Assembly (NCBI GenBank): GCA_026770025.1
Contig: JAMXDE010000006.1
Span: 1,178,001-1,242,000 of the forward strand
Direction of reading: 5' to 3'
Origin: Craspedostauros australis
Lineage: Eukaryota; Bacillariophyta; Bacillariophyceae; Mastogloiales; Achnanthaceae
DNA: 64,000 nucleotides
The position numbers were made by a program, and so were the translations under genes. Shown here one piece after another: positions 1-64,000 of the stretch. Position 1 is the stretch's first letter; each line of letters starts with the position of its first letter. The notes beneath the pieces are model-generated. The model searched no databases. It saw only the letters and a program-made list of their open reading frames with translations, and had not been told where the DNA came from.

Positions 1-693
1 GTTTCATCATCGCGCCGTTCCACTCACCATCTTGAAAGTCCTGAATTTGGTGTGTTTTTGATGTGTTGTGTTGATACGCTGATGGTGGAGGTGTCGAAGC
101 GCAAACAACAATTCGTTGGCTGCGGAAACAGGGAAACGGGAAGCGGCTGCTGTTTGGCCATGGTCATCAACTCAAAATCAGACGAAGTATCATGTGAGCG
201 GTAACACGGGTGACAGACGTGCAGACCGTACAAGACTAACATGACACTAAGAGAGTACTATGCATCTGCCAACGACCACCACGACCAAATCATCACAGAA
301 ATTGGCCATTCTGGACGCCTGTGACTCACTCCATCATTTGAACCGAAACAATTTTGCTCACAATTTTGTGGCGTGGTTTGGACTTCGTGACGAAATCGGC
401 CACGGTGACCATGTTGCCACCGCCAAATCTCTTGCCGACACCTTCCCGTTTTGACGGGATCACATCTTGCGACGGAGAGGGGCCATGAAGCAAAGCCGCA
501 TGATCTTACTCGGACAGTCGAGCCTGGACGGGCGGTACGGTACAAGCCATTGAGTACCTGCACTTGAGCATCACTTGATGTCGTTTTCCATCGCTGCCTC
601 CGCACACACAAATCGCATCCACAACCAATCTGAGCTCCTTTCGTTTCATTCTCATCGAGTACAGACATACATCATCTCAAAGCAACGTGAAAG
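1..693. other. Intergenic / upstream region, no gene seen
   Basis: Reading frames here are short, overlap on both strands and show no recognisable domain. The last part is presumably promoter and 5' untranslated DNA of the secreted-protein gene that starts at 694. No TATA box or other element stood out enough to call. Confidence 0.5.
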
Positions 694-1593
694 ATGAAGT
701 TCCTCCATTCCTCCAAGCTTCTCGTCGCCACCGCCGCCGCCGCTGGCATCACGATGGCCTCTGCGGATTCAGTGCCACTGTCGGCAGACATCACGATGGA
801 ATCATCCTCATTGCGATCGCCCCTCATCATTGGCGAAGACCTGTGCTCGTGCACACCGCATGTTTACGAATTCAAGTTGGACTTCACATCAACCTGCGAT
901 GATATGGAAGCGATCGCAGACCGATCGACATCGTCGTCGTCCTCAGCATCACCATCGACAACAAGGCGGTTGTCATCACCAAGGACAGGGGCAACATCCA
1001 CCGCATCCACAAGAGATGAACGAACAGTATTGCCCATCATGGAGGACAATTTCGGATTGGATGGACACGCCTGCGCTGTGGGTCCGTTCGGGGAGGAGAA
1101 TCGCGCCGGAGACGACCTGGTTCCAGATACCATCCACGCCGTCACATTCACAGAGCTGGATCGCAACCTCAATGTGCTGACGCAGGAGACGCACGAAAGC
1201 CTGTACATGCAGCATGGCGACATCCTGACCTACGAATCCTTCTCGAACACACCAGAAGAGATCGACAGCGTCGCTGATTTGCCACGGGCCCTGCAGATCA
1301 ACGTGGTGGGCACCAACCAGCATGGCGAGGGTGTGACGAACGTCGCCTTGATCACGTTCACGAATGACTGCACATTCTTCCCTGTTGTGCAACCGCGGCA
1401 CACTGTCGGTTGGCTGACGGTGACGTCCGTCGTGGATCCCATCCCGCAGCTCTGTCCGGCAGCTCCTGCAATCAAGCCGCGCGCATCCAAGCCATCTCAT
1501 CCTCGCCAGCATCATCACAGAACCCACAATGAATTTGACGAACACCCCGCCGCATCGGCTCCGACGCGGGACATGCATCGCCAGTCCCAGTGA
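694..1593 (+). CDS. Secreted protein of a diatom-type family, unknown function
   Basis: A single open frame of 299 residues. The first 25 residues form a clear signal peptide (basic start, Ala-rich core, cleavage near ASA-DS), so the product should enter the secretory pathway. The body starts with a Cys-rich CSCTPHVYEF segment. After a Ser/Thr-rich linker it has an all-beta-looking core (about residues 115-255: HACAVGP, HAVTFTELDRNLNVL, GDILTYESFS, LITFTNDCTFFPV, HTVGWL). I recognise this pattern from multicopy secreted proteins in diatom genomes with no known function; that link is from memory. The tail after residue 260 is low-complexity and His/Ser/Pro-rich. The ATG at 694 is preferred because it begins the signal peptide. 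It lies less than 400 bases outside the left end of the large transposon. Confidence 0.7.
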   Translation: MKFLHSSKLLVATAAAAGITMASADSVPLSADITMESSSLRSPLIIGEDLCSCTPHVYEFKLDFTSTCDDMEAIADRSTSSSSSASPSTTRRLSSPRTGATSTASTRDERTVLPIMEDNFGLDGHACAVGPFGEENRAGDDLVPDTIHAVTFTELDRNLNVLTQETHESLYMQHGDILTYESFSNTPEEIDSVADLPRALQINVVGTNQHGEGVTNVALITFTNDCTFFPVVQPRHTVGWLTVTSVVDPIPQLCPAAPAIKPRASKPSHPRQHHHRTHNEFDEHPAASAPTRDMHRQSQ

Positions 1594-1966
1594 GGAAGCA
1601 GGTTGGCTGGCTGAAAACTGATGCACTCTATCGAAAACCGAAATCTGCTGCCTAAGTGGAACGTGAGCTGGCATGAGAGCGATCCTGGTCGAGCACTCGT
1701 GCTCACGCCACGTTGTAAACTAACTTACTCCGAGTAATGCACGTCATGACGAAATGCAGATGCAATTATATTGATCTTCTCGGCCGTCATTGCCAACCAT
1801 TGTCCAGGCCGACGCCCACATTTTGAATAGAATCATGAAATGACAGAAACTCCCAACGAATGAACTGGGGCAACGCCGTGTGCTGGTTTCGCACATCGGA
1901 GCACGTGCCGAGTATGGCGTGCCCGCATTGCCACGTATACGAGTACGCACAGATACACGTGGAGTA
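1594..1966. other. Spacer between the secreted-protein gene and the outer transposon
   Basis: No coding sequence is supported. It holds the 3' flank of the upstream gene and ends at the TTAT copy (1967-1970) that borders the large element. Confidence 0.5.
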
Positions 1967-1970
1967 TTAT

Positions 1971-2133
1971 GACCCCGGTCAGTGAAAATAGTACACCTTT
2001 CTCGGGAAGTCCTCTCAGATTTCCCTATAAATTTAATATGATGTTCCTCTCTATGAGAAAGTGACGGATTGACTTTCCTAGAATTGTTACACTTTATATT
2101 TTATAAGTTATGAGGGCTTGAGTTGAGAAATTC
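1971..2133 (+). repeat. Left terminal inverted repeat of the outer transposon
   Basis: It pairs with 23590-23734 read in reverse complement. The outermost 36 or so bases are nearly identical (two adjacent differences). Further in, blocks such as TAGAATTGTT followed by an AT-rich stretch and AAGTTAT/GAGGG still match. The first ten bases, GACCCCGGTC, are themselves almost palindromic. The preceding TTAT at 1967-1970 is the target duplication. Confidence 0.82.
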
Positions 2134-4140
2134 CCCGCAGTAGCCCGTGCTTTAGGTTTTTAGCTTTCGATCGGACATGGATGCGACTCGTCATTGTCTT
2201 CAAGTTGGACGTCGGCGAGCGGCGAAAATGTTCTTTTTTCCTCTCTCAGACGGACTCACAGCAAGGCACTCGAAGCCGCCCTCAAACGTGCCTACAGTCG
2301 TGTGAATGGGCCCACATTTCGACTGTTTTTGGCCCCAATTGATTGAACGCAGTTTCTCGCAGTGGACTTGGAACAGGCGTGGAGGAGCAAAACTGCATCA
2401 GAATGCGATGGAACGTACGCGCACTGCGCTGTACCATACGACATTAGGGTGGGATGAAAGTGCAGAGCTATCAGCATATTCCACCAGGTATATTGGGATG
2501 CTACTTTTGCCTTTGCTGATGCTGGTAGTACTTCGTGAGCGCGGGAACTGTGATCACTGCCGGGTTCGTTGCACCATGATCTCGCGCGTTCCACGTGTGG
2601 TCTCTCATTTCATACAAGGGGCACGAGACTCTGTGACAAGATAGGTGCAGGAGGATAACGTTCCCATCCTGCGAATCAAAGTCGACCGGTGGCAACTACG
2701 GCACATTCCTGATGTACGCTGCTGTGCTCTTCTCGAGTTGCTGAGTTGCCGAGTCGCCGCGCGTTGCGCCTCTCAGACAGGATTTCGGTGTCTCGTTGTT
2801 GTTGTGGAAGTTTGTGAGTTCATTTTGCTCTTTTCTTGATCACGTTTCATTCCTTTTCCTGGTTCTTTTCCATGTCGCACCCAGAGAATCGCTCTGTACT
2901 TTTTCAGATATCGGTGGACAGACAGACGTGAGATGTGGTTTTTTGTTAGAAACATGCGTGGAACACGACCAAATCAGATACTGCGCTCGCGAATTCTGGA
3001 CTGCTTTGTGCCTGTCGATACACATTCCTCAGAGAATCGTTTCTGGTGCGCCACAAAACTGCGGAGTGGCTCTGCGAGAACAGAATGATGTACCGCACTG
3101 AACACAAGAAGGGGAGTACAGCAGTATCGCATATAATACATCTGTTTTATCGTACATGCCCACATTTGTATTATTTGCACATCGGAGGCTGATCAGGTTA
3201 GATCTTGTGATGGATCGGTTGACTCCGCAGAATCAACATTCCACCGTCAATTCCAACCGTCAACGATGGTGTTGCATCCACAAGGCGCGCTTGGTGGTCA
3301 GCGGTGCAGGCAGACTTGGAGCGCGAGGATTGTCAGCATTGTTACCCTCATGAGATAGGTATGACGATCAGTTCCATGGTGCGTTATCGTCTCCAGAGTT
3401 GTTGTGGATCAAAGACGAAGAACAACGATGTGCTGACCATCTGGACGCCATATTGTGGATTGAGTTTAGGGTAATTGTATTGATTTGACTGCAGCGATGC
3501 ATAGAATAACAATTCTTCTTGGCGCTGTGAAAACACAGCTCCAATTTTGCTCCTGGCGACGACATCGATACTGACATGCGCGTGCGATTTTTTTTGCGCC
3601 CATGGATTTGGTAACATCACTCGCTCTCGCTGATCGTCGTCATTCTCCGTTGTCTGCTGGGGCCGTTCGTGGCAGTCTGGGTGGTCACAGAGCAAGCAAC
3701 AGCCGGCGCCAACCATGAATGGCACCGGCGGTTGATGATTGGTGAACGCTGTTCCACAGGCGGATGCGATTTGTTGTCTCCCCCAGCGGTTGTTGGATGA
3801 GCGATAGACGAGAAGCTGGTGGTGATCAGCTGTACGGAAAGCGTCGGGGCAGATGGATGGGATGTTCTGAGCAATGAAACAATAGTGCCATACTAATGGA
3901 TGAGGTAGTGTGGATGAGGCAGAGAGCTTGTTCCGATTTCCTCGCAAGCACAAACATTTTCGAATTGATGGCGTATGCTCGTCCTCTCGCCGCGATTGAC
4001 TGTTGTTCGCGTGAGAGCAAAATGTGAGCCACTGCTCTGCGCCGAGAACTGGTGTCCATTTGCAAGAGAACTGCGCATCCCGATTCACAAGCCGAGCGAC
4101 AAATCGCGCACACTCCAGAATACATTCGTGACTTTTCGAT

Positions 4141-4200
4141 ACGACACGACACGACACGACACGACACGACACGACACGACACGACACGACACGACACGAC
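4141..4200. repeat. ACGAC pentanucleotide tandem repeat (12 units)
   Basis: Twelve uninterrupted copies of ACGAC. Because five is not a multiple of three, and the unit gives no stop in the frames seen, it opens spurious frames on both strands (SCRVV-type on minus, DTTRH-type on plus). Confidence 0.95.
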
Positions 4201-5187
4201 ATGCCATGCTACTGATACCAGTACCATACGTATTGGATAGATTGACGAATGGATGGGTGGAGCGAGCTGTGATCATCCCAAGGATACCGTATCGACACAC
4301 TTGGCGACGAACCATAGTCGCCGTATTGGTACCATCGCAGGACATGGTGCAGATACGCGGAGCAAACGCCGGTACGTGCAGCCACAAATTGCTACACGCA
4401 ACTGTGAAAGCAGCCTGGCGCAAGCCACTGATTAGCTCATGGGCAGAAGGCAGCAGTTTTGCTCTTGGAGTCAGTCCAGTTGTACCAGACAATGTTACCA
4501 GCATCATGGAGATTACATTGTACTTGGAGCAGAGCATTTGGGATCGATCATTCAAGAATCTTACTCCCTTTGGCATACTGCTTGCTGTCAGCAGCGATGG
4601 TGTCCACGTAGCGTTCTGTGGCAATGCTGCAGGTGCCCACCTTGTGCCTACTCTAGCAATTCACTGATTAGATTCTTATCATTGAAAGATAGGTATGGTC
4701 ATACACTAGACAGCGTACGACAGCACCACCATACCCACTCTGGCTTGAACAGGAGTGTGAGAGCTGCAACCTGGAGTTGTGCCGTGTCAACTCCTTGTTT
4801 GCCTTGGGTCCTCCGTATCCAATTTCTGGTTCCCCGATTTTCTCCCAAATCAATCTACTGAATTTTTCAATAGTGGTATACGATGTTGTTGCGTGGGTAG
4901 CGCATTTGCAAACATTACTGCACTCATCCTTTGCACGATCCTCTCCGTTGGATGAACTCCATACCTTGATTTCAACGCTGCGGACATACCCACCCACCAA
5001 TATGATGCATGCGATTCACCCTGTGCTATTTTTAGTTCGGCGCGTTGTGTTGCCGGATTCTCGTTCTCTCTGGTGTTATTTCTCACGATAAAGTTGCAAT
5101 ATCTTCCCCTTTCCGCTGCGTTCACGGACTCCATCGGTTTCGACAGCCACATGCCCGGACTGCCGTCGTCTTCTTCGCCTTGTCGTC

Positions 5188-5461
5188 TACTTTGTAGTCG
5201 TCCAATTTTATTTCGCAATTCCGCCTGGTGCTATTTCTATGCCAACAAAAGCATACCTATGTAGGGACCCCGTGTTATTCTTCGCACTAACATTTTTGCA
5301 CCCTCACCTGAACGTTTCCATCACGCATTCTATCAGTTTCGACGTCTGGAGGGACGAATCACTCTCGTCCCCTCCGCCTCATTGTTTACTTTGTAGTCGT
5401 CCAATTGTTATTTCGCAATTCCGTCTGGTGCTATTTCTATCCCACGAAATCCATACCCATG
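5188..5461. repeat. Pair of 75-bp direct repeats about 200 bp apart
   Basis: Copy A (5188-5261) and copy B (5387-5461) share TACTTTGTAGTCGTCCAATT, then TTTCGCAATTCCG, then TCTGGTGCTATTTCTAT or a near match, and a tail ending CCCATG or CCTATG, with scattered substitutions and one single-base indel. A more degenerate third piece (CTCTCTGGTGTTATTTCTCA) lies near 5070. This looks like a decayed tandem array with a period near 200 bp. Confidence 0.75.
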
Positions 5462-6365
5462 CAAATTCCGCTCCGTCGACATGCACCTTCTGGAGGGCAT
5501 CGTCAGTGTCATGCACGATTGCCGCGATTGAGATGAGTCTATGCCATTCCAGTTGCATCAACCATTCATATTCCTCAATACTGTATGGTGTCCGGCTGAT
5601 GGGAAAGGGGAGGTTGTGCCTGAGCGATCTACACGCTCCGAATTGATGTTGCTCGCAATCCTCTTGCGAGGGCTCCGGGCTCCGGCAGACTGTGTGTTGA
5701 CTTTCAATTACTCGCGGATCCGTGTGGTGTTGGCCTTTTCGAATTCCACCAATGGAAGGAGATGAACATGGCATTGATACAGATGGTTACGCCGGTTTGC
5801 CGATGAAGCGGATACTGGAGATGGTGCGGGGCATGATTTCCTACCGCTTGGCATCACGAGGCCAACGACTCAACCAACAGAATTGACGATCAGCGACGGC
5901 AGTGGACAAATTGCAGCGGCTCCTGAAATATGTGAAACCACGGACACGTTCCTGCACCATTGTGAGCGCTGCGCTTTTGCGGTTCCATCATGGTTCGAAG
6001 ATCGACTTGGCGTCTTCTACTTGTCTCATACTCGACAATACACTGCATGCCATGGTCGATGCCTGATCCGGTTTTGTGGTCTTGATCGAAAATGTGGGTG
6101 TGGTGTGGGAGTTGTTGTTGTGAATTTGGCGCACCTCGGTCAAATCTGATTGGATGGGAATCATCAATGGTTCAGTGTAAATGTCGTTTGTTGCTCACGA
6201 GGACGAACGACATTTAACAAATGAACAACGAAGAACCAAAGTATATCCGAAAATCAAGAAAACAACACGACGGGATCACAAATGACAGATTCATGGACCA
6301 GCCACCCAATCCTGACGCACCAATCAAAAGCAACAGGCAGAACAGAATGTCCGCCCCAATGAACT

Positions 6366-6413
6366 CACATCACACATCACACACCACACACCACACACCA
6401 CACACCACACACC
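6366..6413. repeat. ACACACC-type microsatellite
   Basis: Short imperfect tandem repeats of CACAC/ATCACAC and ACACACC units in the leader region upstream of the transposase. Confidence 0.85.
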
Positions 6414-7072
6414 CAACGACTGTACTCTTGCCCATTCACTGCGGATACTTCAATCGTCGCATCTGAGACGATCGGCGCCGACAGCCAACACAACTCCAAA
6501 TGGCAGCCAACGAAGAAAAGATCGATTGTATTCTACCGTTTTGCGTTCGGCCACCAGGGACGTAATCATGATACACACTCGATCGTCTCTCACGATGCCA
6601 AGGCAAATGATGAGAAATTGAGGCTACAATCGATGAGAATAAAAGTATTATGAAATTCAATAGAGAATGAATGGACAGACGGATTGATGTAGCACTCGTT
6701 GCTCTCTCTCTCTCTTGCACTTGCACTTGCTCTCTCGTTGTGTTGGCGCCGCGCCGCGTCACACTCACTCTTTCGCCAGAATAAAAATCGCAGATGGTTC
6801 CACATACATTCTCCAATCACAACCACGTATGCACAAATGGGCGACCGTTGAGCTGTTGCCGCCGATCTCCGCACAAACACAGCGCTCATGCTGTTGTGAA
6901 CAAATAGGCGTGTGCTGTTTTGGCTTGTTGAGCGTTGTTGTCGCTGTCTGCTGCGTTCTCCTGTCTGCAATGTCAGCGCAACGCTCAGTGCTCTCCAACA
7001 TCGAGATCATTCAGAATCACCAGTGCCTTCCCCCCACCTGCATCGTTCGTCAACCACCATCGCTATCGCATC

Positions 7073-9633
7073 ATGACCCGTCCACGCGAGGATTCGAGCA
7101 TCGATCCCAATCCATCCCAATCAAAGGTTCAACGTCGAACAGCAACTGCTGGCACATCCATCTATCCCCAACCACCTCATGGGCACTACGCATCATACCA
7201 ATACTCTGCACCTGTCGGACCGAACCACCATGGCAGCGTTCACAGTCCTCCTCTCCCCATGGTTGCGAATCATCATGCCCCTCCCAACATACAACCTCCT
7301 TCCTTTTGCATCCCCAGCTACATCGGTACAGGCGCAGGTAGTCTACCCTACTCTACATTCCATTCCAACACCAGCATGGCAACTCCCATTTCCAACTACA
7401 TGGGGCCCAACCGTTTTGGTATCATGCCTTGCAAGCAATGTCTGACCCTGTTCTGCAGTCACTGCAGTAGGCCACCATTTTGCCCAAACTGTGCGTCATC
7501 CATCAGCGGAGGTGCACGTCATGCAGGTGTGAATGCCTTTGTACCACAGGCCAATTCGTTCTCCATTGGGACTTGTGGTGATGCTGCTGCGCCCACACGT
7601 CCCAAGCGCAAATCATCAGCAACCAGATGCAGGGCGCCACATCAGCAGGCAGGAGATGATGTGCTTGCGCAACGAGATGTCGCTGTGTCCACGAACGAAC
7701 GAGAGTCAGATTCTGCAAGTACGAGCAGTGCCGATGACACCGATGTCGAGTATGTTCCAGAAACAGAGGATGCTGTAAACAGAAAAGGACTACTTATATC
7801 TATCTTCAGATCAGCAGGCATTGGCATTCGAGCAATTTCGAAATTCCCTGTGAGTGGATTTGGAGGCATCCCACCAAGGGGAGCCAAGCGCCACTGGAGT
7901 CTCATCAAACGAATCTGGAAAGAGCTGTGTAGCGGAACATCCGAACATGCAGTCTTCCCTGGCGCGAAACCATCACCTCAACTTTGGGAAGCCATGACCT
8001 TCGTGCGACATCGCAAACAACTCCCTCCTGTGTTGCTGGAGCAGACTCTCTGTCATTTAGCCTTCTGGGGGAATCGAGACCTGTCACTGACTGCTCGTGC
8101 GGTTTTGGCAATGACCTGCAACTCTGGACGCTGCACCCGAATCCTGGCCATGCACTACGGTGGCTTGTCGAAAGGGGACAAGGCGAAGGTCATGCCAGGA
8201 TGCCGAACCATGTCTCGTACAGCACACAGGCGACTGTCGCGCGCTGGAGGTGCGATCCTTGCTGGAGGCCAGTTCCCACACGCAGACTACAAGTACCGTG
8301 TCAAGGAATCTAGTCTCCAGGGCGTAGTCTCGTTTCTCACCTCCATGTTCCAGTACCGGCCAGGCATCACAAGGAGCGTCAAGTTGGCTGGTGTTCTGTT
8401 CCCAGACCTGCCTATCTTCATTCGCGGATCAATACCAGAAGAGCAGCTCTTTGCCAAGTACAAGAACACAACAGATGACCCAGTTGGTATGCCTGCCTTC
8501 AAGAGTATCCTGACATTGCTCACGCGACGTGGCAAGTGTCAAACCGGCCTGTCCTCCTTCTACACAGACACTCTGACTGTATTCATGCACTTTCAAAGCA
8601 TGATCAAGAGAGTCATGGAACTGCTTCGGACTCAGAACAAGGAACATCAAGACAAAGAGCTTGCGTCTGAACTTCTGGATGAGGCACAGGCCATCATCAC
8701 GGACAGTGATTCTGTTCTTTCATTTGCGAAATGGGAATATGCGAACAAGCACCTCAAGGTAAAGCCAACCACGGATAATCTACATTCCGCAGAGTTCGCA
8801 CTGACAAATGGCTCCCTCCCGTTTGTGAACCAAGCATGCAAGCAATGTGCAGATGTCATGACGTTCTTCCCAATTCGCGTTCGCAACTTCATGAAAACTG
8901 CCACCAACAGCATCACCGGCAACACGTTTGAATTGGATCGCATGGCTGCAGCAATTAACCTGTGTGATGACGCGCTGCGCCAGTACATGGCCCACCAAGT
9001 GAGACGAAAGGTGCAAGCGCAGAAGATCACGGAGGAAAAGGAGCGCCTCAAGGATCATCCAGATCGCATCATTGCCGTGCTCGATCACAAGCAACGCATC
9101 CTCCCAACGGAGAATCAGGAAGCTCAGAAAGCGTTTTTCGGAAAAAACGGAATGTCTCTCCTTGGTGTCATGACGATCCAATACAAGAACGGTAAGTTCG
9201 AGTACCGATTCATTGACATGGTGATGAAGGGGCGGAACAAGCAGGATCATGTCCAAGTTGCTGGCGCCATCAAGATTCTACATTCTACCATGCTTCCAAA
9301 GCTTCACAAGGGGGTCAAAGAGGTCGTATTCCAAAGTGATAATGCCAGTTGTTTTGCGAGTCCGGCACTGATGAGGTACATGCATGGACTAAACCAGGGA
9401 CAGGTTGAAGTTGAATACACGATGCCGGAGAAGAAGAAGAAGAAGCGGAAGACAACAGCCAAGAACAAGGGCAAGCACAAGGACAAGGCTAAGTATCCAC
9501 CTCCCCCCAAAATCAACACAGAACAGTCATCTTATCATGACGCGAAGACTGCATCATCCGCGAAGGCAAATGCACAGCAAGACGCCGGAACCTGCCCTCC
9601 CAAACCACGACTCCAAATCATCCAATGGCTGTA
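7073..9633 (+). CDS. Large DDD transposase of the outer element, 5' part (interrupted)
   Basis: About 854 codons up to the insertion of the inner transposon; the frame then meets TAG at 9635-9637 inside the inserted end. It starts at the first in-frame ATG, 7073. There is a Pro/His-rich N terminus, a Cys cluster (about residues 118-142: CKQC, CSHC, CPNC) like a zinc-binding module, an acidic linker, and then a long conserved region. Two catalytic-type aspartates are visible: VLDHKQRI (Asp about 671) and FQSDNASCF (Asp about 756). A Lys-rich insert follows. The third Asp lies beyond the insertion at 18648. The arrangement D...SDN...GKSALDG recalls Sola-like or related DDD transposases; I am confident it is a transposase, less so of the superfamily. 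As it stands this copy cannot make the full protein. Confidence 0.8.
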
Positions 9634-9683
9634 CTAGCTGCACTCAATGTAAAACGGTGTCGCGATAGCACTAGTTGTGGAGT
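9634..9683 (+). repeat. Left terminal inverted repeat of the inner mariner-like element
   Basis: It begins CTAGCTGCACTCAATG and continues through GGTGTCGCGATAGCAC to GGAGT. It matches the reversed right end at 48 of 50 bases; the mismatches are at tip positions 2 and 4. The target duplication TA precedes it at 9632-9633. Confidence 0.9.
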
Positions 9684-10259
9684 TTTGGCCCCTTGTTGCC
9701 ACTGGTTTGCTCGCTTTTGGGAGAATCGGCGATTGGATATTTAGAGCTATTTCGTGTTTGCTCTCGCTGATCCGTCTTCTACGTCACAGGGAACGGATTC
9801 CACGTCATGAAAAACGAGTCACAACAGAGGAAGAGACATCGTGTGACTCTTCCTCCACAAGACAACGTGATGACCGTGTGCAGCAACAACAGAATGTGCC
9901 ATGCCAGGACAGCCAACAACACTCCACGTTGACCAATCTCACAATGGAAACCAGCAACATCCAATCGTCTCGGAATACGACGAAGCGCATTGACGAGCTG
10001 TCCGACGCAGACGAAACAGTAGCAGCACAAGCCGCAACCGCTGATGTCTACAATGATGCAGACGATTCCAAATGCGAAGACACATCCTTCCTCACCATCG
10101 ATCCAAAGGTCATCATTATCGTCAACGATGACGAGCTGGATACCGATGCAGCGAACAGCTGCGAACTGCCAGAGGGGATGGATGCCAACAGCATCCAAGA
10201 ATCGACCATCGCCGACACGTTCTGTGGTTCCGCGAACTACACCGCCAACCATCGCAACA
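9684..10259 (+). other. Segment upstream of the PCMT pseudogene, possibly its N-terminal extension
   Basis: A plus-strand frame is open through here and encodes an acidic, Gln/Asp-rich stretch. Whether it was the N-terminal extension of the captured methyltransferase gene or chance cannot be told. Its apparent beginning lies in the transposon end, so the frame is not a genuine gene start. Confidence 0.35.
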
Positions 10260-12370
10260 CCCTGGCTGCATTCCACATTCCAGGCGATTTTGGGCAACGA
10301 CGTCATCAAGTCCATGGATGTGGCAGATGAATGCCAAAATGTTGATCGGGCGCACTTCGTCGCGCAAAGCCAACTTCGAGTGGCGCACAGCGATCAGCCT
10401 ATTCAAGAGGGTTACGTCCACTCCTCAGCCCCACACATGTACAACTTCATCATGGAGCTGTTCGACTTTCATCCCAACACTCTGCTCAAGGTACTCGATG
10501 CAGGTTCCAGAACAGGATATCTGATGTGTCTCATGGTGTCCCTCTTTGGGCCTTGCTCGGCACAATATGGTAAGTGATGGTTGTGATTCGTCGCTCTGCT
10601 CTGACATGCTTTGAAATGATGTGAGCAGGTGGATCTTTCGCTCATGCACGCCTGAATGTATGGGCTCATGCCTGAATTCGTTCTCTCTTCTTTCTCTTCC
10701 TGTCTGAGCAACATGTTGAGATGGTGCAGTTCTTGAGCCGCACACCTGCTAATCACACCGGACACTAGTTGTCATATGATCGGCACCAAGTTCCCTTGCT
10801 GCACAACTATGTTCCTATCGCTTCTCGCATCTAACTGTTTCTCGCCACGTCTCCTCCTCAATTCATAACACGTCCCCTACCTGGTGCTCCATTCCGCCAC
10901 CAAATCAAATGCCATGCATTGAGCTTCAACAAGAGGTGGTTCAGCGTTGCCACGAGTCATTGCAAAGATGGACGCCAAATAATCTTGGAGCGCAGAAGAT
11001 TGATGACATTCATGTCATCCAGGCAACGCCCTGGAAATAGCCGCAGACAAAGGAGAGGCCCCATTTGTGTTTGACCGGATCTACACCGGGCTGGTATCAA
11101 TATCGCGTGCATATTGAAAATACAGAATCTCCTCAAACCAGACGGTATCTTCATCGCACCAGGTAGGTGCCATGCGGCGACGCTCATGACAAACGGTCTG
11201 TTGATAATCGCCCACAACCTTCACCGCCATCCGTTCACCTGTTCAAGCCAGCACAGCCCTTTGACGGTCCATTGCTGTTAATATGCAATGGGCCTGTTGC
11301 TCGTCGCCCACTGTGCAATTATTGGAGATCTTTTTGCTCTGTTGCTTGTGCGAAGCGAACAGTGGACTGCTGTGCGCTGCGCCGCAATGCCAACGCCAAT
11401 TCACCACGATGCGATAGAATCTGACGCCTTGGTACCCACCCCTTGCTCTTCATCGTTGCATTGCAAATGAACAACAAACGAACACATACTTTCGCATCAT
11501 CCGAATCGATGCAACAATTTGAGTGGATGATGAATTCATCATGGTGTCGCGGAGGGACAGCCGTGCGGATCCATCTTCGGTGATCTCGCCAAAGACTCAA
11601 GATTTCGCAAACACTCTTGAATCCTCAGTCCGTTTCAGCGGAATGGTGGAAGATGCCGATGGCACAAATGAAGTTGTCATCTTCAGTCGAATATGGAGCC
11701 GTCCTTGCCCGCCACTACCCTGATAGCTTCCGAGAGTCGTTCAAATATCTCATGATGTGTGCCAATGCCAACGTCGTGCAGCCAATCGTGCCACAACCAG
11801 CACATCATGCCAACATTGCGGCTGCCCTCCCCAAGGTCTCATGGATGGAAATCGCGTCCCACACACCCAAAGATTGTAAGTTGAGATCCAGAGAGATTCC
11901 AATTCTGTTTCAGATGCCACTGCCTTGCCATCGCTGAGATTGCCTTTATTGCGTGAAGTGGGGCGATTCGAGATGTCGACTGAACTCCCATTCTATTTTC
12001 AAGATCTTGGCACTCTTCCATTCACTTCTTCAGTTGTGCCGCATGTACCCTCGCTTTCCTTTCTCACAAATCTCCCATGACTCAACTGCACAACTGCACA
12101 ACTCCCCTGTCATGGGTTCCAAACACCTCATACCGAGGTTGAGATCCTCAAGCGGAGACTGAAGGAAACACAGCAGGAGGACCATGAGGCCAATGAGGCC
12201 CGTCCAGCAGCCAAAGTGAGGTATTGTATGGTCGCGCAAGATCGGGATGTTCATCGACTGCTCGCTCGCGCTTCCAGTTCGCTTCAAGCTGAATCAGATC
12301 CAATCTCTCGCGACGAGGTCGCCAGCAAGGAACCATGTCGGATATTCTGGACTACTGAGAGGTCGATTCA
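10260..12370 (+). pseudogene. Decayed protein-L-isoaspartate O-methyltransferase (PCMT) gene
   Basis: PCMT repairs isoaspartyl residues using S-adenosylmethionine. Recognisable pieces occur in order: NDVIKSMDVADECQNVDR and the SAPHMYNFIMELFDF block, the SAM-binding motif LDAGSRTGYL (normally Gly where Arg stands), a GTAAGT donor near 10569, then LQRWTPNNLGAQKIDD, DRIYTGL and LKPDGIFIAP, which need two frame changes near 11030-11100, a GTAGGT donor near 11161, and a downstream part with WMEIASHTPKD and EVEILKRRLKE, which I associate with the C-terminal region of stramenopile PCMT proteins. Retained splice donors show DNA-level copying, not retrotransposition. Frameshifts and an in-frame stop mean it is not functional. 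It sits wholly inside the mariner-like element, so it looks like captured host DNA. Confidence 0.75.
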
Positions 12371-13310
12371 CTCTTCGCAGATCAACGCATGATCATCTTG
12401 ATGCCAGAATGTCCAACCAATCCAGAGATTACGACATCGACGCGGACAGCTGCGGAGAGGAGGAAGACGATGACATCAGTGACAATGCGGGCAAACAAAA
12501 CCTTTCGGGCGACATCGCCAATGTTGACATTGACGATGACGAAAGTCATGTTGACAATGGAGATGGCAGAAGCTTGCAGGACGGAAGTGAGATGGATCAG
12601 GGATCCACATGAAATGGTCATGAACGAAGTAAGCATGGAGGCCAACGACGACAACAGCGACGACAACAGCAGTAACACGGAATTTTTCGATCCATGTGAG
12701 CACATGTCCAACAATGATCTTTTCACATCCGGTGCGCCGATCAGCACATCTCAGAAATTGCAGACACAAGAGCAGGTACAACAAGGCATGGCAGGTTCCC
12801 CAAGCACGCTGAGATCCATCGCACATCGTCACCAAACAAGAGCGTCGTCGTTCTGCGGAGAGAATGGATGAGAGGAGAATTCCACTTCCCTGCCGCACAC
12901 ACAGGTGTGTGTGTACTCGCACGAACACATGCTGGCACACAAACACTAAAGAACAGACGGAGGACAGAAAGGCCAACAACAAGAAGATATCTCGATCACA
13001 TCGCATCACAACATGTCGATGTGGTCCGGAAGCGCCATCAAGAGAATGAATTAAGAGTACATCTTTACATGTTTCTATACGGTCGTGGAACAATCGTTTG
13101 CATCCTGTGCTGCGCTGCGCCGCGCCTTGCCAGTTGTGCGTTCTCGTACTTCCATGTGCTAGTATCGTATAATATGGTACCTTTGCCCATGACTTCAAGG
13201 GAGCATATCCGAAGATGAACCACACAACCTGACTGCAGTCTCAACCACTCCGTCCAGACGTTCATACGAGTGCACTTGCGTTCTCGTTGTTCAACTCGTC
13301 GAGTATTCTA
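12371..13310. other. Inner-element DNA between the captured gene pieces
   Basis: A plus-strand frame over about 12376-12870 encodes an acidic, Asp/Asn-rich stretch that may be the low-complexity tail of the captured methyltransferase gene. The rest shows no recognisable coding sequence. Confidence 0.35.
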
Positions 13311-13616
13311 AACTTGTCCTGTCCGAGGCCAGCTCATCGAGGAAGCGTTATGTGCGAACTAAAACGAAGACTCGGTGATGCCATGCTTGGCTACCTGGAA
13401 CGTCTGTGTCTGCAGGAGGGGGCGTCCTGCATCTTCGTTCTCAGCGCGCAGACGACGGAATGGTTCATCGAATGTGGACTTGACGAGGTCGATGTCAGCT
13501 GGCTGTCACCCAGCCATCACACCGCGTACGATACCAAGCGCAACAACATGATTTGCCTGAAGAAGATCACCAACGTTCATCATCTGGATGCCTCCGAAAT
13601 GTGGTGGAATAGATAG
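13311..13616 (+). pseudogene. C-terminal GNAT fragment of N-acetylglutamate synthase
   Basis: About 90 residues read LGDAMLGYLERLCLQ, then IFVLSAQTTEWFIECGLDEV, an LSPSHHTAYD segment, and a C-terminal LDASEMWWN before a stop at 13614-13616. This matches the end of the acetyltransferase domain of N-acetylglutamate synthase (first step of arginine synthesis): GDxLLxYLER, FVLTTRTxxWFxERGF, LPxxRxxxY and LDAEELFW. The amino-acid-kinase domain and most of the GNAT core are absent, and no ATG begins the piece, so it is a fragment. It lies inside the mariner-like element next to the PCMT pseudogene and is probably a second captured gene piece. Confidence 0.72.
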
Positions 13617-14340
13617 CTTACACAAGAAAGGCACAGTGGATACAATGGGCACAATGCACAGTCGTATGTATCGTATTATAGGAGCTGCACTGGCACATCA
13701 CAACATAGCATAGTATAGCATACGAGCATTGTATGGTGTGTATTCGTTGCGCTCTACTCTACTCTGCTCTGCTCTACCAATACATGACGATTGTGCCAGT
13801 GGCCATGCCGCTGACAGGGCACGAGCAGAGATGAATGATCATAGGATGCATCGTTGGTGCTCCAGTGACGAGTACAGACACGTGGACTTGATCGCAGCAA
13901 AGATCGCGAGGGTTGCACATGTGTGATGAAAAGGAAGTGGAGTACTGGCATGGTACAATGTGGTAAAGATGTACGAGTGCGGTACCAACCAAGAGGAGCC
14001 TTTGCCATTCGATTGGTTTGTGCGACACACACCGATTGTGCTGGCACTCCGATCGACGCAGTTGAGGCCTTGGAGCGTTTGTTGTGTGTGGTTCGGCTGG
14101 AATTTTTCCGATCAGAGCGGCACGACACAACGCGATGGCTTCACAATGCGCGCACCATTCACGACACAAAAATAACGGTCTGCGTCACAAAATCACATCA
14201 CTCATCACAAAACACAAAACAAACATCACACACCACACATCACATCACAATCCTCCATGCCATCAAACAGATGATGCGCACACAGGCACTCCAATCACAG
14301 GTGTGCCTATAACATATAATACTACTACTTCAATTTGCAG
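13617..14340. other. Inner-element spacer downstream of its transposase gene
   Basis: No coding sequence recognised. It contains short AT-rich repeats (near 13670-13730, TATCGTATTATA and CATAGTATAGCATA types) and a CACACATCACA-type tract near 14200-14250. Confidence 0.45.
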
Positions 14341-16893
14341 CTACACCTCTGCTGTGTTGGTATCCTCCTCTGCTTTGCTGTGATGCTCGTCCTTGCCAGC
14401 GAACATGGCCACGTCGAATGTGTTCATGGTGGGTGCTGCTTTGGCTTTGCTATTGCTGTTGCGAGGCTCAATGATCTCGGCTTTGCTCTTGCTGGGCGTC
14501 TTCTTCTTCTTGCCTTTCTTCTGGTGTTCAGCCTCCTCATTGGCTTTGGTGGTCGCGACGATTTGCTTCTCCAGCAACGGAATGAGGCTGCTGGTTGTTG
14601 GCAGGTTCGTTTTCAGGCACTGCAGACCACTGACAGCCATCACCTTGAGGGCATCATCGTACATACCTTTGATGTCGGGCTTGGCGTATTTGAAGCCAGC
14701 TGATTTTTCTTTCTTGCCTGTTGCAGTTGGTTTCTTGGTGGTCGTGTTGGTTGCCTCATCCTCCTCCTCCTCCTCCAACACGAAGTCCATGTGAGACACA
14801 GTCACACCGATCTCGTTGCCGTCCTTGTCAGTTTCGGTGAACAATTGTTTCCGCACATTCATGCTGAGGCCCTTGCGCTCCGTCACAAATTCGTCACCTC
14901 CTTCCGCAGCACAAATTGCGTAGGCAATCTGATGGTGGTGAACATACACACGCGCCATCTTGTCCAGCCCAAATTGCTCCCAACAGGTTCCACAAGCACC
15001 CCACAACGCATCAGTGGTGAACATGCGACTCCCGTGGTGCTTACCTTGATGTGCTGACACGTGTTTCGACATCGCTGGGAATATCGCATCGTCTTCCACA
15101 TTCGTGATGGGAGAATTTGATGGTTGAAATCGTAGATGCCATCCGCGACTGTCGAACTCCTCGTTGATGAGCCTGAGTAGTTCCGTGGCTCTGTGTGGCC
15201 CCGCGCCATCCATCTGGTACCGAATCACCACGTTTTTTCCCGTTTTGGTCCTGATCTTGTTGGCGAGCGAATCCAGTGCAGGAATTTCTTTTTCGCGGAA
15301 GAATTTCTTGAGGCTGTATTTCGGCTTGGGCTTATCAAGACGACCATCTGTTTCCTTGCTGCCTGTGATCTCCAGTGCTTGGAAGTACAGTTCACCCTTC
15401 ACACAAGAGATTTTGTTGGGATCAGGAAGGTGCTTGTACTTGGTTGGCGAGACCCAAGTTCGCTGGTACGTATTCTTCTGCGCTGGGACCATGCGCCCAA
15501 CACGTTCAAAGCTGACACGATACGCCTTTCCTCCTCGATCAAAGCGGTTGTCTGTTGGAGCGAACGCTGTTGATGCAATCGCCATGGTCTTTTCAATGTG
15601 GCACTTGTGGTGCACAGCATGGTCAACAGGCTTAACTCCCATCTGGGGCACATGTTTGAGATGCTTGCAAGCGACAATAGAGTAGAACCACTTCTCGTCC
15701 ATGTGGACAACAACAACTTGCGTATTCTTGAACTGCTCAGCTGATTCCCAGAACACACAGAAGTCCTTGGCCCACCTGTCGCGCTTCACCTTGATGTCGC
15801 CCTTGATCTTGGGGAGCATCGTTGTAGAACGGTAGTCGCTGCCCTCCAATCCCATCACGTATGTTCGAATGGTGTTCGCGCAAATGCATTGGACATTGCC
15901 CCTTCCTGCTAGTTCGCGTGCAATATTGTCCCACGAGATTGCGCCATTGCATCGTTGCAACACATCCTGGAGCTCAAATTGCAGGAACGGACCACGCTCC
16001 AACCACGAATCAGACAGGGATTTTGCGGATGCCAGCTCTTCAGGAGAAGCAGAGGCATAGGCATAAGAGATGTCTTCGGGCGGCAACCGTTGTTGTGGAT
16101 GTTTGAGCTGCAGTTGTTTCGCGAAGATGGCACGCGGCGTGAAGTATTGCTTTTGCTTCTTGGGGTAGGTGAAGATGGTGCTGCCTGCATCACTGCGCTT
16201 CTTCCGTTCCAGCTTGTTCTGTTGGAATTTCTTGATGTTGCGATCGACAGTAGAAGTGCCAATATCCCAAGCATGGGCGATCAATTTTGCATTGGCTGGG
16301 ATCCCACCCAAATTGAAGTAGAGAACGATGTAGTTGTGCTTGTCTTGCGTATCAAGTTGTTTCTTTCTATTGGTGGGCTTAGTGTTGCTACGCCCTCCAT
16401 CCTTTCGCAACCATCCTTTCGTTGTTGCGCCTCTCTTCATCTGCTTGCTGAGACGGGCGATTGCCGTTTCTTTCTGCTGACGTGAGACCTCGAGAAAAGC
16501 GGCGATGCTGGCTTCTTGCGATTCCGTGGTAGTTGGGGATGGTGTGGGGGGCTTAGCCTTGTTTTTGACACGCGTAACAGCGACGGAGTGATGCTGGGGA
16601 GAAAGGAGGGAAGGCTTAGCAAGGCCACCAGCAGTGCGAGTCCGCGCGAAGGTAGCGAGGCTGTGTGGCGCGCACAGATCCTCACGAACAACGTACATTC
16701 GGCTCTGCCCCATCACTGGGGTCACCATGACCATTGCCACCTCTCCTGGTGCAAGAGGCCCATCGCGTTTGATCGTAGCGCCTTCAGCAGTCAGTTTCAT
16801 TGCAAACTCAACATGACATAAGCCCAGATCGAGGACCCTGCCACTTGAGCTCTGGTGGGATGCCACCTTCACACAGTCACCAGCGAGCATCAT
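14341..16893 (-). CDS. Mariner/Tc1-like (IS630 superfamily) DDD transposase, 850 residues, uninterrupted
   Basis: It would cut and paste the surrounding element. A helix-turn-helix-like segment lies at about residues 195-224 (IPANAKLIAHAWDIGTSTVD). The catalytic triad is visible: HMDEKWFYS (Asp 399), YQMDGAGPH (Asp 562), and QPSNSPITNVEDD (Asp 601 or 602), giving DD38-39D. MDEKWF and QPxNSP are typical of the plant and protist mariner lineage. It is much longer than the usual 350-500 residues: about 190 extra N-terminal residues, and a Lys/Glu-rich C-terminal tail ending KAEEDTNTAEV. There are no stops or frameshifts, in contrast to the decayed cargo, which suggests recent activity. The start is the first ATG of the frame at 16891-16893. 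Confidence 0.9.
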   Translation of the reverse strand: MMLAGDCVKVASHQSSSGRVLDLGLCHVEFAMKLTAEGATIKRDGPLAPGEVAMVMVTPVMGQSRMYVVREDLCAPHSLATFARTRTAGGLAKPSLLSPQHHSVAVTRVKNKAKPPTPSPTTTESQEASIAAFLEVSRQQKETAIARLSKQMKRGATTKGWLRKDGGRSNTKPTNRKKQLDTQDKHNYIVLYFNLGGIPANAKLIAHAWDIGTSTVDRNIKKFQQNKLERKKRSDAGSTIFTYPKKQKQYFTPRAIFAKQLQLKHPQQRLPPEDISYAYASASPEELASAKSLSDSWLERGPFLQFELQDVLQRCNGAISWDNIARELAGRGNVQCICANTIRTYVMGLEGSDYRSTTMLPKIKGDIKVKRDRWAKDFCVFWESAEQFKNTQVVVVHMDEKWFYSIVACKHLKHVPQMGVKPVDHAVHHKCHIEKTMAIASTAFAPTDNRFDRGGKAYRVSFERVGRMVPAQKNTYQRTWVSPTKYKHLPDPNKISCVKGELYFQALEITGSKETDGRLDKPKPKYSLKKFFREKEIPALDSLANKIRTKTGKNVVIRYQMDGAGPHRATELLRLINEEFDSRGWHLRFQPSNSPITNVEDDAIFPAMSKHVSAHQGKHHGSRMFTTDALWGACGTCWEQFGLDKMARVYVHHHQIAYAICAAEGGDEFVTERKGLSMNVRKQLFTETDKDGNEIGVTVSHMDFVLEEEEEDEATNTTTKKPTATGKKEKSAGFKYAKPDIKGMYDDALKVMAVSGLQCLKTNLPTTSSLIPLLEKQIVATTKANEEAEHQKKGKKKKTPSKSKAEIIEPRNSNSKAKAAPTMNTFDVAMFAGKDEHHSKAEEDTNTAEV

Positions 16894-17479
16894 GCTTGCA
16901 AGGTGAAGAGTACAGTGATTGCAGGATGATGTGTATTGTGGTGATGGAGGCTGCAGTATACTTCAAAGGGGCGTCGCGACGCACACCAGAATCACGAGGA
17001 CAGCAACACAGCGCATCGCATCATCAGCCATCGAAGCACAGCATGGCGCGGCGCATCACCGGGGCATGGGCAACATTGGATGGTCACCAGGTGCATTGTG
17101 TCGTCCGCTCTCTCCCATGTGGAGAGTCCCAGTCATTGTACATTGTTGTAAAAGCAATGGCTACAAGCAACAGAGAATCAACAGCTGGTCGTCCCAGATG
17201 CGCAATGTTTCCGTTGTCCACTTTGTGAGGACAGTTTTGTTGTTGTGGAATGGAGGTGCAATTCGGGACTCGCAAAGTGTTCTCATTGATGGGCACATTC
17301 GGTAGAATTGTGGTTAATCTCCGTGGCCCCCGACAGCAAAAACTGTTTGAGAACACCAAACACAACACAACAACATGACAATGGAGAAACACAACAAAAC
17401 TCCTCAAGCGCCGTCGAAAGGAATCGACGGCACTGCGACAACCAGCGGTCCAGTGCAAGATCCGATCGCATAGGCGGAA
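16894..17479. other. Inner-element region upstream of its transposase
   Basis: This should contain the transposase promoter, since the gene reads leftward from 16893. No recognisable coding sequence. Confidence 0.45.
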
Positions 17480-18290
17480 CCGCCATGTAAAGTTTAGTAG
17501 ATGAGCGAGAGGGGGTTGCCGGAGTGGTTGATTTGGGGCCGTGGCAGGCCCACGCGCAAGCGACACGATTCGGAGGAAAATCTGCTCTTTGGATATGGTC
17601 TCTGCCTGGAATGCACAGGCCATTCCAACGACTATTGATGGGCAAGACGCATCCAAGAGGATGCGGTGAAGATGCACACGAAGTTTGAGGGTCGGGGGTG
17701 GCCTGGAAGGTGCCCTCCGCAAGAAACAAGTTGAGGGCAAGAGTTTCTTGGTGGGTGGCGGCGGACACATCACATGACTTCGCTCGTGATGGGTGCCATT
17801 GGCAAGTCACCCAAATCGCAAAGCCACCCATACAAGATATGTTCGGAATCAACTCAAGATGACCAGGGCGGAGCCTTCTCCACGGATACGGTCTGTAAGA
17901 GGCTGCAAGGTGGGATGCACACAAAATGGGGTTTTTGGGTATCGCAAAAACTCCATGTTGGCATCAGCACATGGAGATGTACCTTTGGAGGTATGAGCGC
18001 CCCACCCATTCTGGACACATCAGTGTGTCGCCAGAGAATGTGGGAACGCATGAGGGGCATGTGGAGGAGCTGCAAGGATCGTATCGACGAGATACGGATC
18101 CAAATATGGACGGCATCCGCGTCGAAATCGGGTGTTCAAAAATTCTGCTTTTCAGTGCAGGGACAGTTCGGAGTATGAGATGCGGCTATCCGTGGAGAAG
18201 CTTCATGGAGTGGATAGATGGGGGGTATATGGAGCTAATGTGGTGCGCAGATTGTGAAAATGCCAGGGATGATAATGATGATCATGGGTG
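17480..18290 (+). other. Unidentified, possibly captured or repeated segment in the inner element
   Basis: Plus-strand translations look protein-like but are broken over several frames: GFGGKSALWIWSLPGMHRPF near 17550, KMGFLGIAKTPCWHQHMEMY near 17925, and KILLFSAGTVRSMRCGYPW near 18140. Codon-like composition without a continuous frame would fit another decayed captured fragment or a dispersed repeat. I do not recognise the family. Confidence 0.3.
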
Positions 18291-18564
18291 CTGAAGGTAG
18301 GGCAGCATGGTGCCATCGAGAATTTTTCGCACCCACCACCTGACAGACAGCAAGCCAAAACGACATTAAAAATAAAGTCCATACAAATTTAACTTCAATA
18401 TTCAGAATCACTGATAGCCACTCGTCCGGATGCACTGTCTATTTTTAATTTTTAAACGGTGTGTTGTCGAGATATAACATCATAAGCAGTTGTTTGGATG
18501 GTTTTGGATGTGCTCTATTTTAGTCTACTTTATCACGACTCATCACGAGTAAAACTCAAAAAAC

Positions 18565-18614
18565 ACTCCACAACTAGTGCTATCGCGACACCGTTTTACA
18601 TTGAGTGCAGGTCG
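18565..18614 (-). repeat. Right terminal inverted repeat of the inner mariner-like element
   Basis: Reverse complement of the left end over 50 bp with two tip mismatches. It is followed by the TA target duplication at 18615-18616. Confidence 0.9.
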
Positions 18615-18616
18615 TA

Positions 18617-19706
18617 CACTGAGGCACAAGCTGGCAAGAGTGCTTTGGACGGACACTTCGGTTTCGTCTCACGTCAACTCAGGTTGTATGTGGACAGTGC
18701 CAGGGACGCAAAGATTGCCACCGAAGGCGATGTTTTCAAAGTGCTGAAAGCTGCCAACATCAAGGGGACAACAACACTTCTGTTGGATCTGAGCAGATTG
18801 GGACATGCCATCATGTGTGGTGTGGACGGAAAGGAAAAAGCATTCGCGACCAACCGAGTTTCCGTTCGCGCCACCCATCAAATTGATCTGATCGATGACA
18901 AAATTCAGGTCACAGCATCATCGGGCTTGACACATCCAGAGACTATCACTCAGGGCAAGATCGACAAATTTGACATTCTCCATCTCGATGTCACTTGCAA
19001 TGATGAGGACATCACAGAGGTCCCACCGGCATTTGTGATGGATCCACAGAATATCCGTGGCTCACAACCGAGTGAGCGACGACACGCAACAACAACAAAC
19101 AAGAGCACCATCAAGACGGAAGTGTTCAAACGTGTTCTCACTTCGCGTGTTCTGGAACCAGCAGCGGCAGCAGCAGAAACGGCAAATTGTGAACGAAATG
19201 CCAAAGTGGACTTCCCTCAAGCCATCAGGCAGGGATGGGCGATCTGCCACCCAGACAAAGCCACCTCACGAAAGAAGGATCCATCAGCACCTCCGGCAAC
19301 CAAGGTACCGTCCATGTCGAAACAAGTGGCGCAGATTGTGTGCGATGCTGCGATTGCTTGCAGGAACCCAGACACGAGGAGGAGCGCCCATGTGCTTCAC
19401 GAAGAGCTGATGGCCGGGCCTTTCATGCTTGATTGGGAGCAGAGGATCAAGGTGGACATCACGTACCTGAAATGCTTCCTGGCAGCTCCTGACGGTCGAG
19501 CGGAGAGATACCTTGAGAACAATGGCTACTTGGATGACGAGGAGTGCGAAGAGTGCCTGAACGAGATGCATGAACTGCGGATCATGGCATCCAAGGAGAA
19601 CACTCAAAGCGAAGAAGCGCACGAAGAGCAGGTTCTGGATGATCGCCCATACGATGGGCAGGACGCTGATGTGATTGATGGCAACCTGCTACCTTCCGAT
19701 GATTGA
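18617..19706 (+). CDS. Large DDD transposase of the outer element, 3' part
   Basis: This continues the gene begun at 7073. Joining TA (9632-9633) to base 18617 makes a TAC codon and the sequence WLYTEAQAGKSALDGHF, with the third catalytic-type Asp (18648-18650, about residue 865 of the joined protein, 108 residues after the second). The joined protein would be 1216 residues. The remaining 350 or so residues include a basic patch, an Ala-rich segment and a Glu/Asp-rich C terminus ending LLPSDD. The frame also extends upstream to 18498 through the inserted end, but that part is transposon DNA and not genuine coding sequence. The 3' part has no stops, so the insertion may be recent. Confidence 0.8.
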
Positions 19707-20020
19707 TCCTGACGACCGCCGCGAGTATGCCAACATTACTATATTGCATTCTATTCTACGATACTATACTCTGTGTCACATTGATACTATCAACTTGCAG
19801 CATGGCGATATCAACTGCAGTAACTGCGTGTCCACAGGGATTCTGAGAGGAAGCTGTTGTTGGTATGTATAGAGTGGCTCTGATGTTATCGGTTGCTATG
19901 ATCTTGACATGCACAATGGAACCACCATCGCCGTGCATCTACTCAATTCGCACATGTGCTTGCTATGTATGGTATGATACACGATTAGAACACTGCGTGC
20001 ATCAATCCAAATCCAGTCCA

Positions 20021-22246
20021 TTACTCGTCAGCTGACTTTTTGGCATTCTTCGACAACGTCATGAACATGAAATCGTACGCCAGCGCAGTCATGAAGGCGT
20101 TCTGCGTCGGCGTTGCAGGCAGACGATTCCCGCCCTCCACATTCTCATCGTATTATGACAGCCATCGTTTTCCCTGAACCAGGCTCCACAGCTTCTTCAC
20201 CATCTTGCGTGCATGCGCTGGGTTATCCGATCATCGTTCGTGCGGCAGTGAATAGGATTGGTAGAAAATTTGGATCCTATTTGATGTTGTGGTACGGCGA
20301 CATCTACTTCATGAACACCTCCAATCGGACGCGTCCGGATCCAAATTCGTCGCGCAAATGGGTGCATCGTCCGAATGCAGATCTTTGACCGCTTGATGAC
20401 ATGGGTCGACTGCCCAACGCACCGCGCTGAACAGTTCAGGAGCATCACGAAAGCATCCGCACCACCAATCCTCCGCCGGATCCGCCGTGGATGACCAATG
20501 TTTTGGCTTTTCATTTTTTCGACCAAATCAAATCCTCAGCAACTGCGATGAAGTCTTCGGGTGGTTTGGTGCGCTTTTCGCGCACCGCGGCCTCCAGCAA
20601 GACGATATTGCAGCAATTCAGACACATGGTTGGAGTGGAGTCCATCATTCGGGATGAGAGTGTGTGCGAGCAGTACCACAGAATGGGCACAGTGAGTATC
20701 ATATCATATCATGCCATGCCAACCAATCGGGCATTGATTCAATTGTGAGTATGACATGAAGTGAAGTGAGAATACAAATGGAAAAGAATGAAGGAGTGAA
20801 TGACAGGTGTTCCCACAAGCTCCGAAAGTTGTACTCCTCCAATGCGCCTATTGTGTGCACGCTTTCCATTCCTGATTTTTTGGTCTGCTCTGCGCCGCGC
20901 ACATGGCATGCACAGCTGCGCGAGTGAACAACACAACCATACACAGCAGCAACAACATCGACAATAATTGGCACTCACCTGATGCCAGCTGGGACCAAAT
21001 TCTTCATCACCACGCACGTTGGCTTCCGCGCAGACGCCGCCACATTCCAACCATGCCAGACCTGTTGCGGGTTGTAATGCGGACCGCCACGACCTCAAAG
21101 GCACCGTAGGCGTAGAGCAAGGTGGGTCCGCTTGTTCGTGGGGACGCCTCTTCGACATCATGAAGTGCAGAGCATCGGCGCTGTCCTTGCTTTCTGCGAT
21201 GCATTGCATGACGTCCACACCTTTCGAATCGAAATGACTCGGTAGCAATTGCAGCTTGCTGCCAAGGTGGACCTCTGGATCGACATGCTTCATGATCTCC
21301 ATGTCTTCGCCATCAAACACGGACGCATCGCCGAGCCACAGCATGGTGGGCCTGTGTAGCTGGCAGTGTGGCCCAGAATCGATGGCCTTGTTGGGATCCG
21401 CAGATCGGACGCTGGCGCAGGCGATTGGGGCCCCTCTCGACTCCAGCAAACACAGCTGTTGGTCCCTTCCGATTGGTAGAATCCAGCTTCGATCTGGCAT
21501 GATCAATGTGCAGGAGGATGAGATCGTTCTTCGTGACTGTGTGGTTTTCGCGGGGGAGGTTGTTGGAAGGTTCGAAGAGGGTGTGGTATATCCGATGCTG
21601 ATCCAATTGACGAATTTGTGGCGTTGACGTAGATATGGATCTGGCCATGAATGTCTTGGCCCCCTCAGGTGACCAGTCGGATCGCAATGTAACCCTGAGA
21701 ACGTGCCAACGAAATCGGTGTCCAAATCTTCTGGCGCAAGCCAGGGTTTGAAATCCGGCGGATCTCCCGTCTCGATTCGGGTTTGATGTCTGGGCGGCAG
21801 CATGTGCTCGTGCTTGACCTTCCATATCCAGAATTCGGTGGTCTGGTGGGTGATGGCTCTCGTGCGGATTTCGTAAATGCCCCTGCCGCGCACCCTCTGA
21901 TCGTCAACGTAGGCGGAGACCGCGATGTCGGATTTTTCACCTTCGAAGACCACGAGAGCCGATACCAGATCCGTGCCTCTGACCCACTCACGGATCGTCC
22001 CGGAGCATGCCGCCCTTGTGAGAGACGAAGGACCAAAATTCGCTGCGGCCAGGAGGATGTCCCTCATTTCGCAGCAGGATCTGGTCTTGTCTTGGGGACA
22101 TTGAGAAGCTTGCAGGATCTGGTCTTGGGCTTGGTGGGACCGCTGAGCGTGTTGAGGCACATCTCGTTGGCCTTGGAGTCGAAGCTCATGGAGGATTTGT
22201 TATCCTCATCCTCCAACAAGATGGAGGGATCGTCTGCCATGTTCAT
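20021..22246 (-). pseudogene. Decayed prolyl oligopeptidase (S9A) gene
   Basis: Prolyl oligopeptidases cut short peptides after proline, with a beta-propeller followed by an alpha/beta-hydrolase. Reading down from about 21200, pieces match the catalytic domain: PTLLYAYGAFEV, LECGGVCAEANVRGDEEFGP, FIAVAEDLIW, LVIHGGSGGGLVV (nucleophile site, normally GGSNGG), SPYHNIK, and a final YDENVEGGNRLPATPTQNAF ending at TAA (20021-20023). These lie in different frames with in-frame stops. The position where family members carry the catalytic His of the G-H-G/R motif is Asn here (EGGN). An intron is retained (GTGAGT donor near 20975). The 5' half (about 21240-22246) is also frame-broken and less certain. 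It lies inside the outer transposon but outside the inner one, so it is probably captured. Confidence 0.7.
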
Positions 22247-23589
22247 TTCTCTTTGCGTTGTGGTGCGCGGTGTTGTGTTGTGTTGTGATACGCTATGATG
22301 CGTTGTGATGCGTTGGAATTGTCACGGTCGCACAAGCAGGAATGGGTGACTGCAACGGTACAACCCACCAACTGAACACGAGCGGCGATCGGTCAATTGA
22401 TCGACGCAATGAGAGATGCCAGTTGGGCGTGGGATGAAGCACTTCAGAAGATGAACGTGCTTGTGCATGATGCTCTTGATTGAAAAAAGATGATGGCGAG
22501 CGAGTATGGTACGTGCGGTTGCCAAGGCATGCCGATGGAAATGGAAATGGCAACGGCGATGATGCGAAGCCACGCGACGCGATGTTTCCCACCAGTCAAC
22601 AACGGCCCCTTTCACCTCTTGTGTTGACTTGTTTCTTGTCTTTGTTTGTCCAAGTCTGTCTCTTTGGATGGCTCATGCGTTGAGATTCTCAACGAAGCCT
22701 TCAAGCCAACGTGCCAGGTTTTACTCAGCAGATATGACGTCTGTCCGGATACCAGGGTCACAATCGACAATATTGATTACTTTTCATTGGCGCCAAAGAG
22801 TTCAAAGGACGTTCTGGAGGATACCTCCGACGAAACAAACTGTAAAAATCGTGAAATCGAATCAAAAACGCTGGAACGGCGGCCGTTGAAATGAATCGAA
22901 ACAGTGCAGGAAACAATAAAGTGGGAGAAAAGCAAGAGTTCGCGACAAGGGCAACACCAGAGCGACGGCGGAGGTAACTGTGTGCGGATGACGTTGTTCA
23001 GACAGAGTCATGAGGTTGCTCAGGGTTAGAGTTAGGGCTGGGGTTCTGGCTTGGGTTAGGGATCGAGGGAAGCAGTTGCTCAGGGCTAGAGTTAGGGTTA
23101 GGGTCAGAGATGTGTGGGTTGGGGTTGCCGCTGCGTACAGGACTGTGGCGAGGGTGCAGTCCATTTCCATCTTGGGACCAGCAATTCACATCGTCCAATT
23201 CAGCGCTGCGCAACTTGCATCGTATGCGTCTCGTGCATTGCAGCCCGTGCATCCCCCTTGCTACCACTCTGACATAACAGACAGGAGGAAGAGGAACAAG
23301 GACCGTGCCTACCATCCTGGTTGACAGCCCATGGCACATCGCCCCGCATCACATTACATCACATCACTCTCCACGCAACAACAGTTTCGTGTTCACACCA
23401 ACGATTCTGTGTGAGCACAAGGTAGAGTCACTCTCCGGAAATTCAAGAATCGCGAACAAAGCCCAAACGACGGAAGAAAAAAGAACGTTTTGGGACGAAT
23501 GACCACTGCGACTAAATTGAAGCGTCAATGAGCACCGCGGCGTCTGTGTGTTATTCACCTAATAGGTAGATTCGACATGACTTTCAACC
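22247..23589. other. Right arm of the outer transposon
   Basis: No gene recognised. A short plus-strand frame at 22646-22894 has protein-like composition but no identifiable domain and an uncertain start. The arm also holds the telomere-like stretch at 23019-23105. Confidence 0.4.
23019..23105 (+). repeat. Degenerate interstitial telomere-like (TTAGGG) stretch
   Basis: The sequence alternates TTAGGG with variants: GGGTTAGAGTTAGGGCT, GGGTTAGGGATC and, after a short insert, GAGTTAGGGTTAGGGTC. Several hexamers are perfect and others carry one or two changes. TTAGGG is the telomere repeat in diatoms, so this may be an old telomeric insertion or a chance G-rich array. Confidence 0.6.
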
Positions 23590-23734
23590 CTCTATAACTT
23601 TAAAATGATTGGACGGAACAATTCTAGTTCTTGCCACATGATGTATCCGATGTAGGAGAATAGATCTGTGCAGTTAGTTTTAGCATAGAAACGACGTTCC
23701 CGAGAAAGGTGTATCATTTTCACTGACCGGGGTC
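23590..23734 (-). repeat. Right terminal inverted repeat of the outer transposon
   Basis: Inverted partner of 1971-2133. The last 36 or so bases match apart from two neighbouring positions. TTAT follows at 23735-23738 and matches 1967-1970. Confidence 0.82.
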
Positions 23735-23878
23735 TTATTGTAGTCTAATTTATCTTCCATCTCATTCCAATTGATCCTCCTTGTTATTTCCACACGTTCA
23801 TTGCATGTTGGGAATGGAACTTGTCACGAGCACCGCAATGCTACACTCGTATGTACAATATGGTACGCGCATGCAGGC

Positions 23879-25513
23879 CTAATCAAGCCGTTGCAGCTCC
23901 GATTCGATCGTCTTCAATCGATCTTCCATCTGCTTCTTGTATTCCGCAAGCGTCTCCAGGGATTGCTCGGGATCGAATTCTGGTTTCGCTTGCACTTGCT
24001 TCATGACCGTGCCGGGGATTTCGATTTCTTCGCCCTCGTCGGGCAGATCCGTCTTCCATTCGCCGTGAACACCTTCGTCGATGATCAGGCCGAGAGGCTT
24101 CGTGAGTGACAGTTTGCCGCTATCCCGGCCTGCCTTTTCGATGGCGTAGATGCAGTCTCCCAGCGATCCGCCGCTCTCCATGGCATCCACGAGGGCGTCG
24201 TAGCATTCTTGATATTCACGGATGATGAGAACGGCCTGCAGGGCGCCCCATCGAGCCTGGTTGCGGATGGTGATGTCATTCCACGGTGCGGCATCGGTCT
24301 GACCGCCATTCATTTGCAGGAGGAACTGGATGAGCGCCATCTCGTCACCGCCACCGCCGTCGGCCTGGCCGTACTGCACGGCTTCGGCGGCGATGCCGGC
24401 CATGACGATGATGGAGTAGCGATCGACGGTGGACCGCTTGATCTGGTTGTTGGCGATCTGGTCGGAGAGGATGGGATCAAAGAAGGAAGTTCCTGCGCTG
24501 ACACCTTCAAATCTGCTGTCTTGCAGGGATGCCCATGCCGACAGGACGTATCCCTCGATGGGACAGCCGAGGAGATAGGCGCAGAGCATGTGGCCAGCCT
24601 CGTGGCGTGTGATCTTCTTTTGCGTGTTTGGTGACACCGCCTTGACGACGGTTTCCTGGACGGCGCCATTCAACAGGGCCTTGTCCAAGACGGCCAACAT
24701 GACGGTGGTCAGCACCAACGAGTTGAAGTCAAGTCCGTAGTACGCGCTGACCAATCCCTCCAGCACCGCCACTGCTGCGCCGGCATACAAGGTGAGGTTG
24801 GAAGTCTTGGGCGTCAGTGCTTGCATGGGAAGATCCGTGATGCGCTCCAACAGATTGGCATCGATCGTTTTGCTGCCCGATGCTGGCCACACGGGGTACT
24901 GCACGGCACCGAACATTCGCAATTGGTCCCGCTCCTTCAGTGCAGAGTACACGTCCGTCATCTCCATGCGCGATTGCGTGATGAGCTGTTCCCGTGCTTG
25001 GGGAGCGTCCGGCGTTTGCTGCCCCCTTGCCTCGGATCCCGTCGTAATTTCAACGGCATCGAAGACGGCATTCCAACGCTCTCGCGTGAGGTCAATGTCT
25101 GGATTGGAACGGAAGAATCTTGTGACTTGGCGCAGGTTTGCCTGGGGCGACGCATCTGCGAATGGCGACTGTGATGCATTGGCCCCGTTGCTGTTGCTGC
25201 TGTCTCCATTGTTGTTACTGATGTTGCTGTTGTCGTTGCCGTTGCTATGGTTGATTTTGTCGAGAAGCTCATCGAATTTCCTATCAACCTCTGGGTTGTT
25301 GCTGCCAGCCTGCAGAACTGTATGGGTGCTGGTGTAACCACCGGTAGGTCTCCCTGTGAACTGCAGATTGCCAACTCGCGAGGATACGGATGTGGTGGCA
25401 AATGATCTGGATGGTGTCGTGAAGGCCGTGGCCTGCTCGATTGAGGATGGAAGCAGAAGTGCTGCGCAAAGCACGGCAGCCGCGTTGCTCGTTGTGATGG
25501 GTGATTTGTTCAT
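23879..25513 (-). CDS. Plastid-type FtsH-like M41 family protein lacking the AAA module
   Basis: 544 residues from the ATG at 25511-25513. That start begins a hydrophobic signal-like segment followed by ATAFTTPSRS, the A-F context of diatom bipartite plastid presequences, so plastid import is likely. An Asn/Ser-rich linker follows. There are hydrophobic segments around residues 245-290, then HEAGH (about 304-308, the zinc-metalloprotease motif), CPIEGYVLSAWASLQD, a DRYSIIVMAGIAAEA segment, and ARWGALQAVLIIREY. This matches the plant and algal FtsH-like M41 proteins without an ATPase domain. The zinc motif is intact, so activity is possible, but any unfolding partner is unknown. A coiled-coil-like C terminus (KKQMEDRLKTIESELQRL) ends the protein. 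The frame is open further upstream, but that part reads as leader. Confidence 0.85.
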   Translation of the reverse strand: MNKSPITTSNAAAVLCAALLLPSSIEQATAFTTPSRSFATTSVSSRVGNLQFTGRPTGGYTSTHTVLQAGSNNPEVDRKFDELLDKINHSNGNDNSNISNNNGDSSNSNGANASQSPFADASPQANLRQVTRFFRSNPDIDLTRERWNAVFDAVEITTGSEARGQQTPDAPQAREQLITQSRMEMTDVYSALKERDQLRMFGAVQYPVWPASGSKTIDANLLERITDLPMQALTPKTSNLTLYAGAAVAVLEGLVSAYYGLDFNSLVLTTVMLAVLDKALLNGAVQETVVKAVSPNTQKKITRHEAGHMLCAYLLGCPIEGYVLSAWASLQDSRFEGVSAGTSFFDPILSDQIANNQIKRSTVDRYSIIVMAGIAAEAVQYGQADGGGGDEMALIQFLLQMNGGQTDAAPWNDITIRNQARWGALQAVLIIREYQECYDALVDAMESGGSLGDCIYAIEKAGRDSGKLSLTKPLGLIIDEGVHGEWKTDLPDEGEEIEIPGTVMKQVQAKPEFDPEQSLETLAEYKKQMEDRLKTIESELQRLD

Positions 25514-26724
25514 CTTTTGAAAGGTGATTGTGACTGTGGTGGCTTGTTGTGTTGGAACTGTTTGGGTTTGGGATTTGTGAGAGTGAGGTGATATCTCTTC
25601 GTTGGCACCGATGTGCTTGTCTCCTTTTTCCTTGGAGTAGGTGGTCGTGGTCGTGGTCGTACGAGTAGGGAGTTGTTGTATTTGTGCACGGCTGTTCGTG
25701 GGAGCACAAGAGTAGGTGTCGGGGAGATGGTGAGTCAATCGATCGTCGGAATACGAGTGCATACGAATGGAGAGATGAGTCAACAGGAGAACAGCGCAGG
25801 TGTCAGCATGAGTATGATTGCATTTCCTCCTCCACGTGTATGTACATGCACAGCACAGGATCGGTAGTTCCTGCGAACAGGGAAGAGAATAGGTCTGAGC
25901 ATGTGTCTGATGACGGAAGTGATCAACCACTCGAGATCATCAGCATGTTCTCGTCAGCCGTTCTCACCAGATCAGGTTGATGTCACCTTGTTTAATAGAA
26001 TAGTAGTTGTGTATTCACTCCATCATCCATCGGTGTGACTTACTCAGCAATACAGTATATTGTACGAGCTATCACACCACTGGTTGCTCTTGGCTCTCCT
26101 TGTTGCCGATGATTCAGTTTGTGATGCTTCGGAAGAGTTCAGCGATGTTTGGCCCTCTCTTCTTCTCCCTTCGCTCAGTTCTCCTCCTGTTGCGAGTCAC
26201 TTGGCATGTGTGTGATGATGGGGTGTCGGGAATGGTGGCAGATGTTGTTGCGGTGGTGATGACGATGGTGCGGTTCTTCGGTTTCCGCTTTTGGCTCAGC
26301 GGTCACAAATCAAACATCGTTGCCTCGTTGTTCTTGTGTGACTGTGCGGACTCGTGACGTCAGACGAACCATGGTGATCCGATGAGTCAATCAGCTGTTC
26401 TCCTTCGATTGATCAAATGAATCGAACCTGCTCACAAAAAGATCGCCTTGTTGAACCTGCATCTTCGATCATCATTTTTGGTGTCTCTGCATCGTGGTTG
26501 GGTGTTCCTTCCTTTTCTGTTGTCTCCTTGTGTTCTTCCGTTTCCTTTCGTCTCCTTTCCTTGCTGAGGTTGCCGTTGTGGTGAACCGCCATGGTGCCTT
26601 TGTGTGTTGCCTGTCGCAGTTCCTCTGCTCCCAATGCGACACCGCTCCAGCATCCTTCCACCTCCGACAGACCAAGCTCTCACATCCGACATCATCCCAC
26701 CACGACCCCACCAAGTTCGCAACC
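25514..26724. other. Divergent intergenic region
   Basis: It lies between the minus-strand FtsH-like gene and the plus-strand antenna gene, so it should contain both promoters and leaders. Translations are low-complexity (Thr/Tyr- and Arg-rich) and no domain is recognisable. Confidence 0.5.
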
Positions 26725-27596
26725 ATGAAGACCGCCATCCTCGCCTCCCTCATCGCTTCCGCCGCTGCCTTCGCTCCAGCCCAGCAGGCCTCCACCTCCA
26801 CCACCGCCCTCAACGCCTTCGAAAGTGAGCTCGGTGTCCAGAAGCCACTCGGATTCTGGTGAGTGCCATGGTCATCATCATTGGCGTTGTCGTCGTTGTT
26901 GTCGTAGTTGTCATCTGTATCTTCGTTGCCTTTTGTCGTTCGTGGTGAATGCCGCTACTCTACTGAACATATGCGTCCTCGCGCAGTCAAGTGTCTGCTC
27001 GTATTGTGGAGCTTCATCTGACTATCTGTTCCATCACACTCCATACCTGTACTCACGCATCATTCTTCTCACCATATCGCACCGAACCATACGATAACGA
27101 ACACAGGGATCCATTGAACTTCCTCACCGGAGCCGATGAGGAGCGCTTCGACCGCCTCCGATACGTGGAGGTGAAGCACGGACGCATCGCCATGCTCGCC
27201 GTGTTGGGACATGTCACCACCAGCGCCGGATACCGTCTGCCAGGCACCATCGATGCCTCCGGCACCACCTTCGCCTCCATCAAGACCGGAATCGCCGGAC
27301 TCTCCGACGTCCCGCAGGCAGGACTCATCCAGATCTTCGCCTTCATCGGCTTCCTCGAGATCTTCGTCATGACCGACAAGGGCAAGGGCGAGTTCCCAGG
27401 AGATCTGCGCAACGGCATGTTCCAGTGGAAGGGCAGCGAGGAGGACCTCATGCAGAAGCGCGCCATCGAGCTCAACAACGGACGCGCCGCGCAGATGGGA
27501 ATCCTCGGACTCATGGTGCACGAACAGATCTCGGGTGAGCCATACGTCATCAACAGCCTCCTCGGATACTCCTCCAACTTCAACGCCGGACTTTAA
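26725..27596 (+). CDS. Fucoxanthin-chlorophyll a/c light-harvesting protein (Lhcf type)
   Basis: Two exons: 26725-26858 and 27107-27596, split by a 248-bp intron (GTGAGT donor, ACACAG acceptor) that joins as GFW-DPLNFL. The product has 207 residues. It binds chlorophyll a/c and fucoxanthin in the thylakoid membrane and passes energy to the photosystems. The N terminus (MKTAILASLIASAAAFAPAQ) is a model diatom plastid presequence with the ASA-type A-F-A-P cleavage site. Helix 1 has the chlorophyll-binding motif EVKHGRIAMLAVLGH, helix 2 is near IQIFAFIGFLEI, and helix 3 has ELNNGRAAQMGILGLMVHE. Length and motifs are normal for the family. Codon use is strongly biased to C-ending codons, as expected for a highly expressed gene. 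Confidence 0.96.
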
Positions 27597-28210
27597 GCGT
27601 CGTCTTGGAGACCGCTGTGGTATGCTCAACTCTCTCCAGAGTGCTGCGCTCTAATTGGACGACCATGCAGTGCTTGAGCAGAGTAGAGTAGAGTTTGATG
27701 GCATGAGCAAAGTGGCATGACGCGATACTCTTTAGAACATTGCAAACACTCGTGGAACGGTTGTGTATGACTCCCGCACATGCGATCGTAAATGCCAACC
27801 ACCGCTCGCTTGCACAAAGACTAGAACGTCGCAACGATGATCTGCGTTTTGTCAAATCCCCCCCAAAACAGGTAAATTCAGGACGACAGCACGATCTGTC
27901 GGAACGACGTGGTTCCTGAAAAAGACGAAGATGGAATCCAGCAGACCAGGAGATGGATGCCCATGCAGCACACACTTCTCTCGTCTCTGGATCGAGGTAG
28001 TCTTCATCTTTTTCTTCGCCAACACAAACCATTCTCTGCTGTATGATCTGTACGACCTACAAACACCCATCATACACAAGAGAATGCAAGCAATAAACTA
28101 GTTTACATGATGTTGTTGGTGAACAATTGCTTGTCATTTGAGACTGGACCTGCAACGGAAGTTGTTACAGCCAACCCAATCAGATCCCATCCATCGTCCA
28201 TTTGCAGTGA
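27597..28210. other. Convergent intergenic region
   Basis: 3' flanks of the antenna gene and of the minus-strand SELENOF-like gene. Nothing coding is supported. Confidence 0.5.
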
Positions 28211-28768
28211 TCATGCCGTTGCATCATCTCGCAACAAGGCCTTGAGCATGTCCCGAATGTCATCACGCTTCCAACCATCCAGCACGATCATCTCCGTTGC
28301 CACCCGCTGCAGCGCGAAGATATCCATCTCCTCAGGATCGCTGTTGCCGCCTTGACCATCCAAGAACATGAGAACGGACGGCATGGGCTTCTGCGAATAC
28401 CCGTTCGAACCCAACCGTTTGACAATCAATCGCTTCTGGGACTGTACGTCCTTCAGATCTTCATCCAGAAAGGATTGAACCTCGGGATAGTACGATGGCA
28501 GGTAGGCATGCCCGATCACCGCCATGGCGTAGCGATGCGTTTGGGATTGCGTGGATTTGTAGGTCTGGCAGCAGGATCGGCACACGTCCTGTTTGGTTGG
28601 CAGCAACTTGCACGTTTCGCACGCGAGCTGGTATGGATCGAAGCCTGCTGCGTGGCATTGCGCGATGGTCATCTTGGTGGTCGCAGCAACATCGTCGGCC
28701 GCGACGCATGTCGCGATCGTAAGCAGGACTGTCGCCCAACGCAACGGTTGGAGTAGGGATCGCCACAT
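28211..28768 (-). CDS. SELENOF (Sep15)-like ER protein without the redox motif
   Basis: 185 residues. A signal peptide (about residues 1-24, ending CVAADD) should direct it to the ER. Next comes the Cys-rich segment that in SELENOF binds UDP-glucose:glycoprotein glucosyltransferase (CHAAGFDPYQLACETCKLL, then VCRSCCQ). Then comes the thioredoxin-like part with PEVQSFLDEDL, IVKRLGSNGYSQKPMPSVLMF and LDGWKRDDIRDMLKALL. In SELENOF a Cys-x-Sec redox site sits just before P-x-V-Q. Here that position reads VIGHAYLPSYYPEVQ, with no Cys and no in-frame TGA. It therefore keeps the scaffold but seems to have lost disulphide chemistry, and may act only as a binding partner in glycoprotein quality control. 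Assignment is by motif order from memory. Confidence 0.82.
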   Translation of the reverse strand: MWRSLLQPLRWATVLLTIATCVAADDVAATTKMTIAQCHAAGFDPYQLACETCKLLPTKQDVCRSCCQTYKSTQSQTHRYAMAVIGHAYLPSYYPEVQSFLDEDLKDVQSQKRLIVKRLGSNGYSQKPMPSVLMFLDGQGGNSDPEEMDIFALQRVATEMIVLDGWKRDDIRDMLKALLRDDATA

Positions 28769-29872
28769 GCTCGGAGTACTCGTACGACTATTGCGGTTGG
28801 TATGATAGATCGTTCCGTGTTGTTTATGGCTCGTTGCTTGTGAGGAGGTTGGCGATGCTTCTATTCTCTCTCACTCACTGGCTCTCCTTCTCTCTGTTGC
28901 GTCCTCTTGTGTCTCTTGTGCAGAATACTTGCTTTGTGTCTGTCGCGATCGCATGGTCGTTGACTTTCGAGATCTTGTTGGGTTGCTGTCGTCGTTGCTG
29001 GTTGTGCCATTCAGAATGTCGAAGGCAGCCTACATTGCTCTAGTCTAGAGACAAGCACATGTTTGTGGCGGTTTCATTTTCTTGCCTCGTCATCAATCAC
29101 GAGTTTTTGTCGCTCGAGGGACCTCGTAATCCCGCAAAGCAGCGCACAATTGCCTCGCTTCTTGCGTTCTTTGGAACTGTTAATCGGTCGAAAAGGCAGA
29201 AATGTCTGTGGTGGCAGTATCAACGCATCCCGACGAGTATGCAAAAAACACCGCACAACGAAGCCCAACGCAAAGGAAAGAAGAGGGAGGAAACAAGGCC
29301 GACAACGGCGAAAGAGGAAACACTCCGTGGCAGACCAACAACAGCCCATTCAGCGGCACTCATCAAACGGCAACGAGCGCTTGTCCAGCACAGAGAGGCA
29401 CAACACAGAGACATCAAGAGTCCGCATTGATAGAAAGCGTCCACGAATAAAGTGCGGAGCCTCGTGATCGTAATCGGGGAACAGCAACACAGGCAAACAG
29501 AGGGGCTGTGTTTGAGCTTCCTTGAGTGCAAAGAGGCGCTCGGACTATCGGAGCAACTCGTGCCATACCAATACAACGATAGAGCGCGCTCATCTACTTT
29601 GGGCGAGATCATCACAAGAGAGAGACCATCGCCATTCACAGCGAAGCCTCTCCTCTTGCACCACTTCTGGACCCATCCGGAGACGTCGACAAGCACCCAA
29701 GTCAGACGCAACAGCACGATCTGCATCGTGCTTGATCTGGGGACGTGATCACAACACCGAGAGACCCGTTTGCGTGCCCGTTGAAGCACAAGGGACACCA
29801 GAGACCGCCAATCGACAGCAGGAGCACGGCATCTGAGCATTGAGCACCTCACAGAACGAGAATGGGAGAGAG
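28769..29872. other. Divergent intergenic region upstream of the channel gene
   Basis: Promoters and leaders for the SELENOF-like gene (-) and the OSCA-like gene (+). Reading frames at 29059-29850 are basic, low-complexity and overlap on both strands, so I do not call them. Confidence 0.45.
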
Positions 29873-32800
29873 ATGACAACGGACACAAGCAAAACGAGGG
29901 AGGAGGGGTCGTCCTTCACCTCGTCGGACTCCGACTGCTCCAACAACAAGATCGAGAAGCGCACGTCGAGGGCCAGCCGCAGCAGCAACAACGAGAATGC
30001 CAGCACGGGGCTGGACGTTGCAAGGGCCAACAATGAATCCGACTATGATTGGCAGTCGCACCGTCAGCTGGAGGAAGACTACATGAACCAAAAGCTGCCG
30101 CCGAAGCGAACTGGACTGCATCAGAGCGACAGAGTCACATCCTCCGAGACCTTCCGTGCTTCGAACACACGACCGAGCTTTTACGATGACAGCGACGACG
30201 GCGGCGTTGGTGTTGGCGTGTACGTGGAAACCATCAACGAGCATTCAGATGAGGATGAGCATGACGATGAGCATGACGATGAGCAGGATCGTGGACGTGC
30301 GTATGCGATGCACGGCGGCCGTGCCGACAGCAACGACGCCGATGACGACGACAGCGAGGACAAGACGGGCGATGAGTCCTTCTACTTGCTCAATGATCTG
30401 CGTGCGCATCGATCGGAGAGTGATGGAGACACGATAGAGAATGCGTCTTACCCATCTCTCAAGGCGCACATCATCCCGCCCGACGCCAACAGAGCCAACT
30501 ACCAAGAGGACGTGCAGGCCATACACAACGTCTTCAATCTACACAACCGCAGAAGATCACGTAGCCGCTTCAGCTTCAACGGGCAGGACATCAGCGCCAG
30601 CGTCCTCAACGGGAGCACCACCGAAAGCCGCACGAGTCTGGATCCGGTGGATGAAGAGGAGGATGGCATCGATTTCTTGAAGGACCATTACACAGACATG
30701 ACATGGGGTCGCCGCATCGCCGTGTACCTGTCGCAATTCCCATGGTACAATCCACGTGCGGGCGCATCGCAGGATGAATTCTACTCCTCCATGAATGCCA
30801 CGACGCGGTCCGAAGAAGAAGTGCTGACACATTTGGAAATGCCATCCGTGAAGAAGGCATGGGCCTACTTTGAGCATGTCATCCTCACGAGATACGTCGT
30901 GGAGGCGCACAACGTGGACACGAGCACCATGAGCTTTTGGCGCAGGTTCCTGTACAGTTTCAAAAACTACGAGGAAGCCTTCGAACGTGCGCAGCCGGGC
31001 GAGAAGTATCTGCCGACCAAGTTGTACGATCCAATAACGACGCCGCATATGCAGGTACGGCGATTTGCAGAGCAATCATTACACATGGCATGGCATGGCA
31101 TATTGTGGGATAGGGATTGACTTGAATTGAGTCAATAGACTTGTGCACGTACATCCATTTCACTCACGCACTCACCAACACCTCATTCTCTTCCACACTC
31201 ACTGACTCCAACAAACCAAACAAACAAATGAAATGATTGCAGTTGGGCGACTTTGGTCTGGGATTCGGGCTATACTTTTCGACGCTGCGGGCCATCGTGT
31301 ACATCACATTCGTTGCTGGAGTCATCTCTGTCTTCAACCTCTACTTCTTCGCCTCCGATCGTTACAGGAATGAAGAACTGAACACCCCGTTGCTGTACGG
31401 ATCCGCCATCTGCACGAGAAATGAATTCGTGCCTTGCGTGGACTGCGACTGCGACGATTTCTTGCAGGCTTGGCCCGGCACCGATCGATGCACAGTGATT
31501 GACAAGCCGGACATCTTTCCGCAACCGTTGGTGCTCACCATGAAAAACAGGTGCTTGGAACGTGACGGGGTGATATGGAAGCTGGGAATGGTCAATCTGG
31601 GTTCCATGCTCTTCATGTTGGTCTCCATCCTGCTGCTTGGGATTTACATCGAAGATCAGGCCGTGAAGTTCGATGAAGATGAACAAACGGCGCAGGATTA
31701 CTCGATCGTCATTTCCAACCCACCCGCCAAGGCGAATGATCCGAACCAGTGGAAGAAGTACTTCGAGAAGGCATTTCCGAATATCCGGGTGGCCGCCGTC
31801 ACGTGCGCTGTGAACAACGATCTGCTAATACGCGCGCTGGTGGAACGAAGGGAGATTCTGCGAACCATGGAACTGCGTTTGAAACCAGGAACCGCCATGG
31901 ATATTGACAACCTCGCTTTGATGGCGGCCAAGGAGGCGCGGGCGCGATATCGATTCATCAGTCGGATAGGAGCGTGGTTCTTCCCTGGGTTGCCGGAGAT
32001 GCTGTCGAAGCTGGTGGCACTGAACACGCGCATCAAAGGACTGGCGCAGCTGAGCTACCCCTGCACGAACGTCTTCGTGACCTTTGAGGATGAGAGCGAT
32101 CAACGTCGTGTCCTTCAATACCTCTCCATTGGTTCCCTGTACATATTCGCCAACTCGGCTAGGGGCTTGAAGGATCGCAAGTATCTCTTCAACGACCGAT
32201 TGGTGCTCGATGTGAAAGAATCCGTCGAGCCGAACTCTGTGCGTTGGCAGAACTTGAACACCACCATGAGCGAACGCTTCGACAAGATGATCCTCACAAA
32301 CATCATCACCTTCTTCATCATCATCGCGGCTGGTGTCATCGTGACCTTGGCCGACGCAGCATCGACGATCGGCGCGGCATTCTCTATCGCAGGTGAGTGA
32401 GGCGGCTGCATCGTTTGGTTTGATTCAGATTGATTTTCTGGCTGGGTCTGTTGGTCGTTTCCAGTGTGCGAGATGTGAGAGGTCAACTGCAGAGGATAGA
32501 GTGTTGATGCTGCTGATAGTGAACAGTAGAGAGCGGACTTGGAATTGGCGCAACGTGCACCATTGCAGTATGGCCGCGCATCTCACAACCAATCTTGGCT
32601 CCGCGCTGTGTAATGTTGTTGCACCCAACTTTTGTTCATCACACCACCAGGGTTCAACCTTGCATTCCCCCAGGTTGCCAAGGCCATTACTGACATGGAG
32701 GCACATCCGACGGAAAGTCAATTGCAAACATCTCTGTATTTCAAGATTGCTGCATTCCGTTGGGTCAATACAGCCATTGTCATCACAGTCATCACACCAT

Positions 32801-34802
32801 TCACGAAAACGCTGGATGAGGATGGACTGATCCCACAGATCTACGCTATTTTCTTTGCCGAAATTGTCACGACGAACGTCATTCAGTTGACAGACATTTG
32901 GGGTCACATCCAGCGGCACGTCATTGCGCCCAGAGCAAAGACCCAGGACACGATGAATCTCCAGTTCCAAGGCCAGGCGGTTGAGCTGGCAGAGCGGTAT
33001 GTACCATACTCATTGCTGCTCGTACATGTGATTGGTTGGCAAGGCAAGGCAAGGTACCATCAACCGTGTTGATATCGTTCATTCTACTCCATGACTTTCC
33101 TGGCGCCATCAAGGTGACTGTGGCATCAATGGTCGAAATGATGAACGTGATACTGTCCTCACCCTCCCTGCCTCTCTCTCTCTCTTGTTTTGACGCGGCA
33201 TGGCGTTGCTCATCTCACCAAATTTCCAACTCCCAACACGGTCCATTGTTACGAACGACACATCCGGTACATAGATACACGAACATGACCAAGATCATGT
33301 TCCTCACCTTTTGGTATAGTTCCATCTTCCCCGGAGCCCTATTTCTTTGCGCCATCACGCTGACGGTGAACTACTACACAGATCGATTCAGTCTGATGCG
33401 ATCCTGGCAACGAGCACCGCACGTCAGTACGGAGATCTCGGTGTACAGCCGGCACTACTTCTTTTCCGCGGCATGCGGCTTCCTGGTGGTGATGACATCA
33501 TTCTACTGGGCTGCATTCCCGTTCGACAATATGTGCCCCCTCGAGGATGAGGACGTAGCACTCGATCCGGCGTATCATGGAACCCACTTCTTCGATGGAA
33601 TCGATCGGTTGACGAATGAAACGGTTGTGCGGAATGCCACCATCTCCGAGGACACCCCGCTGTTCCGCTTTTGCAATCAGGACTACATCTTCCGACCGGA
33701 TGGATTCTTCTTTCCGTTCATGTACAGAGAAGGCAGAGACGGAGGCGAATGGATGAACAAGGAGCAACGACAGCTCTCGATCGTCTTCGGTTGGACATCC
33801 GTCGTGGTTCTGCTCTTGATCGGGTGCAAGTTCGTCGTTGGATTCGTCAACATCATCCGTTCCATGTTCTTTGGAAAGTATGAGGTACGTCGTTGTCGTC
33901 GCGCTCGCTTTGGTTTGGTCTGCTCTGTGTTCTTCGTGGATGCAGTGTTGACTTGGCTCTTCATGCCTCCATCTTTTTCCTTCTGCTTTCGTCGTCTCAA
34001 CCTTGCTCTGTTGGTATTCACGTTTGCTTTGCTACATTTTTTCGCTTGAAACGAGCAGGAAGTCGGAGAGGATCAAGGGCTGAGCTTCCACGAAGTTCGC
34101 AACATTTCCGGGTACATGCCGCAAGTGAGGAGCTCCATCTTTTCGTATCCCTTGCTTGCGTGCAAGTGCGACAAGATTGACCAGCACCTGTTCGATTGGT
34201 AAGTGGGCAGCCAAGTGGTACAAATGATGTCTGCTGCATCGTGTGTGTATGTGCGCAAGTTCTTTGCAGATTGGATAACATCCTGATTCCAACAGCACGG
34301 GCACAAATGGTCTTCCTTGATCGACTCTCATTCCTGATACTGTCCTTCCACCAACACTCGGATATGTCCCGGCTGCTCCTGCACTGATTATCAATACTGA
34401 CCCTCAATACTGACGCATGCTGCACCCACATATTCTACACATAACTTTGATGGCGCTACCCACAGGACGGATCCGGACCGTGAATACACATACTACGACC
34501 TGACGAAGGATGCCGATCACATCCTTACCGGGACCCGACGCAAAGCGCGCCATAGCTTCTCCCGAGTCATGCACTGGCCGCCATCGCGCATGGAAGACAT
34601 GAAGCGAAGGAAGCGGTTGCTGGAAAAGCGCATCGAAAAGAGCAGGAGCATCTTCAACTCGTCGGGATCGCAGCATGCCAGCAGCAGCCGATTCATGGCG
34701 AAATCCACGAGGCGAAACCTGGATCGAATGAGAAGTTCCTTCATCTCGTCGCGTGATGGCTCGAGGCATTCCAGTTTCGGCAGCAGCGCAAAGAAACCAT
34801 GA
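29873..34802 (+). CDS. OSCA/CSC1-like (DUF221) mechanosensitive/osmosensitive cation channel
   Basis: Six exons: 29873-31054, 31243-32392, 32651-32996, 33275-33884, 34059-34198 and 34466-34802. All have GT-AG borders and consistent phase, giving 1254 residues. The N-terminal 250 or so residues are acidic, Asp/Ser-rich and cytosolic. Transmembrane segments begin at LYFSTLRAIVYITFVAGV. The cytosolic domain reads DYSIVISNPPAKANDP and VRWQNLNTTMSERFDK. The core carries FFIIIAAGVIVTLADA, YFKIAAFRWVNTAIVITVIT and TFWYSSIFPGALFL, matching OSCA/CSC1 (RSN1_7TM) channels, which pass cations under membrane tension. The C terminus is Arg/Ser-rich. In this family it usually resides in the plasma or internal membranes; the location here is not shown. 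The ATG at 29873 is the first in frame; a TTG lies 33 bases earlier. Confidence 0.87.
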
Positions 34803-35079
34803 AGCTGTTGTGTTACGAGTAGAAGTGGAGGGCGCCGAACGTCGCAAAGTATAATATGATTTTAAGATGACGATGAATGTGACATGTGTGCGCAGACAAC
34901 ATCCAGGGGTAGCAAGGTCGAAGTTAGAAGACGAACGTCGGGGGATTGGGCTCTCCGGGACGTGTATGTGTGAACTCGTGATTCAACTTGTCTACACTCA
35001 ACTTGTTGCATGTCACGTGACACGACGTGATTGATTTCCCGCCACAAAATCGAAATCGCGAAACTGGAAAACACAGAAG

Positions 35080-36507
35080 ATGTTGATGGGTTTGCACCTC
35101 GCACTCACGCTCGCACTCGCACACATCACCCCAAATCAAGAACAGACCCTCGAGGTCGTCACTGAAAGAACCGCAAACTGGCTTCCATTCCATTCCATGT
35201 TCAACGTAGTGTCACTGGTCATCACACTCTCACTTTGCTCTCTAAATCTCACAGATGGGTTTGTGATTCTATCCTGCTCTGGCTTCGTCCAGCGAGTGAC
35301 CGAGTGGCTTGATGCGGCCACCATTGAGTGGATAAATCTGGAGTATCCACAGGAGGTCGTCGAAAGTCATGGCCAGCCGAAGGAGGGGAGATTGATCGGG
35401 TTGATGCATGCATCAAATCGACGGCGACGGCAGCAGCAGCAGCAAGTAGAGGATCACCACCACGAGTTGGACCATCAACCGAGTGTGGCGCTGCACGTGA
35501 TCCCAACACCACGTGGCAATGATGACTGCTTAGTGCCAACATTTGCCAAGCGGCTGACAGAGTGGACTCTCGGCAATTCAACGTCGCCCGACTTTCCAAA
35601 TCGCATCATCCATCTTCACGAGGATGTTTGGTACAACAAGAACGAAATCGTCTGCGCGCGGCTGCAGGCACAGTTGGGACGGTCCAGACGACTGTTCGCG
35701 CGCAAGACGGTGCCACAGCGCATCAACGCGACGTACGCCATGAACTTCCTGAATCATCATCATTTGTGGGGTGCAACGAAGGCCAAGTACTACTACGGAT
35801 TGCTGGATGCCAAGACGCACCAATTGATGGCCGTCGCGAGCTTCTCATCACGTCGCAAGGTCACAAGGAACGGCCATGCGCATCGTTCTCATGAATTGCT
35901 GCGATACTGTGCGCAACGAGACATGAACGTTGTGGGCGGCATCACGAAGCTCCTCAAGGCGTTCGTACGGGATCATGCGCCGGATGACATCGTGACTGTG
36001 GTGGATCGGGATTGGGGAGATGGATCGGGTTGGCATTCCATCGGCTTTGAGACTGTCGCCGTGCTTCCGCCGGTGGCCATGGCGGTGAATCCGCAAGAAC
36101 AAGGGGTGCGCCGGCATTTGGTTGGGGCTGGCATTCGTCCTGCAGCCAACAGCACCAAAACATCAGCCACTGCTGCTGCGGGCGGCGGCCGGTTGGGTCT
36201 GCCGGAGCACGTGCAACAAGAGTTGATGTGCATGACATCTGCTGCGCAATCACGCATATGCCTTGCCGAGCATGGCTTCTACACTGTCCACGATAGCGGC
36301 GTCGAGCGTCTGTTCCATGTCGTTTCAGAGCAGAGTCTGATTGCTGATGACGAAACTGCGGGTGCTGATGTCAGAGGTTCCAGGCTATCGATGACAGAGC
36401 TGTGGAATCGCTCCAAGCCGACCTACGTGACCAAGTTCTACTCGGACTCACCAGGAATTCTCGCCTTGTTGACAGAAGCTGATGATGCCGTCGACAGCAC
36501 TGGGTGA
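35080..36507 (+). CDS. GNAT-fold-like protein with N-terminal hydrophobic segments
   Basis: 475 residues. Two hydrophobic stretches near the start (about residues 1-15 and 42-70) could be a signal or plastid presequence; an alternative ATG (MFNVVSLVITL...) lies inside the second. A Gln/His-rich linker follows. The central region (about residues 180-335) has VPQRINATYAMNFLNHHHLWG, YYGLLDAKTHQLMAVASFS, HELLRYCAQRDMNVVGGITKLLKAFV and VTVVDRDWGDGSGWHSIGF. That pattern resembles the acetyltransferase-like domain found in phage and bacterial proteins (FLxxxHxxG, YGL, ELLR, VGGxSKLL, DxRwxxGxxYxxxGF). I infer a GNAT fold; substrate and role are unknown. The C-terminal 100 residues are not recognised. 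It may be of viral or bacterial origin, but that is speculation. Confidence 0.6.
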   Translation: MLMGLHLALTLALAHITPNQEQTLEVVTERTANWLPFHSMFNVVSLVITLSLCSLNLTDGFVILSCSGFVQRVTEWLDAATIEWINLEYPQEVVESHGQPKEGRLIGLMHASNRRRRQQQQQVEDHHHELDHQPSVALHVIPTPRGNDDCLVPTFAKRLTEWTLGNSTSPDFPNRIIHLHEDVWYNKNEIVCARLQAQLGRSRRLFARKTVPQRINATYAMNFLNHHHLWGATKAKYYYGLLDAKTHQLMAVASFSSRRKVTRNGHAHRSHELLRYCAQRDMNVVGGITKLLKAFVRDHAPDDIVTVVDRDWGDGSGWHSIGFETVAVLPPVAMAVNPQEQGVRRHLVGAGIRPAANSTKTSATAAAGGGRLGLPEHVQQELMCMTSAAQSRICLAEHGFYTVHDSGVERLFHVVSEQSLIADDETAGADVRGSRLSMTELWNRSKPTYVTKFYSDSPGILALLTEADDAVDSTG

Positions 36508-36686
36508 GGTGATGGCATATTTCCTGAAGTGATGATGATGTCTGGTGCAACTGTAAAGCAAGCAAGTGATCGTTAGAACTTTTCAAGGACTGTGATAGTT
36601 CGAACTTTCCTACTCTAGATTAGCGTGGATCGAAATAATATTTCGTGTACTCGTGATACCTGCGTCTTTGGCGACGTATCCGTGGA

Positions 36687-38609
36687 TCAAAGCGCACGTC
36701 TGTTCCCTTTCGCTGAACCCCCATGATCGTAGTTCTTTGCGTTCTCTTTATCCCTCGATCGGCTGTTGTTCCTGCTTCGACCCTTGCTGTTGCTCCCAGA
36801 CGCGCCACCCAATGACGAGGTTGCATGACTGGACTGCATCATGCGCCGTCGAATCTCCGGCGCCCCTTCCCGCAAGGCTTGGCACACCTTCTCGTAGGCG
36901 TTGTACTCATCGACCTCTTCCCACGCCTTCTGCGCCACACCGGAATGCTTGGAATCTCGCGGTCGTCTCAAGAACCGACCACCCTGTCCCTTGATCTCTT
37001 CCAGGATCAACGTGGCGATGTGCGGCTTGTCGGATCGTTTGGCGCAAACGTACTCCGCCTGGTGTTGCTGGACGAGATCGCGGAAGGCGTCGTTGCCAGG
37101 GTGGGTGTGGACGGGTGCACCGCGGCCGCATAGAATGTCGCTCTTGCGCACAGTCTGGATGAGGCTCGCGGCGGCGTTGGTGTTATAGAGCTTTTGGAAT
37201 GTGGCCGGAGCTCGACGACGCGAGGGACCGAAATCTTCAAATTCCAATTCAGCAGACGCTGTGGTCACGTGTGATCCTGGGCTGGATACAGATGCAGCAG
37301 GCTCCACCTTGACCTTGGTGCTGGGATGATCGCGTTCGGTTGATGGTTGTTGCTGCTGCTGCTGTCGTGGGCGATGATGGTGTTGGTTTGATGCTTGCAC
37401 GTCACGGCCATGCCTTTCGTCATCCTCCTGCCGGCGCATGGGAGACAAATTGTCGTCTGGAAATCTGCTCGTCAGGTTGTAACGGACTCTGGCCCGATCA
37501 CGCGGATCGCGGGATCCTGTGGTCTTGGCTGGCGCCGAATATGCTTTTTGTGCATTCGAATCAGCGTGAAAGACCGGAGGGTCAACGCTGCGGTGATCGT
37601 AGGGGTGATAGTACTGATGATGCTGGTGGTAGTGATGGTAGTGCTGACGATAGTACGCGTTGAACTGGTCCGGCGTCGATGGTTGCCACCCGTATCCAGC
37701 GTGGTGCTCACGAGCAGCAGTCTTGATGGGCGGGGTGCTGTTCGCGGACACGACCGACGTCCCCGCAGATGCTGTGCTGGCCGGTTCTCTCTTGGTTGTA
37801 GTTTCTCCCATGGCTGATACCGATGTCGATCCATGCGCCGATGTCATTCCAGGCCGCACTGCATACCACGACCGGGAGGATTGCGGCGGTGACCCGAACT
37901 GATCTCCTTCGGACTGCGCTGCTGCGTGCCAGGATTGCTTGGGTTCCGAGTCCTCAAAGTGGCCTCGATTGGATGTATCGAATGACAACCCATACCCACT
38001 ATTAGCCTGCTGATGTTGTTGACGCTGCTGGTGATGCCAGTAGTGGTCTTGATGATGGGCATGGTGCGATGCACCCAAAGGTGGCTGATGGTACCACTCC
38101 CATCGATTCCAGTTGTGCGAACCCTGTTGCGATGCCAAATGAGGGAGTGGCGGTGGCAGCGCAGGCATGGGAGGTGGCGATGGCGATGGCACAAAAAAGT
38201 CATAGTTGGGTGGTTGATGCGGCTCGCTTTCATCCAGATGGTGGAAACGATTGTCATGATCTTCACCTTCGCCACGCTCCGCGCCAGCGATCTGCCCATG
38301 GCCACCGTCAACAAGATCAGAAGCGGAAGCACGATTGTGTTGAAAATATGGTGCGCCGTGGCTTTGCTTCGTCATATGCGTCCTCTTCGCATCTTCTCGC
38401 GCCAATCTGTTCTTATTCTTGTGAGCTTCGTTGTCTTCGTCCATGTTCACGATCGGCCAGATGGGAGATGCACTGTCCCTGTTCGGTAGAGAGGTCGGAG
38501 TACCTCTGGAGTGCGCAGTACCATGCACATGAGAGTCGCCATGTCCTTGGTTCTTGCTCTTGCTGATACCGTCGTCGAGGGGATCGTTTGATGCGGGCTT
38601 TCGTGACAT
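36687..38609 (-). CDS. Diatom-type 'DILCGRG' domain protein (DUF6824-like), probable regulator
   Basis: 640 residues from the ATG at 38607-38609; a TTG 39 bases earlier is in frame. Most of the protein is low-complexity, His/Gln/Ser/Pro-rich and probably disordered. Near the C terminus (about residues 490-585) lies a compact domain: SDILCGRGAPVHTHPGNDAF, then a VQQHQAEYVCAKRSDKPHIA segment, ILEEIKGQGGRFLRRP, and KVCQALREGAP. This domain occurs in many copies in diatom genomes and is catalogued, as I recall, as DUF6824, with no assigned function. The basic, compact domain in a disordered context suggests a nuclear regulator, but this is inference. The last 50 residues are Ser/Asn/Arg-rich. Confidence 0.75.
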   Translation of the reverse strand: MSRKPASNDPLDDGISKSKNQGHGDSHVHGTAHSRGTPTSLPNRDSASPIWPIVNMDEDNEAHKNKNRLAREDAKRTHMTKQSHGAPYFQHNRASASDLVDGGHGQIAGAERGEGEDHDNRFHHLDESEPHQPPNYDFFVPSPSPPPMPALPPPLPHLASQQGSHNWNRWEWYHQPPLGASHHAHHQDHYWHHQQRQQHQQANSGYGLSFDTSNRGHFEDSEPKQSWHAAAQSEGDQFGSPPQSSRSWYAVRPGMTSAHGSTSVSAMGETTTKREPASTASAGTSVVSANSTPPIKTAAREHHAGYGWQPSTPDQFNAYYRQHYHHYHQHHQYYHPYDHRSVDPPVFHADSNAQKAYSAPAKTTGSRDPRDRARVRYNLTSRFPDDNLSPMRRQEDDERHGRDVQASNQHHHRPRQQQQQQPSTERDHPSTKVKVEPAASVSSPGSHVTTASAELEFEDFGPSRRRAPATFQKLYNTNAAASLIQTVRKSDILCGRGAPVHTHPGNDAFRDLVQQHQAEYVCAKRSDKPHIATLILEEIKGQGGRFLRRPRDSKHSGVAQKAWEEVDEYNAYEKVCQALREGAPEIRRRMMQSSHATSSLGGASGSNSKGRSRNNSRSRDKENAKNYDHGGSAKGNRRAL

Positions 38610-40309
38610 GATGAATGCTTGCGGCGGGAACGTAAGTGTATGGTCCAATGGAATGGATGGTGGCGGCGTTTATGAAGCTTGACGATGCGGAGGATGGTGG
38701 TTCTGTAGCTATTCGATGTGGTTTTGGTTTGTGACCAGTCTTTTGCGTTTGTGGGTTGGGGGTTGCTGCCTGCATCAATCAATGTGGCTGCGGTTATGGC
38801 GGTTGGCAGTGCAGTTGGTCCGTGGGCTTTGAACTGCGACGCTGAACTGTGGCAATGGAGGTGTGAGTTCTCGGGTGGGTTGTCTGTCTCTCTCTCGCTC
38901 TCTCCATGTGTCTGTCCGCGTGGATGTCCACGTCTCTCCTACCAGGCTGCTCGCTGCCGAAGTGTGCATGATACAGCCAGCCACGGGTGTCTTCGTTCAC
39001 TTCTCTTGTTGCACCTCGTGTTGTTGCTCCTGTTGATTACTGTGCACGTTCTTGGGTTGGACTGTCTGCATGCATGTGCTCTTGTCTCGACTCTTGGTCT
39101 TGGTATTGGTATTCACCTCCCACAAGGCAAGATATCCCGCACTGGGTCTGCGCTTGCATCCTGTTGTGGTCCCACCAGCGAAAGGGAGAATAGGAATGGT
39201 GGCTTTGTGAACTTGTAAACACAAGTGGAAACCTCATTCTTTGTCGTGCGCAAGTCAACCGATCCTTCTGCTGAGGAGAGTGTGTATTGGTACCTGTACG
39301 AGCCAGACCAGGACTCTTTCTCATGCATGTTCCAAACGTGATGGCTGAAACAAGCAGAGCAACGTGAAGTCAATCCAACCCTCCATCCAATCCAGCTCAA
39401 TCCTTTCCCGTCCCCCAACACAAGGTGGCTTCGTGCTGAGCCTGGTGGGAACAACCGTGCGCCTTGTGCTGCCGCCCTGCGCTAAATGAGAATAGCACAT
39501 GGCCATGTTTTCATGTGCATGTGACCGTTTTGTTGGTTGGTGCAACACGATGAAGCGTGGAGATCGAGTCTTGCGACATGTCCTCGCCGTCACCGACGCC
39601 GAAATTTTTGGCGACACGACAACCTTCCCGCAAACTTTTGATACGAGTTGGTATCAACATGCTTCGAGTAGAGCCGGGTATGTACGGCCACTCGGTCGGA
39701 ACAGAACAATCGTATCCAACTTCATTGCATACGACTAGTAGTACTCTTGGACGACAAACACCTTTGAGCTCTCTTGCGTCGTTGTCTCTCTCTCTGGACT
39801 GTGATCGCCCATGAACGGCCGCCTCCGCTTCACGCGGTTGACGCAAAAATCGCCATCTGGTCTCGCACAAAATTGCCGAAACGCAAAAACGAGCCACATT
39901 TCACTCACGAACTGGCCATTTTTGACTCTCTGGACTACTTTGTATGACCAATACGAACACATGAGTCTTTGGTGGTTCGGGTCACGACGCATGTGCACAA
40001 GAGACAAAAAACGGCGCAAGACGACACAAAGCCACACGCACAAGAGCTCGCATGCGGAACTGCACAACGACGAGACGCAACCAACGTTGGTGTTAGCGGT
40101 CATCGCCAACCCATCATCGCACCCTGGCGTTGAAACCGGAAGCTCATTCCTTTGGTCGCAAACTTGTCGAGCTTCTGTCATCACCCAACCTCGCAACCTT
40201 CCAACCCTCCAACCTTTCTGCCAAGACGCACCTGTAACCAACGTGCATCACAAAAGTGCATACATCACAAGACGGCGGAGTACACGTCGAACAGTCCCCA
40301 TCCACCGAG
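38610..40309. other. Divergent intergenic region
   Basis: About 1.7 kb between the DILCGRG-domain gene (-) and the heat shock factor gene (+). Short frames on both strands have no recognisable domain. The last part (about 40140-40309) is probably heat-shock-factor leader DNA; a GTG-started extension exists but is not needed. Confidence 0.5.
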
Positions 40310-41611
40310 ATGTCGTTCACCGCCAAGGACACCGAGTATCAGGACTCGAGCGCTCGATACGAGCTGCCGCGCATTCTGTACGACATGCTGGAGGATGCCT
40401 TCAACCAGGACAACAGCAACATCGTCGCTTGGATGCCGCACGGCCGCGCCTTCAAGGTGCACAATCGCACGGACTTTGAGAACAAGATCATGCCGCGCTA
40501 CTTCACGGAGAAGTACGATTCCTTCCGTTACCTGCTGGAGCAGTGGGGTTTCTGCAGACTGTCGAGGCGCGGATCGAAGGATCGCGGAGCGTACTACCAT
40601 CGGCTGTTCGTGCGGGGCCGGCGGCATCTGTCCTCCAACCTCACCAAGAAGGAAGCAGTCGACGCGATGCCCGACTTCATTCCTGCGGATGACGAGCCCG
40701 ACCTGTACCAGCTGGCGATCGAAGACCCCATCAAGTTCGACTTGAAGCCGAAAGGGTCTCAAACCTCAAAGTCCGACAAAGGGAAGGCGGATTCCAAGGG
40801 CGGTTCGCGATCCGGCAGGGCGTCGCTGTCATCATCATCTGCGAAGGGGCAGCGCAGACAGAGCCAGGGCAACAAGGGACAGCAGAATGGTGGCAAAAGC
40901 GGGCAACCGCCAACTCCCAAGGATGTGCCTTCCAACGCATCCAGCAAGAGCGTTGGCGGTGCCAGCAGCGACAGCAGGAGCGCAGGCACCAACACTGGTG
41001 CTGCGGGAGGCGCGAAAGCAGGAGACAAGTCGATGAATGGCAGCAAGACGCCAACAGCAGTCGCAAGTGCCTCTGGCAAGAAACGACCGCTGGATGTAAA
41101 GTCGCCACCGAAAAAGATGTTCATCAAGCGTTCCAGACCGATGATGAGGCCCATGGTGACCACGTCCAGCAACAGCAAGATGCGCAAGAGTCCGGCTGGC
41201 AAATCAACGGAACGCACCTCCACGTTGTCGAAGAATATCGCCATCGACATGCACACCGACGCCATGTTTTTGACGAAGGTTGGCGGGCCGGAGATGGACA
41301 AGCGCATGCTGGCAAACAGGCAACCCAAACGGCGCAGCACGAACGCGAAGCTGCAGAAGAACAAACGCAAAACGGCACCCAGCAAGAAAGGGAAGCCAGT
41401 GGGAGGTGGCGGCATTGTCTTGGACGAAAAGCAGCAACGTCGCAGGGCCCTGGGATTATCGGTATTCGTGCCGCAGCCAGAGGACTTGCCTACCATTTCG
41501 TTGTGTCGGTATTACGTGCCCACCATTCATCATGAACCGACCCAACCGTGTCCATCGACGTACGCCACTCTGCCTCAAGAGATCGGTCTCACTGAGTTGT
41601 TCGAATCATGA
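40310..41611 (+). CDS. Heat shock factor (HSF)-type transcription factor
   Basis: 433 residues. The HSF DNA-binding domain spans about residues 18-112: LPRILYDMLEDAFNQ, IVAWMPHGRAFKVHNRTDFE, IMPRYFTEKYDSFRYLLEQW, GFCRLSRRGSKDRGAYYHRL and FVRGRRHLSSNL. The W-x-P-HG-x-AF-x-V, YF...SF...L..WGF and YYH...F-RG blocks are diagnostic. HSFs bind nGAAn repeats, and the family is greatly expanded in diatoms. No clear heptad-repeat trimerisation region follows. The remainder is Lys/Ser/Gly-rich and basic, likely nuclear, with RKTAPSKKGK-type stretches that could be localisation signals. The ATG at 40310 is the first in frame. Confidence 0.93.
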   Translation: MSFTAKDTEYQDSSARYELPRILYDMLEDAFNQDNSNIVAWMPHGRAFKVHNRTDFENKIMPRYFTEKYDSFRYLLEQWGFCRLSRRGSKDRGAYYHRLFVRGRRHLSSNLTKKEAVDAMPDFIPADDEPDLYQLAIEDPIKFDLKPKGSQTSKSDKGKADSKGGSRSGRASLSSSSAKGQRRQSQGNKGQQNGGKSGQPPTPKDVPSNASSKSVGGASSDSRSAGTNTGAAGGAKAGDKSMNGSKTPTAVASASGKKRPLDVKSPPKKMFIKRSRPMMRPMVTTSSNSKMRKSPAGKSTERTSTLSKNIAIDMHTDAMFLTKVGGPEMDKRMLANRQPKRRSTNAKLQKNKRKTAPSKKGKPVGGGGIVLDEKQQRRRALGLSVFVPQPEDLPTISLCRYYVPTIHHEPTQPCPSTYATLPQEIGLTELFES

Positions 41612-42586
41612 CGAACGGCTGGGCAACGAGAAGTTGTTGACAAAGAGAGAGAGAGAGAGAGAGAGCCTGCGAAGCACCTCTCATTCGTGATGATGCGTAA
41701 CTGGTAGAAGTCTGGCAATACATTCACATGACACTGCATGCCTACTCCCCAATGGCATATTGCGTAGAACCCTCCAGAACATGTCAGCCTTGTGTGCTTC
41801 ATTTCTTTCTGAAGCAATGAATGGATTGCTGCGCATGTACGAGCTGCTCGTGTGTACTGTCGGTCCTCTCCCAAACCATCCACCTTCGCCTGCAGCGACG
41901 TATGTCTTCTCGCTCCAAGAGCGCATTCGTCCCTGCGATTGGTGCTGCTGCTGGTGCTGGTGCTGGTGGTGGTGATGTCGACATCACCATGGCTGCCACC
42001 ACTGCCATCATGACCGTCGTCGTCGCCAAGCTGATCTGGTTCGACATGCATCCATCCAACCCAAACAGACACACAGCGACAGAGAGCGTCTGTTCGCGCG
42101 ATGGAACATTCTGCACCTTCCAACAGCTGCCGAAGTTGTTCTTCATCGTCCAAACATCAACACAACCTGCAGTGCGAATTATTTAGACACTGGAGATCCA
42201 ACCAAATCGGAGAACATCTGCCATCACAAAAGAGAAGCAGAGAACAAACCTCGACACGATACACACAAACAGATCTGCCCGCAACAGAATCCGAACAAGA
42301 AGAACATCACCACCATCAACAACAGAAGAAGAAGAACATCAAACCCGACCAACATCGTCCCACTTCGTTGCGCTGGGCTGCGCTGCCATGGCGAGTGTCA
42401 TAAAAAGAGTTTGGAAGAATCCAATCGATCCACACAAACAGAGACCAAGGAGAAGTTCACCATCTCAAAGTCAACCAGACTCTCTCTCTCGCTCTCTCCA
42501 GATCACACCAACTTCGACGAAGATCCCGCATTGGCAAGAACATCCGCAGAATTGCACATCCTTGATTCCATCATCATCCCATCATC
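41612..42586. other. Intergenic region with a GA microsatellite
   Basis: Nothing coding is supported; both strands show low-complexity frames. It includes a short GA tract at 41645-41664 and leader DNA of the zinc-finger gene at 42587. Confidence 0.5.
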
Positions 42587-43222
42587 ATGAGATCCACCTC
42601 CCTTTTCACAGTTTCGGCCGTGTGCTCCATGTCGCACTTGTGCTCGGCGTTCCGACCGCAGCATTCCGCCATCATGACACGAATGCCGCGTCAATCGCAA
42701 CATCAGCGCCTTTTCCTGGCGCTTCCCTTCTTCGAGGACGATGAAGACTGCGATCCCTACGAAGAGGATGATTGCCTGCCAAACTGGGACTTTGGCCAGG
42801 CATCCATCTCCGAATCTGCCCCAGCGGCCTCCACAAGTGGCGTGGCCGTTGGTATTGACACGGACGACGAACGCGATATCGACATGCAGCCGCGTCCAGC
42901 CGAATCGCTGGCAAACATCGGCGCCACCTCCAAGGCCTCCGTCACCGACAAGCGCGTGCACCTCGAAGTCACCTGGCAGATAGACGAATGCAAAACGACG
43001 GACGACGCCTGCGAAGACTTCTGCGAGGAATGCGCTGGCAGTGGCAGAGTACGGTGCCATTTCTGCCGCGGCACGCGGACATTAGTCATGAACGGTGAAT
43101 TTTCCGTCTGTCCCATTTGCGACGAACATGGGACCGTCGAGTGCAATGCGTGCAGCGGCACAGGCTTCATCGCACCGTGGGCGTCCACGATAGACGATCA
43201 TTTGACCGACAAGACTGCGTGA
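42587..43222 (+). CDS. BSD2/DnaJ-type zinc-finger plastid protein
   Basis: 211 residues. The N terminus has a signal-like stretch with CSAFRPQ, the A-F cleavage context of diatom plastid presequences. An acidic linker follows (PFFEDDEDCDPYEEDD). Near the C terminus are four CxxCxxxG-type units (about residues 145-200): CEECAGSG, CHFCRGTR, CPICDEHG and CNACSGTG. This is the DnaJ cysteine-rich zinc-binding fold without a J-domain, as in plastid BSD2-like chaperones that help assemble Rubisco or other complexes. The exact client is not shown. The gene is compact with no visible intron. Confidence 0.8.
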   Translation: MRSTSLFTVSAVCSMSHLCSAFRPQHSAIMTRMPRQSQHQRLFLALPFFEDDEDCDPYEEDDCLPNWDFGQASISESAPAASTSGVAVGIDTDDERDIDMQPRPAESLANIGATSKASVTDKRVHLEVTWQIDECKTTDDACEDFCEECAGSGRVRCHFCRGTRTLVMNGEFSVCPICDEHGTVECNACSGTGFIAPWASTIDDHLTDKTA

Positions 43223-43523
43223 GCGTGCGATGAGCAATACCTCCAACGAAAGTCGTGGGCATGGGCCGAGTACTCGCACGAGTACGGTGCAAGGCTCAAC
43301 GACTACGGCAGCCACAGCATCCACAACATCCACGACTAGGATCATCTTCAAAAAGACTAGAAACAAGAATGGCAAAGCCGCCACTCTTTCCAGACTATAC
43401 AATTACTTTCAGCATGTCATTTGCCACTACCTTTGCAAGTGCACTCGCAGCGCGTATTGCTTGGCGTTGTCGAATTGATTTTTGCAGGCTCTGGTCGTTC
43501 CAGCTATTCTATCATAATATTAT

Positions 43524-46429
43524 TTATAGCGATTTCAATTCGCCGTCAGCATTGATCTCGTAGTTGCCTGGTTCTGTGATGATGTACTCCTTGGTCTCAT
43601 GCTTTGCCAGAGTGTACCCTCGAATGGCGACCGTCTCCTCGTATTCCTTCTCCGCCTCATTCTCGACGAACTCCCAACCCTTATTCTCCACCTTCAATCC
43701 ATTCACGGCGACGTTGCAACCCTCGCTCGCACGAATGACCAGGGCACCGTCCAATTCCAGATTCTTCACAGACACTCCGCTGCCTTCCAGCACCAGGTAC
43801 GATCGCTCCGTCACGGTTCCGCCTTCCATTTTGGCAACGATCTCATCCTTCGTAATTCCGAACGACGCAGCCAAGATCACGCGTGGTCCTGGTGTCACGG
43901 GAATTCCCGCAACAAACACCAAATCATCATCCGATGATGTCACGGGCAGGGTCACGCCAGCGGCTTGCAGTTTGCGCTGATTCTGAATGTACATGTCCGA
44001 TTCGGCGGATGACATGGTGCCAGGGGCGGTGCTGCCCTTGGCGGCAGCGTCGACACCGGCTTCCAACGAGTTCTGCAACGCAATTAGCAACGTTTGGAAT
44101 GGCCCAACGAAGCAATAGCAGGACAAATGACGAGATGACAAGAGATCAGACAGAATAGAAACATAGATGATTAGCAAATCGTTGAAGGCAACATTCAATG
44201 AACAGGCATTCCCTCACGCTGCAAGTCGCAACCACACCACAATCTCAATTTATCACGGCACCAAAACACCACACGCCACAAGCCACCAGACTCGTACTCA
44301 TACGTACCTTGGCCGGAGAAAATGTGAACCACCGATCGAACATCGTGAATCCAATGTTAGCATCGGCACCCATCTCCTTTTGGAACAGCTTGGGGATATC
44401 TTGCATCATGCATTCCAGTCTGGTTGGCTTTTTGAATTCGGTACGGGTGTCATCCTTGTATTTGGGGTTGACGAATTCCAGCACGACGCCTTGATCTTCA
44501 CCGCGCAAGGTCTTGGCGTATGGAGACAGTTCGATGACCAGGTTGTTGGCATTGCCCGGGAATGGGGAGTATCCCGTGGATTCGTCAGCGACATCGCCGA
44601 GGCAATCGCCTTGCGAACGCAGGAGCGGATCGAGCTGGTTGTATTCGACGTTGATGACGAGACTCTTGGATGGGTCCGATTTGTGTCTGCGACGTTGCAA
44701 GAGAGTGTCGAGTAGCATGGATTTTGATCACGTTGAGTTGGGGAAGATGGTTGTTAGCATCAGAATGAAATCGTGGGGTGGAGAGAAAAGATTGCGTTGA
44801 CTGGGTGTTGCGGGGCTGAATGAATTCTTCACGCACTCACCCACCCACCCACAGACCAAAACGGGTACAAAGATTTGCATTGGACACGGCAAGGCTTTGC
44901 AATGCGCAGGCAAACTCATAATTCCATCACAATGAAGACAAGCCAAGGCAACATAAACCAACAATGCCAGACAAACACACAGCTGACTCACTCCAAACGC
45001 GAGATGGCACCAGCGGCCTCACCGGCCAATCGTGGAATGCAAATGCTGTTCATGCAGAATCCCTTCGACACGCTGACGCCGAGAGTGGGGATGATGGAGT
45101 TGATGACGAGAGCGTTGGTATCTTGCAAAAAGACGACGTGGCTGCGACCTTCTGATTCCCACTGATCGACGAGACCTTCACGGAGCAACAGATGATGCAC
45201 ATCGCCATGGCCGTGCGGTTTGGTCTGCAGGGACCATCGGTCGTCGTCATCCAATGCCAAACCAGCGCTGCCGTCCTTCAAGGCGGCGACCTTATCTTGC
45301 GTGACGATGGTGACCATGTCCTCGTCCATGCCAAAGTTGGCATTGTCCTTCAACAATTGACGCGTCAAGGGATCGGTATCGCCCGACGTCATGATGACGA
45401 GCGGGATGCGCACGTCTTCCTTTCCGAGCTGCTGCTGTACGAGTTTTTGCATGGCCAGGATGTATCGCGCGTAGGCTTCGAGGTAGCATTCGTTGGTGCA
45501 GAGGTTGGTCTCGAGACTGAGCTTGATGCCGGAATATCCCAAGCGCTCTCCCAACCCGCCGGCGACGAGGACGAAGACGGCGCCGCTCATGGCTTCCAGA
45601 CCGATGCGTTCGGCCTCGGCGAAGGACATGGTGCCCTCTCCATCGAAGCTGAGAGATTCGCCCTCTGGGACCATGGCCTCGAATTCTGTGAATGGGTTGA
45701 CGCCGTCGGCACTTTCCTTCAGCAATGTCTTTGCCTTGGAGAGGTAGGCGGCGAGGCCTCCTGGGTACGAGCTGTCCAAATCTGCCAGCTGTTGTGCGTT
45801 GTAACAATCGAAAGAAGAAGTGAGTTGAACAAGCGATTGGAGAATGGAATGGATGATATGAGCATGATTGAGTTGAAAGATCCTGTCGATTTCGCTGCGG
45901 TACTTGTCGGTAGTATGGTATGGTATGGCATGGCGTGCTGGAGCATCAGCAGGTTGTGGTATCTTCCAATTCACTCCCAACTGAACTCGAGCAGAATGAC
46001 GACTTTCGACTTTCCAAAGATTACGAGCTGACAAGATCACCACAAAGAGCCATGTGCTGTACTCCACAATAGAGTAGTTCTTCTGCTCTTGCTCTTTCTT
46101 GGACTCTCGCAACCCCAACGTACCTGCTCGGCAAGCTGCTGCTTCTCCGCATCGTTCGTGCCTGCCTCGGGCCAGTTGCCGTAGACATGCTGCTGCGAGC
46201 CATCGGTGTCGAATTCCATCAACCGCTCGATGGCCGCCCGGCCACGCTCCGACAGGATCTGAAGATTGTCTGCGGTCGTGTCAACGGTGGCATGCAAAGC
46301 TCCACCGCGCGGCATGAATGCAGGTGCCTGCGATGAGGTTTTGACCAACTGGGTGGTCGCAGGCGTGCCGAAGGAGGATGCGGATGCATTGAGCATCAGC
46401 CCAAAGATGGCGGAAAGTTCGAAGCGCAT
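43524..46429 (-). CDS. USP: UDP-sugar pyrophosphorylase (four exons)
   Basis: It makes UDP-sugars from UTP and sugar-1-phosphates for cell-wall, glycan and lipid synthesis. Exons in coding order: 46429-46124, 45788-44992, 44686-44308 and 44072-43524. All have GT-AG borders and matching phase, giving 676 residues. The N terminus (about 25 residues, ending ASASSFGTP) resembles a plastid bipartite signal. The nucleotide-binding loop is [20 protein letters not shown] (about residue 178). Sugar- and UTP-site blocks follow: [38 protein letters not shown] and [13 protein letters not shown]. The C-terminal domain carries the left-handed beta-helix-like repeats seen in the family ([29 protein letters not shown]). 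It ends ELKSL. Substrate range (UDP-Glc, UDP-GlcA and others) cannot be read from sequence. Confidence 0.9.
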
Positions 46430-46919
46430 TGTCGATGATTTGGAGTGTTTATTATAATGGAAGGCGAGATGAATGGATGGATCTATCGATTGTCGATAGA
46501 TGAAGCAAGGGATACTGTGATGTTGTTAGGTGAGGAACGTGGTGGTGTTGTTCTTGTTGTTGTGTTTGTGCTTTGCCACTCTTCTGTTGCGTCGCAATGT
46601 GTTGTGGTGGGTGAAGGTACGTTGTTGGTTGTGTTCTGATTTTGTGGAAGTTGAAGTGCGTTTGTGTGTCGATTTTGGTGTGGTCGAATGAGTCGATTAT
46701 GAGATTCGAACATCGAGAATCTTGGATGCAACTCGCCGACCAACGAACAACCAATCACCACGTCGGCAACCGCAACGCTCCATTTAATGAATGATGCATT
46801 CCATCGAGACACATTGAACAACCTTTCAACTCGTTGGGCTTCACTTGGATTTGAATTGATCCCGACCAACTCCCTTCCATCTCCGCAGTCCATCCATCCA
46901 TCCATCCATCCATCCATCC
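46430..46919. other. Divergent promoter region with CATC tract
   Basis: Between the pyrophosphorylase (-) and the ASNSD1-like gene (+). No coding sequence supported. Confidence 0.5.
46890..46919 (+). repeat. CATC tetranucleotide repeat abutting a start codon
   Basis: Seven or more CATC units run directly into the ATG at 46920; the last CATCC merges with CATG. Length changes here would alter only the leader, not the protein. Confidence 0.9.
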
Positions 46920-48680
46920 ATGTGTGGCATCGATCTTCGCGTCTTCATCAATGGCAAGGCACCACGTCGTGAGCGCTGTCATCAGTCTATTAGTTCAGGT
47001 GAAGATGCTGATTCCAGCAGTGCCCAACGCGATGGCGACGGTGCTGGTGATGGAGAACGTATAGATGGGAGTGCCAATGACAACATTCGCCGTAGAGGTC
47101 CGGATTCCTTCCAGCAAGTGGTCCTTTCGTCAGCATGCAGAGGTAACGATGATGATGATGACGGCGAATCAACGCACACCGTAGTGCTCGGTGCCTCCGT
47201 GCTCAGCATGAGATCATCACTGACCGTCCAACCCATCAAGATCGGCGGCGACAGCAACAGTGACGAGGCAGCCTACCTGGCATGGAACGGGGAAGTGTAT
47301 CAGCACCTACCGACAAACAGCGATGCAGTCATGCAAGATGCCTACGACTTTCGTCAATCCGACACACAATTGGTCGCCGATCTCTTGCAACAACAAGGCG
47401 CAATCTCTGGACACCACATTGCGCAGGCCATGAGCACGTTGGTCAATGCAGAATATTCCTTTGCCGTCATCACCAACCGTGCCATCTACTTTGGCAGGGA
47501 CGCATTCGGAAAGCGCTCCTTGATTCGGCAGGATTGTGCGCAATCCGGTTGCGTCCACATCGCTTCCGTGGCCCCGTCCTTGCCGGCAGATGAATCGACA
47601 GCCGTTTGGACGGAGGTGCCACCCGGACAAGTCTTCGAATATGATTTGCAAACGAGGGAGTGGACGACGATACCAATACCCACCCTGATTCCTCCACCTA
47701 TACTTTCCCATGCACAAGAACAGCAAGCCAAGACAGACGCGTATCCAAGAATACCAACATATCTCACTGATGCCACGTCCTCGCCACCATCAGCCGACAT
47801 CTCCGACGAACTCTGGCAGGCCTCCCTCACTTTCGAACGGCTGTTGCGACAGGCCGTTTGGGAGCGCCTGGATCATTGCAAAGATCGACCGACGACCGTG
47901 CTGTTTTCCGGTGGCATAGACTCCGTCGTGCTGGCGCGTCTCGCAATCGAAATGACGCCCGACGCAAAGCCTGTTATTCTTTCGAACGTATCCTTCGGTG
48001 ACGACTTTGCCAAAAGTGCCGATCGCAAGGCCGCACTCACTTCGCACGCAGAGCTCCGAGCTCTCTTTCCCAACAAATCTATTGTGTATCAGGATCTCAT
48101 CGTCTCGTGGGAAGAAACCCTGCAGCAGGAGCAGCACATCCGCACCCTCTTGTACCCCAAGCAGACAACGATGGACCTCAATATCGCCACGGCGCTGTGG
48201 TTCGCATGCCGCGGCGACGCCACGCCCTCGCGCGTTTTGCTGCTGGGCATGGGCGCCGATGAGCAGCTCGGCGGGTACGGCCGACATCGCAAGGCCCACG
48301 AGCGCGGCGAGCTGCAGGCCGAGCTGCAGATGGATCAGGATCGGCTATGGCAGCGCAATTTGGGACGCGACGATCGCATCGCGGCGGATCATGGTAAGGA
48401 GGCGCGGTTTCCGTACCTGGATAGCAACGTGGTCCATTTCTTGCGACAGCAGCCGTGCACTCCCATCATCTGCGATTTCACCTTGCCGCCGGGGGTGGGG
48501 GATAAGCGGCTGTTGCGCATCGTCGCGCAGCGATTGGGGTTGCAGCATGCCAGCGGATTGGTCAAGCGCGCAATACAGTTCGGGAGCCGCATTGCGCACG
48601 TCAGCGACACGAAACGATTTGGGAGCCGGCGCAAAGCGAAAGGAGAAAAGCGGAGTCCCAAGATGAGTGGATCATCATGA
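46920..48680 (+). CDS. ASNSD1: Asparagine synthetase domain-containing protein (ASNSD1-like)
   Basis: 586 residues. It begins MCGI, placing the class-II glutamine amidotransferase Cys at position 2 after Met removal. Amidotransferase landmarks follow: RRGPDSFQQV, AYLAWNGEVY, RDAFGKRSLI. The synthetase domain has the PP-loop TTVLFSGGIDSVVLARLA (about residue 325), then LLGMGADEQLGGYGRHRKAH and DHGKEARFPYLDSNVVHFL. This order fits the ASNSD1 family, which is distinct from classical asparagine synthetase and has no settled function. N-terminal insertions are Ser/Asp-rich. A basic C terminus ends RSPKMSGSS. No intron is visible. Confidence 0.87.
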   Translation: MCGIDLRVFINGKAPRRERCHQSISSGEDADSSSAQRDGDGAGDGERIDGSANDNIRRRGPDSFQQVVLSSACRGNDDDDDGESTHTVVLGASVLSMRSSLTVQPIKIGGDSNSDEAAYLAWNGEVYQHLPTNSDAVMQDAYDFRQSDTQLVADLLQQQGAISGHHIAQAMSTLVNAEYSFAVITNRAIYFGRDAFGKRSLIRQDCAQSGCVHIASVAPSLPADESTAVWTEVPPGQVFEYDLQTREWTTIPIPTLIPPPILSHAQEQQAKTDAYPRIPTYLTDATSSPPSADISDELWQASLTFERLLRQAVWERLDHCKDRPTTVLFSGGIDSVVLARLAIEMTPDAKPVILSNVSFGDDFAKSADRKAALTSHAELRALFPNKSIVYQDLIVSWEETLQQEQHIRTLLYPKQTTMDLNIATALWFACRGDATPSRVLLLGMGADEQLGGYGRHRKAHERGELQAELQMDQDRLWQRNLGRDDRIAADHGKEARFPYLDSNVVHFLRQQPCTPIICDFTLPPGVGDKRLLRIVAQRLGLQHASGLVKRAIQFGSRIAHVSDTKRFGSRRKAKGEKRSPKMSGSS

Positions 48681-48954
48681 TGACAATAGAATCTCGCATC
48701 TGCATAGCCTGTGAGTCACTCGAACACTTGTGCTGCCAATTGGGAGCATGGATTGCTTCAATCTTCTGATGGGAACCGCTTTTCATTTGCGTTATGACTA
48801 CTCGTATTCGTACGAATAGAAGACCCTAATAGAATTGTAAAATCGCCGCATTATCATGCCACCGTGCCGTTTGCTGCTGCTGTGTTCTGCGTTTCCCCTT
48901 GCTACTGACGTCATCATTATGCTTCTCCTCCTCCTCCTCTCGAAGTGTTGGTGA
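48681..48954. other. Convergent intergenic region
   Basis: 3' flanks of the ASNSD1-like gene and of the large minus-strand gene. No coding sequence. Confidence 0.5.
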
Positions 48955-51900
48955 TTAGAACAACGACATCTTCTCCATCTTGAGCATGATGCTTTGGGCC
49001 ACGTTGCTGCAGGTTTCGGGATAATTCTCAGCGGCTGAATACAGCAACGGGATCAGGCTGTCCAATGATGAGACCATGGTTTTGAGATTCTCGGGAAGGA
49101 AGCTGTACGACTTCAGCAAGAAGACCGAGATCTTTTGCACGTTGCCGTTCACCTGGTACCGTTGCATCGCCACTAGGACGATGTGGAACGTCAGCGTCCT
49201 CATCTTTGCGACAGATCTGGTTTGCGGATCGCACGCGATGTTGTTCATCGCCTTCAGGGCGTTGGTGACCACCATGGCGTCTCCCAAGTTGATCCAGATG
49301 GCGTACAGGACGGCATCTTCCGCTCCCGAGGCCACGATCACAGGCTTGTTGGCCGCCACCGTCGCGAGGTTCTTCAGCGCCGTCAGAGCCTCGTTTTGAA
49401 GTCCCGTTGATTCCGGATGCCCCTGCATGGCGCTGACGATGGCCTCGATGCCACCGCGGTTGCCAATGATGCGTTTTCCATCCGGCAGCATGCTCAAACC
49501 GCTCAGCACGGCGCAACCGTACCTCTGGATCTCCCAGTCATTCACGTGAAGCTCCATCGATCGGACGACCATCTCCACGCCATTGTAGTCGATCAGCATC
49601 ACCTTGAAGTGGGCGTTGCGGGTGCAAAGCAGACTGAAAGTCTCCAGGCCGACTCGTTGCACTGTGGGGTGCGCGATGTGCCGTTCCAGCACATGCTTGA
49701 GAGCTGGTCCCAGAAGGGACTTCATCGCATCGATGGCGCTGTCCTGGACGTTCAACGCGAGCCTGGTCAGCAAGCGACAAGAGTACTCCACAAGGTCTTC
49801 GTCTTCGCCATGAATTCCCAACGCGTCGCAAATTGCTTTCAGTATGGACACGGCGCGGAAGCCAGCCCCGTCGCCTATCACGCCACCCAAGTCCACCTTC
49901 ACAAGCGCTTCGAGGATGCAGAGGATGCTGAATTGGATCTTCCGATTGACCAGGAACTCTTCGAGGCAGAACAGGAAGCTGACCATCGCCTTTCCGAGTT
50001 CTTCTGCTCTGTCGTTGGCAATTGGACCATTTTGAAGCAGAGACGCCAGCGCGGCAGTGGCATTGGATATCACCTCCTCGCCATTGCCCGGTTTGAGCGT
50101 CGACAGGAGCGCCCTGACTCCCGTCTCTGAGCTTGTTCCGGGTAAGGCGTTGGATGCATCGCACGCTGCAATGTCGGCCAGAATCGATGGATCGACATCC
50201 GCCAACGATTTCGCTCTTTGCTGACGTATGAAGCCGCGAGGGAATTTTCGCCGGATATCTTCGATTCGCTGCCGGATTCCAGCGTGCGGTGGGAACCAGG
50301 TGGCCAATGCCTCCTGAACCTCCGCTCGGTCGGACGCCATCAGCTCGTCGTAGAGCTGGCCCCAACCATCTGCCAGGACCCATTTGGGATTCATCGGGAA
50401 GGCGAAGCCGTCCTTGATGCGGGCTGACAGGAAGTTCCGCACTCCCTTCGCATCCATGTAGTCCCAGTGCTTCTGCCCAGGAATGTGTTCCGAAATGACC
50501 AAGAATTCGTCATCCAGATCTTGGGGGAAGTAGTAGTTGAAGCATTCTGCGCCGTGCCGCACCGCGCCGTTACGGGTGTTACCACTGCACAGTGTATTGG
50601 CCGCCTTCTCCATGACGGAGTACGACACGGGATCGCCAAATCCGAAGCGAGGCATGACGGGGTGGATATCCTCACCTTCCCACGGGTTCTCCAGCACCTC
50701 CAGCCAACGGCTCGTCCAACTCTCCGGGCCGGGAGTTTTCAGGATATCTTCGATCCGATTCACGCACCACTTGAGGACGTCGATCTGATCATCGGGGAGG
50801 GGTCGGTGGAACGACACGCGTTGGGTTCCAATCAGGAAGGCGTCGAAGTCGGACACCACGGGGTACACTCGGTTGTGCTCTTCGTAGGCCATCAGGAGCT
50901 CGAATGGATTCATGGACGTGTCGGCCTCGGGGTTTGCGTTTTGCCACAGGACGGCGCGGGGTGCGCCTTCGGTAGGTGTGGCCAGGAGCGGCTCGAAGTT
51001 CTTATCCTGGAAGGCAGGGATCGATGGACGTCCTGTGTCGTACTGCGAGCCCTTGGGTCTGTGAATGTCCTGACGCACGATGAATGCCTCCCAGAACAAC
51101 CGCACGGGTATCTCCAGCCCGTAACAGTGAGGAGCGTACTCGTCGAGGAAGATGATGGTGGGGTCATCCATCTCGCATCCCAAGGCCTTCTGCACTTCCT
51201 CCCAGTTATCCTCCACCCCGGACTCCTGGCCGAAGCTGGGGTCGTCGACAAGTCGCTGCAGGACCTCCTTGGCCTCTCCGACTGCATCGACCATCTCTTC
51301 TCCCACGCTTTCCAGCACGACAGCCACAGAGTCACGAGCGATCGCGGTGGAAAAGAAGAGTCGCAAGAACCCGACCGTGCTCAGCGGGCGGATCTTCTCC
51401 TTGTGGTGATTTTCTGATATCTGCAGGAACGGGACGAAGGCGGAGAGCTTGCCACGCTTTGCTGATTTTCCCTTGATGTCCAGCCCTTTCCCGACGGCCT
51501 GGCCCATCATCATTTTGCGGATCGCATCCAAACTGGTCGGTCTCCAGACGGTGAAGATGGATGCTTTGGTGGTGAAGAACAACCGCGGATTCAACGGAAT
51601 GCCCCGATCGTGAAGCCGCAGCACGAGGCTCTTTGTCTTGTCCTTCTCCACGCCATGCTCGTCGCGTATCTGCTTGACCAACGAGAAGAAGTCTAGAATC
51701 TGCTGCCTGGGGTCCAACCGGCGGAAGGAGGACGCCCAATGCCTCAGCCGGAACCCGAGGTACGCCATGCGTTCTTCGCGGCTGATGACGAACTCGTTGA
51801 ATTCGCTCTGCGGCTGCGTCGTCATCTCCACTGGTGCTGGTTCCGGTTCGAATGCGCTGTCCATCCCGCCGGTCCGCATGGACATTCGTCGCATCTGTTG

Positions 51901-53592
51901 GGTTGCATCGACTATGGTCTGCCGTGAGAGATCTGTCGGTTCTGCCACGCTGTCAGCAGCCTCCATGGACTCCTCGTCGATGGCGTCGTCGGCAAAGCGG
52001 TAGAAGATCCGATCATCCTTGAAGCCTTGCTCCTTCTCGCTGGTTGCCTTGACGTGGCGGAACAAGCTGAGTTCCTTCTCGAGACGCTGACCGAGCTGGA
52101 CGGCCTCACGACGAGACTGGGCGAGGGAGGAGTAGATGATCCAATCCACGGCCTCGGAACCGATGAAGCATTTGTGGTAGGCTGCGTTACGGTAGAAGTG
52201 CGTCCGCGTTTTGATGCTGGATCGGAAGAGACCTCCGATGTTCTCAATATCTTCGCTGGAGCGTTCCATGGCGCTCTCGCCGGGCGTGAACATGCGCTTC
52301 GTGAGGTTTTCGTGTCCCTCGGGGTAGGTTCTGGCCTTGAAGTCAGTGAAACGGTAGAAACGATAATCATCGAAGAAGTTCATGCCCCTGGGAACGTGTT
52401 CGAACAGATTGATCTCCTTGAGCAGCTGCTGACCCAGCTTTTCGGCGTCGTTTCTGGACGATGCGAATTCCGCATTGAGCAACCAATCGACGGCGTCAGA
52501 ACCGATGAAGGTCTCCAGCTGGACACCCCCGATCGTGTTCTTGCTGGTCTTGACACCGAGCTCGAATGCCTGCGCCAGTTCTATGAGATTCGCCTCCCGT
52601 TTGTTGTCGCCGTTCTGCGAGACCAACGCGCGCTGCTGGAATGCGGCCACCTTGGATGTCGCGCCAGAAGCCACCGACTTGTTGTCGCTCTGACCAAAGC
52701 CCCTGAGGCTGGCCCCGCCGCTGCTCACCCCTCCAGCCGATCCGCTGATGGTCCGCATGGTATTATTGAGGGCCGTCGGCCTGGCCTGGGTGTTTTCATT
52801 GATCGTGGCCGTTTCGCTCATCATGCGCGGTGCTCCGAAGCCCGACCTGGAGAAGCTGACGTCGTTCAATATATCACGCAGGGAGGGTTCCCCGCGACGC
52901 AATCCCTCGCCGCGGCCAGTGATGCTGGTCCGAGAGTTGATTCCGAAGGTGCGTCCTGCGCCGCGGCCGGGACCACCGCCAGGCCCACTGCCGTTGCTGC
53001 CGCCGCTCGCCGCGCTGGCTGATCGAGACAAAGCGAGCTGTGCGGGAGCCGTGGCGAGGTCGTTGGGTTCTTGATTGGCACCACGATGTTGTTGGGCGTG
53101 GATGGTTTTCCGCCACGTGCTTGGTGATTCGGCCACTGGCATGGGGTTGGGTGGAGCATTCGGCCGTGCGCCGAGGTGGATGGCGGCTGGGTGCGAAGGG
53201 TTTGACTCGTGACCTTGCTGCTGATGCTGGTGCTGGTGCTGATGCTGCTGTGGGTACCCTTGATTGTAGCCATAGTCTGGATCTCCAGCGTGGTTGTTCT
53301 GGGCACCGTAGTCGCCCTGTTGGCTGTAGTGCTGCTGCTGGTGATGTTGTTGGTGATGCTGTTGTTGCTGTTGCTGTTGTTGCTGTTGGTGGTGATGCTG
53401 TTGATGGTACTGATTGTGCTGGTTGCCATGCATGTCTCCCTGGTAGCCCCCGTTGGATTGGGAGACGTGATTGGGGTTGTCATGATAGCCGTTGCGATCG
53501 CGTGGTGGCTCTTGCTGCTGCCAGCCCGAACCTGATTGGCCGTTGTTTTGGTTATAGTCGTAATTGTGGCTGTTTCCGTTTTGGTCGCTCAT
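48955..53592 (-). CDS. 1545-residue DEP-DEP-ARM protein with a conserved central domain
   Basis: A single long frame. Residues 1-100 are Gln/His/Asn-rich and low-complexity; residues 100-330 are Gly/Ser-rich. Two DEP-like domains follow (about 335-418, IGSDAVDWLLNAEFASSRND; and about 450-540, IGSEAVDWIIYSSLAQSRRE). DEP domains often tether signalling proteins to membranes. A central region of about 500 residues (about 640-1130) is clearly globular: LRLHDRGIPLNPRLFFTTKA, SIFTVWRPTSLDAIR, GFGDPVSYSVMEKAANTL, GAVRHGAECFNYYFPQDLDD. I do not recognise it as a named domain. The last 400 residues are armadillo-type repeats (LQNEALTALKNLA, VTNALKAMNNIA). It may be a cytosolic scaffold. Antisense frames over this gene are only shadows. 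Confidence 0.8.
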   Translation of the reverse strand: MSDQNGNSHNYDYNQNNGQSGSGWQQQEPPRDRNGYHDNPNHVSQSNGGYQGDMHGNQHNQYHQQHHHQQQQQQQQQQHHQQHHQQQHYSQQGDYGAQNNHAGDPDYGYNQGYPQQHQHQHQHQQQGHESNPSHPAAIHLGARPNAPPNPMPVAESPSTWRKTIHAQQHRGANQEPNDLATAPAQLALSRSASAASGGSNGSGPGGGPGRGAGRTFGINSRTSITGRGEGLRRGEPSLRDILNDVSFSRSGFGAPRMMSETATINENTQARPTALNNTMRTISGSAGGVSSGGASLRGFGQSDNKSVASGATSKVAAFQQRALVSQNGDNKREANLIELAQAFELGVKTSKNTIGGVQLETFIGSDAVDWLLNAEFASSRNDAEKLGQQLLKEINLFEHVPRGMNFFDDYRFYRFTDFKARTYPEGHENLTKRMFTPGESAMERSSEDIENIGGLFRSSIKTRTHFYRNAAYHKCFIGSEAVDWIIYSSLAQSRREAVQLGQRLEKELSLFRHVKATSEKEQGFKDDRIFYRFADDAIDEESMEAADSVAEPTDLSRQTIVDATQQMRRMSMRTGGMDSAFEPEPAPVEMTTQPQSEFNEFVISREERMAYLGFRLRHWASSFRRLDPRQQILDFFSLVKQIRDEHGVEKDKTKSLVLRLHDRGIPLNPRLFFTTKASIFTVWRPTSLDAIRKMMMGQAVGKGLDIKGKSAKRGKLSAFVPFLQISENHHKEKIRPLSTVGFLRLFFSTAIARDSVAVVLESVGEEMVDAVGEAKEVLQRLVDDPSFGQESGVEDNWEEVQKALGCEMDDPTIIFLDEYAPHCYGLEIPVRLFWEAFIVRQDIHRPKGSQYDTGRPSIPAFQDKNFEPLLATPTEGAPRAVLWQNANPEADTSMNPFELLMAYEEHNRVYPVVSDFDAFLIGTQRVSFHRPLPDDQIDVLKWCVNRIEDILKTPGPESWTSRWLEVLENPWEGEDIHPVMPRFGFGDPVSYSVMEKAANTLCSGNTRNGAVRHGAECFNYYFPQDLDDEFLVISEHIPGQKHWDYMDAKGVRNFLSARIKDGFAFPMNPKWVLADGWGQLYDELMASDRAEVQEALATWFPPHAGIRQRIEDIRRKFPRGFIRQQRAKSLADVDPSILADIAACDASNALPGTSSETGVRALLSTLKPGNGEEVISNATAALASLLQNGPIANDRAEELGKAMVSFLFCLEEFLVNRKIQFSILCILEALVKVDLGGVIGDGAGFRAVSILKAICDALGIHGEDEDLVEYSCRLLTRLALNVQDSAIDAMKSLLGPALKHVLERHIAHPTVQRVGLETFSLLCTRNAHFKVMLIDYNGVEMVVRSMELHVNDWEIQRYGCAVLSGLSMLPDGKRIIGNRGGIEAIVSAMQGHPESTGLQNEALTALKNLATVAANKPVIVASGAEDAVLYAIWINLGDAMVVTNALKAMNNIACDPQTRSVAKMRTLTFHIVLVAMQRYQVNGNVQKISVFLLKSYSFLPENLKTMVSSLDSLIPLLYSAAENYPETCSNVAQSIMLKMEKMSLF

Positions 53593-53635
53593 GATGGATC
53601 TTCACGTTGCGTCTGCGCGCGAACGCTGTGTGTGT

Positions 53636-53700
53636 AGTTGAGTGTGTAGCTGTGTGTGTAGTTGAGTGTGTACTTGAGTGTGTAGCTGTGGATACAGTTG
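53636..53700. repeat. GTGTGTAG-type tandem repeat
   Basis: Imperfect repeats of GTTGAGTGTGTAG and CTGTGTGTGTAG in the upstream region of the minus-strand DEP-ARM gene. Confidence 0.85.
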
Positions 53701-54084
53701 TGGATGCAATTTGCTTCAGAGTAGAGCACTCTGAACTGGAATGGTTGCTCCTGCTGCTGTTCTCGCTGCGGAGTCTTGCTCACGTTGCACCTCTATCTAT
53801 TGCGGAGGATCTCAATCTTGATTTCCCAGATCTCTCTGATGAATAGAGTTGCGTGACGTTAAGTTGCGTTGCGTTGAAGTCCTGCGTGCGCACTGTCTTT
53901 TGAGCAAGTAAGAGAAAGGAGGACGTGAGAGTTGTGGAATGCGGCTGGTGCTGCGTTGCAGTTTGTGGTGTGATTTGTTGGGATCTCTCTCTCTCTCTGT
54001 ATCTTTCGCACCGCTGCTGAAACGTGTAACGATCTGCTGAAGTTGCCACGCCTGTTGCGTTGCTTTGCTTTGCTTTGCGTGAGT

Positions 54085-54145
54085 GTGGTCAGTGCTGTGG
54101 TCAGTGCTGTGGTCAGTGCTGTGGTCAGTGCTGTGGACAGTGTGC
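54085..54145 (+). repeat. 12-mer tandem repeat GTGGTCAGTGCT
   Basis: Roughly five units of GTGGTCAGTGCT, the last degenerate (GTGGACAGTGTGCT). Confidence 0.9.
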
Positions 54146-54203
54146 TGTGAGAAGAAGTCTTCGTCTTCACGTTGGTCTGCTCGTATCTTGCGTTTGTTGT
54201 TGT

Positions 54204-54237
<34 letters not shown>

Positions 54238-55550
54238 ACGATCTCTATGAGATGCGATGCAATGAGATGAAATGAACGGAAATGGATCGATCAGGCGAAC
54301 AGGAATGTGATGAGGCTCTCTCCAGAGTATGCCCAAGTCTTGTCTCGTCTCTCTGCTGTTTGCAACGATTGTTCTCGTATGATCTGCTCCTTGCCGTCGT
54401 TGTCGCCGTCGTTGTCTCCGCAATACTCTACTCTACTCGTCTCGGTATGCCGTCAGCAAAAGAAAAGGGATTGCTTCGTCGGTGAAGCCGCGAACGAAAA
54501 GCGCAAGCAGTTTTTGTTTTGTGTTTTCTGTGACCCTCCTTTCTTGCTTTCTTGCTTGCCTGCTTTCTTGTTTCTTGGTGGTACTCGTTTTGCCACTGGT
54601 TCCTCCCTCGTTTCTGCAGATCAGAATTTGCCAGTAACCACTGCGCGTAGTCGTGCGACCCGTATGTGACAACCACTCGATGACCTCCGTTTCGCGCGCT
54701 CCTGTGCCAGCCAAGTGATGGGCCAAGGTCGGATGCAGGTGCAGGTGCAGAGCAGCTTGGTTTACAGAATGTGTTGCAGAATACTCGACAATGGAATGAT
54801 GGATTCGAAACAAGATGTCGCCGTGAGTTGGGATGCACACAAAAGTTGAGTTGAGCAGAGTCGAACAGAGTTGGACTTCCTTCAGTTGCTTGTAGCTTCG
54901 GTGGTGGAGCACTCCCCGATGGATGGAAGCGTGATGGCGTTGCCCTTTTCGCTGTTACTCTTCGTGTGGAGGTCCTCTCTTGTGTTGTCCCCTCAGGCGA
55001 AGGCGATCATACCATCATCTCCCTCTTTCTCTCGTTGTCGCTGTTGTTTTTCGCTTCGATGGGGCTTGTCGCAGCGACAACAACAGCGACAAAGAAGGCG
55101 ATCGGAACAACAGGCGAAGTCGCTGTTGTTGTTGTGGTGCCTCTCTACTTCGATTCAAGTAGCCCTCTCGCACAAGTCCCTGGATTTTCCAGGAATGGAA
55201 TGGAAGGGATGCGACGGACAGACTGACTTGGAAGAAGCCAGAGTGATCGTTGTGGCCAACCAAGTCGCTCTGTCCTGTTCGACGAACCGCATCGAACACT
55301 TCGAACAGTTTCCTGCGCAACTGCTGCCATGACGAAGATCCACACATGTTCCATTCAACTCTACACTTTCATCGTAGACTTCTACTGTATCCAACAAGCA
55401 GAACAGGTCACCTGCTCCTGTGCAGAGTACAGTATGACTGCGTGCGTTTGTGTTGTGTTTGGTTTGTTCTTGTTATTAATTATGGACAGTTCATTTGCTG
55501 CTGTTCTAAAAATGCAGCATAGTATTGTAAAGTGTAGAATGTCGCTCGTC

Positions 55551-58124
55551 CTACTTGCCAGGACACATGTCGTTGAGGATGGCATGGTACCGCCGGATGC
55601 CGCGATCCCGGACGCCGCGCGCCTTGCCCTTGAGGTGGAACGAGACGGAGGTGCCGGAGATCTGGCCCATCATCTCCTTGCTGACGATGTTGTGGCTTTC
55701 GAGCAGTTCCTTGGCGCGCCACACGTGAGGTGTGTCGTGTGTCCACGTGGCGTGGAACTCGGCGTTGGCCTGATGGTAACGTGCCTCGTCGTCGTCATCG
55801 TTGGTGTCCATGCAGGAGAGGCCGATGGATTGGAAGCAGTGCGAGATGATGCGGTCCTCGTCGGATGCCGCGTAATGCGGTCTGCAGACGTGGGTGTCGA
55901 ACAGATCCTCGATCAACGTGTTGAGCGCGGCTTTGTTGAGGGTGTAGCCCGATCCGCCGCCGCAGTACCGCGTGTCGGTGCGGGGGTAGTCAGTCATGGA
56001 CCCACCAAGGAACAGCGGCTTGCCCATGTTATTCTGCTGCTGGAACTTGGGCTGGCTGACCATGTAGCGGAAGTTGTCTGGGATCATGTAATGATCATCA
56101 CCGCCGATGTGGAAGTAGTCGTAATCGTCGCGATAATGCTTGTAGGCGTATTGCCACATGGAACGGATCTTCAGCCACATATTACCGTCTGCATGTATGT
56201 ACATGTGTATGTATGTGCATGTGCGTGTGGTGACGAATCAGACAGCGTATAGTCCAGATGGGAGCGAGCGAAAGAGTGAAGTGCTGTGAGTAAACGAAAA
56301 AACGTCCAACGTTCCAAACTCATATCCCCAACAGTGCCGCTACTTACATTCTTCCGGTCCTTCATGAAGGATGTTGACGGCCCCGATCGAGGCATCCGTC
56401 TTGTTGGACGCCGCGAGGAACCCGTCGCATTGTGCGGCGTAGGTTTCGGCAATGGCGCGCACGCGATCGTGACGACGCGAGTGCGTGTAGATCATGCACA
56501 GCACTCTGGGTCCCTGGACTGGATGCGTCGTACTCCTGATCTTTTGCAGCGCCTCGTAGCCGTGCTGGCCTTCGACGCCTTTGCCGTACGGTGGTGTGCA
56601 CACCGGGGCGAAATCACCGACGGGATGCTGCTGGAATGCCGGCGGATGATTGCGAATGTACGTGGCGTCGTGGATGTAACCTGGGTTGCCGTTGGCATCG
56701 AGGGCGTCGATGGGGACGTTCCATGTGGATTCGCACTCGCGATTGAGGATGGCATGCAGACGGCGGATGTTGTTGGCGATATGCTGGTTCGACACCGTGG
56801 GTGCGTCCTTGACCGGGGGAGCGTACTCGACTGCGTTGATGCTGACGGCGTGTTTGGAGATGCCCGCAAGACCCGGTTGCACAATGACTCCGAGATCCTT
56901 GAGCGGGCGGTACAGGAGAGGCGTCTGCTTGACCTGACGATTCCACGAAGCATGATAGTTGATGCCAAACTCCATGAATCGCATGGATTGCTTGTCGTCC
57001 GCTGAATTCTGGCACAGGATGTCCTTCGTTGCCAGGCAGTGCGCGATCTGCTGATCCGCAGGCAGGTGGTGCTGCCTCGTGCATTGCTTTGCCAGCTGCT
57101 TGTTGAAGACGCGCAGAGTCTTGCGGTTGAAGATGTACCCGGCGCCGCCTCCGCAGTGGAACTGGTGCGGCATCTTTCTGGACGCGACAACCGTGCCACC
57201 CGTGTAGACTGTATCCTGCTCGTTGTCCGTGTCAGCGTACTTCTGCTGCAGGAACGATCGCAGGTTGTCAGGCAGGACGTAGGCGTGATCGGAGACGAGG
57301 TAGAAGAAATCGAAGTTGTACAGATGGTGCAGATCGACGTAGTCCCACACCTGCTTGACTCGCTCCCACTCTTCATCCTGTGAGATGGTGTTGGTGGTTG
57401 CTGATGCTGATGCTGATGCTGAAGCTGATGAGGGGGCGTATACCCGGACAGCACCAACGGAGACATCGGTTTGGTCTGAGGCGGCAAGGAAACCATCGCA
57501 CTGTGATGCAAACGTATCGCGGATGGCCACCATCTGTTCCGAGTGCCTCGACGATTCCGTCATGACGATGCACAGGATCTTCTGCTGATTTGGCTGTTGC
57601 TGCGTCTGCTGCGACTGTGTCCGGATCTTACGCAAAGCCTGGAACCCTTGTGGGCCCTCATCTCCCTTGCCTGGTGCTGTCTGGCAGATGTCCTGGTGCT
57701 GCTGTTGCACCGACTGCTGCTGCTGCTGCTGTCTCTCTCTGAGCGATGCGACGAACTTGGCTGGTGGCAGGATGATGTCATGCTGTGGTGCCTCCGATGC
57801 TGGCGATGCCTTGGTGGGAGACAATGCCATGAACGATGCGTTGACTTGCAGCGATGGTGGACTGAAGGAGGATGCTGGACCGAAGGAGTGCGAGTACTTG
57901 GCCTCGATCTCGATCTGATGGCTGATGAGTTGGTTCAGCACGAAGAACTTCTGCGTGAACTCCAGCACGGCTATCAGCAGAGTGACGACCAGCAGTCTCT
58001 TCGACATCGACTTCATGGTGGTGCACACTGTCTTCTTGTCGCAAGCGAAGCGCCGAATTGGTTTTGTGTGGTTGTGGTTGGCAGCACCTGAGGGTGGTTC
58101 ATGTGCTTCATGTGCTTCGTGCAT
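55551..58124 (-). CDS. Tandem GT31-like (C1GalT-type) glycosyltransferase, type II membrane
   Basis: Two exons, 58124-56348 and 56188-55551, with a GTAAGT donor and GCAG acceptor; in-phase junction EE-YGNMWLK. 804 residues. A single transmembrane helix near residues 43-60 (RLLVVTLLIAVLEFTQKFF) and a Ser/Gln-rich stem suggest a Golgi type II enzyme. Two galactosyltransferase-like domains follow. Domain 1 (about 183-470): ILCIVMTESSRHSEQ, YLVSDHAYVLPDN and HCGGGAGYIFNRKT. Domain 2 (about 541-804): VLCMIYTHSRRHDRV, FHIGGDDHYMIPDN and YCGGGSGYTLNKA. The metal-binding D-x-D-type site is GGDDH in domain 2 but SDH in domain 1, so domain 1 may be inactive. C1GalT-like enzymes add galactose in O-glycans; the acceptor here is unknown. 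An inner ATG (MKSMSKR) is a possible alternative start. Confidence 0.83.
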
Positions 58125-60442
58125 TGTGGCGGCGTGGGGATTGTGTCGTGCACAGGAGCGCTCCTTTATTGGTGATGTGTTCTACTTCCGAGCGAGAGGC
58201 TCTGTGTTCTCCACCAGTATGCTACAAGTATGTTCATGTGCACGAACGAGCGCATTTGTGTGATGATGAAAGGAGAAAAACGAACCTCAGGTTTGTTTGT
58301 TTTCGGAGACGTGAGATGATGGCGCGAGTATTCACGCGAGAGCATGGTGCTTCTGGTTGGTGGCTGGTTTTGATGTGTTGTTTTTTGCCACTGACAACTC
58401 CGTGTAACATCGGCAAGCGGGTCTCGTTCTCTCGCCTTGGTGTGTTGTTTGCACGTGTTTGCGTTTTCCTTTTTGTCTTTCCGAACGAGGAACCGTCTTC
58501 GCGTGCTCCCCTTGTGCGTTCTTTGCTCTGTTTGATTCACCCACGCTGTTCGTTGCTTTGGTACCACTGTCTCACTATCCGTATTTACTCTATCTCCTTC
58601 ATGCACAAAGCGTGCGCCATTCCATTTCGTGACTCAAAGAACGCAATTTTCCCAACGCGTTAGCTTGTCTGGCGGGCATACCGACAAGCAATTCGCTCAC
58701 TTTTTCTTGGTTGGATGTTACGGGATTGCTCCATGTCCGTGTTGGCAGAAACTCTTACGGGCTCAACAACGCTGGTTCACAGAATTTAGTGCCCTGTATT
58801 CTTGTACCTGGGCACCTTTACTCGTAGAGTAGAACTGCCAATATTTCTCCGCCACAACCCGCGTTCGTTTCACGAATCGTTAAGTGGAGGCAGTACGGCA
58901 TGTGTTATTCCGCAGGTATCCTGACATATCAGGATATATGTGTTTGCTTTCGTCCGACCGAAGCAACCCTTGACCGAGAACGAATTGTCTTGCGATTTCA
59001 CATTCAAGTGCCTTGCCACACATGGGCGACCGCCATCGATCCCGACCAGATTCAACCGCGGAACATGGTCACGAGAGGCAGACATGCCCCTTGCTGTTTA
59101 CAAGCGATACTGGTGGCGCTCGTACTAGTACCTCGCACGAGAAAAGTGACAATAGAGCAGAACACAGCGCACAAGAATAGCGAAAACGCGAAGTGCGCGA
59201 AGAAGTGAGAGTCTTCGAATCTGCATGCAGTCTGCTCGTTGTTGTCATCATCATCGCTCACAGAGCGAGGATGCTTGCACCTTTGTTTCATCACAAGGAG
59301 AGAGGCGGTTTCTTGGCTGCCCATCATCGTGCGTTGCCTCCTCCTTGGAGTAAAGGAAGTGACTTACTCTCCCTTACTACACTCAGCTCTCTTTTTCTCG
59401 TTGCCAATAGTTATACCTGCGGACAAGTGTCCCTTCTGTCGCTGGAACATAGAGTAATCCCTGACACCATCATCGTCGACACATGCAACATGTTCTGAAT
59501 TCGTTGATGGATGGGTGATGCGCCCGTGATTGCATCACGCGGACAGCGACTTCCAAAGATACGAACATCTGTCCAAACTGCACCACCATCAAGATGACAG
59601 AAGCCCGACCAAGACCAGAAGAAGCGTTGGGGAAGGCATTATCCATCCATCTCAACCGACGACGAGCAAGATGCTACCCAATCGAGCGACAGATCTTTCC
59701 GGTAAGATCCACAAACAATTGCGCCTTCAATGCATCGCGACCGCGGACCCTCTCGTGGCTCAAATGATCGCTGATCGAAAGCGCATTCGGCGCTGCTTCC
59801 CTCACATTTTCAGCCATCGTGTTGCTGGTGATACGAGCGTAGCATCACTGAAGTCATTCCAGAAAGAGCGTCACAAAGACAATGAGGGTGACCATGACAG
59901 TTGGTCGAATTGTTTGTGAATAATCTTCTCTGCAGAGCAATCCAAAGAGATCCAGAAGAGAGTCGATGGATCCGCAATGCAATGCAATGCAAGATGGCTC
60001 GCCACAAGTCAGAAATCGCAGTGATTGCTGATGGTTTGTGCGATGCGTCACACTCTCTGCCGCATTGGTACACGACAACTTGCAGCCGTACTCGCGATGC
60101 GCAAGTGCTTCGACACTTTCGGGACAGGATCGACACATCCTCTGAGCCAACGATCTCACACATTACAACAGGAGCTTCAATTGCACTCAGATAGTATACG
60201 AACGACTCGAGAGAGCATTCAATTCTCCATTCAATCAATCTGATAATCTTATGCTGCTTACATCCAGGACTATATATCTGTACTTTGTGGTATCCTACAT
60301 ACCACACTCTTACTATTCTATTCCACAACACTCTGCTCGGACCTCGCGTTGTGGCAGATCGTCGATGCTCTGCCGGATGGGAATCATGGACGAGGACCAT
60401 TCTACCATCAGCCATCACGACCAGTCTCTCCACGACGCGTGA
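58125..60442. other. Intergenic region, no gene recognised
   Basis: About 2.3 kb. Short frames such as 59530-59919 (starting from a TTG) have mixed composition and no domain. No ATG-started coding sequence longer than about 70 codons is convincing. Confidence 0.45.
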
Positions 60443-60937
60443 TTATGGCTGCTCGGTGGGTTTCCACTTCGCCGCGATCTTGGTCTGCAACGCCTTCAAT
60501 CCACGGAACAGATAAAAGGCAGGATAGACGAAGAGATCCGTCACGAACTTCAGCAGCAGCACAATGGTCAGTTTCGTGATGAGGAAGGTTGCCATCGCGG
60601 CCGCGGCGAACGTATTTGCCGTCAGGCTCTTCATGGTTGTTGCCGTTCCAGAATCTGGATCGGTGACATTCTCCAAATCATCGCTGCTTCCGTTGTTGGG
60701 CACGACCGCTGGAAGTGACCATGAAGCAAGTCTTGTCACAGTTTGTCCTGCGTGAATCTCGTGGTTGCACCTGTCGCGATTGATGTGAGCACGCGACGGC
60801 ACGTTCAATATTGCATCGAGGCGAGATCCCTTGGTGGCAACCGTGGTGAATGATGAGCACACCCCGATCGATGCCATCGTCATGAACAGCAACATCATCG
60901 TCACAGAAACGGTGGGATTCTTCGTTCGCGTCAACAT
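60443..60937 (-). CDS. Small predicted plastid or membrane protein, unknown
   Basis: 164 residues from the ATG at 60935-60937. The N terminus (MLTRTKNPTVSVTMMLLFMT, then ASIGVCSSFTTVATKG) is signal-like and has an S-F cleavage context that could be a plastid bipartite presequence. A Leu/Val-rich transmembrane segment lies near residues 113-138 (FLITKLTIVLLLKFVTDLF). The C terminus is basic (LKALQTKIAAKWKPTEQP). The frame is open further upstream to 61297, but that part is low-complexity and probably leader DNA. Function unknown. Homology searching would be needed to confirm it is a gene. Confidence 0.5.
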   Translation of the reverse strand: MLTRTKNPTVSVTMMLLFMTMASIGVCSSFTTVATKGSRLDAILNVPSRAHINRDRCNHEIHAGQTVTRLASWSLPAVVPNNGSSDDLENVTDPDSGTATTMKSLTANTFAAAAMATFLITKLTIVLLLKFVTDLFVYPAFYLFRGLKALQTKIAAKWKPTEQP

Positions 60938-62440
60938 GATCGTCACTGCTTTTGTTTTACTGTCGTTGTTGTCGTTGTCGTTCCAACTGCTTCCGTCGTT
61001 CTCGATACCAGACTTTGGATCGCCTTGTGCAATGTGGTCGCTCAATGGATCTTCCCGATACTTCTTCCTCTCTCTCTCTCTGTTGTTGCTGCTGCTGCTC
61101 TCTGTGCTCTTGTTCTCTTTCTTGTTCTTTGTACCAACACCAGCAGCAACCAATGCCGGCGGTGGTCGTCGACACGGAGGCGCGGCAAGGACTGTTGGTG
61201 ACACAAGCGCGCACACATCTGCAGAAGAACAAGAACAAAACGAGAAACCAGAACCCTTCCTGTGGCTTTTGTTTTGCGTCATGCAAACAAGCGTCACAAA
61301 AGATACGATTCAAGATCATCACTCGACGAATCATCCGAGTCGTCCGTCTCTCTGGATGTCCAAGCCATTCTGTAGAGCGAGTGTAGAAATCTAGCAGAAC
61401 CATGAGCCATGTTGTGAGAATGAAAGCAAAGGGGGCAGAATGATGCGTCCGACTATCCAAACTAAGTGGAAGAAGTTGATGAGGGTGTGGGAGTTATCAA
61501 ACGACCAGGATAGCCAAAGTAGAGAAGAAGATTCGCACCATGCAATAGATCGATTGTCAATGTCTTGTGTACCGCAATCGCGATTGCTTTTCAGGAGATT
61601 CGTGGGTGCACGCTCTCACATGTACTTGCAGTTGCTACGAGCATGGAGTATGCGTGCTTGATCCGATCAATCGGTCCAATATCGCCACGCATTGCATTCG
61701 ATGTTCATTTGGATCCAGTTGATCTACGTGCTCTCTCTCTGTGGCAAGCTCATGATACCACAGAGTCCATGGTTGATGCGAAGAGTAAGATGTCTTCGAC
61801 AGGGATGCATCAGCACAGGGTGGCACCCCCTTGCCTCACCCAACCACGTCCACAAGAGACGCCAACAGAAGTCACAACAAGAGAATTCTGCAGTTCTGGC
61901 CTTCGTCCGTTGGAGCGAATCTTCGTTGTGCTCTGTCTGCCTCCGACACATCATGGACGCAACGGAAACTGAGCAACAAAACAGAACCATCATGATGATC
62001 ACCATCGCGGCGGTCATCGCCGTTAAGGCATTGCCGCCGTTCTCACCACAAGACATTCGGGAACACCTCAATCAACAACACCGGCATTTGCGCAAGAGGT
62101 AAGTTGTGGTTGTGGAGACGCATACTCGTCCACATTGCCTGTTACCCTTGGCTGCATTCGTCGAAAGCAAGCTACTCGCAAGTTGTCTGGGGACCTCCGA
62201 CTCACTCCAACATCCACAATCTCTCTCTCTCTGCGTGTGTGTGTTCGCCTCACCGCCCATCCTCGCGTCGCAGCTGCATTTCCCGATTGGCCAGTTGTGC
62301 CTCTCTGCTCCATTATCTGACCAAGCAGAATTGTGACCAATTCATCCGTCCATCCGGCAATCCATCCATCCACACGCACAACATAGCACAGCAGAGCATA
62401 TCATAGCATCCCAGTACTCCATACCACACTCTTGTAAATC
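60938..62440. other. Intergenic region with one possible short first exon
   Basis: An ATG at 61953 opens a 48-residue frame (MDATETEQQNRTIMMI...) that runs into a good splice donor (GAG-GTAAGT, near 62100). It may be a first coding exon, but no matching acceptor exon was found before the carrier gene. Other frames lack recognisable domains. Confidence 0.35.
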
Positions 62441-63355
62441 ATGACGGAAGATACCATCGCCTCCGAAGTGCTCTCCGCATCGCTGGGTGGTGCCATTTCG
62501 GCATCCATCCTGTACCCGCTGGAGGTCCTCAAGACTCGCATGCAGGCTCTGGACGATGACGACGAAGACAAGGACAAAGGGATGTGGGAATACGCTGCGA
62601 CATTGTACGACAAGCAGGGTGCCGGGGTCTACTTCCAGGGCATCGAAACCTCGGCTGTGCAATCGGCCATGGAGAAGGCCTTTTACTTTTTTGCCTACAC
62701 GGTATTGAAACAGATGCATGGCGTCATCACCTTGCAGCCATCGTCATCGATGGGCGCATCCACCAACCTGGCCTTGGGTTGTTTGGCGGAATGGGCCCAT
62801 CTGCCAATCACCATGCCGATCGATTGCTTGACGACGGCGATCCAGACCAACACCAAAAAGGAAAGCGCCGTCGCCTTGATGCTCTCGATCCTGCAGAAGG
62901 GCGACATGTACAAAGGTCTGCAGGCCTACTATGTGCTGTGCTTCAAACCAGCTCTGCAATACACCGTCTTCGAACAGGTCAAGAAGACCGTGCTGAAGGG
63001 ACGCAAGAATAAGTCCTTGACGGCGGGAGAGGCCTTCCTGCTCGGCATGGTGGCGCGCGCCGTGGCCACCATCGCCGTGTTCCCATTCCTGCGTGCCAAG
63101 GTCGTGATGCAAACGCGCAAGAAGAAGCCGGACGCGGACGAAGTCGATGCGACGCCACCGCCTTCCCTGATGTCCATGCTGTGGGAGATGTACCAGACGG
63201 ATGGCATTGGCGGTCTGTACCAAGGATTGGGGCCGGAGCTGACACGCGGCGTGTTTTCGGCGGCGCTCATGTTGATGATCAAGGAGCAGATCAATGGTGG
63301 TGTCAAGACGGTGCTGTACGGCAACACCACTGCGTCGAGGAGACCAAGGCGATGA
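62441..63355 (+). CDS. Mitochondrial-carrier-family protein, peroxisomal adenine nucleotide transporter-like
   Basis: 304 residues without visible intron. Three carrier repeats show the signature after each odd helix: PLEVLKTRMQ, PIDCLTTAIQTN and PFLRAKVVMQ. Between them lie GVYFQGIETSAVQSAMEKAF and GLYQGLGPELTRGVFSAALM, which fit the SLC25A17/PXN-like branch (ATP/AMP or NAD/CoA exchange across peroxisomal membranes). Repeat 2 has lost some usual residues: Thr-Thr replaces the Lys/Arg after the Pro-x-Asp. This is common in the peroxisomal branch, but the exact substrate is uncertain. The start at 62441 begins with a short hydrophilic N terminus as expected. Confidence 0.82.
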   Translation: MTEDTIASEVLSASLGGAISASILYPLEVLKTRMQALDDDDEDKDKGMWEYAATLYDKQGAGVYFQGIETSAVQSAMEKAFYFFAYTVLKQMHGVITLQPSSSMGASTNLALGCLAEWAHLPITMPIDCLTTAIQTNTKKESAVALMLSILQKGDMYKGLQAYYVLCFKPALQYTVFEQVKKTVLKGRKNKSLTAGEAFLLGMVARAVATIAVFPFLRAKVVMQTRKKKPDADEVDATPPPSLMSMLWEMYQTDGIGGLYQGLGPELTRGVFSAALMLMIKEQINGGVKTVLYGNTTASRRPRR

Positions 63356-63761
63356 GACCAATGGGATCAAAGAAGAAGAAGAGAGCTGGGGTGATGCAAC
63401 GTGATGCAACGTGACGCAATGTGATCCGGTATGAGTACGTTACGGTTCAATGGGCTGGTAGAGTAATCAATTTCATATGTACTCTGCAAGCGGTCAACTC
63501 CCTAGCGAGAATGTTAGAGGAGTGTAGAGTCTTCCAAGTGCAAGGTTGCCGAAACGCCGACAGTGAATTGAATATTCCAGAGAGACTAATATTCTGTCCT
63601 GTATCCACACTGTGCCATGGCAATGTGAGGTGGACAGACCGAATGAATGAAACTTTCCATCGCCGGAACCGACATCCGAGCGCTTCTCGTAACGACCACC
63701 GCAAGATAATCTCTCGTACCCCTACTCTCAGTGCATGGTAGAGGAACCTTCAACAAACAAG
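63356..63761. other. 3' flank of the carrier gene, no gene seen
   Basis: Nothing coding is supported in this stretch. Confidence 0.45.
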
Positions 63762-64000
63762 TCAGGGTGGTGGATGAGGGCGTGATGGAGAGCTTGGCTT
63801 TAATGTTTTTATTGTCCTGCTTGATGTACGTATGTTTCCATGATGGTTGTTGGGATAGAATTTGGTGAAGGAGTTGTCCAATTGGCTGCGTAGGGCCACA
63901 ATGCTGGCGAAGCGCGGCTTGTCACTGATTGGATGACCCGCATGCTGCACTGATACCATTGGTCCGGCATTGTGTCGCGTTGAAACACGGAACGGAGTGC
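63762..64000 (-). other. Possible 3' end of a minus-strand gene running out of the window
   Basis: A minus-strand frame is open from the window edge to 63762 and reads MVSVQHAGHPISDKPRFASI, ending RPHPPP. It could be the C terminus of a gene whose remainder lies to the right. No domain is recognisable, so this is a weak call. Confidence 0.25.

What the first reader, a model, noticed from the sequence alone, without database searches (positions are those of the whole stretch)
1971..23734. A 21.8-kb nested transposon carrying decayed cellular genes
Inverted ends (about 36 bp near-identical, about 150 bp patchy) and a TTAT duplication define an element far larger than most cut-and-paste transposons. 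It contains its own large transposase, a second transposon, and pieces of at least three ordinary metabolic or repair genes. Diatom elements of this size and composition are not something I know to be described.
Basis: partly seen in the sequence, partly recalled or inferred. Interest (0 to 1): 0.88.

Follow-up and report, generated by a model that had tools for sequence, protein, structure and literature searches.

The report
Giant gene-carrying transposon family in diatom
The 21.8-kb stretch is one copy of a recently active family of very large cut-and-paste DNA transposons in a diatom genome; it carries a decayed host protease gene and has itself been split by a second large transposon that carries pieces of two more host genes.

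Summary
Confirmed and extended. Window 1971-23734 is a complete transposon: 38-bp inverted ends (95%) and a TTAT target duplication. The same genome holds at least 37 loci with a closely related transposase. I paired 28 copies end to end, 22 with the window's end type and 6 with a second subterminal type; 26 of 28 have a matching 4-bp NTAN duplication. Some copies at different sites have identical ends, so the family moved recently. Without its insert the window copy is 12.8 kb. The rest is an 8,981-bp mariner-like element (TA duplication) that splits the 1,216-aa transposase; copies C2 and C22 show the empty site. Cellular genes: a decayed prolyl oligopeptidase in the outer element; PCMT and N-acetylglutamate-synthase pieces in the inner one. 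Each matches a host locus at 82-84% DNA identity. The transposase matched nothing in Pfam, the PDB, viral contigs or prokaryote genomes. It resembles the Sola superfamily in outward features, but membership is untested. Giant DNA transposons with nested elements and extra genes are described in the brown alga Ectocarpus (PMC12477816), so this is a new variant of a known kind.

The parts
1967..1970 (.). left copy of the TTAT target-site duplication
1971..2008 (+). left terminal inverted repeat of the outer element (tip GACCCCGGTCAGTGAAAAT)
23697..23734 (-). right terminal inverted repeat of the outer element
23735..23738 (.). right copy of the TTAT target-site duplication
7073..9633 (+). outer transposase, first part; cysteine-rich stretch 7430-7492, first acidic motif VLDHK 9077-9091, second motif QSDNA 9332-9346
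   Evidence: dN/dS 0.27-0.31
18617..19706 (+). outer transposase, second part; third motif TEAQAGKSALDGHF 18618-18659; stop 19704-19706
9634..18614 (+). inner (nested) mariner-like element, 8,981 bp, flanked by TA 9632-9633 and 18615-18616; inverted ends about 52-57 bp
14341..16893 (-). intact 850-aa ORF of the inner element, taken as its transposase (motifs HMDEKWFY, MDGAGPHRA, NSPITNVEDDAIF; resemblance to mariner recalled, no family-library match)
10280..13376 (+). cargo of the inner element matching a host PCMT gene locus (C2:2152341-2155260), introns included; PCMT domain at 10296-10553
13365..14023 (+). cargo of the inner element matching the 3' end of a host N-acetylglutamate synthase gene (C24:209785-210433)
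20809..22107 (-). decayed prolyl oligopeptidase (peptidase S9) gene carried by the outer element, 82.4% DNA identity to C12:326855-328168; further S9-like stretches to about 20060 seen by eye only
2009..6900 (.). left half of the outer element, about 90-98% alike between copies, no long ORF; tandem repeats 4137-4201 (CGACA) and 6366-6413 (CACACCA)

Best explanation
A full-length copy of a large cut-and-paste DNA transposon family. Shown: defined inverted ends, a 4-bp NTAN target duplication, many copies with near-identical ends at different sites, a long single-ORF transposase under purifying selection and open in at least 16 copies, and paralogous empty sites. Inferred: a DDE/D-type (RNase H-like) transposase of about 1,200 aa binds the roughly 27-38 bp tips, cuts the element out and joins it to a staggered 4-bp NTAN site, which repair duplicates. 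A prolyl oligopeptidase gene was captured as genomic DNA before the two end types split and has decayed as a passenger. Later a 9-kb mariner-like element, itself carrying genomic DNA from two host loci, jumped into the transposase gene of this copy and inactivated it. The window copy keeps both ends and could be moved only in trans.
For: Ends. TSD: 20 of 22 plus 6 of 6 second-type copies. Recent movement: terminal 1.4 kb up to 100% identical at unrelated sites. At least 37 close loci, 16 of them listed with an open frame of 1,262 aa or more and no stop inside the match. dN/dS 0.27, 0.30, 0.31 in three comparisons. Empty site of the inner element in both copies read in full. Empty paralogous sites for copies C32 and C37. 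Captured genes. AF2 placed the first acidic motif at the end of a strand and the second just after a later strand, with two strands and a helix between, but at very low confidence (mean pLDDT 42).
Against: 2 of 22 first-type copies have unequal flanks (C38_0.55M, C2_2.64M). No sequence library recognises the transposase, so its chemistry rests on conserved acidic motifs. The window site itself has no empty allele in the assembly. The oligopeptidase source C12 falls just below the Pfam cut-offs on its own (19.4 against 22.6 bits); its identity rests on 52% identity to L122, which passes.
Confidence: 0.92

Rival explanations
1. The outer element is an ordinary member of the Sola superfamily (DDD transposase, 4-bp duplications), merely large.
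For: 4-bp duplications, variable inverted ends, conserved D, D and E/D motifs and size agree with the description of Sola in PMC10741241; a 21.5-kb Sola1 element with an extra gene is reported in Ectocarpus.
Against: No Sola sequence or profile was available, so no homology was tested. No Pfam, PDB, viral or prokaryote relative was found, although PMC10741241 says Sola occurs in bacteria.
Confidence: 0.5
2. The transposase founds a separate, undescribed superfamily of eukaryotic cut-and-paste transposons.
For: Several lineages in one genome, down to about 30% identity in the alignment, share the motifs, with D-83/84-D and, in the three compact relatives, 35-36 residues to the E or 44-45 to the D. 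The NTAN duplication fits neither TA, TTAA-only nor 3-bp families. No library match.
Against: Absence from Pfam and the PDB is weak evidence, because these hold few transposon superfamilies (recalled); Sola was not tested.
Confidence: 0.3
3. The copies are segmental duplications or an assembly artefact, not transposition.
For: C12 and C37 share the same right flank, which a local duplication would give.
Against: 26 of 28 paired copies have matching 4-bp flanks (binomial 6e-22 even if the two bases around TA match by chance at 0.35 each). The printed flanks of the 22 paired copies otherwise differ, and two insertions are seen against uninterrupted paralogous sequence.
Confidence: 0.02
4. The cargo genes are useful accessory genes kept by selection, as in other cargo-carrying giant transposons.
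For: The oligopeptidase gene is present with both end types, and C32, C37, C4_0.60M, C29 and C3 list open frames of 456-514 aa without a stop inside the match.
Against: In the window copy it is broken into several frames, many copies list stops, and it is one of two blocks in which the window copy and C22 differ most (83-85% identity). The inner PCMT and NAGS pieces are gene fragments.
Confidence: 0.1

Closest known systems
Giant Sola-1 / KDZ / EnSpm DNA transposons of the brown alga Ectocarpus (PMC12477816; section 5 and passages read)
   Same: Stramenopile host; cut-and-paste elements above 10 kb and up to 30 kb; nested unrelated transposons; additional genes; many copies without a working transposase.
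   Different: Here the nested insertion was seen in the window copy only (absent from C2 and C22; 16 copies have frames running past the site); the cargo is traced to host loci; the transposase has no demonstrated homology to those superfamilies.
Sola superfamily (as described in PMC10741241, passages read)
   Same: 4-bp target duplications, acidic-triad transposase, variable inverted ends, elements sometimes above 15 kb.
   Different: No sequence test possible; duplications here are NTAN, in 24 of 26 cases TTAN or its complement.
Tc1/mariner superfamily (inner element)
   Same: TA duplication; inverted ends; ORF with three acidic motifs expected of mariner-like proteins (recalled).
   Different: About 9 kb instead of the 1.5-6 kb given for plants in PMC10741241; carries genomic DNA of two host loci; no Pfam, NCBIfam or PDB match.
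Pack-MULEs and other gene-capturing transposons (named in PMC12477816, section read, and PMC6446971, search listing only)
   Same: Fragments of cellular genes, introns included, moved as passengers; chimeric cargo.
   Different: The carriers here are a mariner-like element that keeps its own ORF and an unclassified giant element, not non-autonomous MULEs.

Membership tests
Sola | 4-bp target-site duplication | tested here: met
   26 of 28 paired copies
Sola | homology to Sola1/2/3 transposases | not testable with these tools
   no Sola sequence or profile known to be held; Pfam gave nothing above noise
Sola | DDD(E) catalytic triad | tested here: inconclusive
   conserved D, D and both E and D in the third motif; catalysis not shown; AF2 low confidence
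piggyBac / Kolobok | TTAA target duplication only (recalled) | tested here: not met
   only 5 of 26 duplications are TTAA
PIF/Harbinger | 3-bp TNA (or ANT) duplication (PMC12477816) | tested here: not met
   4 bp match in 26 of 28
Tc1/mariner (outer element) | 2-bp TA duplication | tested here: not met
   the bases on both sides of TA are duplicated too
EnSpm/CACTA | CACTA or CACTG termini, 3-bp duplication (PMC10741241) | tested here: not met
   tips are GACCC..., duplication 4 bp
KDZ | KDZ transposase homology | tested here: inconclusive
   no KDZ-named match for any of 7 members at E<=10; that Pfam holds a KDZ model is recalled, not checked
Polinton/Maverick | long polymerase and integrase genes (recalled) | tested here: not met
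   besides the transposase no open frame above 339 codons in C2 or 285 in C22; no integrase or polymerase match in 7 transposases
Tc1/mariner (inner element) | TA duplication | tested here: met
   window and 7 of 8 full-size copies aligned; the eighth has lost one tip; 2 further short copies fetched were not aligned by the script, their left tips show TA
Tc1/mariner (inner element) | DDE/D transposase homologous to the superfamily | tested here: inconclusive
   motifs as recalled; no Pfam, NCBIfam or PDB match

The most novel reading that the evidence does not exclude
The 1,200-aa transposase founds a new superfamily of giant eukaryotic cut-and-paste transposons (4-bp NTAN targets, exchangeable subterminal modules), and in this diatom such elements together with 9-kb mariner-like elements form a two-tier gene-capture system that has copied host genomic segments to dozens of sites.
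Probability: 0.28. Interest if true: 0.7.

Novelty: new variant of a known kind. Interest (0 to 1): 0.55.

Why it matters
It documents, with ends, target duplications, many copies and empty sites, a recently active family of giant DNA transposons in a diatom, for which I found no description in the searches named. The three cargo segments each match a locus still present in the genome at 82-84% DNA identity, intron sequence included in the PCMT case, so capture of genomic DNA by two kinds of DNA transposon can be dated and its mechanism tested.

Tried and rejected
Family libraries: Pfam on the transposase pieces and on 7 relatives gave only sub-threshold noise; the PDB profile search gave 2 meaningless rows; viral contigs 20 pattern hits, 0 relatives; bacterial/archaeal genomes 25 pattern hits, 0 relatives. 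A weak SPO16-like match (E 0.0019, below cut-off) looked like a repair gene; alignment to host homologues shows a prolyl oligopeptidase instead, so that reading is dropped. The oligopeptidase fragment itself passes no Pfam cut-off in an element copy (best S9 match E 0.0067, in C22; none in the window piece). TA as the outer duplication was considered and rejected. Structure prediction of the window's first transposase part alone was poor; no fold search was run. The joined flanks of the window site found only the two occupied flanks. Of 22 joined-flank queries run against held loci, 6 copies gave spanning rows (7 rows); I count only C32 and C37 as empty sites, because the rows for C59, C18 and C2_2.64M pass the joint by 17-27 bp within their own locus and C36 is a weak inverted self-match. 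Rfam on 1-26000 and a tRNA scan were negative. Literature searches for diatom giant transposons, diatom gene capture and diatom Sola/KDZ listed no such family (the first word-start search on 'Sola' also matched longer words, the whole-word search 105 found 0 papers). Two diatom papers searched for 'Sola' held none. The library lacks most subscription papers; PMC3093488 was not held.

Full report
WHERE IT IS. The window is G000:C4:1178001-1242000 of a 74.83-Mb, 90-contig eukaryotic assembly. The genome encodes many light-harvesting proteins (61 PF00504 matches). The one in the window (27099-27527) and another on the same contig are closest to fucoxanthin-chlorophyll proteins of PDB entries 6ly5 and 6l4u, which I recall to be from the diatom Chaetoceros. 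A third, L103, was closest to multi-domain LHCI proteins of 9vfj, with a fucoxanthin-chlorophyll protein next. I take the host to be a diatom; the species is not known to me.

OBSERVATION. The repeat finder returned the inverted pair 1968-2008 / 23697-23737, 93% complementary. Reading the flanks gives an element from 1971 to 23734 (21,764 bp) between two TTAT copies. It lies between the 3' ends of two long ORFs, 694-1593 (+) and 23879-25930 (-).

OTHER COPIES. The left 180 bp found 34 places and the right 175 bp 35 places, partial matches included. I paired 22 copies: 15 of 12.9-14.3 kb and 7 of 20.3-30.1 kb. Matching 4-bp flanks occur in 20 of 22: TTAT 8, TTAA 5, ATAA 4, ATAT 2, TTAC 1; the two exceptions are C38_0.55M and C2_2.64M. 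Searches with the body of the element showed further copies lacking these ends. I fetched both ends of six of them. Their outermost ~27 bp resemble the first type (one base different in three of the six, more in the others), but the next ~175 bp on the left have no match. 6 of 6 have a matching duplication: ATAA 3, TTAT 2, TTAC 1 (read by eye from the printed flanks). In all, 26 of 28 paired copies have an NTAN duplication. Even if only the two bases around TA had to match by chance at 0.35 each, the binomial probability is 6e-22.

RECENT MOVEMENT. Over the terminal 1.4 kb several copies are 100% identical to another copy at an unrelated site (for example C22/C18 right ends, C59/C6_1.83M both ends). 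The window copy is older, with 96.3% (left) and 95.1% (right) to its nearest relatives. Joining the flanks of the 22 copies and searching the loci then held gave two related empty sites: copy C32 lies in a repeat that is uninterrupted beside copy C38 (89% over 373 bp, no gap), and copy C37 lies in a relative of the inner element's right end (77% over 221 bp, no gap at the joint). The window's own site has no empty allele in the assembly.

THE TRANSPOSASE. Copies C2 (13,553 bp) and C22 (13,676 bp), the two I read in full, have one open frame of about 1,311 codons. In the window the ORF starts at 7073, is interrupted after 9633 and resumes at 18617; without the insert the frame has 1,216 codons and no internal stop, so the insertion is its only evident lesion. 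In three pairwise comparisons dN/dS is 0.27, 0.30 and 0.31. A six-frame search with 615 aa found at least 37 loci with a piece of 75% identity or more and 28 further loci (14, 2 and 12 in three groups) with pieces of about 26-44%; 71 of 386 candidates were scored, so these are lower bounds. Among the 37, 16 are listed with an open frame of at least 1,262 aa and no stop inside the match; such frames run past the site of the inner insertion, which the query itself stops short of. Aligning five divergent relatives shows conserved acidic motifs (V/I-x-DHK, QSDNA, TEAQ[TA]GK..D.HF). Spacing is D-83/84-D and, in the three compact relatives, 35-36 residues to the E or 44-45 to the D. No family library, PDB profile, viral-contig or prokaryote-genome search recognised it. 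A single-sequence AF2 model is mostly unreliable (pLDDT 42); its best region places the first two acidic motifs at strand ends as in an RNase H fold, which I treat as a hint only.

THE INNER ELEMENT. C2 and C22 continue without a gap where the window has 9634-18614. TA flanks the insert. Of ten relatives fetched, eight were aligned: seven have TA on both sides and one has lost a tip. The copy in the window has an intact 850-aa ORF (14341-16893, minus). 22 of 557 candidate loci were scored: three match over the whole length (the window included), six in two pieces covering all but about 50-75 bp, one over 1-7296; seven are about 4.8 kb and have no match to roughly query 252-4514; five are partial. 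The missing block is host-derived. Element positions 647-3743 match C2:2152341-2155260 at 82-84%, introns included, where the exons give PCMT (E 5.8e-17); the element's own piece gives PCMT at 1.2e-10. Element positions 3732-4390 match the end of a gene at C24 (83%) that has an 891-aa open frame; the window piece matches the last ~65 residues of N-acetylglutamate synthase (E 4.8e-9, far below the full-length cut-off). That tail gave 71 matches at about 69 loci, host genes included. So genomic DNA of two loci was fused inside a mariner-like element and multiplied.

THE OUTER CARGO. The right-hand minus-strand gene (21021-22160) has relatives in copies of both end types, at a locus C12:327059 (55%, 541-aa frame) where searches list no part of the transposon, and at a distant gene C3:1276770 (672-aa frame). 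The distant gene is a prolyl oligopeptidase (PF00326 E 8e-17; PDB 4hvt 1.9e-50). The C12 locus is 52% identical to it over 418 aa and matches the window piece 20809-22107 at 82.4% DNA identity over 1,324 columns, running on past the point where its reading frame leaves the oligopeptidase alignment; on its own it lies just under the Pfam cut-offs. I take C12 as the nearest known source. In the window the gene is broken into several frames. The left half of the element is about 90-98% alike between copies without long ORFs.

MECHANISM. Shown: ends, duplication, copies, empty sites, selection on the ORF. Inferred: DDE/D cut-and-paste with a 4-bp stagger at NTAN; capture of the oligopeptidase before the two end types split; later insertion of the mariner-like element into this copy (C2, C22 and the other copies with long frames lack it). 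The window copy is non-autonomous but keeps both ends.

COMPARISON. PMC12477816 (section 5 and passages read) describes giant Sola-1, KDZ and EnSpm elements in Ectocarpus, above 10 kb and up to 30 kb, with nested insertions and added genes, including a 21.5-kb Sola1 element. PMC10741241 (passages read) gives Sola as DDD transposase, 4-bp duplications, sometimes above 15 kb, and Tc1/mariner as TA, 1.5-6 kb in plants. The outer element resembles Sola in these traits, but homology could not be tested, so I do not file it there. TTAA-only, 3-bp, TA and CACTA families are excluded by tested features. Novelty: a new variant of a known kind, with a real chance of a new superfamily.

Noticed in passing
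window 13365-14023 and about 69 loci in the own genome: The C-terminal tail of N-acetylglutamate synthase gave 71 matches, partly in a high-copy group with four in-frame TAG (L099, L100) and in mariner-like elements with a different left part (L096-L098).
   Followed up: partly
L105-L116 against window 1998-2173 and 23607-23734: Two subfamilies share a similar outermost ~27 bp and the body but have unmatched subterminal segments, as if subterminal modules were exchanged.
   Followed up: partly
element C22 coordinates 5501-6500 and 10501-12000 against the window copy: Identity falls from about 95% to 83-85% in these blocks, which suggests recombination between subfamilies.
   Followed up: no
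C5:477080-485963 (L117, L118): Another copy of the outer family has its transposase interrupted by an ~8.9-kb insert at a different site; its ends show no inverted repeat and no match to the loci held.
   Followed up: partly
C2:471473-480492 beside C2:480918-494470: A near full-size copy of the inner mariner-like family lies about 430 bp from a copy of the outer family.
   Followed up: no
C38:467131 and C38:494597 (L034, L035): A divergent pair of outer-type left ends 27.5 kb apart, facing each other, with further inverted similarity outside them and no matching duplication.
   Followed up: no
window 27099-27527: Light-harvesting (fucoxanthin-chlorophyll protein) gene on the plus strand.
   Followed up: partly
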